From the NCBI RefSeq assembly GCF_949628265.1, contig NC_088790.1:10730545-10794544 (forward strand): a DNA stretch of 64,000 nt, given 5' to 3'. Position numbers and translations under genes: made by a program. The notes beneath the pieces were generated by a model that made no database searches, had not been told where the DNA came from, and saw only the letters and a list, made by a program, of their open reading frames with translations. Positions 1-64,000 of the stretch are shown here, piece by piece. The stretch comes from Cloeon dipterum. Taxonomy: Eukaryota > Arthropoda > Insecta > Ephemeroptera > Baetidae. The stretch's first letter is position 1. Every line of letters begins with the position of its first letter.

Positions 1-155
1 AAAAAATAACACACCTCAAAGTTTTATTTTAAAATTGAAACAATTAGAAAAAATTAATAAGAAAAATTTAAGCAACAATAAATGACATGTTTTCTATCAA
101 GATTTATTATCTTTATCTAATTCATAAATTTGCCTCGATTTTATGTAACCTATAG

Positions 156-523
156 GTCACGGAGGAATGGGCATCAGCAACTCGCTGGGCTCAAACATCT
201 TCGACGTGCTGCTTTGCCTGGGCCTGCCGTGGCTGATCAAGTCGACGATGCTGGCGACGGCGGTGCCGCTGGTGGGCCCAGCGCGCTCGCGGCAGGAGCT
301 GGAGCGGGCCGTGGTGATCAACTCTGACGGACTTGAGTACAGCGCCGTCTCGTTGCTGTCCACCACGCTGCTGCTCTACGCCACCTTCAGCTGTTACCAC
401 TTCAGACTCAACAGAAGGGTCGGCGCCGCGTGCCTCGCCCTGTACGCACTCTACCTGCTGCTCGCCTCCCTCATCGAGCTCAACGTCTTCTTCACCGTCA
501 ATTTGCCCATTTGCGGCAGATAG
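156..523 (+). CDS. K+-dependent Na+/Ca2+ exchanger (NCKX family), last exon only
   Basis: This is the 3' terminal coding exon of a SLC24-type exchanger, a plasma-membrane antiporter that moves Ca2+ against Na+ and K+. A 3' splice site (AG at 154-155) opens the exon and the frame runs to TAG at 521-523. The exon starts in mid-codon, so one base comes from the upstream exon, outside the window. The first residues read GHGGMGISNSLGSNIFDV, the second alpha-repeat signature of NCKX proteins, in which the SN and GSN-D residues line the cation site. Two further hydrophobic spans follow (about residues 64-80 and 88-110), and the protein ends shortly after the last one, as is usual for the family. Insects have several NCKX paralogues and this fragment does not tell which one it is. 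Confidence 0.93.
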
Positions 524-1170
524 TGGCGTACGCCATAATGAAATTCTTCCGGAAAAATAGACTAGTCAAGTATTATTATTTTTCTAAGAGAGGAAAATTG
601 TCCTGTGAGATGTTGATTGTGTTTTAATGTTTATAGATACTAATTTTATAAATCGACAAAATAATTTTTTGTCTGAAAAATGATTTTATCCTAAAATTAA
701 ACTTGTTTAATCATTTATAGAAATACTGAAAATGGATAATAAAAAATAATTTAAAATTTGTGTAGAAAAAAAACAGCTTCCACAGCAAAAAACAAGTAAC
801 GTGCGTGTGGATTAATTTTAAAATTTTGCATGCTTATCCTCAAACCGCACAGGAGTTAAACCAATGGTTAAATGTAATTTATTCTAATATCATAATAATG
901 TTTCAAAAAGGCAAAATAATTAATATCAAAATAAAATTGATTTAAATGTAATGGAGACGAAAACCTGAGTATATGTGACCAAATAATTTGTAACACACAC
1001 AGTTTCTGTTTTGAAACTTCATTTTAAAACAATATAATTTTAATGTCAAATTTTCACAAAATCTTATCCAGCAACAATAAATCTAATTATTCCACTTTTG
1101 ATCAATATAAATATAACCGCAGTTTTCTTCCCGATCAAAATACTAATTTCAGTAGAAAAATTCTGTCCAG
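524..1170. other. AT-rich gap between convergent genes
   Basis: 3' flanks of the exchanger (+) and of the small membrane-protein gene (-). It contains AATAAA-like signals (for example near 738) but no coding frame or repeat that I can support. Confidence 0.6.
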
Positions 1171-1608
1171 CTAAAATTTTTTCTCATATATTTCAGCATA
1201 ATCAACAGCAACTTGATTGTCAAAGGCTTGGTACATTTCATTAACCTCTTCGCCATTGTTCATGTTACTGTTTCCATTCAAATTGCCGCTAATCGTGCTA
1301 ATCGTCGGCGCTTTTCTGTTATTGCAGCATTTCAGGTATAGTATCACTGCAAGAAGCACAACGTTCAAAACCGCAGACGCTGCAAATGCCGCAAGTTCCC
1401 ATGAAATTAATTCAGGCATCATGGTTTCCTCAGCAGGCTCACTATATGGTTGCACAAATAGAACTGGCCGGGGTATGGTTTCTCCTTGATTGGTGGAACT
1501 TCGACTTAAGGGCATACACCAGAGAATCAAATTTTTCCGCTCCTCGATCTCCCTTTTGACAGTGGAAGTCATTGATATTATAAGCAGGAATAATAATGAT
1601 TGGAGCAT
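1171..1608 (-). CDS. Small type I membrane protein with paired tyrosine motifs in the tail
   Basis: A single-exon ORF of 145 codons with a good ATG context (AAAATGC). Residues 1-15 form a signal peptide (MLQSLLFLLIISMTS). A short ectodomain follows, then one membrane span at about 70-92, ended by KCCNNRK. The cytoplasmic tail of about 50 residues is rich in Asn, Gly and Ser and ends with two tyrosine motifs, YQAF at 126 and YAEI at 137, seven residues apart. This resembles an immunoreceptor tyrosine-based activation motif (YxxL/I, 6-12 residues, YxxL/I), with Phe in place of the first Leu/Ile. YxxPhi motifs can also be AP-2 endocytosis signals. I do not recognise the family. The next gene upstream on the same strand (2186-2770) has the same kind of tail, so the two may work together. 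Confidence 0.6.
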   Translation of the reverse strand: MLQSLLFLLIISMTSTVKREIEERKNLILWCMPLSRSSTNQGETIPRPVLFVQPYSEPAEETMMPELISWELAAFAASAVLNVVLLAVILYLKCCNNRKAPTISTISGNLNGNSNMNNGEEVNEMYQAFDNQVAVDYAEIYEKKF

Positions 1609-2185
1609 TTTATGTCATTCATATGGATAAAACTATACATACTAACCTTTAATTATTGGCTCGAAGCATGAATAATTACTTCATTGGGAGAAGTCGTAAG
1701 AATGGACTGAAGTTGGTTCGGAAGCGTAACAATAAACACCATCATGCACGTACCACAGTGAATGGGCACCCAAAAATATTTTCTGCATCATCAAAGTCCC
1801 GAAAAATGGACTTTTACAATTAGAGATTTCCTTTAGTGTGCAGTACCTTTATCCCTCCAGAGCTATGATACCTTGGATATACGCAAAAAGATACGTAATT
1901 ATCAAGGAAGCTCTCTTGACACCTAACATTTTTGTTCTGATTGAAAAACAAAAAATAATGCTGTGTTATATTTAAGTTGCGCACGCAAAAGCGACAAAGC
2001 TGAGCTCTAAAATCAAGACCGCATCTTTCCTGTCGCACACCAAAACTAAAAAATAAAGGAAATCGCATTCAGGGAAGGAAACCAGCTCGTAAAAGACTGG
2101 AATGAAAACTTAACAGATTTTTTTATTTGTGTTCTAATCATATCAATACAATAATAAACAAAATATATATAATTATCAGGTAAAT
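1609..2185. other. Gap between the two small membrane-protein genes
   Basis: AT-rich sequence holding the presumed promoter and 5' UTR of the 1171-1608 gene and the 3' end of the 2186-2770 gene. The open frame at 1820-2068 has no recognisable features. I see nothing else. Confidence 0.5.
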
Positions 2186-2770
2186 TTAAGGTTTTTTAAC
2201 CTCGGAATACAGCCCTTCCTCGACCACATGGGGTGGAGTCTGGAGAAAAGGCTTTTGTTCTGTTGTAACTAGACATGCTCCTGATCCGCCTGCTGTGCCA
2301 TACAAACAATTCTCCTCCTCCTGTTCTGCTATTGTCGTCGCAGGGCGAGTGTCTGGCGTTATTACTCCATACATGTAGTTCTCCTCTTGTTCGATTGTTC
2401 CCGGTGCCGGAAGGCGGGTTTCGATTTTCGGCTGCTTCGCGTAGCCGTTCTTCTCTGTCCCGACCTTGCCGTACATGGTATTTTCCTCCTGCTCCACTGG
2501 GGGTTTCGCACCGATTTGGCCGTACATGTAATTTTCCTCCTCGACGGCCTCTTGCCGAGCGCTTCCCTGCAACTCCATGGGGCGGGTAGCCATCTCCTTC
2601 TCTTCCCTTTTCACGCTCAGATGCATTACGATCAGTTGGACGAAGTTCAGTATGTTGAAGAGTGCCGTCACAGCCAGCAAGGCGTAGATAACATACAAAT
2701 GTTCGAGAAAGTAATGTCCCACTGACCTAATGCTCCCATCCATCTGCTGAGCAAATCCATTGGCTGTCAT
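2186..2770 (-). CDS. Single-pass membrane protein with five repeated acidic tyrosine motifs
   Basis: The open frame extends to 2833, but its first codon there is GTG, preceded in frame by TGA. The first in-frame ATG is at 2770-2768, with A at -3, giving 194 residues. A four-residue out-of-frame uORF lies just upstream. There is no cleavable signal peptide. One hydrophobic span at about residues 25-50 is followed by HLSVKREEKE, so a long cytoplasmic tail is likely. The tail repeats an acidic unit: EEENYMYGQI, EQEENTMYGKV, EQEENYMYGVI, EQEEENCLYGTA and EEGLYSEV, with the key tyrosines at residues 83, 100, 134, 157 and 188. Acidic residues before Tyr with a hydrophobic residue at +3 fit Src-family phosphorylation and SH2 docking. 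I do not recognise the family, and an unseen 5' exon is possible. Confidence 0.6.
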   Translation of the reverse strand: MTANGFAQQMDGSIRSVGHYFLEHLYVIYALLAVTALFNILNFVQLIVMHLSVKREEKEMATRPMELQGSARQEAVEEENYMYGQIGAKPPVEQEENTMYGKVGTEKNGYAKQPKIETRLPAPGTIEQEENYMYGVITPDTRPATTIAEQEEENCLYGTAGGSGACLVTTEQKPFLQTPPHVVEEGLYSEVKKP

Positions 2771-2951
2771 GCTGAGATTTATCCAGAAATCAACGAAAAC
2801 GCCTAACGCGCTATTTCCATCCCGCACACTCACTGCTGCTCAGGCGATAAGGAACTGTAGACGTACTTCCGCAGAGCGTTAATAAGGAAAACAGGGACAT
2901 TAAACAAAATTCACTCTTTTAACTCTAGACACTAGCTTCAAAATATGTTTG

Positions 2952-2957
2952 TTTATT
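2952..2957 (-). terminator. Probable poly(A) signal of Sara
   Basis: TTTATT on the + strand reads AATAAA on -, about 95 nt after the Sara stop codon. It is the first canonical signal downstream. Confidence 0.5.
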
Positions 2958-3051
2958 GAAATATGTATTACAAGCAATAATCACAATTGATCAGGGAGGA
3001 GTAAACAACATGTCTCAAGAGATTGGCCACAAAAGAATAAAATTTGTCTGA

Positions 3052-6000
3052 TCAATGCCTCATCACACTGAAGACCAGCTCGAGCACGGTCGAGCCTTCG
3101 ACCACCTGCGAAGCTGCCTGATGGATCACCGGTACTAGTTCGTCGTCCAGACTCTGCATGTAGATAGGGGGCAGCTTCTCACCGCCGCTACCAGCCTCAA
3201 AGCCAACCTAAACAAGAATCAAGTTGCAGAGTTAGGGGCTGTTTTAGTTCTTTGACATGTTTGAAAAATATACACCTATACCAAACACTAATGGATTTTT
3301 TACAGCAAACTCTATTTAATTCTTTAAATTCAGTTATGAAAAGGTTTGCTATGACATAAATTAAAATGTAGAAACTTTGAAAATAATCAGCTATCGTTCA
3401 ACGCTCCATTAATTGTATTCATTGTAAATTTTTAACTGGTTTAAATGAAGAGCTCTTGTTCAAAACACCAATCGTTTTTCCAAAGGAAACCTTAGGATTC
3501 ACTGTTTTAATTTTACCTCCTATGAGTAATATATAACATTAGGGAGAAATTAGGGAGAATTTTTTTGATCAATATTGAGTTTACAAGCTCCAAAGGAATT
3601 AAATTTAACCCGGGAAATGATTTGCAATCAAATTGTGTGGCCAGTTTTCATTCGATCGTGATTAAATTTCTTGACAAGACAAATCGATTCTTCCAAAAAA
3701 TCCCTACATTTAATACATTCGCCCGAACATTGCAAAGATTGTTTTCTAATGGCAAAAAATAATATCATTAAATCAACTTTAATAGGAATTAACTTCATGA
3801 TGACTTGATCTCCAGGGAATAACAAAATTATGAATTGATTGTCCGGCTATTAACACCCACAAAGTGTAATTCGTAGGAGAAAACCACTAGTTTTTCCAAA
3901 GTCTATTGATGTTTGAAATTAAGTAACAAAAGTTAAGCACCTGCTCAGGATGAAGAGTGATGCGGACAGCCAGAATTAATAGTCCAGCTGCAGCAAGCAT
4001 GTCAAGAAGGGGCACAAGGGCCACACAAAAGGCACGAGCAACGTTGCTAGACACACGACTAATGTCTAAGTCTCCTCTAGCTGCGCCCACATCCTCACTC
4101 TATTGAGAGCATAATAAAATGAATTATTTAGAGATATTTTGCAGTCAAAGATACTTACAACTTTAAGAAGAAAAACTTCAGTCCAACGGATAAAACACCT
4201 TTCCCCTCGGTAATCAGTTCCATTGTGCACCCGAATCGAAGGCACACCCTCTAGTTTTGTTCCATCAACCTGACTACTAACACTGCAAAAAGAGAACGTA
4301 ACAATCAGATTTCCTCTGAGTAGGGGTGCAAGTGGAGAATAAACTAACCCAACATTGAAATAACGATCCTCCTTCACCCACTGAATGTTAATTGTTTCCG
4401 TTTCAGCGCCTGACGGTCCGCAAGCGATTGTAAAGTCCTTCATCTCCTTCAAAGAATTGCACAGGGTCTGCATTGTGTCAGGCAGTACCTGAACCATCAA
4501 CCCATCCTCGACAATGGATGATTTGGCTGATAATCCGGCAGTGCTTTTCAGAGCTCCATTGAAAACGATGAAACTCGCTCCAGTGGCTGCAAAAACAGAT
4601 TTAAATTCACAAATTACTCGAAATGTTCCAAACAAGGCATTTTCAATGTAATAGGATTGTATGTAGATACGATTGTATAAACTCCCTTTGAAAATTTTGG
4701 TTCTGATTTGACATAAACATATATATGTAAAAAAGATAATTTTATAGGATAAAATCTTTAGTTTTAGACAGGAACAGCTGAAGAAAATACTTAGTTTTTT
4801 CCGTTTTTTCGTAAAAATATTACTTTTACTAACCATTTTATTTTTTAACTTACGGAATGATGAAATATTGTATTTATTTTTTGGTTAGTATGCAAAATCA
4901 AAATATTAGATTAGTTTTTTGAAGCAAATTCAGTTTTTTTAAACAAATTTGCAGAAATTAGAACAAAGTTGGCAATTTTTTTGGTACATAAAATTTTTTC
5001 TTTGAACAAAATTGCGATTTAGTCAAATCTGAAATGTTTAGCATTTTTTGAGAACCTTAAACCGCTAAATTTATAAATAAAAAACCATCTACTGAACTTG
5101 GTTCTCAACACAAATTAATCCAATAGAACGTTATTTATTTGTCAAAAAGAAAATCCTGGTATTAGAAGAGTAATTATCAAAAGACAAGAGGGCTTCTTAC
5201 TTTTGCGTGCCGTGTTCTGGATGCTGATCGCCTTAGAGGTGTAGGTCTCGTCCTCACCCTGCACGCACACCAAATGCGAGTCGGCATCTCGGCTGAAGGA
5301 GGCACCCAGGGCCAGTACGTGGTCAGCGGCGTTGCTAAGCACCCTGGCCACTTGGTCGTAACGGTTGCGGGGAATGAGCAAGGATGTCTTTTTGTCCTCC
5401 ATGTGAATCACAAGGCCTTGAATGCACGGCAGCGTGTATGTAAAATTGCGAAAATCCTGCGGAGAAGACCGGTCAGGCGCAATGTGGATTTGACTTTGTG
5501 GAATATTCACAGCTAAAAGATCTAAAATGGTTTGGCCAACTTCACAGAAAACAGGCTGTCGCTCTCTCAAACTGAACAGTGGACAGGGGTAGTAACGGAA
5601 TTCATAGCCCAGACGGAGGACAAGTCTGAAAAATTACATTTGCAGGAGATTAATTTACTGAATATATTATAATATATATTTTTTGGAATCCTCATCACAC
5701 TTAAAAGAAGGAAATGACAAAAATCCTTTTATTTATTTTTAAGTTAATCTTTCCTTTTTCAATATTGAAGTAAAAGAGGAGAAAAGAGACTTGTAGTTTC
5801 TAAAAATTAAGGGTAAACACTATCAACAAGAGCAAAAATGATTCAAAATGAGCAGCACTTGATTGCTAAGGGAAGGATCTAAATCAAGTGACACCCCCCT
5901 TGGCAAGTGGTCTTCAGATTTTGATAAAATTCGGTGGAGATGTTGCCCTAGGGGACCTAAGTTGAACCCTAAAATATTAAGTGAAAATTCCAAAAATTGC

Positions 6001-9000
6001 CCATTTTACAGGGGTTCAAAATTTGAGATTTTTGAAAAAGGTGATGTTTTCGGCGATTTGTAACTTTGACTCTGTTTGTGGTAAACACAAAAATTTGGTA
6101 TCCAAAATAATCTACGTTTAATGCCAAACAACTTCCCCACGACAACCAACTTCGTAGGTCAAAGGTCAAGGTCACTAAATTCGGGTCAAATTTTTCAAAA
6201 AAATCCCACATACCCTAGTACATAAAATTTTGAAAATTCAAAATAGCCAAAATGTGCCTCATATTCATGGTAACAACATATAAAAAATTGGCGAGACTTA
6301 TTTTTTTCTTTTTCGAGATATTTTGAATTGAGTGTTAAAAACCGGTGTTTTCCGGGTCTTCTGATCATAAATAAAAACACGTTTTCCGCTTTATCTCAGC
6401 TTCTATGGGTCCGATTTAGAAAAACCGCAAACCATTTGATACGTAATGACCTCCCCTAGGTAATGCAAGGGACCATAAGGGTGCCCACCCCCTTCGAACC
6501 CTTAACCACCCCCTGGAAATCCGAAAAAAAATTTATATAAATATTTACTCTCTAACTCGATTAATTAAGCAAAATACTAATCAAACATGTTTCAAAATAA
6601 ATAAAATATAAAACATTTTCATTTACTTTGTAGAAAAATAACTTTAAAAGAGTAAAATTGCTAATAATAGAATAATTCATGTTTATTTTAAATATATATT
6701 TATTTTTGGTTTTTGTGTATTTAAAATAGCTGATTTTTTATTTTTTTAAAGAATTTTAAAACATATTTTATATTTTACAGTGTTTCTTTATAAATATAAA
6801 GAAATGCAACCAATACCAATAATTTGTTAAACACACAATTTTCACCAAATGCTTGTGGTTTAACAAATATTAATGGTTGCATTTATTTATAATAATAAAA
6901 GAACACTCTAGAATATAAAATACATTTTAAGATTCTTTAAAAAAATAAAAAATCAGCTATTTTGAATAAACAAAAACCAAAAATAAATATATATTTAAAA
7001 TAAACATGAATTATTCTATTATTAGCAATTTTACTTTTTTAAAGTTATTTTTCTACAAAGTAAATGAAAATGTTTTATATTTTATTTATTTTGAAACATG
7101 TTTGATTAGTATTTTGCTTAATTAATCGAGTTAGAGAGTAAATATTTATATAAATTTTTTTTCGGATTTCCAGGGGGTGGTTAAGGGTTCGAAGGGGGTG
7201 GGCACCCTTATGGTCCCTTGCATTACCTAGGGGAGGTCATTACGTATCAAATGGTTTGCGGTTTTTCTAAATCGGACCCATAGAAGCTGAGATAAAGCGG
7301 AAAACGTGTTTTTATTTATGATCAGAAGACCCGGAAAACACCGGTTTTTAACACTCAATTCAAAATATCTCGAAAAAGAAAAAAATAAGTCTCGCCAATT
7401 TTTTATATGTTGTTACCATGAATATGAGGCACATTTTGGCTATTTTGAATTTTCAAAATTTTATGTACTAGGGTATGTGGGATTTTTTTGAAAAATTTGA
7501 CCCGAATTTAGTGACCTTGACCTTTGACCTACGAAGTTGGTTGTCGTGGGGAAGTTGTTTGGCATTAAACGTAGATTATTTTGGATACCAAATTTTTGTG
7601 TTTACCACAAACAGAGTCAAAGTTACAAATCGCCGAAAACATCACCTTTTTCAAAAATCTCAAATTTTGAACCCCTGTAAAATGGGCAATTTTTGGAATT
7701 TTCACTTAATATTTTAGGGTTCAACTTAAGTTCCCTAGGGCAACATCTCCACCGAATTTTATCAAAATCTGAAGACCACTTGCCAAGGGGGGTGTCACTT
7801 GATTTAGATCCTTCCTAAGATAATGTTGATAATCAGTAATAAAATTTATTCATTTTTCCAGACACTCTTTAATAAAATTAAAATCAACCGTAAGCGTTTG
7901 AGCATTAAAGAGCATAAGAAAATATTCCAGAATTGAAATACACACCTGAGGGGGAAAAGCCTGGCCCACGGCACCTCCCATTTCTGCAAGAGCAGAGCGA
8001 CAAGGAAGGGCGGCGGCGGTAGGATGAGTCTCTGCAGGCACTGCGTAGTGGGTCTGATATAAAGGAAGCCACCCAGCTGCCCAGACAGGGTCGAGTGGCC
8101 CATCTCGGTCACCGTGTTGCCACGACTAGCTTCGGAGTGGACGCGCAGGATGTGCGCGAAAATGTCCCTGGGCAGGCGGTCGTCAGGCCGGGCTTCCAAA
8201 ATGAAGACCATTTCGTCCTGGCCCTCGCAGCGAAGCCCTCTTGTCGTCAGACACCACACAGTCCGGTGGACACAACAATTTACTGCGAAAATGAAGAAAA
8301 AAATGAATAATTAGATCTAAAAGGATGTTGTTTCTGCGATTAAAATTTATAAGATTTCGTAAATTTTTAGGTAAAATAACTAATAGTCAAAATAAAATGA
8401 TTTATTATTTTTTTTAGATTTGATTAAAGCTGAGCAAATATTTCTGGCATAAAATTATATAAAGCATTTTATAATTTCTGATGAAGCCCTCATGTTTGGC
8501 TGCTTTAGACTACAAGATTAATTTATAGAAACTAAAAGCAAGTAACAGCAGCGATTTTATAATTTAAAAGGGAGAATAAATCAGGTCAACTGCATTTTAT
8601 CCTTTTTCAACAATTAATTAATAACTACAACCACTTTGGGACTTGACCGAGTAATAATGCTTCAAAAAATTAATTTAATTTAAATCAATGATTAAAATGT
8701 TTCAGACATTAAAAACGAATAAAAATGGCAATACTTGACATCAAATAAAAAACCGCCTCTGTCTACGATCAAATCGGAAGCAATAAAAAATGTCGAAACA
8801 ACTCACAATTGACAATTTTCACTAAGACAAAGAGATTCTTCCCAAGTGCAAAGACAACCGGCGGCTCTGTCTCATTGCGGATGGCGTCTAGCACTTTCTC
8901 CTCCTCGAAACTTGAGTCTGAAAGGAGCGTGTAGGACGCGAGGTCAGGGGGCACAAGGGCCTCGGCACCTCGCTTCTCTGGAGACGTTCGGTTTGTCCTT

Positions 9001-11295
9001 TCACCGCCCGGACGCACTCCGTCACTGAAGACGACCTGCTTGGGCTCGCCGCGCGGCTTGTTCCGGTCCTTCAGCACGCCAACCGGCACCATGACCGACG
9101 GCGGCCGCTGGTTGGCCGACACTTGCTGCAGGGGTGACACTGTTGAGCAGTACTCCATTGGGTTGTTGGGATTTGGGGAGCGCGTTGTCGGAGACTCCTC
9201 ATCCTCGGCTGCTAACAAGTAACATAATATTAAATTGTTTCATCACATCGATTGTTCACATGTTAGAGGGTTCTACTCAATCAAAATTATCAGAACTTTA
9301 TAATGGTGATTATAAAAGTACTTAACACATGCTTTTTAAATGACAATCTACCAATACAAAACCAATTAGAGGCTAAATAATCAGGGTAAATGTCTAAATC
9401 AACGTAGTAATGCCATTAGAATCATAATCACGTTAACTTACAATATCTTTCTCGTGATAGGAAATATACGTATAATCTTGTTCTGTAAAGAGCTAAAACA
9501 CGTGTATATGTTTTCTCATATTTGACACACTTACACTTGATAGCTGACAAAAATCGAAATGCACCAATAATTTTAGTCAGTAATTCAAACAAGCTAATGT
9601 GCAAGGCATTAAAATATAAACATCAAATTCTTTTGACAATATCCAGGCTAAATAGAGCAAATTTTGTGTATATGCAACGCACCATGAACAAATAATGCAT
9701 ATTTTATTTACCTGCTTTTAGGATTGGATAACAGCTCTGACACACTCGGGCTTCGCTGTTGTCCAGGTACTTAAGTTTCGCTTTACTGTTGCAGCATCTC
9801 GAACACAACACCTTGCCGCACGCTCTGCAGTGATGTCTGCGCTTAATCATGGTGAATTTTGCCTCGCAGTGCATGCATGCTGGGGCCTCAGAGTCAGGGA
9901 TCCAGTACGGCGCCATCTGACCCAGTGTCTGCAATAACGACGGCCGCGGCGAACTGGAACTGAAAATAAACAAAAACACAGCTTTCTGTATTGCATGACA
10001 AGAAATTTAATTCTTATCTAGAAAAGACATGTTAACAGTTATTTTTTTTAATATAAAATTCTTATCATATTTTATAAAAATTGTTACCCTGGACTATTTG
10101 GTGGGCTGGGGTATGCACTTGTTCCTGGCGTGTTCCCAGGTGGTCCTGCAAGCGAAATTATTACTTCCAATTCAATTTGTCACCGCAAAAAATTACCAAC
10201 TGTCACTAAACGTTGCTGTCCATCATCCTCATTCAGCTGCAGCGACTGTGGTCTGACTGCAGAGCCTCTCCTTTCATCATTTCCACTGAAAATAGACGGA
10301 GTCAGACCAGCTGAGAGGGACACGTAACTTTAAACAACCTTGCGTCATCAGGCTCAAGAACCTCTCTTTGCACAAATGCCGGGCTCTGATCGCTGCTGCC
10401 AGTTTCAGTCTCCATATCCTCAGAAGTGGCTTCCAGTTCCTCCTCCGCTGCCACCACGGTCGCCTCCTCCACTGGTTCATTTCTCTCCTCAATAAGGGTC
10501 TGCGGCACCTCCTCAGCCTGGGGAGTTGCAACGTCAGAATGGTCCAGGTCCTCCAGCATCTCGTCTAGTTCTGCATCAGTTATGTGGACAGGAGCACTGA
10601 AGGAGACGACCTGTGGAGGCTCCTCCTGAACGGTGATCACTTCCTCGGTGGCTGGTTCTTCAGCTACCAGCTGAATCACCTCTTCTGTGACGACTGGCGT
10701 TGGTACCTCTTCAGGAAGGACAAGAGCAGCGGGAGGCGGCGGCTCTGCTAGGATGACAAGTGGCTCTGGAGCAGCTTCAACTTGAGGTGGAGGCTCTGTA
10801 GCTGCCAGAGGTATTTCAGAAAGGGTCTCGTCCGTGGACAAGGAAGATGTCGAAGACTCGTCATTTGGATCGAGAGATTCAATTGTATTGATTTCCCTCG
10901 GCTCCTCTTTTGGGCCGTCGTCTTTGCATACGTCAGGAAGGCCGCCGACACCACTGAAACATATTTTTCAATGCATGATTAATGCTAAACCTTAGCATCC
11001 TAGCGGTAAATTTGATAATTTAATTAACAAACAACGTCGACTGTGATAAGTGGGCGTGTTTTATTTATGTACATAATTATTTGTGATGATAGCCTATTTA
11101 AAAGTACATAATATGAACGCACCCTTCCATCGGTGCGATGAGGTCGGGTTTTCTGTCCTGGTCATCGAATGGGCGTTCTACACGGGCCTCAGGGAGGACC
11201 TTCCTGTCCTGCTCGATGATGCACTCCTCCTGACCCTCTTCGGTGCCCTCGAAATCGTCCAGAACTTTGTCCAGGTCCACGGTGAATTTCTCCAT
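3052..11295 (-). CDS. Sara: Sara: Smad anchor for receptor activation, FYVE-domain endosomal adaptor (complete, 12 exons)
   Basis: Coding exons: 11123-11295, 10339-10953, 10197-10285, 10088-10145, 9712-9959, 8807-9211, 7946-8282, 5201-5625, 4349-4586, 4159-4282, 3941-4099 and 3052-3207. All junctions are GT-AG and in phase, giving 1008 residues. The start is the ATG of [16 protein letters not shown]; the upstream in-frame GTG is not used. Exon 2 is an acidic Glu/Pro/Val-rich linker. The FYVE domain (about 328-390) has W331, the [10 protein letters not shown] core, eight Cys ligands (340, 343, 356, 359, 364, 367, 385, 388) and RVC, so it should bind PI3P on early endosomes. Exon 6 holds the Smad-binding segment, with [13 protein letters not shown] and VMVPVGVLK. 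Exons 7-12 are the conserved SARA C-terminal domain ([27 protein letters not shown]). In flies Sara presents Smad to the TGF-beta receptor and marks endosomes in asymmetric divisions. It is shorter than the human protein, mainly at the N-terminus. Confidence 0.95.
6156..6174 (+). promoter_or_regulatory. Triple AGGTCA nuclear-receptor-like half-sites, left palindrome arm
   Basis: Three AGGTCA half-sites occur at 6156, 6163 and 6169. The first two form a DR1 (one-base spacer), the arrangement bound by USP/RXR, HNF4 and Seven-up type receptors. The third reads TCAAGGTCA, the monomer site of FTZ-F1 and ERR. Whether it is functional is unknown. Confidence 0.4.
7512..7530 (-). promoter_or_regulatory. 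Triple AGGTCA half-sites, right palindrome arm
   Basis: Mirror copy of the 6156-6174 cluster on the opposite strand, kept without change. Confidence 0.4.
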
Positions 11296-11943
11296 GATGC
11301 GGATTCCTGCCACTATTATTCCTTCACTGAACCATCGCAGACACTTCAGAATATCGGGACAGCAAAGTGTCCAGCTGTCCGCTCGTGAATGCGCGTCTCA
11401 GCTAAGAAGTGCGACGGAAAATACGGAAATCGGAGAACAAAACGTCACTTTCGGTCCATTCAACGCCTCCCGACCGTCTTTTGTTTATTCGTATCGCCGA
11501 TTTTGTTGCTGCTGCCCGTCAGACGGCTGAAGGCGGGAAACCTCCACCATCCCCATCCTCTAAACAGTGATTGAGGCTTGAGCGCCTCGAATCTCGAATT
11601 CTCTGTTCTGATATGTCAAGATTATTGTTAAGGAAAGGGAGAGAAAGAAGAAAAAAGTAAATTAACCAATCAAAAGTTTCTTCAGTTCTAGATAATTCCG
11701 TAAATTTCCAGCCGCTCTTTAAAAGATCTCTGTCATCATTTCTCCAAGTTTAATAGTGTCTCATCTAACCAATTAAATCTCGTCTTCCCAAATCCACATC
11801 CCCCATTCCGCAAGGTTATATGTTTCCAGTCAGCTGACGTCTTGCATAACATAAGAATTCATTTTTGTGAACTCTTTTGTCTCTTGTGTGTTTGTTGCTT
11901 CGTTGTGTTGTTTAGTGTTAAAGTATCTTCAAGTTTTGTGGAG

Positions 11944-12437
11944 ATGAAGAGCGAAGAGCACCTTGTTATTTTAAGTATTTACGAACTAACTGTAAAGTTG
12001 ATTAGTGTGCTACGCGTGAGTGTTTAGTGGATATTTTTTACTGTGTTAGCTACATAATTTGACTTGTATCAAGATAGCCGAAGATATCTTTATGTACCAT
12101 CTCTTCACATCAGAACAACAGCTTCCCTGGATTCCTATGTAGGTATTATAATGAAAAACATTATTTTTATTATGTATTATAAAATAACAATTTTTGTTAA
12201 AAAAAATTATTGCACTTAAATTATTTTTTAATTTTTTTCTGTAGATCATATAATATTTGTATACATTTTCATGCCACTCAAATGACGTGTATCTAAATTG
12301 AAATACAATATATACAAACATACTCTTAGTGAGGTGTGAGGTCCTAAATTAATTGCCTACAAACAATAAATATAATTAATATTAATTAATTATTTTTCAG
12401 GAGATGCTAGATTTTGAGGAAAACTCCCGTTGGAAAG
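11944..12437 (+). CDS. Candidate first two coding exons of an unknown gene
   Basis: An ATG at 11944 opens 24 codons (MKSEEHLVILSIYELTVKL, then ISVLR) that end exactly at a strong donor (CGC|GTGAGT, 12015/12016). At 12401 a good polypyrimidine tract and TTTTTCAG lead into 37 bases that continue in the same phase as EMLDFEENSRWK and end at a second donor (AAAG|GTAGGA, 12437/12438). Joined, they read as ordinary protein. No third exon could be placed before the synthetase array; if the second donor is not used, the frame stops near 12471, and AATAAA follows at 12659. The gene would be divergent from Sara, and a TGACGTC element lies at 11835. I do not recognise the protein. Confidence 0.4.
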
Positions 12438-12843
12438 GTAGGAAAAATAATTTCTTTTTCTCGAGTCATTAAATTAACTGGCCTTGAAACAGCGCTCCTT
12501 TATTGGATTAACAGTTTAACAATTAACATTAACAACTATTATTTGATTAGTGAAGGGTTAGGGTTTACTGTTTGGAAATAGGAGAACCGTTGATCTGCGT
12601 TGATCTTGACAAGCTACCTCAGGATTAAACTCTGGTATAACTTAAATTAAGTTAAGAGTAATAAAGTTCAAATACGTCCAATAATTTATTTGCCCTTTTC
12701 TCTCCCGACAGATAAAGTTAATCAAATAATAGTTTATTATACAGGGAAAAATAAAAATCACTGGAATAATAGGCTTTTGTTTAAGTAAGCCAACTAAACA
12801 ATTCAAGTCTTAAAAACATTTTTTTTGATAGAAAAAGGAAACA

Positions 12844-15146
12844 TTACTTTTCGTCGATAGCCATCCTCTTTAGTTCGGCCCTGTCCAGTTTTCCAGCCCG
12901 TCCGATCGGCAATTTTTGCACAAATCCGACTCCACCGTGAAGATGCTTGTAACTTGGGAGTCTTTGCGCCACAAAGTCGATCAAATCCCTATCTGAAACC
13001 TCGCCATTCTTGACGACATACGCCCTGGCCAGGTTTGTGCTCTCAGGGTGCGGCACCCCCACTACGCCGGCCTCGACAACTTTTTCGTGTTTTTGCAACA
13101 CTGACTCGATTTCGGTGGGGGAGACCTGCAAAATTAATTTACCTTAAATTGATACGTCATGTTCTTAAAGCCAATGAATGTAGCTCAGTGTCTTGCAATA
13201 ACACCAAAATTTATAAAATATTAAAATTAGGGCATCAGACAAAAATTAAAAATAGAAAAAGGACTCACAAAATACATAAAATATTTGAAAACGAAGCTCA
13301 GTCTCTCAGTGATGTACAAATTTCCCTCCTCATCAAAAAATCCCACGTCCCCAGTACTGAGCCACCCTTCCGAGTCGATGTTGGGCGTGATAGGGGTCGG
13401 AGAGTCCTTGGACAAGTAGCCTTTCATAGTCATGGGCGACAGTATTTTGACTTCGCCTTTCTTGTTTGGACCAAGACTCTCTCCAGTGGTCAAATCGACA
13501 ATCTTATCAAATAAAATCTGTTAAAAAATTATTGAAAAACTATTGGCAGCCTCACCATCGCTTGAACAAAAGGCGTTAGTTTTCCAGTCGAAGCCCACCA
13601 TTCTCCTAGTTATGAATGAAATACAGTATTTTAAAAAATAAATCCTAAGTTATAAAATTTGTTCTTTACCTTCATTTTCCTTAAGTCTAACCTGCGTCTG
13701 TTCTTCTGTGCTTGACAGAGTAGTAGACTCGGACATGCCATAAACCTTTGTATAAATTGTACAAAAAATTAAAATTAAATTGGAGAAAGTTAGGTTTTGA
13801 AAAATTACCTGTGTTACTCTGATTGCTGGCAATTTCTTGGTCAAAAGTCTCATAGTAGTCGCATCAATTATAGCTCCACCGCACACAAGCAGTTTCAGGA
13901 AGCTGAGGTCTACCTTGTCCAATCTTTCATCGCGTGCTAACCAGTTTGCAATAAACGGGTAGATAAGTACAGTGCCTGGCTGATTTTAATTATGTTAAAT
14001 TTGTTTCCCTTTTATAACATCTAAACCACACACCTTGTACTTGAGAAGGTGGTCCAAAAATTCTTCTCTCGCGAATTTACCGAGATGAACGACCTTGCAT
14101 CCGTATGCCATTGATCCGGCTGTGATGGTGTAAACGCCGACAGGAAAGTTGTTCATGGGTGTCATGACTGTCTCCCTAAAGAAGTACTTGTGTCTGCAAT
14201 TAAATAGTCGTCAATATTTTAAATTCGTATGGAGTAAAATTTTGGCAAACTTTGGATTGCAGATAGAGGCGACTGTGGATTTGTAGGTTTGCACTACTCC
14301 TTTTGGTAGTCCAGTGCTTCCACTCGTGTTCGCTACATACATCGCACTATTGACGTCGATATCAATCTTTGACGGGAACGCTGATAATTTAAATTTATTA
14401 CTGGGATGATGCTGTGATAATGGGAAACTTTAATAATTCTAGGAAAGCATGAATAAAGTAAGATGTTTTGAAATTATTTATGATTTTTACGACCAAAATA
14501 TTATACCAGTTCCGTCATCTTGCATCAAAGTTTCTACCGAGGTTGCTTGTTCGATGGCGCGGTTGCTGAAGATGATCAATTCGATTTTCCAGTCCACCTT
14601 TCCAATTGCCTCTCGCACCCGGGGCAGGGTCTCATCGTCGACTAAAGCAAATCTAGCTTTGGTTTCACTAATTTGCCTTGCGAATTCATCTGGAAGATGC
14701 AATAAAGATTCAAGGTACAAGCAATTTTAAAGTGCTGCAAATGCTCACCTGCCGATTCCATCTGGAACGATCCCCTGACGGCCCCGCCGAGTCGCCACAC
14801 AGCTAACTGCACCAAATATAACTTGGCCGATTCAAATGTCACAAAATGCAAAAAGTCGCCCTTTTTGAATCCCATGCGAGTCAAGGCGCTGGCGATTTTC
14901 TTAGAAATCGGATCGATGTCACAAAACCTGACTTCCACGCCTGTTATAGAGTCAACCTGCAAAATAGTCCTGCTCGTGTCTTCCACTATAGCTATTATAA
15001 AATGTCGAACATACCACCCAGGGTTCGGTTGAATTTTGCTTCTTGTTCTCACACAATTTTTCGTACAAGAAATCGTAAATAGGCACATTTGGAATGTCAT
15101 CAGGATCGGCAGGGTCGGGAGCAGTAAAAATGTGTTTCACGGACAT
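12844..15146 (-). CDS. Acyl-CoA synthetase / 4CL-luciferase-like enzyme, gene A
   Basis: ANL-superfamily ligase that would adenylate a carboxylic acid and, in the classical reaction, pass it to CoA. Exons: 15015-15146, 14749-14956, 14507-14689, 14251-14380, 14034-14193, 13809-13979, 13670-13745, 13556-13605, 13269-13502 and 12844-13125. All are in phase, 541 residues, the usual length. Visible motifs: ATP loop TSGSTGLPKG (193-202), YGMSE (330-334), STGD (419-422), ER at 436-437 and the distal adenylation lysine in GRAGKLDR (K527). The loop that is normally DRxKxxIKYKGYQV reads ERLSFVFKYFMYFV: the first lysine is kept but KG is replaced. The protein ends in DEK, so there is no SKL-type peroxisomal signal, and no signal peptide is seen. 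The substrate is unknown. Unlike B and C, its ATG lies inside one exon. Confidence 0.9.
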
Positions 15147-15277
15147 TGAAAATTATTAATTGGCCGGGTTAAGCAGATTTGAAATTTACTCTTGACAACC
15201 GAATCGCCTTTCTGATGAATAGGAATTGTTTGCTGTATTACTGGGTCTTCTGTGTTCTGTGTCAGATAAGATTCACC

Positions 15278-15285
15278 TATAAATA
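15278..15285 (-). promoter_or_regulatory. TATA-like element of synthetase gene A
   Basis: TATTTATA on the minus strand, about 130 nt before the gene A ATG. Gene C has the same octamer. Confidence 0.4.
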
Positions 15286-15646
15286 AACTTCGTTTAACTA
15301 GAAGATTAAAGAATTTGATAACGCTGTGTAATTTTTTATGTCAAAAGTCATTGCACTCTGATCTGAGATCTGAGGCTATTATCTTTTATTTGATCAACGC
15401 TGAAATAAACGTAAAACAGCGGACTCTTTAAGAACGCATGTTGCGGTTCTGTTTTTTTTCTACATAAATATTTGATAGGATTACAATGGCCAAGACACAT
15501 TTTATACATAGAATAACCGTGGGAATTATTGCCCAAATGAATTTTAGTAAAATTAAACGCCATTTTCTTTTGTGTAATTTAACTTTATTATCTGTACTAA
15601 ATATCGTAAAATAAATGACGTCGAATTTCATTGTGCTATTCACCGT

Positions 15647-18196
15647 CTAATTCATCTCAATAGCTAGTTTTTTGAGCGCCGTTCTATCAATTTTGCTTGT
15701 TTTTCCGACTGGCAAGTTCTGTACGAATCGCACTCCGCCATGCAGGTGCTTGTAAACGGGCAGCCTCTCGGCTACAAAGTCACACAACTCTTTCTCTGAG
15801 ACTTCTCCTTTCTTGACGACGAATGCCCTGGCCAGATTGGTGGTCTCAGGGTTAGGCACCCCCACAACTCCGGCTTCAAGGACCTTATCATGCTGTTGCA
15901 AAATAGACTCGATTTCTGATGGAGAAACCTGCGAACGTAGTGAATAATAAAAATCTGAAGCATTGATTTTCAAAATAAGTAACAATATTAAAGCTTCTAC
16001 ACAACGTTCAGCAAGTAAGAAAAATTTTCTCTACGTTTAGGAATATTAAATCTGCACTTAATAAAAATCATGCAAGACCTTACCGAAGTAATTTAAAACT
16101 TACAAAATACATGATGTATTTGAAAACGAAGCTAAGTCTTTCGGTGACATACAGATTAGAGTCATTATCAAAAAATCCTGCGTCTCCAGTGCTCAGCCAC
16201 CCCTCTGAATCGATGTTTGGGCGAAGGGGTATGGGAGAGTCTTTGGATAAGTAGCCCTTCATGACAATGATGGACTTGACTGTGATTTCTCCAATTTGGT
16301 AAGGACCTAGTGGCTCTCTTGTGTTTAAATCTACAATCTGACAAATTCATATTTTATTGGAAATGGAACAACAACTGTAACTTATAAAGGCCCTCTATTC
16401 ATACCTTCGCTCTCACGTAGGGTGTGAGTTTCCCGGCGGAGACGTACTCTTTGCCTATAGTAGTATATGATTGAATTAAATTCCCCTCTTAAACTACATA
16501 ACAGATAAAAAAATACCTTCAACCATGGAAGTTTTCACGCCTGGCAGGTCTTCTGTGTTTGCAATTGAAAAGCATTCAGTAAGCCCATACAACTAATGGA
16601 AAGTGTGAATTATTAACCAGCACTTCATTGAAATTTGTCATTATTTACCTGCTTCACTTCGACGTGAGGCAGCTTCTTTGCCAGTATGTTCATAGTCGTT
16701 GGATCTATCATAGCGCCACTGCAAATTATGACCTTTAAGAAGCTGAGGTCCACTTTGTCCAAGTTTTCGTGTCTGGCGAACCAGATTGCGATGAACGGGT
16801 ACATCACCGCGGTTCCCGGCTTAATTGAGGGAAATTAAAATTTTTCATTCTAGCAATTTAATCAGAATCTTTGAGAATCTCACTTTGTATTTTAGCAGGT
16901 GGTCAAAGTACTGCTCCCTTTCGTATTTGCCCAAGTGCACCACTTGGCAACCGTTTGCGATGGAGCCTATCGTCGCCATGTAGACTCCAATAGGAAAGTT
17001 GTTCATAGGCGTAATGACAGATTGCTGATCAAAGAAGGGCATGCAACTATCAGCAAGAAAACGGTTAATTTTTAGCATACATGTGTAGGCAGAAATAACA
17101 TAATGACGTTTTTAATATTCAAACAAAAATGAAACAAACTTTGTTTTGGTTAGGAGCGCAACAGCACATTTGTGAGTTTGAACAACTCCTTTGGGCAATC
17201 CAGTGCTTCCACTCGTGTTTGCAACTGCAAATATGTCGTTGTCCGGATCAATGTCCACCTTGACAGGGAAAGCTAAAATTTTGGAAACAAAGTGAAAACA
17301 AAATTTAAAAATTGGATCCGATTCAATTTGAGATTTTATTACACGTGTGAAAAAAGAAACAATCAAATGTTTAAATTGTATTCAAAGTTTGGCTCAAAAC
17401 ACCTAATTGAATAATTATCCGGCCATCTCGTCTTTAAAAAATGTCAATTATTGGTACTGACCCGACACGAAATAAAATATTCAAATTCAAAGTTTACCAG
17501 TTCCATCATCTTGCATCAAACTGTTGACGGTGACAGCATTCTCAACAGGCCCGTTGGAAAAAACGATTACTGTAACTTTCCAATCCAAATTCGCCACCGC
17601 TTCCCTCATCCTTGGCAACGTTTCCTCATCAGCAAGGACAAATCGTGCTTTGCTCTCGCTTATTTGCCTTGCGAACTCCTCTATAATATACGGTAGAATT
17701 TAGGCAATAATTGTGAAGGGCCGCTTCACGTAGAATTACCCGCCGACTCGTTTTGAAAGCAACCGCGAACTACTCCTCCGATTCTCCATATCCCAAGCTG
17801 GACCAGATAAAGCTGCGCAGTTTCATAAGTTGCGAAGTGCAAGTACTCGCCCTTTTTGAAGCCCAGACGGGTCAGGGCGCTGCCAATTTTCTTTGAGACA
17901 GGATCAATGTCGCAAAATTGCACCTCTTTGCCCGTTCTTGAGTCGATCTTTTAATAATTTAAAAATAATTTATTGATTTTGAAATTTAGATTCTCATTTA
18001 ACTTTGAAAAAATACTTACGACCCACGGCTTGGTGGAACTCTGCATTTTAGTGTTGCATAGTTTTTCGTAAATGTAATCGTAAATCGGTACATTTGGCAC
18101 TTCATTAGGATTGGCCTTCCTTTGTGATTCGAATATTCGCTCCACTGCGTTAATATTGAGTTAGTATTAATTGCATGCATTCTTTTCAAACCTACT
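15647..18196 (-). CDS. Acyl-CoA synthetase / 4CL-luciferase-like enzyme, gene B
   Basis: Closest paralogue of gene C. Coding exons: 18196 (only the A of ATG), 18020-18144, 17740-17947, 17498-17680, 17140-17272, 16884-17046, 16649-16819, 16517-16592, 16405-16454, 16104-16337 and 15647-15928, giving 541 residues. The start codon is split: the 5' exon ends CCGATAA before a GTAGGT donor and the next exon begins TGGAGCG, making ATAATGG. The ATP loop (TSGSTGLPKG), YGLTE and STGD are intact. The C-terminal loop reads ERLSFVFKYIMYFV, again without KG. Near the end, GKTSKIDR keeps the adenylation lysine although the preceding Gly is Ser. The protein ends EMN, with no peroxisomal signal. It lies 0.5 kb upstream of gene A on the same strand. 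Confidence 0.9.
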
Positions 18197-18295
18197 TATC
18201 GGCCTTATCGCTCAGATGTCAATCGGCATCAAAATATCAGAGGTGTGTCTTGCCTCTCGACTACTAAAATGAGAACTTGTTTTTCTCTGTTCTAC

Positions 18296-18303
18296 TATAT
18301 ATA
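18296..18303 (-). promoter_or_regulatory. TATA box of synthetase gene B
   Basis: TATATATA, followed about 30 nt downstream on - by a likely start region and an untranslated first exon that ends at 18196. Confidence 0.5.
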
Positions 18304-19608
18304 AAAAAGATAAGATAAAACGTTGTGACGACGCAATGGTGTTGTATGAACGGTGATATTTCATTTTTACGGCACTGTAAAATGATCATGAATCGCAATT
18401 TCGGTGTCACCACAAAGTTTTGTGTATTTCTTTCTAATTAATTCCTCTGTGTCAATCGCTGCTCTTAACTTCTAAATAAGCTAAATTTGTTCCTGATAAT
18501 TTTGATTGCACATATAAATAACTTTTTTTCCAGTAAAATTTCTTTAAAATCATAAGGTCCTCATAGCCCCTGAACTTCCGATTTCAAAAGATTTTCAGGT
18601 TTCACCAATTGTTCAGGTAGAAGAAGCTCTAAAATTTAAATTCGCATTTCTAAAATTTGTACAAGCTCATTAAGAATTAAATATCAATATTCTAATTTAG
18701 CGTGCCCTGTGTGGAAAATAGCGCAATTTTGATTGTAATCATTGCGTATCACGTATCTAATTCAGGAAATACCCAACAGGGCAGATTCCACACATTTATC
18801 TTGTTCGATGCTTATTCTGTTCCTGCACCAATAAAATGTCTTCAGTAATTCTCGAACCATTTGCTAAATCGCCATAAAACCTAACGGGAAGATATGGTGT
18901 GTACTTTGTCATCTATTACGCTGGCTATGCTGAACAATGAATCATCCAACACCTTGCCAATTTATATCTTATCTTAAAGGAGGATTCCGTTTTCAGAGCA
19001 AAATTTGCTGAATCCAATATTGTTGGAATTCCCTCTTATCGCGGAAAATTTTGCTGATTAATTTCTCACACATTTGTTAATAGCTTTCAAAACAATAACA
19101 TTATTGCTACATGCCTTTTAAATTATCCGCCTTGAATATCAATTACAGAATAGATCTGTATGGATAACTACTGTCCGTCCGTTATCTCATTAGCACATAT
19201 TATTGCCATTATTGGATTCTAAAAAGACGTTTTAACTAAATTGCATTTTTTCCTTTGAGAGAAGAAGATCGTACCAATTTATTTTGGCTGTTCAAAGTTA
19301 AAATCCAACTTATTACGAGTACAGTAAGCAGCACACGTGTAATATCAAGATGTTAACGCACGCCAAGGAAGCTGCGTTTAATTTCTTCTATAGCTAATAC
19401 AAAATTATTCATTTCCTGCCTTTTTTGAAACTATAGTAAAATGGCTTTCTTCTGCTTTTGACAAAAATTTCTTCAATGATTCATTTAATTTTGCAATGAA
19501 GAAAAGTAAGTTTTTATTCATTATATTTTTAATTGATGCCAAATGAAACCCATTTGTAACAAAATTTTATTTTATTCATACTCTTAACCAAAATAATGGT
19601 AATGAAGA
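18304..19608. other. Spacer between genes B and C, related to the spacer upstream of C
   Basis: No gene is visible. The part from about 18765 to 19010 resembles about 23105-23365: both begin AGGAAATACCCAAC and include AAAGGAGGA followed by CAGAGCAAAATTT. This supports duplication of gene plus upstream region. Confidence 0.5.
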
Positions 19609-22151
19609 TTAATTCAGCTGGATCGCTATTTTCTTGAGCTCCGTTCTATCCAACTTTCCAGTTTTTCCAATTGGCATCTTCTCAACGAATCGCACTCCAC
19701 CGTGCAGGTGTTTGTAAACGGGCAGCCTCTCGGCTACAAAGTCACACAACTCTTTCTCTGAGACTTCTCCTTTCTTGACGACGAATGCCCTAGCCAGATT
19801 GGTGGTCTCAGGGTTAGGCACCCCCACTACTCCGACGTCAAGGACCTTCTCGTGCTGTTGCAAGATAGTCTCGATTTCTGTTGGGGAAACCTGCGGACGG
19901 AGTGAACAATAATAATCAAAAATATTGATGTTCTAAATAAGATTATAATAAAGCTTCTACAACGTTCTGCAAATAGAAAATTTTCATCTTCGCGTTTGGA
20001 GGTGTATTAAGTCTGAACAAAATAATCGCGCAAGAATTAATTCTTCAATTTTAAACTTACAAAATACATGATGTATTTGAAAACGGAGCTAAGTCTTTCA
20101 GTGAGGTACAGGTGTGATTTATCATCAAAAAATCCTGCGTCCCCGGTGCTGAACCACCCCTCCGAGTCGATGTGTGAACGTATGGGAGTGGGAGAGTCTT
20201 TGGACAAGTAGCCCTTCATGACAATAACGGACTTGACCGTGATTTCGCCTATTTGATATGGACCCAGCGTCTCTCTTGTGTTTATATCTACAATCTGAAA
20301 CGTTCGTATTTTGTTAGAATTTGAACCTAAAACTTTTAAATGCGCCTATTTCATACCTTAGCACTCACGTATGGCGTGAGTGTCCCTGGTGAGACATATT
20401 CCTTGCCTATTTAAAATTCAATTAATTTCTTTATATTTAATCAGAAATTATGAAGTCACCTCCAACCTCAGCAGTTTTCACACCAACCTCGTCCCCTGTA
20501 TTTATAATTCCAGGACATTCAGTCATTCCGTACATCTTTAAAAAGGTAAAAATAAATTCCTCCAGTAAAATTTGAAAATAATTATACCTGTTTCACTTTG
20601 ACGTGAGGCAGTTTCTTCACCAGAAGTGCCATTGTCACCGGGTCAATGATAGCGCCGCCGCAAAGAATGACCTTCAAGAAGCTCAGGTCCAATTGGTCTA
20701 AATTTTCGTGTCTGGCAAACCAGGTCGCAACAAACGGGTACATCACCACGGTTCCAGGCTGTAATGAGTGTAATTGAAACACGAGGTAAAATTTTAAATA
20801 GAGACTTACTTTGTACTTCACCAAATGGTCAAAATACTGCTCCCTTTCGAATTTGCCCAAGTGCACTACCCGGAGGCCATGCGCGAGTGCGCCTGTCGTC
20901 ACTGTGAATACTCCTTGAGGGAAGTTGTTCATTGGCGTCATGATAGAGTGATCAAAGAAGGGCATGCAACTATAAAATTAAAGTATATTAGTCATTCATA
21001 GGCATAAATTGATCATATAAAATCTAAGCTTACTCCCGTTTAGTAAGAAGTGCTACAGCACATTTGTGCGTTTGAACAACTCCTTTGGGCAATCCAGTGC
21101 TTCCGCTTGTGTTTGCAACTGCAAATGTGTCATTGTCTGGATCGATGTCCACTTTGCTGGGGAAAGCTATAAATTTAAGCAAGGATTATAATTCAATTGA
21201 ACTAATATGGCTGAACGTGAAATTTTAGAGTGTGAACGAATAGTTTTAAATAAAATCTCGAATGTTGCTACTTATTACGTTACTACATTTGAAGCCGTAT
21301 TTAATTTGTTATTTAAAAAAATAGAGCGTTTACCGCTTCCATCGTCTTGCATCAAACTGTTGACAGTGATAGCATTCTCAACAGGCTCGTTGGAAAAAAC
21401 AATGATCGTAATTTTCCAGTCCAAACTCGCCACCGCTTCCCTCATCCTTGGCAACGTTTCCTCATCAGCAAGGACAAATCGCGTCTTGCTCTCGCTTATT
21501 TGCCTTGCCAACTCCTCTAAAATATTTGCCACAATTTAAACTTCCTTCCAAATGTTGTTCCTACATAATTGTATCATTACTTTATGGATGTGTGCTGATT
21601 TGGGGCAGAGTTGCCCTGTCAGCCCATAATAAACTTATATTTTGAAACTAAACAATCCTTCGCTTGAATAAATCTCATAAAATTACCCGCCGATTCTTCT
21701 TGAAAGCAGCCACGGACTGCCCCTCCGATCCTCCAAATACCAAGCTGGACCAGATACAGCTGTGCAGTTTCGTACGTTGCGAAGTGCAAGAAATCGCCTT
21801 TTTTGAAGCCCAGCCGGGTCAGGGCACTGCCGATTTTCTTTGAGACAGGATCAATTTCGCAAAATCGCACCTCAACACCAGTTCTTGAATCGATCTAAAT
21901 ATGATTTTTTTTTATAATTTTTCAATTCATGTCCTTAGATTTAAGGATATGAAAAAATAACACTTACGATCCAGGGGTCGGTCGAGTTCTCCATTTTTTT
22001 GTCGCACAGCTTCTTGTAAATGTAGTCATAAATTGGCACATTTGGAATATCATTAGGATCGGCCTTTCTCGGTGATTCGTAAATTCGCTCCACTGCAACA
22101 ACATTGTGTTAAAATTCCACTTTCCTACTATGAATTCCTGGGAAACTTACT
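19609..22151 (-). CDS. Acyl-CoA synthetase / 4CL-luciferase-like enzyme, gene C
   Basis: Coding exons: 22151 (A of ATG), 21968-22092, 21687-21894, 21334-21516, 21034-21166, 20810-20969, 20588-20758, 20460-20535, 20357-20406, 20061-20294 and 19609-19890; 540 residues, all in phase. As in gene B the start codon is split: CTACAAAA precedes a GTAAGT donor and the next exon begins TGGAGCG. Intron positions are the same as in A and B. Motifs: TSGSTGLPKG, YGMTE, STGD, the altered loop ERLSSVFKYIMYFV, and GKTGKLDR with the adenylation lysine. It ends IQLN without a targeting signal. The last exon is nearly the same as in B over long runs, so gene conversion or recent duplication is likely. Confidence 0.9.
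21601..21634 (+). repeat. Dispersed GGGGCA-TTGCCCTG-AATAAA repeat, copy 1
   Basis: TGGGGCAGAGTTGCCCTG can fold into a short hairpin and is followed by AATAAA and TTTTGAAACTAAA. Related copies are at 29690, 50405 and 56795. This may be the tail of a retroelement. It lies in an intron of gene C. Confidence 0.45.
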
Positions 22152-22258
22152 TTTGTAGTATCAAAAGTTTAATCAACACTCAGCAGGGGTCGCAAATCGT
22201 CGCTAGGAGGTGTGTTGAACCTCTTGCCGCTTAATGATTTACTCTTTCTCTGCTGTAC

Positions 22259-22266
22259 TATAAATA
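22259..22266 (-). promoter_or_regulatory. TATA-like element of synthetase gene C
   Basis: TATTTATA on the minus strand, about 110 nt before the split start codon. Confidence 0.45.
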
Positions 22267-22554
22267 CGTTGAGATAAGATTTCGTGACGATGATCTTTGA
22301 TGCTGAACAAACAAATTTCCCATTTAATTACTCATAATGTTAGATCATCGAGCCTAATTTTCACTTTGAACTTGGTGTTTTAAAGATACTTCTGATAAAT
22401 CGGATAGTTTTAGTTATACACAATTTGATTTTTGATGATCATGCATTATATTGTTATATAAATAACAATTTTTGCTGGGGAAATATCAAGTTAAATATTA
22501 TAAGTATTCCAAACTCTTTCTTTAACGGTGTGTTATGAAAAGATTAATGATTTA

Positions 22555-22809
22555 CAGGGTTCCGAAAAACCCGGGGGATGGGTTAAACTGGTTAAAACCG
22601 GGTTTAACCAGTTCGGCCCAAGACGACTTTGTTTTTTGGTTTCGTCTCATTCACCATAATATGTCACTGTCAGATAATTTTTTCATCGTTTAATTTTTAA
22701 TATTTTTTAGGTTGTACATATGCTATATGAAATGAAAAACCCAAAAAACCCAGGTTTTACTATCTGGTTTAACCAGGTTTAAACCGGCCCGATAAAACTC
22801 GGAACCCTG
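22555..22809. mobile_element. hAT-like MITE, copy 1
   Basis: A 255-bp element with terminal inverted repeats CAGGGTTCCGA...TCGGAACCCTG, rich in GGTTTAACC blocks. The flanks ATGATTTA (22547-22554) and ATGATTGA (22810-22817) form an 8-bp target duplication with one mismatch. CAGGG ends plus 8-bp duplications are typical of hAT elements. It has no coding capacity. A second copy is at 30481. Confidence 0.85.
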
Positions 22810-22817
22810 ATGATTGA

Positions 22818-25424
22818 TGAGTAAAAGTGGACCGAAATGCTTTCTGTATTTGAGTTACAAATATTTATGTATTTCTTCTATTGCCTTATTCGATTTTAAA
22901 TGAGCAGAAGCTTTCCTAACAAGCAATAAAAAATTATTTCATTTTTATTAAAATTTATTACCCAAATTTGTTATATGGCAACAAATGAGAAAAATCCATT
23001 TTGCAGGTGTCCTTCTAAAATGAATTTTCATCAATTTTTGGCTCCCCTAGTAAGGAATATTTATATATGTTGTATTTTAAACAACTACATATTTACGCAT
23101 GGCGTGTAGGAAATACCCAACGGGACAGATTTCACTACTTTTCAAGTAGGATGTTATACATACGTACCCACAACGTCAATATTACTTGGATGATGTGCAA
23201 AATCTCTAGATCCTTTAACAAAATCGCGATAAAAACTTATGGAGAAGATAATGTCACGTCATGTACTTCGTCCCATAAAAGACATCTGCGGCTCAATTGG
23301 ACTTTGAATCATCTCCTTGAAGGCTTGACTCTTATCTAAAAGGAGGACTGCGCTTTCAGAGCAAAATTTAGTGATACGGCGGTGCTCTTTGGATTTCCCA
23401 TTTTTCCGCATTAAAATTGATCGATAAACCTCCATCATAATAGCTGCAGATATTAATTTTTTCTTTAACATTTATACAACATCTATAACAACCACTTGAG
23501 AGATAACTTAAACCTGTGCAAGGTATAGCCAAGAGATTACTATTTTATTATGTATTTTTCTTTTCAGGAAATAACTGATTCCTTTTTAATTATTTTAATT
23601 TAGTTTATATCACTGAATTGGGAGAACGTTTCTAAAAAAGTTTGTTTCATACCCTATATTTCAGCGTTTTCAAATTTCCTAAACATTCTGTCACTTACAA
23701 TAACATTTTTCCGCAAGTTAATTTAGAGTTTTAAGTTAATTGAAATTAATTTATGAAAAGCTAATAGTACTTTGAAATATTAAATCAATTGAAAAAGGTG
23801 TACCAGCATAATCAAATCATAATCTAATTAACTATGTGTTAATAATTATGTAATTTAAGATCTGTCTTAAAACAAGAACTTAAATTAATATCTGTCAAGA
23901 AGCGTTAAATTCCTTTTGGTCTCAAATTTTTCGTCGAATAAAATTAGTATTTATATATGCTCACAAAAGAGCAAATTACCTTCGTGTTTTGCTCACTGTA
24001 TCGGTTAGACCCCTTTGTCTACGCTTGAAAAATGCCTATCGCTTTTTTAAACCTTTTCGCCACTTTTTTGGCAAAGGGCCATTTTCTTTCTCCCTCTTTT
24101 TACCCACTCGGTGAGATCTCAGTCAGTCACTCGACCGACCTCGAGGTCTGTCTCAGCACGAGAAATAATACCCATCTCCCCGTGAGTCAGTTTGGACTCC
24201 TTGGTCTGGTCGCTTGCCTGCTTCGCCCTGTCTTCATAATGTGCACATTAATAGCAGATATTGGATCAAATCGAAAAGAAACATCACTATTGCTGCGATG
24301 TTAACTTTTTTGTAACCCTGAAAATAGAGAAGCCAAGAAATTTCACTTTACTTGCGAAAATATTTAGTATCCTATCCTCAACAGATTCGTAGATACTCGT
24401 CCTGAGCGTGTTAAGAAATGCCAAATTTTATTTTTAATCGAATATTTCCATATATTTTGTGGTTAAATTCTGTGGCACGGAGCGAAATATTTGAATCACA
24501 TGATTTTCAACATGAAATTTCAACTCGAAGGATCAGCAAATAAAAATATTTCGCTACGTCCATGTAACCACAGTTTAATTCGGCATGAAAAGCTAGTCGC
24601 ATAAATTTATTCTTTTAGAATTTTTAGCTATAAACTGATTGCTTTACTTGATAACTATACCTTTACAAATGTGATTTCTTCTTACTCAATTCATAGCAGA
24701 CTCTTTATAAGGTTCCCAAAAATTACAAACGAAGTGTATAGTTTTTAGATTTTTATTTAGATTAACTCATTTTCTGCAACAATTCAACTCGTCGTAAACT
24801 TTGTGGGTGCTCGAATAGCTAGGCTGTGTGGGATACTTCAAACACCTCACTTTTTCCTTAATGCGTGCTATATTGTTCGAAGTAGAAGTAGAACCCGAGT
24901 CCGGGTCATATCGTTAATTAGCTAACACACGCTTTTAAGGCACCCTCGGCCAACAGCTTTACGACGACGAGTGGTGCGAGAGCTCAGGCGTGAGATCGCT
25001 TTGCGTTTTAGCTTAGACACTCATGTCGCTTCGGCTGCTACAGGGTTTGTGGATATGATAGCCGCTGCAGCGATGAGTGGGGAGCAAAAGTGACCTGACG
25101 TGCAGGTTGCATAATTACGCCGATAGGTAGTCCCCATAACTTGAGCTAAAAGCATATTTCCTTTTTTGATTTAAGGTTAAGACATTAATTTAAGGCTACA
25201 TTTCTTATCGTCTATTTTATCATAGTATGTGTGAGCTAATTTTGATGTGTTATCAAGATCATAAAGTATATGTGTTCATTGGTGTTAAAGATAAAAGCTG
25301 TGTAAAATAATTTAAAACTTCATCATTCTCAAGAAAAGCCTTTTGGCCAACAATAAAAGTCAATTGAACCACCAAAATTCCAATTGCTAATTGTATGAAA
25401 TTAAAAAGTAAATCAATCCAAATT
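22818..25424. other. Spacer between the A-C group and gene D
   Basis: No gene found. It includes sequence shared with the spacer upstream of gene B (about 23105-23365), a dispersed repeat (23577-23661, also at 26486-26570), and a more GC-rich stretch at about 24890-25140 that I cannot assign. That stretch did not fold into a tRNA by eye. Confidence 0.5.
23577..23661 (+). repeat. 85-bp dispersed repeat also found inside gene D
   Basis: From GATTCCTTTTTAATT to TTTCATACCCTATATT; the same block with a few changes is at 26486-26570. Probably part of a retroelement. Confidence 0.55.
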
Positions 25425-27778
25425 CTATTCTACGGCCAAGCGCCTGAGGGCGTGCCTGTCAATTTTTCCTCCCATGTTCATTGGGAGAGAATCGACGAAC
25501 TGGATGCCCTTGTGCAGGTGCTTATTGATGGCCGCCCGGTCCGCAACAAATTTGACCAAATCGGCCTCGGTGCACTTGCTGCCAGGCCTCTTCACCACAA
25601 GACCCTTGGCCAGATTATCAAAATCTCGATCGGGGAAGGTGACGACTCCTGCCTCCAGCACGTCCGGGTGTTCTAGCAGAATCGATTCGACCTCCGCTGG
25701 TGACGTGATCATGGTCAGGTACTTGTACACGAAAGTGATCCGTTCAATCACGTAAAGATGTCCTCTTTCATCGTAGAAGCCCAGATCACTGGTCTTCAGC
25801 CAGCCGTCCTCTGTGAAACTCACCATGTTGTACTGCAAAAGTTTTCATTCACTATATATAAATTTTTTAATGTGCTATTTACTGGTTTTCCTCTTTCGTT
25901 TATGTACCCTGCCATGACAGCAGGACCCTTAACAAGAATTTCTCCTCGTTTGTGTGGACCAAGAGCTTCTCTGGTGTTCACGTCAACCACCTAAGAAGAG
26001 TAAAAGTTTTTCTTCTAATCATTTTTTTTATCTTTATCTGCAAACCTTAATTTTGTAGTTAGGCATTGGTTGACCAGAAGATATGTATTCTTTATCTGTA
26101 AACACACGGAACAATGTTTTTATCAGATGTACTGCTATTATGGTCGTGATTTTTACCTTGATTGATGGTACGCTCCATTTTTACTGGCTTGGGGCCATTT
26201 TTCTTCAAAGTCGCTGCGAAAGTCTCCGTCAAGCCATATGTCACCTTGAAGTGAGCGTTCGGTAACATTTCGGACAATGTGTCGGCCGTATACGAGTCGA
26301 TGACCCATCCACCACAAATAAGAGTTTTCAGGAAATCCTGCTCTCTGATCTCCTTCATCTTTTCTGTTTGCTTTGTGATCCAAACGGCGAGGTGTGGGTA
26401 CAAAAAAATTCCATTAGGCTGTAGACAAGAGATTTTCCATTTATAAATCCTGTTTAAATTATTGGATTTAATTTGTTGAGATTATAATTCCTTTTTAATT
26501 TTTTAAATTTAGTTTATATCACTTAATTGGGAAAATGTTACTTAAAATTTGTGTTTCATACCCTATATTAAACCCAATTTCACCCATATTAGTAATGCAC
26601 AGCAATAAATATGATTCAAATAAAACTCCACTTCGCGACGCACTTTATGGCCAGCCGTTTTGGCCAGTCTCTGTTCACTCAGTCTAATAAAGCAAGAAGT
26701 AAGAAGTAAAGTTAAAAATCAGTAGTTGAGTGTTTTACTTCATACGACTACCGCTCCTACACAACGATGCCATAGTTCATCATGAGCTCCATCATAGAAT
26801 CTTCTATTCCAAGAACCCTATAAAGCAGGTTTTAAATTTGAGGATGTATTGTCCAGCTAGGGTCCACTTACTCGGACTCGGCCATGATTGCAGCCAATAT
26901 GGATTTCTGAGTGTGCACGATTCCCTTGGGATCTCCAGTGGAGCCGCTCGTGTTGATCACAACAGCAATGTCCTTTTCTGGATTGATTTTCACGTTCTCA
27001 GGGAATGCTAGTTTTTAAATTTCTATGTTGTGGTGCATATTTTCCAAAAAAGGTGATGATCACACCTGATCCATCGTCCTCAAGCAGCTCAGAGTAGTAA
27101 ATCGTCCCTGGAAGTTTCTCAGCGCCAATGCTAATCAGTTGAACTTCCACATTGGCTATTTTAATCGCTTGCTTCATTTTTCCCACTGTCTCAGGGTCCA
27201 CGATTGCGAACTTGGCTTCAGTCTCCCTCAAATGAGTGGCGATTGTTTCTAAAATCGAACATTCAACATCTGCGTCTCCTACGGATCTAATTTTAAGTAC
27301 AGACCCGCCGTTGTAGCAGTGTGGCATCCTCTCACGCACCCTCCCAAAAGATAGTGTGACACTTGGATTTGGAACAACTGGGCCATTTCAAACGTGCAGA
27401 AGTAGATGAAATCTCCGTGTTTGAGACCGAGTCTAGTCAGGGCACTAGCAATTTTCCGAGCGTTAGGCTGCACTTCCGAAAATAGAATGGACCTGCCAGA
27501 CGGGATGTCTATCTACAGATAACATGCAAAGTTTTCCATTTCCTCTGACAATGAGTTGTTAAATTGAGTTATAATTACAATCCAAGGTTTGTCCTTTGGC
27601 ATTTTGTCCAGTCTGGAATTCAGATGCTCAAAAACGTAAGTCATGAGAGGAACATTTGGTATTTCTAAGTCTCCCTCAGGAGAGCTGACAACGTTGTGCT
27701 CTAGAAATATTCCTTCGTTGATAAAACTGAAATTTGTTTAAATAAATAAATAGCAACACACTCACCTGCGGATGGCAT
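25425..27778 (-). pseudogene. Acyl-CoA synthetase-like gene D, interrupted in exon 6
   Basis: Sister of gene E. Exons: 27766-27778 (ATG CCA TCC GCA G), 27579-27700, 27305-27512, 27066-27248, 26872-27007, a fragment of exon 6 (26817 down to about 26768), 26157-26418, 26046-26095, 25883-25990 and 25425-25832. Everything except exon 6 is open and in phase, with TSGSTGDPKG, YGLTE, TSDLG, ERITFVYKYLTMIT and MGGKIDR. Exon 6 matches gene E for about 17 codons (to NYG and one more codon), then runs into unrelated sequence and meets TAG at 26757-26759. About 35 codons, ending KYK in E, are absent. Skipping exon 6 would also break the frame (157 nt in E). The full protein therefore cannot be made, unless the assembly is wrong here. 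The other exons have no disruptions, so the break seems recent. Confidence 0.75.
26486..26768. mobile_element. Retroelement-like insertion in exon 6 of gene D
   Basis: Where gene D leaves its homology with gene E, the sequence becomes repeat-like. 26486-26570 matches 23577-23661. The part from about 26571 to 26764 resembles the 3' half of the LTR at 28837-29199 (AATTTCA-CCC, CAG-AATAAATAT, TAGTTGAGT...ACTTC and the end CTCCTACA). I read it as a diverged, truncated LTR. Its far boundary is not clear. Confidence 0.5.
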
Positions 27779-27850
27779 GTTTGCTTATTTATGTGCACAA
27801 TATTGACTATACTGTCTATACTATATTGTTTTCTCTCTACGCTGTTATTG

Positions 27851-27858
27851 TATATATA
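27851..27858 (-). promoter_or_regulatory. TATA box of synthetase gene D
   Basis: TATATATA about 75 nt before the gene D ATG. Confidence 0.5.
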
Positions 27859-28119
27859 AAGTTTCGCGCCCTTCCATTGTGCCTCTTTAAGTTAAGTACA
27901 AAGGCTCTTTCTATGCCGATGGAAAATCCAAAAGAGAGGTGTGCGTGATTGGTAAATTGCTTGTTATCTTGACAACTTTTTGAAAAGGTTACGTGCTATT
28001 CGTCAGGCTTGCAACATTTCTAGTTAAAGCCAAACAAAACCAATTTCATCTTGTCAGCGAAAAATCCCGTTGATATGGTGAGACGTAATTTTAGAACGAG
28101 AGATTTTTCAATTTAAATA

Positions 28120-29621
28120 CAGGGAGGGGCAAAATTAAACGTTCAAAAAGAACTGATCAGCCCGAAAAGAGTGGTTGGGGTGGGATCCAAATTCCAACGG
28201 TGATGAGCCCTTCAAAAACTGGAATTTTAATTATTATTTTTTTTGTACAATTTTCAACCCTTTCGGACGAGTGGTTTCGTCGCTGCACCCCAAAATACGA
28301 TTTTGATCAAGTTTATTATTGGATTCCCATGTTAAACCACTTAGATTTTTTTTTCGAAAATTCAACGTGCATAGGTATTTTCTAGACTAAAATTTTGCGC
28401 TGATTCCGATTCTAAGGTCTATTTTTTGTTCCGGCGTCCGGAAGGGGTGTTTTTGGTGGGTAGGGTTGAGTGGCTGATTGGAGATGACGGTCAACATCAA
28501 AGTCGCCAAAAACTGTAGTGCCGCACATGTTTCCGGTGGTGAAATTTACCGGAGCATTTTTCAAATAGGTATTACATTTTTAAACTTTAATTGGAAAAAC
28601 TTTCAACTTTTCAAAAAAGATGTTTTTGAAAAATGCCCCGAATTTAGAAAACCAATAACTCTTTTGAAATCAGCACTTCATTACGAGTCCAAATAAGAGG
28701 TGCAAACTCATTGTTACATGACCAAGTTTCGATTTTTCATGGTTTTCCCTGGTGAACACTTGGGAAATCGCGCGCAGCATGATAACGGCTTGCACGAGAG
28801 TATTTTTGTTTTGCGGTGATTCTCTTCCCTACACTCTGTGCTGGAAACTACCAGATGATTCGCGTAATTTCTAGAATCCCCACACTCATTCTACTCTCAC
28901 GAAACTTTACAGAACAATCGATTACGGCATCTCTTTCTAAATTGACTTTAGTTAATAAATCTAACTAACTGACTAATTGTGCTTTCAACTAATTGATGTA
29001 ATAATGTACTGTAAATTCTGATAATAAATAGAAACCTAATTTCATCCCAATCAACCATACACAGAAATAAATATTATTAAATATCATCGTTAAGTTCAAA
29101 CACCAGATTTCAAGATCCCCTGTTGATTTTGCTGATTAAAGTTAATCTAATAGTTGAGTTTACTTGTCGTGTTTCATTCATTCGACTACAACTCTTACAA
29201 CTCATGACCGCCGACGCTCCTATAATTTTTTATGAGATGTATATGAAGATCCCAGCTAAATTTTGTAAATCTTGAAAAAATTTATAGATATTTTTCTTTT
29301 TTCAATAAAGTTAAGTGAACCCTAACAGGAGTTTTCTGGAAAAGTCGAAAATGCTGGAATTTTTTTCGCCAAGTTAAAACACCTTTGCACGATGAATTTT
29401 CGAAAAAAAATTCAAGTGGTTTAACATGGGATTTCCCATATTAAACTTGTTTCAAATTTGGATTTTGGGGTGCAGCGCCGAAACCACTTGTCCGAAAGGG
29501 TTGAAAATTTCACAAAAAACTTCAGTTTTTGAGCGGCTCACCGTTGGAATTTCGATCCCACCCCAACCATTCTTTTCGGGGTTTTCAACTATTTTTGAAC
29601 GTTAAATTTTTTCCCTCCCTG
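28120..29621. mobile_element. 1.5-kb DNA element with long (about 260-bp) terminal inverted repeats
   Basis: The left end begins CAGGGAGGGGCAAAATTAAA and the right end is its imperfect complement (ending CCCTCCCTG). The inverted match runs on for about 260 bp, including GGTTGGGGTGGGATC, CAACCCTTTCGGAC and GCTGCACCCCAAAAT. TA flanks both ends, which fits a Tc1/mariner-type TA target duplication, but this is not decisive. No transposase frame is visible, and an LTR (28837-29199) sits inside. Confidence 0.7.
28837..29199 (+). mobile_element. Solo LTR, copia-like, nested in the 28120-29621 element
   Basis: It begins TGTGCTGGAAACTACC and ends CTCTTACA. ACTC occurs directly on both sides (28833-28836 and 29200-29203), a short target duplication. 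The size of 363 bp and TG...CA ends fit a solo LTR of the copia group. A related 3' part lies in gene D. Confidence 0.55.
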
Positions 29622-29689
29622 TATTATTAAGCTGCAACTCTTAATAAGGCATAATATGTATTTTTGTTGTGTTCTGGATGTGGATGTAT

Positions 29690-29721
29690 GGGGCACAGTT
29701 GCCCTGCTGATCCGTAATAAA
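29690..29721 (+). repeat. Dispersed GGGGCA-TTGCCCTG-AATAAA repeat, copy 2
   Basis: ATGGGGCACAGTTGCCCTG followed by AATAAA and TTTTTGAATCTAATAAA. See copy 1 at 21601. Confidence 0.45.
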
Positions 29722-30480
29722 CCATTTTTGAATCTAATAAAGTCTTATGAATTTTACGATTAGCCAATCTTCAAATTGGGAGGTAACATTTTAAGCGATA
29801 TAAAATACGTAGATCGCCAAACTTATTACGCAAATTACTACGAACGTGTAAACCATTCAAATAACCTTTATTTATCTTTCTATTTGATGTCACCTCACTT
29901 TCTTTGTCTTTTCAAGTGTGCGTGATCTAGCTAGCAAAATTTGTAAGAGATGTTTTTATTTCTTTATAGATGTTAATGAAGGTAGAAGCTCGCAAAGTTA
30001 TCACAATTGTCAGAAGAAATTAAACGCAGCTTCCTAGGTGTGTAGTCACTAGAAAAAGCACTATACTTGCCTTAGCTACTTGTTGTTAGCCAATATCAGT
30101 GCGTTAGGTAATCGTTATTCTCAACTTAAAAATCATCACTCTCACATTTTAAAGGCAAATAATATGAAAGATAATGAAGATAAAAATATAAACTTTTTGA
30201 TTTGATGACAAATTCATGAAATAAATTTAAATCTTTGACCTTTGCAGATTGGTCTGTTCTAACCCCATAAGATTTTTAAGCAAAATGAACACCTCTCAAT
30301 CAGAACGAATCGTTGAAGCATTGATACATATATTGCGTGTTATTTTTCATTAATATCTCGTCTTTTATGGTACTGATTGCGAGTTCTCCGGCTTTTGGCT
30401 CCTCGCGATGATTTTTATTTGGACTACGTGTTGTTGATCGCCAAATGATAACTTAAGATGACTTAAGACTTTGTGGCTTC

Positions 30481-30758
30481 CAGGGTTCAGAGATTTATCG
30501 ACCCGGTTTAAACCAGCCCGATTAAAACCGGGTTAAACCAAATAGTAAAACCCGGGTTTTTTGTTTTTTTTATTTCATTTAGCATAAAACCTTAAAAATT
30601 TCAAAAAGTATCATGATGCAAACATTATTTGACAGTGTCATAGTATGGTGATTGGTAAATGTGACGAAACCAAAAAACGAAGTCACTTTGGACCAAACTG
30701 GTTGAAACCGATTTTAACCAGTTTAACCCAGTCCACCGAGTTTTTTCGAAAAAACCTG
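30481..30758. mobile_element. hAT-like MITE, copy 2, with a perfect 8-bp target duplication
   Basis: 278 bp, same family as 22555-22809: it begins CAGGGTTCAGA, ends AAAAAACCTG, and has GGTTTAAACC and GGTTAAACC blocks near both ends. GTGGCTTC is repeated exactly at 30473-30480 and 30759-30766. Confidence 0.88.
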
Positions 30759-30766
30759 GTGGCTTC

Positions 30767-31692
30767 GGCTTGATTTGAGATGGAACGCAATAAAACTATT
30801 TAGAAAAACGAGTAAATACTGTAATCAGGATGAACGCAATATTTTTTTGTGCGTAGGGAAGGGAATCCCCAAAAGGAGGCAGATTACGTTTGTCAAGTAG
30901 GATGTTTGCTTAGGGAAGACCGAACTTGGCGGTATGATACTGTTGTTTTTCACGTGTTCGTTGTTTCAAAGTGACTCAGATCTACTCAATCATCGATAAG
31001 AAAATATGATTGGAAACACCAGGTGCAGCTCGCAGATTGACCAAACAAAAGGCGCAATCTATTTTGGTATATCAAGCTATCGTTGCAGCGCTTTGCAATC
31101 TCCCTGAAAGCGTCTCTTATCTTGATTATGTTTAAGAAAGTGAACAAAAAGGTTACCTCATGAGAACAAATTTAATCTTGTCTCAATAGGGCTTATTGAT
31201 TGCTGTAGTTTGTCATTCTATTAATAGAAAAATGCCGAATGCCTTTTTCTTGACCATTCCGAATGAGGCTATAAGGTTTTTTTTATTGAAGATGCAAAAT
31301 GCTGATATATTTTCTGATTTTTTTCTCGTTTATTTGCAATTAAAACAGCACAAATAGCTAAAAATTTATTAGTTTAAAATTTCTCCATAAATTTGTCTAC
31401 AAATTAAAATTTAATTTGAAAGTAGGTGCACTGGAATAAAAATTATTTTTTCCTGAAGAGTACCACGCTATTTATTACACGTGAACCGTACTGCTGTAAT
31501 ATATGTAATTTTCAGCATGTAGATAAATATGTTATAATAAAATTGATGATACAAAATCTAGGATGAGGTGTGAAAAAATATTCTTGAATAAGCTAGGCCC
31601 GTTTTTACAATCCATACAACTGCTTCAAAACAAGCACCTCACTCAATTTTAAAAATTAGTACATTTTAATTAAAATTACAAATTTAAATGTG
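30767..31692. other. Spacer before synthetase gene E
   Basis: AT-rich sequence with no supported gene or repeat. Confidence 0.5.
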
Positions 31693-33936
31693 CTAGTCCT
31701 GTATGGCCATACGTCTGAGGGCGTTCCTATCAATTTTCCCTCCTGTGCCAAGAGGTAGAGCATCAACAAATTGCACGCCTTTGTGCAGGTGCTTGTTGAT
31801 GGCCGCCCTCTCCGCAACAAATTTGACCAAATCAGCCTCGGTACACTTGCTGCCGCGCCTCTTCACTACGAGGCCTTTGGCCAGATTGTCAAACTCTGGG
31901 TCGGAGAAGGTGATCACACCTGCTTCCAGAACGTCAGGGTGCTGCATCAGAATTGACTCGACTTCAGCCGGGGACGTAATCATGGTCAGGTATTTGTAGA
32001 CAAAAGTGATCCGTTCCACCACGTACAGGAAGCCCTTTTCGTCAAAGAATCCCAGATCGCTCGTCTTCATCCAGCCGTCTTCTGTGAAACTATCTCTGTT
32101 GTGCTGCAAATTGGGTATTAAAATACTTGGTTTTTATTCCTTTAATAATCGCGCTTTACCGGCTTCCCTTTTTCTGTCAGGTATCCTGCCGTGAGTGATG
32201 GGCTTTTCACTAGAATTTCTCCCCTACAGTACGGGCCGAGTGCTTTTCCTGTCTCCAAATCAATGATCTGATGAGAAGAATAAGAGTAAATATTTTTCGT
32301 CTACCGTTTGTCTCTGTCATATTTTTACCTTTGCTTTGACGTTTACCATGAGCGGACCAGAGGATATATATTCTCTATCTGCAGATTACAAAAATATTAA
32401 CCCTATCCATGTAAATATAAAAGTGTCGTATTTCACCTTCGTTGATGCAACGCTCCATTTTGTTGGGTTTAGCTCCGTTTATCTTCATTGAAACTCCAAA
32501 CGCCTCTGACATGCCGTAAACCGTCTTGAAGTAGGTATTTGGCAACGCCTCTGCCATTGTGTCTGCCGTGCGCGCGTCCACGACCCAACCCCCGCAGAGG
32601 AGGGTGCGCAGAAAGTCTTTTTCTCGAATTTCCTTTAATTTATCTGTCTGCTTGCTAAGCCAGGCTGCGATGTGTGGATATAAAATGATTCCATTTGGCT
32701 GCAGGAGATTGTGAATTGTCAGTTTCCTTTCTTTTGTCGGTTTCGGGAAAAGAAAACGGCTTTTAAATATAAAATCCCCGTGACACAAATTAAGTATTTC
32801 GATACTTTTGTATTAACTATCATTGCCCCGTTTACCTTGTATTTCAGCATTTGGTCGACGAGAATTTCCTTCTCGAACTTTGTAAAGTGATAAGTGGTTA
32901 TGCCGTGGCACAAGTCGTGCATCAGAAGGCTGTTAGAGATGACGCCGTAGTTCGTCATGAGCTCCATCATTGAATCTTCTATCACGAGCACGCTGTTAAT
33001 GCGAAATTATAATTCTTGTTGAAAATTTTTGTTGTTTATCTGGTTTTCCTACCGTTCCTCGGAGAGCATCGCAGCCAATATGGAGCGCTGAGTGTGCACG
33101 ACACCTTTTGGCGCTCCAGTCGAGCCGCTTGTGTTGATGACAATTGCGATGTCGGTCTTTGGGTTGATTTTCACGTCCTCAGGGAAAGCTATAATCCATA
33201 GTTTTCATGAGTTTAATTTCTAAAAAGGCAATTTCGCACATATACCCGTCCCGTCGTCCTCAAGAAGCTCTGTGTAGTAAATAGTTCCAGGCAGTTTTTT
33301 CTCCCCAACGCTGATCAACTGAACGGGAAAGCCAACCTTTTTGATTGCTTCTCGAATTGTACCAATCGTCTCGTGGTCCACGATTGCAAACTTGGCCTTG
33401 ATATCCTGCATCTCCTTGGTGCTAATTTCTGCAAAATCAATTGTTATTGGGCTAATGCTTAAAATTTGTTTTTGAGGTCCAACCTGGTCTGGTGGCAGGG
33501 TGACAACCTCTCACACATCCGCCCAGAAGGAAGAGCGACACCTGAATTTGGTAGAATTGTGCCATTTCATACGTGCAGAAGTAAAGAAAATCGCCGTGCT
33601 GCATTCCCAGCCTTGTGAATGCACTTGCGATCTTACGAGCATTTGACTCAACTTCGGAGAGTTTTATGGATCTGCCAGATGGAATGTCCACCTGTACAAA
33701 AGTGTCGTTGATGGCTTCTAAATACTATATAACATTTAAAAACTCACAATCCACTTTTTATCCTTCGGCCATTTCTCTAATCCGGCTCTCAGCTGCTCGA
33801 AAACATAGGACATAAGCGGAACATTTGGCACCTCGACATCTCTTTCAGGAGAGCTGACGTAGGATTCTGTGGAAATATTTCCATATTACAACAAAGATGT
33901 AGGGAAAATTAATTATAACTTACGTTCAGAAGGCAT
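31693..33936 (-). CDS. Acyl-CoA synthetase / 4CL-luciferase-like enzyme, gene E
   Basis: Exons: 33924-33936 (ATG CCT TCT GAA C), 33748-33866, 33484-33691, 33246-33428, 33053-33188, 32836-32992, 32437-32698, 32329-32378, 32160-32267 and 31693-32103; 548 residues, in phase throughout. ATP loop TSGSTGAPKG (Ala for the usual Leu), YGMSE, KTSDLGFF where most family members have TGD, the loop ERITFVYKYLTMIT (no KG), and TGGKIDR with the adenylation lysine. It ends IQD, with no peroxisomal signal. Compared with A-C it lacks the introns before the YGxxE motif and before the final SPxE segment, and has one after GKP. This pattern is shared with D and marks a second subfamily. Confidence 0.9.
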
Positions 33937-33985
33937 GCTTCACTTCTTGGTGCAAGTAGAGTACTGCTTTTTCAAATTTTCTCCA

Positions 33986-33993
33986 ATATAAAG
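33986..33993 (-). promoter_or_regulatory. TATA-like element of synthetase gene E
   Basis: CTTTATAT on the minus strand, about 50 nt before the ATG. Confidence 0.4.
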
Positions 33994-36061
33994 GCGAGCC
34001 CCCCTCCAATATGTTATGAGGTACCAATGTCTTAAAATGTGCAGTTGCACGATGTAGAAATCCCATAAATCTGATTGGTCAACATTTTCTCTTCCCATGA
34101 TCAATCTCAAGATAACGGATTCCAGGTGCAGAAAAGGTAGCTATTATTGTCACGCAAACTTAATCTATTTTACGACGGAGATTAAAATTTGATCATGCTT
34201 GTTGTATTGATAAAAAAAACCCAAAAGATTTGGCAAGGTATGATGACTACATTTAATTTTCTTTCCTGGTCTTTTAGTAATCTAGGGTCGTAAATAATTC
34301 TCTAACGCGTAGGAAAATAGCTAAGCTTCAATGTGACACCAACGGATTATAACTTTTCGCAGTAGTGACAGCGGATATTACTCATTACCTCCAACAAAGG
34401 ATTGAATTTTAATTCTTGAGTTGATTGTTGAGCAATTTAACAGTAAAATTTGCGTTCCTCTGACAATGAGAGAAGTTATGTGCAATCGCCGCTGCTACAG
34501 CGTTTTGCTTTTTTCTTCACAATAATTCGCACTCCGCAAGAAAACTTATTCATAGGAATACTGTGCCGTCGAACAGCAATGTCTTGCAGGTTGCATATCA
34601 TGGAAAGATCATTTTCTTTACAATTTTGTTCAAATTTCATATTTTTCAGAGTTAGAAATTTAATAATTGTCGAGTATTGCGATTTTGGTCAATATCAGGC
34701 CTTCTCAGTGGCCAAATCATTCATCTATTTTGGTTACTGCTGATAAAATATTAACCAAAATTTAGGAACTCAAGTGTACATGAAACGTTCCGATCTTGTA
34801 TTTTTAATTGTAGAATTTCACACGTAAGACTGTTAATTTCGTCATAGTAGTAGCATAGCTCAACAACTAAAATGCGAATTTCTTTCTTGTAAGAAAAGGG
34901 CAACAATCAAATGAACAATTAAAACTTGTGTGTTTGTTGAGTGATGAGAAAATATGCTACCACGACGGTTTGTACAAGTACAAACACAAAATTACCCGTT
35001 TATGCTCAAACTCGTCAAAGTTTGCCATGAAAATCAGTAAACTTCCAATCATAGGGGTGGACACAATAGCTACTTATTAAGTGCTTATATAATTACAATT
35101 ATATTATTTGTTTTAAAATTGCACAAATAGCATTGATTGATGCTTTCAGTTCATTTTGACTATGGCTGTTTCGAAACGAAAAATTTTAATTCCTTAAATA
35201 GTCAAATCTTATTTCTTTCTTTTTAAAAATTTGCAACAATTTTTTGTATTTAATCTGATGAAATTTGGACCGAACTTTGATTGATAATGATTTTATCAAC
35301 TCATATAACATCAGATAAGCTGTGACGCACGAAGGGGCGCCCCGTGGTCCAGCCCGCGCACACCCACCGTGGCTGTTGCACCAATTTTACGGAACGGCGC
35401 ATCCGAGCACCGAGAGAAGCGGTGGCGGCCTGAGTTATTTTGATCCGAATGCAAGCAGATGGCGTTGACCTCTGCGTACCATTAGGCGTTGCCGTGTCGT
35501 GGCCAAAAAAGGCGCCCTGGCCAATTTCTCCTCGCGCCGCGGGCCTCGACCAACAGGTGAGACTTATAGGCCTCCACCCTCACACCCCTCGCACCTTTGT
35601 GAGCCGAAAACGAGGTCGAAAAGGGTGGAGACTGACACTCGGCCTCTTTGCCAATTATCGAACGCGCTTTTTGTGCTGCTTGGACTCCAGAGGCTATTTT
35701 TTCCTTTGCTCGCGGTGACCTCAATACGCGCGTCTTAGTCAGTCAGTCAGTCAGTCAGTCGCACAGAGGCTAGACTACAGTCGCCATCCACCCGCGCGAT
35801 CGATCTTGCCTAGCACGTATACAACTATATTATTTTATTTATTCTCTGTTTTCTTTCAACTTTAGATAACGTCATTATCATTTCCTGTTAAAACCCACAG
35901 AACATTTTGAATAATGTAGTACAATAGTCATTTGGTATTATTTTCTCGTAGCGAGAAGCACTGTAGAATCTCTGTATTATATTTTATATGTTCTTGTCGC
36001 AGAAAGGAAAAAACAAGACAATTCGGTCTGAAATAAGTGTGCGGCAGTTCCGGCGATAAAA
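33994..36061. other. Intergenic region with GC-rich probable promoter or 5' UTR of the MARVEL gene
   Basis: The region is AT-rich up to about 35320, then GC-rich to about 35800. A strong donor (CAACAG|GTGAGA at 35556/35557) suggests a non-coding first exon of the downstream + gene. Overlapping open frames on both strands here lack protein features. Confidence 0.4.
35737..35760. repeat. (AGTC)6 microsatellite
   Basis: Six perfect AGTC units. Confidence 0.95.
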
Positions 36062-38011
36062 ATGTCGCACAGCGTAACTGTCACTCGCACCACCACCACA
36101 ACAACCACCTCTGCCATCCTCATCAACACTGGCTACTTCAAGGCCGCGCCAGGACTTCTCAAACTTGGAGAACTGGTCAGTTCTTTTTCCAAAATGAATT
36201 GATTTTTTTGTAGGAAACTCAATTTTTTTAATGTGATTGAGGCTAGAATATTTTAGAGGCCGCATTAGGCTATTTGGCCTCAACATATAAAATAATTCAA
36301 GATAGAAACTTATAATAAAGGCTATTTGAGTTTTGTTTATTCGGATTTCAGTAATTTATTTTTATTATCTCCAGCAAGTAGATTGATAGCAGCATTTAAG
36401 TAAACATGTTGTGTCTTTTTTGACAATCCTTAATGACATCCGGCGCACTTTCTCCTGCCAGATTGTGGGCACGGTGATCATTGGGCTGGTCGCAACGACC
36501 CTTTCGCGCTACCACAACTACTACTCGTCGGGGAATGAAGAGCTATTTTTCTTCGTGACAGCATGTGCTTGCGTAATAGCCACGGGCTGTCTTCTCATCT
36601 CCTGCCTACTCTCCATCTCCACGGCCAGCATCATCAGCAAGACGATTTTTGTAAGTGAAATTGAAACAAAATTAATATTAACTTTCGCTGAGCTGCCACA
36701 TGTCTCCGACCTTGCGTCAGTTCGCCGCGTTTACTTTGTAAGATATCAAAAGTCGCTCCTCTTTTTCTTAAAAAAGGCACGTTCGGGTCACGTGACTGCG
36801 TGATGCGTCATCTTTCTGCAGCAGACTAGGAGAATGAGAGAGAAAATAGTTTTAAGATTAAACAAAGCTATCTATATTCACTCCGAAATATTTTAGTTTT
36901 TTAAGGCCGCTCCTGCTCCCTTAATACAATGAAAAGGTTGTGTTTTCGGTTTTCGCAATATGTCGTGTATTGATGAAAACAATACATCGGGAAATCCGCT
37001 GGAATAAACCTGCGTAGCCTCGCAATTTAAATTCAATGGCCATTTAAAATTCACTCGTCAGCGCAATTGTTCAATCACAAATTTTTGCTCAATTGTGTTT
37101 TAGCACTCAATACAACAAACGACGCCTTCACGGCGCTTGTGAAGCTTTAAAAGTGAATAAAAGATTAAAATTAATTTTGAATTTGATAAAAAAACGATCT
37201 TTTTAATTCGAATTTGTTTTAAGAATTTTTCTTCTGACTCTTTGTTCTATTTTTGCTTTTGACGCCGCGTAGGAGCTTGTGTACCATGGAGTCGCCTTCT
37301 TCCTATATCTGATTTCTTCAGCGCTCGCTTTGGTGCACTCAACCGGCTCGAACCGCCGCCACGATAGCAGCCTCTACCTCACGGCCGCTGTAAGCCACCC
37401 CTACCAAATTAACCCCTCAGCGGGGATGCCAGATCGATAATCTTCAATTTTCCTATATCATTTGTAAAATTCATGGCACAAAAATCAATTAATAATATTT
37501 GGAAAAAGAATGATTAAAAATTAAAATTCAGGAGACAATGGGGGTCTGGCAACCCTTTAACGTCGCAAATAATTTTGTGCTTCACAGCGAGCTGGAAACG
37601 GAGAGTGCACCAAATCCTCTGCTTGCTTTGTGGCCTGTGCGTTGCGCCCGCAGTAACTGTCTTGGGATGAACCCCTATGACTGTTGCAGCTGCCCCTGCT
37701 ACTGGTGCCACTCACCCTGATGAACCTTTTGTCCGCCGTCCTGCTCCTGTTCACGGTGATCTCGCGCAACCACGGCCACAAAGTCACAGAGGACTTGTAC
37801 TCCACCAGAATCCAAGCAGCTGTGAGGGAGCAAAATTTGAGCGATTTATAGCGAAATGGTTGTTTGATATAATAATCTAATTCAAACAATCATTAAAAAG
37901 GAAGTATAAATATATTTGATTTAAAAATTTTCACAGATCTTGGGTCTGATCAACACGATCCTATACCTGGCTAGTACTATTTTGGCCTACAAGTCGTACA
38001 GAGGAGGATAA
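36062..38011 (+). CDS. MARVEL-type four-TM protein with two alternative third-TM exons
   Basis: Exons: 36062-36175, 36462-36650, then 37273-37389 or 37690-37821, then 37937-38011. All junctions are phase 0. The N-terminus is [20 protein letters not shown], a Thr-run start I associate with small insect MARVEL/CKLF-like membrane proteins. Exon 2 gives TM1 ([14 protein letters not shown]) and TM2 ([19 protein letters not shown]), and the last exon gives TM4 ([18 protein letters not shown]). The two middle exons (39 and 44 codons) each encode one hydrophobic span, and each ends in a similar way (LYLTAA and LYSTRIQAA). Using one gives a four-TM protein of 164 or 169 residues; using both would give five spans. 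MARVEL proteins act in membrane apposition and vesicle traffic; no specific role can be assigned here. Confidence 0.8.
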
Positions 38012-39123
38012 AAAGTTGTTCCGCACTGGAGGAATGGAAAATTTTCATCTCTCTGAAATTGTATTTTTGCTGTACTTATTCTTGGAATCGGATCTGCTTG
38101 AATAATTGTGGCCTTGTCATGACAGAATATTGATGTGTTCATTTTCATATTTACACTTATAAGCACAAAAAGAACTAAAGTATTATAAAAACGTACATTT
38201 TTAAATAAGTTTATTTAAACAAAATACCAGAAAATATATTTTGAAAATTCTTGCGATGCTTCACACGATTAGCTACTAGCAATGTCGTCCTCTCTTTTTT
38301 CGTTAAAAAATAAAAGTTGCGACGATTTATCTGCTTAAGGGACAAATCGATGGTTTTAATTGTTTTTACTCCCACTAAGCAAAAGAGACATGAAATACGT
38401 GAAAAACGAACAAATCAAATCAGAACTATTAACGCACTTTATTTTAGTTGTGAAAACCTTTGATAAAATTTTTGATCATAAAAATGTTTTCCATAATTAT
38501 GTTAAAATGCCTCATCCATTTTTAATCTCCTAAAACACATTTTTTCAAGTAAGAGCTATCATAGAATTGTGTTGAAATATTTTAGTGTATCTTGTAAACA
38601 AAACCAAAGAATATCATCCTACAAGCAAAAAATGAAATATTAATTTTCATCTAATTCATAACTGTTGTGCTGGCCGTGCAGATCTTTTTAATATCATTTT
38701 GATAATACATATAATGTTATGTATGTGTAGTATAAAAAATATTTACATATATCTAAAGCGCCGGTGCTGCCACCTCGGTTTTGGTTACACATACTGACAC
38801 CGGTACAAGTACCGGTTTTTAAACTACAATGCCAAACAAACGACCAAATTAAACCGAACCACCGAGTTAGAAAACCGGTTAAACCGGCAGCACGCTGCAA
38901 ACAAAACAACCGAGTGAGCGCTTTGTTGTGCCGAGCCTTGGCGCTTTTCGGCCGTCGAATCGGCAGAAATCGGCGGGTGAATTGTGCGTCACGTGGCCAG
39001 GAGGGGCGAGGGCGCCGAACCGCAGCGCCAGTTGCCAGGGTGGTGGCTCGTTAGGGGGCAGGTCGAAGGTTGCAGGTCAGCTGGAGGAGAAGTAGTGGCA
39101 GCGCGTATCGATCCGGGGGGACG
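38012..39123. other. 3' flank of the MARVEL gene and promoter of the ZAD gene
   Basis: The first part is AT-rich. From about 38930 to the ATG at 39124 the sequence is GC-rich and is the likely promoter and 5' UTR of the zinc-finger gene. A MITE-like block lies at 38758-38896. Confidence 0.5.
38758..38896. repeat. MITE-like inverted repeat rich in GGTTTAACC/ACCGG blocks
   Basis: GTGCTGCC on the left mirrors GGCAGCAC on the right, with CCGGTTT/AAACCGG and CTCGG/CCGAG blocks between. It looks like a relative of the two hAT-like MITEs, but no clear target duplication is visible. Confidence 0.35.
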
Positions 39124-42100
39124 ATGGCCGCCGGCTACAGAAGGGCTAACTACTACGAGCTCTGCCGCCTCTGCACCTCCAGCGAGGGCGTTAAGGTGCA
39201 CATCTTCAGGGAGGAGGGCCAGCGCCGGCAGTTGATCAACAAAATTCAGAACTGCCTGCCCCTCCAGGTGCGTTTTATCGCCAGGGTGACCCGCCCCTCC
39301 CCGCATTTCCCTCGGCGTTCCCGCCGAATAGGGTGTGAGGGAGGAACCCTTTTCCTTTTTATTTTTATAAAGTTGTGGATTTCATTTTATGTTTTAAGTC
39401 CCTTCACATTAATTTTCTTACCAGGGTCAAGAGCTTTGACCTGAGTTTCTGAGTTTGTTTTGTCAGTTTCTGTTTTTGACCTCCTTTTGCCACTTTACTC
39501 TAAATCTTGAATTTGTTTATTATTATGTAGTTAACGTTGTTAATATTTTATATATTTCCCAGAAATTTAGCCATTAACCCATAATTTGTTATGACAAGGA
39601 AACTATGTTCTCGGCTCTTTTTATTAAGCTCAGTGTTTTTTTTCCATTTTCAAGCTTCTAAAGTGATTAATTAGGCATAATTTGAGATTTAGACTTTTTA
39701 ATTAATAATTATTAACTCAACAAATAATTGTTTGATTTTAACAAACAATCTAAATTTCCCAGGTCATAGAAGAAGATTCCTTGCCAAATATCATCTGTAT
39801 GGACTGTGTGCATAGGCTTGAGAGTTTTTACGATTTTCGGCAAACATGCATCAATGCAGAAGCAATGCTGGAGAGCTATTATTCTTCGTTAAAATTCAAC
39901 GAAGAGTTTAGGAAGACTGGAAAGGTATAAATGTTCAATATTTCAAAAACAAAAAAACACTCCTTAAATCTGGCTTCGATTGGTTATTTAGTGCTACGTA
40001 AAAGAAGTACCAAAGAAAAGAGAGAAACTGAAGCTGCCTCTGGAACCTTTGGTTAAACCAGATATAAACATCACTCGGATAAACACAACTCCGTCGTTAC
40101 CAGAACCACAAGCGATCAAAGATGTGGCAGCTGAGGATGTGCTTCCGACGGTGCAAATTCAAGAGGAAGAGCAGACTAACCCCCGAATCGAGAGTGTCCA
40201 GCACGTAGGCGAGGTGCAAATTCACCCCATTGAGACAATGAACTCTGGGGTCGAAGACGACGTGGAACATAGTGTCGACAATGAGGCTGTGCAGGAGTTT
40301 GAATTCATTGTCGACGATAAGGTCAAGAACTCTGACGAGGTTAGTGTTGGAATAATTGGATTTGTGCATATTAGCCACTTATTTATTTTTTTCTATAAGA
40401 CAACAAAATCATGCAATGACCGCTCATAAAATAAATTAAATGAGAACAAATCAGTTCTCAGCATTCCGCGTCAAAATTGTCCTGCAGACTGATGATTTAT
40501 TCAAGTCTTTGACCACTTTCTCGTTTAATTTGGAGAAAAATTAATTAAATCATATTATTCAGAGGGAAGAGGAAGAAAACGAGACACTCTTAATGGAGTT
40601 CAACTTCATCAAAGGAGACAAATCAGACGAAACTGATGGCGAGTGTGGACGGTAATTCTTGTTTTGAGTCAATCTATTTCTCATTTAAATTTTATCCTCC
40701 CCAGAACCTCAATGGACCAGATTGGCGAATTCCTGCGCATTAAGCCCGTGTGGGTGACCCCGGTTTCAGTGACGCCAGTCAACAAGCAGGATACGGCTAC
40801 AACAGAGGCGTCAAATCATTGTAGTCGCTGCAACAAAACCTTTTTCGACAGTCAGCTGCTCAACGAGCATGAATGTGGCGGCGTCCAAGTCACCATTGTA
40901 CCTGTGAAAGCCAACTTGTCAAACTTAAAGTCAAATAATGCAGACGAGGCCTGCTATATTTGTGAAGTCTGCTCAAGGCCGTTCAAGTGAGCTAAAAATC
41001 ATTTACAAACAAATCTTAACTGTTTTTCTAAATCTAACCAGAAATAATTTTTTTTTTAAACAGACTTAACAAACGTCTGTTAAACCGTAGAATAATAGCA
41101 TATAAATGCTGTTCATATGGCTCCCTGATTTAAATTTTTTTTACCTGAAATAAATTTTTTTGACTCAAATTTCTGCAGTTCGATTTTATAATTGCTTGGC
41201 GTTCCGTAGACGGAAAGAGCACCTCATACAGCACAGCAAATTGCACACTGGCGAGCGGCCGTTTCCGTGCAGCGTGTGCGGGAAGACATTCTCGCGCAAA
41301 GAGCACCTGATCCGACACACAACCTGCCACACAGGAGAGAAGCAACACGAGTGTGACGTCTGCGGCAAATCCTTCTCGCGGCGGGACAACCTGCTGAAGC
41401 ACCGCAAAACGCACGGCGTCAACGGACCATTTGTGTGCGAGACGTGCGGTAAGACGTTTACAATGAAACATTACTACGTCATGCACCGCGCCACACATAC
41501 CAACGAGACTCCAGAGAGACCATTCAAGTGAGTTTAAGTTATTTTTTAATCTTGAATTCAGTGAATTGCGAGACTAAACTAGCAACCATTATTTTTATTA
41601 AATCCGAAGTCCCGAAGTCTAATTTGTTTGCTACTGCTAATGTTTAGATTTCAATGAAAAAGTAGGCTAGTCTTTACATTAATTTCCTGAAACTATATTT
41701 TGATCTATATCCATAAATAATAGACATTTTCTAGAACTTGCTTAGATTTTTATAACATTTTGTCGTAAAAAAATTAATAGACCAGTCAAATGGTTGAACT
41801 ACCAACATTCAAATCCAGATATATAAAAATATTGGTAAGAAAATTTAAACCAAAATAATTATTTAAGTTATTTTACTTCCGTTTAATTGGATTTCACTCT
41901 CCATTGCTTGCTAATTAACAAGGAAACCCCACACATGTTCCGTAGTAAAAAGTATTTTATAATTGTAGACTTTTCATTAAATTAGAAGAAAATTGGTGCT
42001 GATCTAGCACCATAAGAAGTGAGTCTTATGTGGATTTTGCATTTTATTTATTTATTATTTTTTATATGATTAATTTGTGCCAAATCAGTGTGACATTCTG

Positions 42101-43088
42101 TATGCAGACTCTCATTGACAAGAAAAATCAATCGATGAGTAATTTTTATGATTTTGACTGTTTTTCATATTTTTGTTATGTTTTTTAATAATTTTACGTA
42201 ATTTTTTATCTTGAATAATAAGGCTGAACATTTCCCTCAAAATTAACGTCTTTATATCGCTCTACCAGTTACGGCTTCTTCCCAAAACCATGTTCCATTT
42301 ACAGAAAATTTTAACAGAACATCAATAATTTCCTCATTTAAGTTGAAATTATTTGTTCAAATGTTTTTCAGAAAGCCTTAAGTGACTAACCAATCGATTC
42401 GTGTCGGCGAAGGGAAATCTATTTACCAAAAATCACCATGATATAACAATATTTGGATTTTTTTTAAATTTCAAAAAAATCCACTTTGAAAATTGGAAAT
42501 AATGCTTTGATTGGTGGTTCACAATTAAATTACAAAAGTTTACCAGGTTTATACAAAAAATGTACACATGCTAGGGGCGGAAGGTCCACAACGTTTCCTT
42601 TTTAATGAAAAAGAGAGACTGCAAGGGGTTGCAATTAATTATATTTTTAATAATATATATTTAAACTTTCGCTAAAATGTTTTTTATCTAGACCTTTTTA
42701 ATTTCAAATTGTACCACATAATATATTATATCATAGAAGACAAGAAATTCTTTGAATAATTAATTGGGTTAAAAAAATTTGCTCCAGATGCGACAAGTGC
42801 GGGAAGAGCTTTGCTGTGAGACAGTACCTCTTGAACCACATTTCCCGGCACAGAGACAATCCGCAGCACCAGTTAATCACGGACGACTTAGATGCCACAG
42901 TAAAGCTGCCAAGTGCCGATGAAACGGCCGAGAGTCTTGCCGATCAGAGCAACAACTACGTGCAAATAGTGCAGTTAAACGCGGACTCGGATGAAATCGA
43001 GCAAGTGGGCGAAGAGCACGAACAGGATGGCGGCACCTTCGTCCAAATCGTGTCGCTGAAGGAGGAGCATCACCAGGTCAACTCATGA
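39124..43088 (+). CDS. ZAD-C2H2 zinc-finger transcription factor (phase break between exons 5 and 6)
   Basis: Exons: 39124-39267, 39763-39924, 39992-40339, 40563-40651, 40705-40986, 41179-41527 and 42788-43088. The N-terminus is a ZAD (zinc-finger-associated domain) with C14, C17, C60 and C63, an arthropod-typical dimerisation module. An acidic linker follows (exons 3-4), then a degenerate finger (CSRCNKTF), then an array in exons 6-7 with TGERP-type linkers (CSVCGKTF, CDVCGKSF, CETCGKTF, CDKCGKSF). The tail contains NNYVQIVQLN and TFVQIVSLK. Exon 5 ends with two bases of a codon after CEVCSRPF, but exon 6 needs one base to read LAFRRRKEHL; the literal join meets TAA at the fourth codon. The coding sum is one base off a multiple of three. 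A 1-bp indel, a missed micro-exon or an odd splice site is needed to explain this. Confidence 0.8.
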
Positions 43089-43409
43089 AGTGCTTAGCTA
43101 GTTTTTCCGTTGATAGATGTTTGTGTTGAAGAAAGTTTGTCTTATCTTTCTTGACTTCGGAAGGAATATGTAAGGGCTGTATTTTTGTGAACTGAGTGGG
43201 TGAGTCTGCAACCATTAGAAGAAAGGCACAAATGAACTAATCATCGTCCTTGGGATTTGGTGTAACTGTAGTTACACATTTATTATTGTGCATAGTTTCG
43301 ACTTAAATTACACAAGGTTTTGAACGCAGACAACTAATTTTAAAAATAAAAATGCAAATACAGATAAATCACATGTCGTTCAGTCATTTAGCCCCTCTGA
43401 AACTGAATA

Positions 43410-46400
43410 TTACGTTGGCGGGAAAATCGCTAGCAACTGACGTAACGATTCCTCATTTATGGTTAGCAGCGGCTCCGCGGGCTGCTGTATTAGCACAGGC
43501 TGCACCACAGGAGTGGACAAAACCGGCGGCACCGCTTCCACGTCTTTGATGGTGTCTGCGCCTACTGTTTTGGAAATCAAGCGTTGCACCAGGTCGCTTT
43601 GCCGCACCAAATCGCCGGGTGGTTGTGCTATGCATTTGTGCGTCCGCTGACTCACCTGAAACATTAAAATACAGCGAAAAATGGGGTTTAGATTGTTTCT
43701 TGCAAGATTTCATCGGAAATTAAAAAATACTAAAACAAGCTTTGAAAGATATTAAACTGACACAGCGATAGAAATAGGAGAGTGCGTAGGATGTCCAAAA
43801 CGTTTAAAAAGGAATAAGTAAGAAAGACCCAAATTTAATGTAAGTTATTCAACAGAAATTTGTCAAAAAAAATTCTCATGCGTATTTTTTTATTAATATC
43901 ACGTTACTCACTACCGGCCATTTAAAATGTTTCTCGAGTATTTTAAAGACAAATTCAAGCTCTCCAAAGAAGTTCTCTTCTCTTGCGAACTAGATCACAG
44001 GCAGGAATCGTTGAATATGTCCATCCATTTGGGTGATAAATTCCTTTAGGACCCCTTCCATTTCAGACAAATTCTAACCTTTCTGACTAATTCCGTTTTG
44101 GACAACTAACAACCAAACGTTAACCATAGAAAGTTAACATGTTTCGTAAATTATAATCGTTTGTATGAGAGTGACGGGTCAGTTGGACAGTTTCAAATCA
44201 TTTTGGGGAAAATCAACGGAATCCCCACCAGGTGTCAGTCTTCATTATGAGGATCAGCAAAATTTTGTTACATTTTTAGCGGGTTTCCCATGACCTTTTT
44301 GTCTGATCTCGGAATGTAACCGTTTTCATATTATTGTGTGTATATTCAATTCAGCTCTCGCTGAACCCGATCAAATGATTGTCAATATATAAAGATCATT
44401 AATCTAGGCCAAATCTCACCATTGGTCATTTCTTTAAATTTAAAAGGAAGTAATATCGGAAAATTTTCAAGTGTATACTCTCTCATGAGTAAGAAATTCA
44501 GCTCCATAATTTGAATAACAAATTTATATATTTTGATTTTAGAAAATATTGTGAAATCAACCTTCTGGTATATAGGAACGATTATGACGTGCTGAATCTT
44601 GACCTCGAGCTGAAATAGTCAAAATAATTCAAGCAAGATAATTATCTTTATTCTAAGCAAGAGAGTAAAAAAATCGCAAACACCACTCACAAAGTTGCAC
44701 ACAAAATCATATTATGTGCTCTTTGAGAACATTTGAGGGATTAAGTTTCATATGAAAAAAAACTACTTTGCGCGGAAATTTTTCTTAAAACCCCGATTTT
44801 TATAGCCGTTTTTCTGAAATTGGATATATTTGAATATTTTACAGCTATCGGGGAAATTATATCTTAATTTTAGTTTTATTCCGAAAGATAAAACATTTTT
44901 GAATGTTTTATTCCATATGAGGTGGAAACCTGTGTTTCTAAACGAGCGATTCCGAATAATACATTTAGTGTAGTTAAGTAGGCATTAATTGACACGCAAT
45001 ATTATTTTTTTTAAATGAAGTGCTTGGAGACCTTGTATCTGAACGATTTGTTGCAGGCGGTGCACTTGTAGGGCAGGGCGCCGGTGTGGATGCGACGGTG
45101 CACGAGGTAGGAGACGCGCTGGCGGAAGGCCTTGCCGCAAGTCTCGCAGGCGAAGGGCCGCTCGCCGGTGTGGATGCGCTGGTGGTTGTGCAGCGTGGAC
45201 AGCTCCTTGAACGCTTGTCCGCACTCCTGGCACACGTGTGGCTTGGCGCTCGTGTGGTAGAGCAGGTGCTTGTGGAACGACTGCTGGAACGCGAAGCTCT
45301 TGCCGCACGTGCCGCACTGGTACGGCCGCTCGCCCGTGTGCAGCCGCTGGTGCTTCTTCTGCAAATAACCGACAGCAACCCGGTGAGTACCATGAAAATG
45401 GGGGAATTGGGACTTTTTAGGTGATCTATAACATTTTGTTTGGGGTTTATGCCTTGCATTTTCACTGGAAGCAGTTGATTTAAGAAATTAATCTAGAATT
45501 AGAATACTTATAAACACTACTTGAGAAGCTAGGAATTTCTCCACCTAAAATTACATGTTGTGGTTGGTGTTTTGGGTGTCGTTAAAAAACGCCAATCGAC
45601 TTGCCTCCAAGATATTGCTCCCTTTAAAAAATTCACGAATCAAAAATCCCATCCTTCTTAATTTTTAGCTTTTTCAATGAGATAAATTTCGCTTCTTCTA
45701 ACACGAAAAATTGGGAACGAGATAATCATTGTATCAATCACTGTTGCGATTTTAATTTTTATACTTGTTTTAAAAATAAATTGCCCGTGTGTTTATTTTC
45801 ACAATTAGTCAAAAATACATTAATTTATCATTCCTAAGTTCAAATCAAAACAGACTAGTCAAATGTTAAAAAAATACTTACATTTTTTCACTGAACTTTC
45901 TCTGATATTTTTTAGCTTTTCTTTTCAAAAGAAAAATTACTTCAAGAAAAGCAATTAAATTTCCAACTGTTTCGGCCGTTTGTTTTTTTTCCAAAGGTTG
46001 GTTGCAAATTTATTAAATTCACAAAATGTGATAGAACTAATTGTAATAGATCTTTTCTAGATATGTTATGCTTAGTAACCATTAAGTCGTTTAATTATCA
46101 TTCGGAGAATTTTGCTGCCCAATGCGATAAAATTTGCTTGAAGAATTATGTAATCTATCAAACCAAAAAGCTTTATCATTGCAAGATCAATTGGCTTTAA
46201 TTCCTATTCAAAGCAGCGACAAACGGACTTTACAAATAACCTAATTATCCTACTTCTGCATATGAACGGAGAAGGCGGGAGAACTAAAGGTTTGTATCTT
46301 GAAAAGATGGAAATGTCTTAATTAGTTGCGAATAAAGCAGTAAATCAACGCAAGGATAGAACCTAGACTACTCCTAGACAAGCATGCATCCTGATCGGCC

Positions 46401-49317
46401 GGATTATGCAACCCGCTTGGCGGATATGACGAGCGGAAAGCCTAATTTTCTCGTGCAGGGGTGTGCTCTGCTTACTAGCCATTAAGTCGTTTAATTATTA
46501 TTCAGGGAATATTACTACTCAGTGCAATAAAAATAGCTCCAAAAATTATATAATTTATCAATCCAAAAAGATCAATTGGATTAAATTCCTATTTAAAGCA
46601 GCAAAAATTGGACTTAAACAATAACCTAATTATCCTATTTCTTCATATTTACGGTGCAGGGGGAAGAGGGAGAACTATTGTTGTTTAAAGGTGTGGTTTT
46701 CGAAAAAATGGAAAAGTCTTGAGGTCGTTTAGTAAAGTTGCATAAAAGCAGTAAATCCACTCAAGGATAGAACCTAGACTACTCCTAGACCAACAAGCAT
46801 CCTGATCAGCCAGATTATGCAACCCGCTTGGTGGATATGACGAGCGGAAAGCCTAATCCGCTCTCTTGCAGGGGTGTGCCGCCAGCTTTAAATTTATCTC
46901 TAGTTTCTAGTCCATGGGATGAATTAAATCGAATTAAATCTGACCTGAAAGTACTTGGTCGTGAACTTTTTGCCGCATACTTCGCACTCCCACTGTTTAT
47001 TGTCCCACTTGAAGTTCTCGTTGAGACACGAAGACACGAGTTGATTCCACTGCTGCTGACTGTTGGCCGCTTCCTTCTCCACCGGCGCCGTCGACGACTC
47101 TTGTGCTTTGTGTGCGGAAACTTCAGGCGAGCGCACAGCCACCGGTGAGAATGCCGGCTCGACGGGACTCAACGTTTCCTTCAGGTCGGCGAGCGAAGGG
47201 AAGGACTGGGGGCTGCTCACCGGCGCCTCCATAGGCGGGGATTTTGGATTCTGAAATTTTTTTAAGTGACACAATTAAATTAGGGGGTTGATCGCGGTAA
47301 CAAAAAAATTCCGGAGCTATGGAGATTAAAATATTAATTTAAAATTTATTTTAAGAGTACTTTTTTCATTAAAAAGATAAATTTTAAGTTGAACTTGAAT
47401 TAGACGTAATTGTAATTAATCTCCTTAAAAATTACTTAAACTTTTAAATGAGCCAGAATTAATTGGTTTGATGGTTACAATAAATTTTTCTACATCCATA
47501 CAAAAATTAAATTCTGCACCTTTCTCTTCGAAAATAATTTTTTCCGAGCTCCAAACCCCTTTTCATAGAATATCTCTCTGGATACCAACCTAATTTCACC
47601 ACCATGCCAAAAGCTGTAACGCCCCAATTTCCCAAACACTACGGCGTGCAGCTGTTTCAATTATTAACGGCGTCGGATTGGTTTATTTCGGTACCTGCTG
47701 TTGTCTGCTTTGCCTTTTGTGCTTGCCGTTGTCCTTCCTCGCGCCACCATGCACGAACCGCATGTGCACCATCAGCGAACCCTTCATTTTGAACTTGCGC
47801 GAGCACAGGTGGCATTGGTGCTGTGGCTGCTCCACCTTTTTCTCGGCCGCTGGTGGCACGGGGTGCACGATGCTCGTGTGCGTCGCCAGCATTTGGCTGC
47901 TCGAAAATGAGATGCCGCACTCGCTGCACTGGTTACTGCAGCCTGGAAGATGTTTTTATTTACATTCATAAATAATTTAACACTAATTTTAGTAAAACGT
48001 TTTTTTTTTAATTGAATCAGGCAAATTTAATCTACCTTAAAGAACATAAGTGTTGAAAAAAATTCTAATTTGATGTCCTGGGTAAAAAATTTGAAAGTAA
48101 AAGTGCTGTTGGAAATTTTGGAATCGGTGGCCTTGTTAGCCATCAGATACTGGGAAAAGAGAGCGGTCAGAACTTTGTGGCGTCATCAGTTTTATAACCA
48201 CGAATGTCCTGGACACGCCCTGATTGTCGTTCCTTGCCAATTGTTTGGTTTAAGTTGGCATGAGCAAACGGAAAATCCAAAAAGCAGCCCAACAATCGCA
48301 TCAAAAATCGATGCATCTTTGCCACCCTGAGTAAGGAGATGCAAATACCCCGTCAGGGTCACCAACAAAGGAAAAATTATAGTGGGGGCAATTATTGATT
48401 GTTGTGCGCCATAGCTCTCATTTTCTCTTCTTGCGGTGACTCCTGACTGGCTGTTCGCAACTCCTCTCCTTAACCCTGAGTAGTGATGACGTCACAATGT
48501 GTACCTGTTAGTTGCCGATTCAAAATACTCCCAACAGCATTCTAATTTTTAGAATTTTCAGCAAATTCCCTTTAAATATATACATTTTAGAGTTCTCAGC
48601 CGCGAGATTTATGGCGGCGACTGGCGGGACCGGCTACCGGCTTAGCCGAATTTTTTGCCAGGTGGTGGCTGAAAATATTTTAAACGTTAAGTTTTATTGT
48701 GCTTAACGGTCCAAAGGGCCCGAAGTATTTTTTTTTCTCCTGCACTTTTTAATTTTTGACTCTTTTTGCCGGCGGCTGGCGCAGCTTAGCCAGATTCACG
48801 GCGCCTGGCGGCTGCCCACGTGACCCAAAATTTGCCGGATGGCGCGACGCAGCGCGGCTGGCTGAGACCCCTAATAAAATTTAAAATACATTTGGGGATG
48901 CTTGGATGGGATCAATTTAAATCGTCTCCTCCCGCACTCACCACCGTTATGCTGGTGCTGATTGCCACCGACGTCACCAACCACGCCGGCAAACACCCTG
49001 TCCAGCTCAGGGCAGGACGCCCCAACCTGAATCGGATGCAGCACCGGTGCCGGAAGCGGCTGGAGGGGTGGAGGAGGCGGTGGGGGCGGCTGGACGGTGG
49101 GCAAGACGGCCGCGTCGGGCAGGGCGTCGGCCGCGGGGTGCGAAGGCAGGTGCGCGTACAGGTGTAGGGTGAGCTTGTCGAGACCGAGCAGCACCTCCTG
49201 GCACACGGGACACGACAGCCTTCGGCTGGCCACGCTCATCAGGCCCTGCCACAGGGCGGCCAACGAGTCGAAACTCGAGTGCAGACACACGGGGCATCGG
49301 TAGCATTGGTGCTCCAT
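43410..49317 (-). CDS. C2H2 zinc-finger protein with two possible C-termini
   Basis: Exons: 48942-49317, 47695-47942, 46945-47250, 45032-45358 and 43410-43655 (500 residues). If the weak donor AAG|GTCTCC at 45032/45031 is not used, exon 4 reads through to TAA at 45011 (425 residues). Both versions are in phase. The N-terminus has CYRCPVCLHSSFDSLAAL and CPVCQEVLLGLDKLTLHLY, a conserved insect-style head, then a poly-Pro run. Exon 2 encodes two fingers (CSECGISF, CHLCSRKF), exon 3 a Ser/Pro/Glu-rich linker, exons 3-4 one finger split by the intron (CEVCGKKF|KKHQRLH), and exon 4 three more. The last finger, CTACNKSFRYK, is completed as VSQRTHKC only by the final exon; read-through gives VSKHFI and stops. 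It is likely a nuclear DNA-binding regulator. I do not recognise the orthologue. Confidence 0.82.
46083..46885. repeat. Direct tandem duplication, two units of about 400 bp, in a zinc-finger-gene intron
   Basis: Both units begin TAAGTCGTTTAATTAT (46083 and about 46484). Both contain AATAACCTAATTATCCTA, AAGGATAGAACCTAGACTAC and GATATGACGAGCGGAAAG, and both end near GCAGGGGTGTG. The divergence is visible but modest. Neither unit has coding features. Confidence 0.85.
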
Positions 49318-50226
49318 CGTTCGAAGCGTCGACTGAACAACTGACGGACGGACGGTGGCGGCTATTTTCGGCCCGCTGCTTTTGGATCATCTGCTGCGCG
49401 TTCCGACCGAGAGGAAGAAGCAGAGCCCGTGTTAGTGTGTCAGAGGGGAAGCTAACGTACCGCAGCCGCTTGTTTACTTTCACCAGTCGCGTGTTGTTAT
49501 TTAGGCGGCGTCTGTGAAATTTCTGTTTTTTAGGGTGTTAGTTTTTCGAATTCTTAAGCTTTTGAAGTAGAACGTTGAACTTTACTGTTAATTTATGTTA
49601 ATTTTAAATGGGAATCTCTTCGAAGAGTGAAAATTTTAATCTTAAATTCTGAATACACGTATTACATAATACATATAATGAAAATTAATATATATAATAT
49701 TATTTTAAAATTCAAAAGTGCTTGTCGTGTTGTTCATGTCTGATGCCTTTTTAGATCTCTTCAGCGAAACGTCCGAATCGTTCATTTTGTGTCAGTTTTC
49801 TCCATTTTAAACGTGTGTGTTGATTTTAGTTGGCTACATTTTTATCTAAAAAATAATTGGTCTAAAATTAGCATTCAATTCTATTTTTCAACTCTGAATG
49901 AGAAGAAAGTGGTAAATTAAATGTTCTAGAAAGCAGCCATTTCCACCCCTTCAGCCTCACCAGCAAAACGAAATCAACAACTTGCAGAGTATCTTGTCTC
50001 ACCTGCCGCAGCTATCAATTGACTTACTTGATAAAAGCAAAACAAGTGATAATGATGGATATATACCGAATTTAGCCTTGCCAGGGTTCGCCCCTTCCCC
50101 CTAATATTTACACAACTAATAATTGTGTAGACACAATTGAATCTCTCGTAAATATTTCACAATGCAGAATTTGGGGTTAGGAATTTTTATCCTTGAAGTA
50201 TTACAATAATTCCTGCGTCATGTGTG

Positions 50227-50245
50227 TATATATATATATATATAT
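50227..50245. repeat. (TA)n microsatellite
   Basis: About nine TA units. Confidence 0.9.
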
Positions 50246-50404
50246 GAGCTATGAGCTCACGGGATATCAATAACACTACCGATCGGAAAACATGGGGCCT
50301 GAGTGGCCGCAGAGGAGCCTGGGCCCCATTTGGCCATCTTTTCGCCTCCCCAGTTTTTTTAATACAATGGCAAACTTTTGTCCCTGGAGCTTTTGGTTTT
50401 GAAT

Positions 50405-50440
50405 ATGGGGAAAAGTTACCCTGCTGGCCCAGAACCAATT
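50405..50440 (+). repeat. Dispersed GGGGCA-TTGCCCTG repeat, copy 3 (diverged)
   Basis: ATGGGGAAAAGTTACCCTGCTGG followed at a similar spacing by TTTGAACCTAAA. It is more diverged than copies 1 and 2. Confidence 0.35.
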
Positions 50441-51027
50441 TGAACCTAAAGATGCTGGAATGGTACGAAAACCAGCAAATAATGGCTCTTGTTTAATTCA
50501 ATTAACTTGTGTTTTGAAGTATTTTTATTATCAAATTTAAAAAATGTATTGGTCCATTGATAAATAGCTTGATCCTCACATTTTGAATCAAGTGCAAGAT
50601 TATTTAGTCACTCCGAATAAATCGAATGTATGCAACCTGCTTGACGGACGTGCCCACCAAATTGCATAACCCCTGCAGCTCCGGTGCTTTGTGGCACGAT
50701 TTTGAGCTCAAACAGACAAATTGCCACTTCTTCAGCGTTCGCATCAACCGTTTATTCAACGCTTTCAATCATAACAATGATATTCCCCGCCGTGTGTACC
50801 GTGCTGGCAATTTTTCCAGCCTTGTTGACAATCAAAGCGAGGCAAAAAGAAAAATCGAATCCCATAAAGCAGTACGGTTAATTTCCGTTGAACAGGCATG
50901 AGAGTATATGTGGTACATAACGTGTGCAGCACCACATCTACATGCATAAAACGAGCAAGTGAGAGAGAGCAAACAAGTGCAGCACAAAGCATCTCATCTC
51001 GTAGCTCTTACTTTCAACAAGTTACAC

Positions 51028-51028
<1 letters not shown>

Positions 51029-51089
<61 letters not shown>

Positions 51090-51094
51090 CAGCA
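51029..51094. repeat. Compound (AC)n-(GCA)n microsatellite
   Basis: About 19 AC units run directly into GCA units with one interruption. Confidence 0.95.
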
Positions 51095-54000
51095 GGCGCC
51101 TCGCGGAATGGAAAAGCATCGGCTGCTAAATGCGCTCTTGCTCTCACTTGAACGTGTGCATCTCAAACGGGAAATAAATCGAGTTGGCTGCGGGCGCCAC
51201 CACCTCGTCCGCCTGCTTGCCGCCTCGCGCAACAGATGCCGCTCCGTGGGCAACCCGTTGAGCACGTACCATTATCATATTATCGCATGCACTGCACTGC
51301 ACACACGCCCGCTCAGCTTGGCCAACCACTTCTTGCTCCACGTGATGGTGTATGGACTTCCTAATTTAATAAAGCCCTCTTAATGGGAAAATTTGACACG
51401 CTCTGAAAAAACAACTCCCCCTTGCGATCGATGCAGAAAGTGGGAAGAAAAGGAAGCAGCTGATTTTGCTATTCCAGAATTACGTGTGAAATCTGTGATA
51501 ATAAGTAATGTCACATCCAGACGATGAGAGTTATTTCTATTGGCGTTGATGTAATCCCTTTGTTGACTAGTTTTGCGGGACTTCTCATCTTTTGTTGTGG
51601 TGCTAGAAAACAAGAGTTACAAACGCATGATGTATCCTTTGTGTGATTGAAGCTATTATTTAGTTTGCAGAAAAGAGAAATGCAAAATTTATGCAAACGT
51701 CATGCATTCATAAGAATGGAAAAGAAATTTCGTGATTTTCTCGTCGAAACTCAATGAAAAGGAGTTTTGTCACAGAGAGGGTGAATGGCGGGAGTTCCGT
51801 CATGTTCTTTTTTATGTTTTCTGTGCTCAGTAATGAGTGCAGTCCACCGGGGAATCTGGTTCCTCCTGTATAGTTACGGATTTTATCACACATCGTGATA
51901 TATAGTAGTCAGGTTTTTTTTTACAAAAATTACAATTACCTGGATTTTTAAGTGGCCCATTTTTAATTGGGCAATTCAACAACATCACCAAATTTAAATA
52001 AAAATCTGAAAAACACCATACCATATGCCAAGACGGTCGAAATCACGTCTTTAGTTTCAGAAAATGGAACACTTGTACCGATCCCCTTTCAAAATTGATT
52101 AAAAACACGTTTAATTAGATAAAATTTGTCCCTCCTAAAATCTGATTTGTGGTTCCAGTCGAATCAGGGGAGGAGACTGAACACACTATTTCCCCGATCG
52201 GGTTTGGCCAGTCTGCGACCAACTGCCGCTGACATTTAATGCATATTGAACAGCCAGCCGCGGCGGACCTTGGATGCTCCAACTGCGTCGGCTAATCTGA
52301 AGAGACCAAATCGAAAACACGGCATTTGCGTTTCTAATGCCGGCGTCACTGGCCCTCTGTGTCACTCTGCAGAGGGTCAAAGCAAACCCCCGATAGAGCG
52401 AGAGGCGAGCGTTGACGCAGACGGCACTGAACCAACCGTGACCCATAAACGGCAATTTGATCCGAATTAAAATACATCTGCAGCGCAAGATCGACAAACA
52501 CACGAGCCACCAGTTGTACGATTCCCCATATTTCGCCTTCTCTCTAATCGGCGTGTGTTGTATATGTGTGTGTGTGTCACCCGGTGCGGTGTGGGTTAGC
52601 GCACATGACTCACTTTGGCAGATTACAAAATAACAACCATACGCGGTGCATAGAGTGCACGCGCCGCGGCGGCCTTATTATTTTTCTGGAACGATCCTTG
52701 AAAATAGATTTAATCCGAGCTTGCAAGCATTACATTATTTGACGTTGCCCCATCCGCGCCCCCCCCTCCCCCGGCCGGGCCCACCCCCTCCCGCGTGAGT
52801 GTGCCAGGGCACGAAAAGACGTGCACATGCACAAAAAGCTGCCTGCCGCTTCGTCTTGCATTTCGGTGCAAAGCGCGTGTGCAGCCAAAGCTAGCCCATG
52901 ACCTCGTTTTTGCTTGCCGCTTGCATTTCCCACACACACCATACACACGGTTTGTGTGCAGGCCCCCCTCCCTCCCGCCCTTGCCGTGCACTTGGGCCGC
53001 CATCATGGCTTACTGCATTTTTCGTTGCGTCGCCCGCCCGCCCGCCTCCCCTCCCCCTGCCCGCCGCACCGCGCCGCCGGAGCTGCAGCTCTCTCGCGTT
53101 GTCGGCTTTGGTCCCACGCAGTAAAAATGTATGAAATAAAATTGCGACACCCGCTCCCTCTTTTCTCTCCTCTCTATCTCGCTGGCGCGCGCGGATGATG
53201 CAACCGAAGACGCTGTAAGCTGGCCTGCGCTCGGAAAAGCAAGCAAACAACGCGAAACTGGGACAGCGCGTGCATTTTCAGAATGCGTACCAGGCTGCAA
53301 CCCACCCACCCACCCGCCCGCCCGCCCAGCTCGTGGGTGGCCCGCCCGTCTATCGATTGTTGCAGCCGCCGGCGAATCCCTACGACCGACCCCTCACGAA
53401 TATTGCACTTTCTGCTTCAAAACGCCGGCTGAACGCGTCTATTTTCAGTTTCGGCTTGACATGCTTTTTCGCCGCTACCGGCGACATATTCTATTTTGAG
53501 ACTGTGTCGAGTTCAATCGAGTGGCCTCGTTTCATTGAGTAGGGTGATTTTAAGGGTTGCAACCCCCGAAATTTTAAAAACAACCTAATTTCAACTAATT
53601 TGTTGACGAGTGTTGAAAATCAACTGCGGAGCAAATTTTTTTAAATAAACTTAATCTTTCTAAACTTCGGATGTTCCAGAGCGATTGCATCTCATTGAAA
53701 AGAGACAAGCTCTAATTTGCTAAGAGACATGACATTTTTGAACGAATAATGATAGTGAAAATGACTCAGGAGAAGAGTTCATGGATCATACGTTTTGACA
53801 AGAAGTAACGATCTCATTGAGAAATAAGTTGAGAGGTCGTAATTGCTTGATGTGAAAGTTCCAGCGATTTATTAAGCCGTTCGAAACGTGCCAAATATTT
53901 TCAAAAATTAAATTAAGAATTTGTTAAAAAATCTTGCTATGCAGACAATTTTTAAAATGATCATTGGAGCATTCCAATATTGTACTATTAAGAAGTTGTT

Positions 54001-55159
54001 GGCTTTGCTGTAACTTGAATACCACTTGATTATTAGGGCCGTTGGAAAACTATTATTGTTCTAACTGTAAGAGCTGGAAAAACTTGGGGTTTCCATATAT
54101 TTAATAAATTAAAAACGTGTTATTAATAATTTTTATTTTATTATTTTCATAAAAGCGGATAAAGGTTAACTGTCAATTGCTTCAAAAATTTAAATCAAGA
54201 CCAGTACCTTTTTATCTGGGTGTTTCCATTTTTATCGGTCACTCTTGCAAGTTGCTTTTTCACTCATTAGTCTTTATGGCCTTGAAATTATCTAGAGGTA
54301 GGGAGAGCGTTCGGGTTAAATTTTGGAAGAGGGTCTTGTTTTAAGTTTCAAAACAGAACATTTTATAAAATTCTTGGCTCAAGAAAAAAATACATCTTTC
54401 GAATTTTTACGGCAAAGTCACTAAAATAAAATGTTCAAACAAATAAATCAAGTGACCGGTAAATGTAACTTTGATTTCCACCGACAAAATCGATATTTTT
54501 ACAATATCCATCTTAAAACAAAGAAAAGATGATTCGGAAAGACCCATAAAAGTTTTAGCTGCAAAAAAGTGGCTATTGTAAACAGTTCAAAAATTTTTTT
54601 GCGTCTATAATTGTGAACAGATAAACGCTTTGAAACCATTTCCCAAGTGCGAATTTCCAACCAGGAAACATGAAACGAAATACTGAGCTCTCATTGGTCG
54701 GTGCAAATCATTATTCAATGAAAATTCTCGAGCAAATTAAATCTGCCGCATAAATTATGCAAAACTGTTCGTGTACTGCGATGCACACTTCCCGGTTCGT
54801 TAATTCCAGTTTGACATTTCGCACGGTTGGCTCGTCACAGCGCCAGAAATAAATTTGCACAGATTGACGTGCCGCCATCGAGACGTTTTTCAATTAAACA
54901 GCACATCCCCAGCCATCAGCAGCAGCAACAGCGCGACGGTGTGTGTGTGTGCACTTAATATTCCCGCGGCGTGGCGATTGTAAACTATTATAGAGACGTC
55001 GTTGCATAAAACAACTGTGCGCGCGCGAGCAGGGGAATTATACTTTATGCACACACGTATTTATATATTTATATGCGAAGAGTTAGAAGGTAAAATGCAC
55101 TTTAAATCAGCCAGTTTACACGCCCGTTTGTCACGGTTTGCCAGGCTAGTCGAGTAAAA

Positions 55160-55212
55160 ATGGCCCAACTAGTAAAGGGCCTTGAATGCGGCAGGGAGCT
55201 CTCCACCTTCAA
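55160..55212 (+). CDS. Candidate first coding exon of an unknown gene
   Basis: An ATG in a strong context (AAAAATGGC) opens 17 codons, MAQLVKGLECGRELSTF, and stops at a near-consensus donor (CTTCAA|GTAAGA, 55212/55213) with two bases left over. If unspliced it would end one codon later. The codon choice and composition differ from the AT-rich surroundings. No acceptor exon could be matched to the right within the window, so the rest would lie beyond a long intron. I do not recognise the protein. Confidence 0.4.
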
Positions 55213-56794
55213 GTAAGACACACACATGCCCACAGATTTCGATTTTCCTGCCGTCGCGCGTGCCAATCGCGCCGTGAGTGCGGATTGAGCTGGGAATAGG
55301 GAATTCTCATTTTCCGTGTCCTAGGTCAAGGAAGAATTTTCTGAAACCATATCAGAGCGAACGCATGTCCAAGGCATCTCGGCTGGGAAAATGTGTCGGT
55401 AATAATTACAAAAGGCGATTAACTGCAACAGCCAAGTCACGAAGGAGTATTATTTGGCATTCTGTGTGTGAGCAAGATCACTCTCAAAATACTTGCGTAA
55501 CCCCATTAACTTTCTTTTCAAAGTTTTTCAAGGTCAGCTCTTGTGTCGTAATGCTATTAGTTATTTGTTACGCATCAATGAATCCTTGCTGCAATTTGTT
55601 TCCTTCGAACGCGAGAAGTTGAAAACATGTCTGTCTTTAATAGCATTTGCGAAGATTCGAGAGAAAAAATTGCATGCTTGGTTTCGTGAAAGAACTCTGG
55701 AAAATTATAAATTCGCTGAATTCGTAATGGATTGGTGGGGATTTTTTGAACGATAGGTTTTATCTAAAATTACTCAAAGATATTTAGGAAAATGTTGAAT
55801 TTATTTAGACGTTCGTGAGCTGCTAAAATATCGGATAAATAATCATATTTATTTAACGTCTGATTCCAACATTTGCTGATGCGACAGAATTCGCAGAGAC
55901 ATATTATGCGCTGCGAATCTTCCCAATTATGAAATGAATTTTACCAGTTGAAGATTCAAAAATTCCAACTTCAGCTGCGAAACCTGCTGCTGCATCAAAT
56001 TCTTATGTACGAAAAAGCACTGCATCGACGTTGGTTCATTGTGAATTAATTAAAACAGCACGCACCGCTAGGTTGATTTATCCCCAATAGTCTGGTAGCA
56101 AACTGCGGCAGGAACTCGACGCTGCAGGCAGGCAGGCTTCCGACGAATTATAATTACATATTCTAGCCGCATGCATCTCGGGACTCAATATTTGTGCAAA
56201 AGCAGTACGCAGAATCGCTCGCCGGAAAACGCGATCCGCAGGATCATTTTACTACGCGCCACTCGACAACTTAACCAGCCAGTTAAATTTTATCCCGACG
56301 CTGCATTTCGCGTCCATCGCATAACTGCAGCGAGCTGCAGCAGTGCAAGTGCAAAACCAGAAAATGGCAATTCCGCTCGCTCTAGCGTGCGCCTATTTGC
56401 CAACAACAAAAGGCTCTTAAACGAGTGATTTGTTGTTGCCGCAGCTTTTCACCTTTGACGTGTGCAAAGTCAGAGGCTTTCTATTCATTTGATTTGCAGA
56501 GGAGCCAACTGCTATTCGATTATGCTTTTAAAAGCAGTCTTTCGGATGCTTTTAACGCCAGAATTATTTTTTACCACGACTTATTGATGCTCCTATTTTG
56601 GTAGGAACCAAAATAAAAATGCAAAATCTGATATACCAAGTGGAAGCTGAAGCAGTAAGGGGTTTATTTTTGCGTTGGCACGAGCAGACCAAAATATCGT
56701 GGTTGTGAGCAAATTTTGACATTCAGCGAGATTTAATTATTCAGAAAATAAAAATACATTCGTTATGTTGCATTTTATTTTAGTTTCAAAGTAA

Positions 56795-56830
56795 TCTTTA
56801 TTATGGTTCTGCAGGGCTATTTTGCCCCAT
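56795..56830 (-). repeat. Dispersed GGGGCA-TTGCCCTG-AATAAA repeat, copy 4
   Basis: On the minus strand: ATGGGGCAAAATAGCCCTGCAG, then AATAAA and TTTGAAACTAAA, as in copy 1. Confidence 0.4.
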
Positions 56831-59800
56831 ACATATATAAGTTGTATGAATATCTCCTACTATTTTTGCCTGAGAACGTGCTACTGGTGTGTGAGTTGAA
56901 ATTCTTTGCGTTTATTCGTCATTCCATCTAACAAACAATTGAAAGGCATCATTCACTACTGAAGGACGAGATTTCTTGCTCATGCTGGGTGCAGCGCATT
57001 GCAAAATATTTATTTGCATTTCAAAACGTGCGTGGAAAAAGTGAACCTCTCCTGATATGAAATACGGTATAGAAAATCAATAGTCAGATATTAAGATCGA
57101 ATTGTTTAGATAACAATTTTTCTAGCTACACAACAATTACTATCATTATCTCAATAGTCTGGATGACAACGCCCTGGAAATACATAATAAAGATCATCGC
57201 GTCGTGCAGTATTTATAAAGCAGATTGAAGCTGGCGAAAATTGTTTGTTTGGTTATGCTTATTGTTAGTAATTTTACGCGTCAAAATATTTTTCCCTTCC
57301 TTAATCTACCAACTAATTAATTTTTTGTTAGACCAGGACGACGGTTTATCGATCTGTTTACTTTTTGCAGTGCACTGACCAATTTCTTTCATTTCTTAAA
57401 ATTTAATTAAAATCAAGTCATTTTTATTGAAATTAATTTACTACCTTCAAAGGTTGGACTTAGATGTCGTATTTTATTGTTTAAAAATTTTTCGTTTAAG
57501 GTCTCAAAATAGTTTTTCAGTCCAGAAAAGTGGACAAACATTATAAAGTAACCCGTCTCAAAATATTTGTTTTTGGATTGAAATGAAGGAAATATTCGAG
57601 AAAATTAGCTGGAAATAAGTTTTATATTTTTGCTTCTATTCATGCAACTGGAGAACTATGTCATGAAAAAAGGTCAAACACTTTAAGCTTTCGTTAAAAT
57701 TGGCACGATCTTAAATTATCAGTTGATCTGTCAGAAAAGCAAACGACACGACTAATTAGGCATGCATACAATTAAGAATGGCTCAAATTTAATCTGATTA
57801 TTCATCCCGCTTTCTCTGTCATTGAATAGAAGTTCTATAAGACCTACAAAAGATTGTTTGTAATTAGAAATTATCATTTTTCAGCTTTAATTTACTAATT
57901 TTCCGTTTTTTGTTGGTGTTGGCATCTTTGACTGCTTCAGCTATCTGGGTGATCATATCGAGTTGAACGCGGTGTGCATTTTATGTAAATCTAAGATGGT
58001 TAGAAGCTAAGAATAAAAAGTCTCTTTTGTTTCAAGGCCGTCGTAGTAAAAATAGCGAGACAACCAAAAATCTTAGGTCCCAACAGTTGCGCATTCACTA
58101 AAACTGCATTTATTTGATGTGGTCGATTTTGTTGCTCCAAGCTATCCACAACGATCAAGTAAAGTTTCGAAATTACAAAATATTCCGTGTAAAAATTCGT
58201 ATTTTTTCTCTTTAGATAGACAGTTTGATGTTAAACACATTTTTAAATGAGATCTAATCCCTTTTAGCTTTCGTGTCTTCGTGTTGTATATTTAATTATT
58301 ATTTTGCTACGTGATTGTGGAGGTTATTTGCTTTCAATTTCATTACGTGGCTCTGAAATAATACAAACACGCTAGTCGACTCTCGGCGATGACCCGATGC
58401 AACCAAATTGCACGAGATTGTTGGCGGGCGTCCGAACATTTCGCTGGCGGCCGGCGCGAGCAAGGTGAAGGCCAATTAATGAAAAATGCAGAGCGAGCAG
58501 CTCTTATTATAGCGGAGCGGGAAGAGAAAAAGAGGTGCATTTCGCTACTAGGTTGAACGCTCTCTCAAATTAAAGCTCAAAGCTGTGCACATTGTGGCCA
58601 TCCAAGGTCTGCAGGTTTCGCTCTCCCGCGTTTTTTTTAGTATTATTCCTCTGCTCTTGCGAGTGTGTGTATGTGTGTGTTTTTCACGTTTTTGCGCGCG
58701 CCTTGATTTTTGAGTTGAATGCACTCTCTTTCTCGGCCGCCGGAGCGCAGGCAGCGCTCGCTCGTCGTGTGCATGTGCGTTTGGCCTAATGCGGCGGCCC
58801 ACCAAGGTCTGCCACACTAGTTGAATGCACCCTAACACGCCGGTCCGGCACCCAAGGTCAGCTCCAGATTCCCGCTCGCGGGGTCTCCGACCCGCGGCCG
58901 AGGCCAATTATTTGTCAAAACGCGCGTGTGAGCGCCGGGAATTTTCAGACACACTCGCAGTGTGTGTTGTGTGCACTTTTCTCATTACACTGCGCTCTTC
59001 CGTCTGTCAGCCTGCAATTACCTCAAATCTCGAAATTACGTGCATGCAGCGCCGCTCTTGATTTGATGCCTGCACGGATGTAATTTTCGTTTCCGAATCG
59101 TGGTTTTCAGTTTACCAGTTGTATTTATTGTTATCAAAAAAGGAAATAGGTGTTTACGGTATGTGCTGTGTACAGAGAGCAATAATTCTTAAGAAAAGTA
59201 ATTTTAACCACGATATATGAATTTTTATTTAATAATCGGAACGGCTGTTTTTTATCAAATCCAAAGCAAGGAGTTCATGTTCATTATCCTCCAGATAAAC
59301 AAATTTACCGCTTTTACTGTCGTGGAAACTCGTATTTTCTAAAAGGAACATATGCACATTAAATCTACAAGTTTGACGCCACTAAAACTGATTTTCAGGA
59401 ATTTGGTTGATAAAAAAATTTCTGATTACGTTCTTCGAGAATTAAAAGAAAGTCATTCCCTCATAATCATAAAAGCTGTTTAAAGAATTTAAAAAGGTCA
59501 GGCATTCTGTTTTTACTGTTGCACTGAAAGTAACTTTAAACCAAGAAGCATCCAGTGGCAAAATGTGAGATATTTGATGTTGTCGAGGTCTTCTCATGCT
59601 TCATTTTATTCAAACGCTGCAATTTAGAATTAAGCAACATTGAAGTCACATTGTAAGCTCTTTGAAAATTCATTTTGAATATCCAGTTAACTTAAGCAAT
59701 CGAGTAACGACAGCAACCATACAGGCTCAATTTCCAGTTTGTGATCGTTAAAATTATTTATTTATTAATGAAATTTATGGAACAGGGATAATTTAAACTC

Positions 59801-62585
59801 TACATTATTGCAATAGTTAGTGATCTCATTGAATTCGTGTAGCCTATCGTGACGATAACTAAGTTCAGGGATTGGAATTTTTCGGATTAACTATTCATGC
59901 AATTTACAGAGCTTAAAAATTTTTAAAAAGGGCAACATTTATTCTACAGTTAATTTTGCGGCTTTGATGAAAATTGTTGGATATTTTCCTGTTTAGACTT
60001 ATGTATTCCTCAAGTAAAGAATGCTCCAGAAAATAAGGTTTGTTTCAAAATCTAAAAATCATTTTATAATTTAAAAGGAAAGCTAACAATTCAATTAGAT
60101 GAAAACTGTCTTCAAAATTTGATTATAAATTTGTTTATTCCCAAGTTGCACAACAAGCAAACTAACAAAATACATCCTTTAAAAAGACGTTTTACAATAT
60201 AATATCTTGAAGAAAAACATCTTGAAAAGGGTGGCCATCTCAAAAAACTATTCAGAATCGAGTCAGTTTTGTCAAAATATTTTGTTTTTAATTAATTCCA
60301 GCAAAATTGAATTATATAAAAGTTACAAAGATCAGTGCAGTGCTGCAGCGCGCCAAAATTCAATTGTCTCTGCGGCATGTATAATCTCGGATGATAATTT
60401 GAAGCAGCGCGGCGACGCCGCAAAAATGGGCATTCCTGCGAAATTGCAGTTGGTGCTGGCGCGGACAAAAAGCCTGGCCGTGTGTCGATTCCCTTGCACT
60501 CGGTGCAAGCAAGGAGAGGCGTGCATTTTTTCGGAGAGCGAGCCGCAGCATCAGCAGCAGCGCGGCCATGGCGAGTGAGAGAGAAGCGAGAGAGAAAAAG
60601 AGAAGAAGAAGCAGAAGTTAGGTTGGGCTGGAGCCAAAGTGCATTGTCCTTGGCGATTCTCTCTCGTAATGCACCGGCCGTTGCCCCTGAAGGCTGCCCA
60701 CAACAAAAAGTGGCGTATTCGTCGGTCGGCCAGCCAGCCAGCCCTCTTCTCGGCCGGCTAGCTGCAGCTCGTTTTCTGATAACGACCAATTTTATCTGTA
60801 AGCCGTTGCAGCAGCAGTCGACTGCGCCGCTGGCCTCGATTCGCGCGCGCTCAAAAGTGCAGCAAACAAGTGCACTCTCAATTATTTTATCTATTTGTTT
60901 GTGTGTGCCCGTTTTAATTGCATACACGCTTGCTCGCTCGCTCACTCGTTCCCCAATGCAATTTGCAGCGACCGCCGAGCTTCTTTTTTCTTCGCTTGCC
61001 CTTTTTTGTTTGCTCTTGAGCTGATCTGCTGGCCTTTGATGCACTCTCGCAGTGAAATGCAAAAACAATGCGGCTGAAGGAATCGAAAATGACGTGTTTT
61101 GTAAACTCAGGGTCGGGGTCAATTTTTGCTGATCACTAAAATTATAGTAATTTTAATTCGAATTTTTGGGAGAGTTAAAAGGCCAGTTATGTTTTACGAA
61201 ATCAAAGCTGCATTTTTCAAAATTAAAAAAAAAAATCCAGCGCGACAAATATGGCAAAATTTCTGCCTTCATTATTCGTTTAACTTTTTAATAAAATCGC
61301 AGATAAAAAGTCGAAGAAAACAGCTTCCATTTTTAATTCGCTGCATAATTAAGGATAATTGAATATTAATGTCCCCGGAAATTTCCACCCTCTCAACGGC
61401 AACAGGAGGAGCTATTTATACACTTGTTCGCTCCAAGGCTGCACCGTTTGCACACATATTTTTAGCATGCGCGGCGACAGATCTCTCTGAATCAATCGGC
61501 GTTAGAACGAGAAACAGGTTCGACGAGAGCAACAAACAAACAGACGCGCGCTGCGAAACTTGTGTTTCGCGCAGCCCACGCGGAAGTTGGCATTGGTTGA
61601 CGTCCAAAATTTAGGCCAAAAACACATCACGTAAGCAGGTGAACGGCCGAGCTGCGACGAGTTTGGGCTGACGGAGGGGAATCGATTCTTTCGAAAGACA
61701 CTCGAGCACGGCGGTCTTGGCCAAATGCTCTTCGTTTAGATGGTTTACACGACAGTGTTGCAAGTCGCTACATTTTAATGCGAAATTTGGATGCGAGAGG
61801 AGTGCTATATTTTTAATGTTTTCATTACCCAAAGGTGTGATGGTGATTTACATTTTTTTTTAAATTAGCAGTTTTAAAAGTTGTGGTTTTTCCTTTTAAT
61901 TTTTCAATTTTATATAGTTCTTACTGTGTACTGCCTCATTTATTTTGGTAACTCAATATTTGTTTAATTTACGGATTTCAGCTATAAAAATGATTTTGGC
62001 TATTTGAACAAAAGTGTTTAAAACTTATTGTACACGTGTAATTTGAAAGATCTGAAATTTTAAGAAACAAAGCCACTTAAATTTGCTGCTACTTTTGTGA
62101 AATTTACCAGCCCTGAAAGAGTCTTATGAAATTCTTACTAAAACCTAAATTAAACTTTCAGTTTGATGAATTTTGCGTACACAAAATTTCGACCACTTCA
62201 TGTTAATTTTACTCTATTAATTATCAGAGTCCACTGTTTGATGTAGCCTACCCAAGTATTTAAAATTAAAAAATTTCTCAAGTTCATAAAATGGCTATAA
62301 TTTAAAAATAAAATAAAACAAACAGAGCATTATTATTACTGTTATTTTGAATTTGAATTTTTAGTTTCCTGGAAAAATTTTTTTTTTGCGAATTCAAATT
62401 TCAAAATTTCCACTTTTGCCTGGCATTATGTGACGTTTGGGCGGAGTGCACGCGCTCGACGGCGGCAACGCGGCGAAAGAACATTGAGGCAGGTTATATT
62501 GCAGGCAGATATCGACCAAAGCTGCGCGCGTAGCCCGGTCCTAGCTCCAAAGGTTATCAACCTCGCGTGTTCGTTGCACCACGGG

Positions 62586-62613
62586 ACCAACCAACCAACC
62601 GACCGACCGACGA
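62586..62613. repeat. (CCAA)n/(CCGA)n short tandem repeat in a GC-rich island
   Basis: Three CCAA-type then three CCGA-type units, just upstream of an A/T-rich stretch (ATAATAAAAAAG) and CGCACTC motifs. This could be part of a core promoter, but no transcript can be shown. Confidence 0.6.
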
Positions 62614-64000
62614 GATAATAAAAAAGACCCGCACTCGTCGCACTCACTCGAGAGAGGCAGCCAGCCGCCGCCGTCGGTGCACCGAATTACGACGGACACG
62701 CTGAGTGTGTGTGTCCCCCTCCACCCGAAAACGGCATGGCGGGCGGCCTAAATCACTGACCGACCTCAAGCGCGACTCGCTTGGCCAAGGACGAGACGCT
62801 TTTCGTCCTCTCCGCGTTAATCGCGCCCACCAAGCCTCGAATTTGGCGCTCGCATTTTGGTTGTCAAGCGGACGCGGCACTCCGGGCACAGATTATTTCT
62901 TTCGTGATTTTTGACGTTTACTTAGCACTTGAATTCTGTGGGAAAAAGAGGGTTTCACTGATTTAAAGCGTTTTCCTCCACAACCAATCATCAGAATTGC
63001 TGTTTTTTGCGAGCAAATTTCATTGGCAAATGGGATTTGATTAAAAAATGAAAATAAACCCTTTCAAAAATTGCTTTTCAAATAAGTCAAGTAAACAAAA
63101 CTCTGCTTTGTTTACTTTTAAATTTTGATTAGACATGTTTATTTTACGGAAAAACGAAAAATTGTACGGTTTAAAACAGTGAAAAGTCTCGCAAATATTT
63201 GTGAAATCTGGCTCGAATTTCTATAGCTTTTACTGTGCAACGTACCAACCACAATTAAAATCTTGCCGATTTTTGCTTCATTTCACCTCGATTTCTAAAC
63301 CCAAGAAGCTTTTCAATTTCTCATTTCTGGTGAAAGATTATTTTTAAACAAAATAACATTTTCACAGAATATTTCTCGCTTCAAAATCGATCACCATTGA
63401 TCAAATGAAATTTAAACATTATACTCGTGAATCATCTTTCTTCATGCTGGGAAAAGTAAGAGTTAATAAAAATTAATTTGTTCGAAATCACTTTAAAGGT
63501 AAACCTAATCACACAAGAATTTTTCGTTAATTATTTGAAGGACAAGCTATAAATGCACTCGTCATGTTATCTTTAAATTATCGCCAGCTGTCTTGTCTTC
63601 CTAAATTCAAACACTGCATCGATTATCGTTCGTACACACACAAAAGTGATCGCCGTGCGTGGCAATGACTGATAAAAATTTTAGGGGAAAATTGTCGCAT
63701 CGATTAGCAACGAGAAAAGGACGTGACTTGACGCACTGCAGACTCCGCCCATACTGAAACTTCGATTATGAAATAATTAATTTGAGGAGAGGGGCCCTCG
63801 AGGTGACCTTTGCACAATCTTTGCGTAGAATGAGTTAATGAATGATAAACGTAATAAATAGAAATGCCTTTTTAAGGATCATTTACCCCGACGCTGATTA
63901 CACAGCTTATGGAGTTAGCAGCTTCAATTGCACAATCCTCGGCGAAAACAAAAACAGAAATTTGTTTAGCATGGACGCATAATTGAAGGCTTTATCGAGG

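What the first reader, a model, noticed from the sequence alone, without database searches (positions are those of the whole stretch)
12844..33936. Five-gene tandem array of 4CL/luciferase-like enzymes that have lost the KG of the KYKG loop
All five genes keep the ATP loop (TSGSTGxPKG), the YGxxE motif and the distal adenylation lysine, but the C-terminal loop normally read as K-Y-K-G-[YF]-[QE] is K-Y-[FIL]-[MT]-[YM]-[FI]. In ANL enzymes this loop rearranges for the second half-reaction (thioester formation, or oxidation in luciferase). Complete and consistent change in five paralogues under an otherwise intact fold suggests a different acceptor, or adenylation without CoA transfer. The motif readings are direct; the functional idea is inference.
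Basis: partly seen in the sequence, partly recalled or inferred. Interest (0 to 1): 0.75.

Follow-up and report, generated by a model that had tools for sequence, protein, structure and literature searches.

The report
Insect luciferase-like enzymes with rebuilt loop
A large group of genes related to firefly luciferase keeps the parts needed to activate an acid with ATP, but has rebuilt the parts that normally hand the acid to coenzyme A, so these enzymes may make an unusual product.

Summary
Five luciferase/4CL-like ANL genes lie on the minus strand of window 12844-33936, with every stated motif as described. The loop aligns without a gap to luciferase KYKGYQ, so no alignment restores KG. Three corrections. 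(1) It is not a five-gene peculiarity: the assembly holds at least 25 such C-terminal copies on four chromosomes, one clade (support 0.93; 0.94 with the loop columns removed), so the loss is one old event. (2) More than KG changed: Lys445 and Gln448 are gone in 25 of 25, Gly446 in 24, hinge Lys/Asp439 in 22, the A4 His in 24 of 24 readable, becoming Asn in 23. (3) Gene 4 is broken at a solo LTR. The adenylation Lys is kept in 25 of 25, the P-loop Lys in 24 of 24 readable. Three gene comparisons give dN/dS 0.11-0.22, so decay is unlikely. Best reading: adenylation kept, thioester-state site remodelled, probably for an acceptor other than CoA. This is inference; a modified CoA ligase is a serious rival. 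Other species could not be checked.

The parts
12844..15146 (-). g1: open ANL gene model, 10 coding exons, 541 aa; loop KYFMYF
   Evidence: PF00501 1.7e-45 and PF13193 1.5e-15
15647..18196 (-). g2: open ANL gene model, 541 aa; start codon read by me as split over an intron (A at 18196, TG at 18144-18143); loop KYIMYF
19609..22151 (-). g3: open ANL gene model, 540 aa; start codon read by me as split over an intron; loop KYIMYF, ungapped to luciferase KYKGYQ
25425..27778 (-). g4: broken ANL gene; exon 6 stops at 26757 and its second half is missing; loop KYLTMI
26570..26755 (-). LTR copy (at least 186 bp, no partner copy in the gene) at the break in g4 exon 6
   Evidence: matches at 39 other places (40 scored of 68 candidates, one being the window itself), 7 of them 100% identical; ten pairs of matches lie 4.7-4.9 kb apart
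31693..33936 (-). g5: open ANL gene model, 548 aa; loop KYLTMI inside one exon
   Evidence: PF00501 3.9e-43, PF13193 3.6e-10
13269..13304 (-). g1 A8 hinge and loop, RLSFVFKYFMYF, ending at the intron donor
25698..25742 (-). g4 A8 hinge and loop, RITFVYKYLTMITSP, no intron

Best explanation
The five genes belong to a single expanded clade (at least 25 copies in this assembly) of luciferase/4CL-like adenylate-forming enzymes. SHOWN by sequence: residues for the first half-reaction are kept (P-loop Lys, A5 Glu, A7 Asp, hinge Arg, A10 Lys), while residues that act in, or line, the thioester conformation are replaced: A4 His to Asn, hinge Lys/Asp mostly to Ser/Thr, A8 Lys445 and Gln448 lost, Gly446 to Met, Ser, Val or Thr. 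The pairs that could be measured are under purifying selection. INFERRED: the enzymes adenylate a carboxylic acid with ATP; the C-terminal domain still swings on the conserved hinge Arg and presents Lys443; but with a side chain in place of Gly446 the pantetheine channel is narrowed. The acyl-AMP would then be passed to an acceptor other than CoA (a small amine, amino acid or alcohol, giving an amide or ester) or released. Expansion to 25 copies with a variable loop would fit a family that handles varied acids or acceptors.
For: Kept: A10 Lys and A7 Asp 25/25, P-loop Lys 24/24 readable, A5 Glu 25/25, hinge Arg437 25/25. Lost: 445K 0/25, 446G 1/25, 448Q 0/25, 439 K/D 3/25, A4 His 0/24 readable with Asn in 23. 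Controls in the same assembly: 5 of 5 canonical 4CL-like genes read KVKG[FYL]Q and 4 of 5 show P[FM][FY]HIYG, the fifth not being found in the stretch held; the 8 other ANL genes read keep a Gly in the loop (L051, L052, L054, L055; L070-L073, in L072 in a loop one residue longer). Positions 439, 445 and 447 are now among the most variable of 134 columns (ranks 116, 122, 126). dN/dS 0.11-0.22. Literature, seen as passages: the Gly is one of 27 residues conserved in at least 80% of the aligned class I enzymes, lines the pantetheine tunnel in CBL, and its Leu mutant loses only thioesterification (PMC6122825). It contacts the beta-alanine of pantetheine (PMC4667280). In CBL the A4 His207 lies 2.8 A from Glu410, the residue after that Gly (PMC6122825), so two of the altered positions touch.
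Against: Lys443 is kept in 24 of 25, so some second step is probably retained. Gly to Ala in MacsMa is described as having little effect (kcat 2.15 to 0.41 per s; PMC10455477). K441A, Q446A and K526A in a plant 4CL only diminished activity (PMC5239791). In luciferase, H245D also left too little ADENYLATION to be useful, and bulky residues at position 440 are reported to hinder the adenylation conformation (PMC8631863); this clade lacks the His and has Phe440 in 21 of 25, so the same changes could argue for weak adenylation. One copy (C1:24948) has Gly (KHRGDF). The A4 column rests on matching PM[SN]N to P[FM][FY]H, and the loose P..H pattern also hit elsewhere in 8 of 24 clade loci, away from the A4 segment or, in g1, in another frame. 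No structure, expression, substrate or assay data; no relatives from other species.
Confidence: 0.4

Rival explanations
1. They are still CoA ligases. The A8 hairpin is rebuilt with compensating changes (A4 Asn, Phe440, aromatic 442), so that pantetheine enters by a slightly different path; the clade differs mainly in acid specificity.
For: Lys443 24/25, Arg437, Glu453 and Glu455 25/25; Gly459Ala tolerated in MacsMa (PMC10455477); closest solved relatives are luciferases, 4CL and the CoA ligase CG6178; one copy has Gly.
Against: The tolerated change is to Ala, not Met or Thr; the CBL Gly-to-Leu mutant loses thioesterification only (PMC6122825); Lys445, Gln448, hinge Lys and A4 His changed as well.
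Confidence: 0.33
2. They are non-catalytic: acid- or nucleotide-binding proteins recruited for carriage, storage or signalling.
For: Loop positions invariant in the 11 reference rows are highly variable here; Phe440 and loss of the A4 His could both weaken adenylation (PMC8631863).
Against: P-loop Lys, A5 Glu, A7 Asp and A10 Lys are kept in every readable copy, although members are as far apart as g1 and g5 (38% identical), while loop positions drifted.
Confidence: 0.17
3. They are oxygenases of luciferase type whose second step is oxidation.
For: Best PDB matches are beetle luciferases, and the segment KHLHGGV resembles luciferase KRLRGGV; Lys443 is kept.
Against: The luciferases aligned here keep KYKGYQ, and luciferase uses His245; both are lost in this clade. 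H245D and K443A suppress oxidation in luciferase (PMC8631863).
Confidence: 0.04
4. The loop is a misreading (intron, frame or alignment) and KG exists in the mature protein.
For: In g1-g3 an intron lies directly behind the loop.
Against: g4 and g5 have the loop in one exon; the canonical genes read KVKGxQ up to an intron at the same place; ungapped alignments.
Confidence: 0.02

Closest known systems
Beetle luciferases (Luciola cruciata 2d1q, AncLamp 6k4c)
   Same: Best matches of g3 in solved structures (AncLamp 1e-73 over residues 42-535); A10 Lys, Lys443, KxLxGGVxFV segment.
   Different: KYKGYQ loop and hinge Lys are replaced, and the A4 His is gone.
Insect fatty acyl-CoA synthetase CG6178 (7kyd)
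   Same: Insect luciferase-like ANL enzyme matching g3 residues 40-534.
   Different: CG6178 keeps DRIKELIKYKGYQV; the PDB names it a CoA synthetase.
4-coumarate:CoA ligase (3a9u, 5bsw)
   Same: Same superfamily and motif order.
   Different: 4CL keeps DRLKELIKYKGFQV; the clade sits on a long separate branch.
FadD10 group of class I adenylate-forming enzymes
   Same: Ser at the hinge (index 641) is 100% in that group (PMC6122825); 13 of 25 here have Ser.
   Different: No sequence closeness shown; the A8 loop of FadD10 was not compared here.
The five canonical 4CL-like genes of the same assembly (C1:20.895; C4:7.731, 7.734, 7.738, 7.749 Mb)
   Same: Loop ends at an intron in the same place; nearest in-genome relatives found.
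   Different: KVKG[FYL]Q and hinge Lys kept in 5 of 5, PxxH motif seen in 4 of 5.

Membership tests
ANL (class I adenylate-forming) superfamily | AMP-binding and AMP-binding_C domains over curated cut-off | tested here: met
   g1 and g5 both domains, g4 C-terminal exon PF13193; g2 and g3 were not given to that call, g3 matches 180 PDB sequences
ANL (class I adenylate-forming) superfamily | P-loop Lys, A5 Glu, A10 Lys | tested here: met
   24/24 readable, 25/25, 25/25
Canonical luciferase/4CL-type CoA ligase | A8 glycine (KG) | tested here: not met
   absent in 24 of 25, including all 5 in the window
Canonical luciferase/4CL-type CoA ligase | A4 His (PxxH) | tested here: not met
   absent in 24 of 24 readable copies, Asn in 23 and Ser in 1; column assignment rests on matching PM[SN]N to P[FM][FY]H
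Canonical luciferase/4CL-type CoA ligase | hinge Lys or Asp after Arg-x | tested here: not met
   3 of 25 have K or D; none of the 5 in the window
Canonical luciferase/4CL-type CoA ligase | acyl-CoA formation | not testable with these tools
   needs an assay
Beetle-type luciferase | His245 and the KYKG loop | tested here: not met
   roles of H245 and K443 from PMC8631863
FadD10-like acyl-AMP ligase | hinge Ser (index 641) | tested here: inconclusive
   Ser in 13 of 25, Thr in 3; no FadD10 sequence compared
Pseudoenzyme | loss of adenylation residues or relaxed selection | tested here: not met
   residues kept; dN/dS 0.11-0.22 in the three comparisons that could be computed

The most novel reading that the evidence does not exclude
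A clade of animal ANL enzymes has lost CoA as acceptor, makes acyl-AMP and transfers the acyl group directly to another nucleophile (an amide or ester synthetase), and has radiated to about 25 genes in one genome, with a conserved A4 Asn as the mark of the new second half-reaction.
Probability: 0.28. Interest if true: 0.7.

Novelty: new variant of a known kind. Interest (0 to 1): 0.45.

Why it matters
Insect genomes hold many genes named luciferase-like or 4CL-like, usually assumed to be CoA ligases (general knowledge, recalled). A large clade without the superfamily's pantetheine glycine would mean that label may be wrong for it, and would give a natural set of variants for testing how the second half-reaction of ANL enzymes is specified. 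If the loop proves common in insects and the enzymes make CoA esters normally, the interest falls to an annotation note on how tolerant the A8 loop is.

Tried and rejected
Misread intron or frame: rejected, because g4 and g5 carry the loop in one exon. Alignment shift restoring KG: rejected. Five-gene novelty: rejected, because at least 25 copies share the change. Five independent losses: rejected by monophyly, which survives removal of the loop columns. Whether g4/g5 are the first branch is NOT resolved (support 0.28, and 0.09 without the loop). Pseudogene array: rejected on what was seen, except for g4; the 20 copies outside the window were not modelled in full. dN/dS for g1 pairs could not be computed (saturated), and YN00 failed for the N-terminal g4/g5 pair. 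Prokaryotic relatives by degenerate scan: 56 pattern matches, none a relative, so no outside base rate for the Gly was measured; I rely on PMC6122825, on 11 of 11 reference rows (5 canonical, 6 PDB) and on 8 further ANL genes of the assembly. Not every AMP-binding hit was read. Structure model: tool switched off, so no model of the thioester state and no fold search. Taxon: unproven. Five large contigs of 33-43 Mb, 190.1 Mb in all, and a weak, sub-cut-off zf-AD match. A compact mayfly genome such as Cloeon dipterum (180 Mb, PMC7250882, passages) would fit, but nothing here identifies it; no telomere repeat was seen in the first 1.5-3 kb of the five contigs read. Dropped rows: L040, a divergent ANL gene, was skipped by the scripts; one clade copy (C1:24934, L035) was missed by the scripts and added. 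The broken g4 is counted among the 25.
Full report
WHAT WAS CHECKED. The window lies at G000:C5:10730545-10794544 of a 190.1-Mb eukaryotic assembly. I built spliced models for the five genes from the minus strand; all introns used are GT...AG. g1, g2, g3 and g5 give open proteins of 541, 541, 540 and 548 aa. g2 and g3 appear to have their start codon split over an intron; this is my reading, without transcript support. g4 is broken: exon 6 (26817-26757) ends in a stop after about 20 codons, where the g5 exon has 52, and its second half is missing. The next 186 bp (26755-26570) are an LTR copy found, with 89-100% identity, at 39 other places (40 scored of 68 candidates, one being the window itself; 7 at 100%), ten pairs of which lie 4.7-4.9 kb apart.

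THE LOOP. The A8 segment reads RLSFVFKYFMYF (g1), RLSFVFKYIMYF (g2), RLSSVFKYIMYF (g3) and RITFVYKYLTMI (g4, g5), where luciferases have RLKSLIKYKGYQ or RLKELIKYKGYQ and plant 4CL RLKELIKYKGFQ. phmmer and MAFFT align it without a gap. In g1-g3 the loop abuts an intron. The canonical 4CL-like genes of the same assembly read KVKGxQ up to an intron at the same place, and g4/g5 have no intron there, so the reading is not a splice error.

IT IS A CLADE, NOT AN ARRAY. A search of the assembly with the g3 C-terminal domain gives 25 strong copies: C5 window (5, the broken g4 included), C1 24.93-24.97 Mb (7), C1 2.57 Mb (3), C1 15.65-15.66 Mb (3), C3 35.53-35.58 Mb (6), C4 12.58 Mb (1). It also gives 5 canonical ones (C1 20.895, C4 7.73-7.75). 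The tool says counts are lower bounds. Of the 20 copies outside the window I examined mainly the last two exons and up to 1.5 kb upstream, so I do not claim that each is an intact gene. In a FastTree/LG tree of the C-terminal domain with 6 PDB references, the 25 form one clade (0.932; 0.94 without the loop columns), separate from the canonical five and the PDB enzymes. g1-g3 (0.997) and g4-g5 (0.995) are two sublineages whose order relative to the other copies is unresolved. The simplest reading is one loss before the expansion, so five paralogues are not five pieces of evidence.

WHAT CHANGED AND WHAT STAYED (over 25 unless stated; numbering of the Photinus-type luciferase chain aligned). Kept: Arg437 25, Lys443 24 (Arg in one), Pro451 24, Glu453 25, Glu455 25; A7 Asp 25 and A10 Lys 25; P-loop Lys 24 of 24 readable, with Pro to Gln in one; A5 Glu 25, its Tyr being Phe in one. 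Changed: 439 is S13, T3, K2, R2, N2, G2, D1; 440 is F21, I2, S2; 445 has no Lys; 446 is M17, S3, V2, T2, G1; 448 has no Gln. The A4 motif P[FM][FY]HIYG, seen in 4 of 5 canonical genes (the fifth not found in the stretch held), is PM[SN]N[YF] or similar here: no His in 24 of 24 readable, Asn in 23, Ser in 1. The patterns were written, and a loose P..H pattern also hit at other places in 8 of 24 clade loci; the assignment should be confirmed on a structure. Outside the clade, 5 of 5 canonical genes and the 8 other ANL genes read keep a loop Gly; in L072 the loop is one residue longer. The one clade copy with Gly (C1:24948, KHRGDF) differs from its near-identical relative C1:24938 (KYRMDF) by five nucleotides in the stretch of exon 9 compared, three of them in those two codons.

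SELECTION. Pairwise dN/dS is 0.18 (NG86) and 0.22 (YN00) for g2/g3, 0.11 and 0.12 for the C-terminal part of g4/g5, and 0.11 (NG86 only) for the N-terminal part of g4/g5. g1 pairs were saturated. So these genes have been kept by purifying selection, and the break of g4 is probably recent by comparison (inference). Within the domain the positions 439, 445 and 447, of which 439 and 445 are invariant in the 11 reference rows, rank among the most variable of 134 columns (116, 122 and 126), whereas 437, 443, 453 and 455 are at or near zero entropy.

MECHANISM. From the passages I read: the A8 Gly is one of 27 residues conserved in at least 80% of the aligned class I enzymes, lines the phosphopantetheine tunnel in CBL, and its Leu mutant loses only thioesterification (PMC6122825). 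It contacts the beta-alanine of pantetheine (PMC4667280). In CBL the A4 His207 lies 2.8 A from Glu410, the residue after that Gly, and Arg400 pairs with the hinge Asp402 to stabilise the thioesterification conformation (PMC6122825). In luciferase, H245D and K443A suppress oxidation and K529 serves adenylation (PMC8631863). The clade has therefore replaced several residues that meet each other, or CoA, in the thioester state while keeping the adenylation set. I infer adenylation with a remodelled second step, most likely to an acceptor other than CoA. Against this: Lys443 is retained; Gly to Ala is tolerated in MacsMa (PMC10455477); alanine mutants of 4CL catalytic residues only diminish activity (PMC5239791); and in luciferase H245D left too little adenylation, while a bulky residue at 440 hinders the adenylation conformation (PMC8631863), the opposite of what a pure adenylating enzyme would want. 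Hence 0.40 for the best reading, 0.33 for a modified CoA ligase and 0.17 for a non-catalytic protein.

KNOWN OR NEW. In the listings of the paper searches on this topic no title or abstract start reported this loop in an insect clade. The term KYKG occurred in none of the 9 papers listed. PMC10798137 (passages) says that 4CL and luciferase-like families expanded in some beetle lineages; PMC6891662 (passages) describes a divergent wasp 4CL-like protein lacking one MEME motif. I did not see supplementary alignments, and most subscription journals are not held, so novelty is only as strong as those searches. Whether the clade is confined to this lineage could not be tested, since no insect sequence collection was available. 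I therefore file it as a new variant of a known kind (ANL luciferase/4CL-like), not as a new kind.

Noticed in passing
window 26570-26755, minus strand: LTR copy at the break in g4 exon 6, 100% identical to seven other places in the assembly and so probably a recent insertion; ten pairs of matches lie 4.7-4.9 kb apart.
   Followed up: partly
G000:C1:24948 (L033) versus C1:24938 (L037): Near-identical copies whose only two amino-acid differences in the last 33 residues of exon 9 fall in the A8 loop (KHRGDF versus KYRMDF), one of them giving a Gly.
   Followed up: partly
window about 5145-10006, minus strand: SARA/endofin-type gene next to the array: FYVE finger at 9704-10006 and SARA_C at 5145-5633.
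   Followed up: no
window 39055-45487: C2H2 zinc-finger exons: 41154-41528 on the plus strand matches Pfam; 39055-39441 has a weak, sub-cut-off zf-AD match; 45014-45487 on the minus strand looks C2H2 by eye only.
   Followed up: no
window 149-520, plus strand: Sodium/calcium exchanger exon (PF01699, 1.6e-12).
   Followed up: no
window 2189-2839, minus strand: Open frame with a hydrophobic stretch and repeated EEN-x-[ML]-YG motifs, possibly tyrosine-based signalling motifs (by eye); no Pfam match.
   Followed up: no
C-terminal ends of the 25 copies: None of the last exons as read ends in SKL, the peroxisomal signal of beetle luciferase (that signal is recalled).
   Followed up: partly
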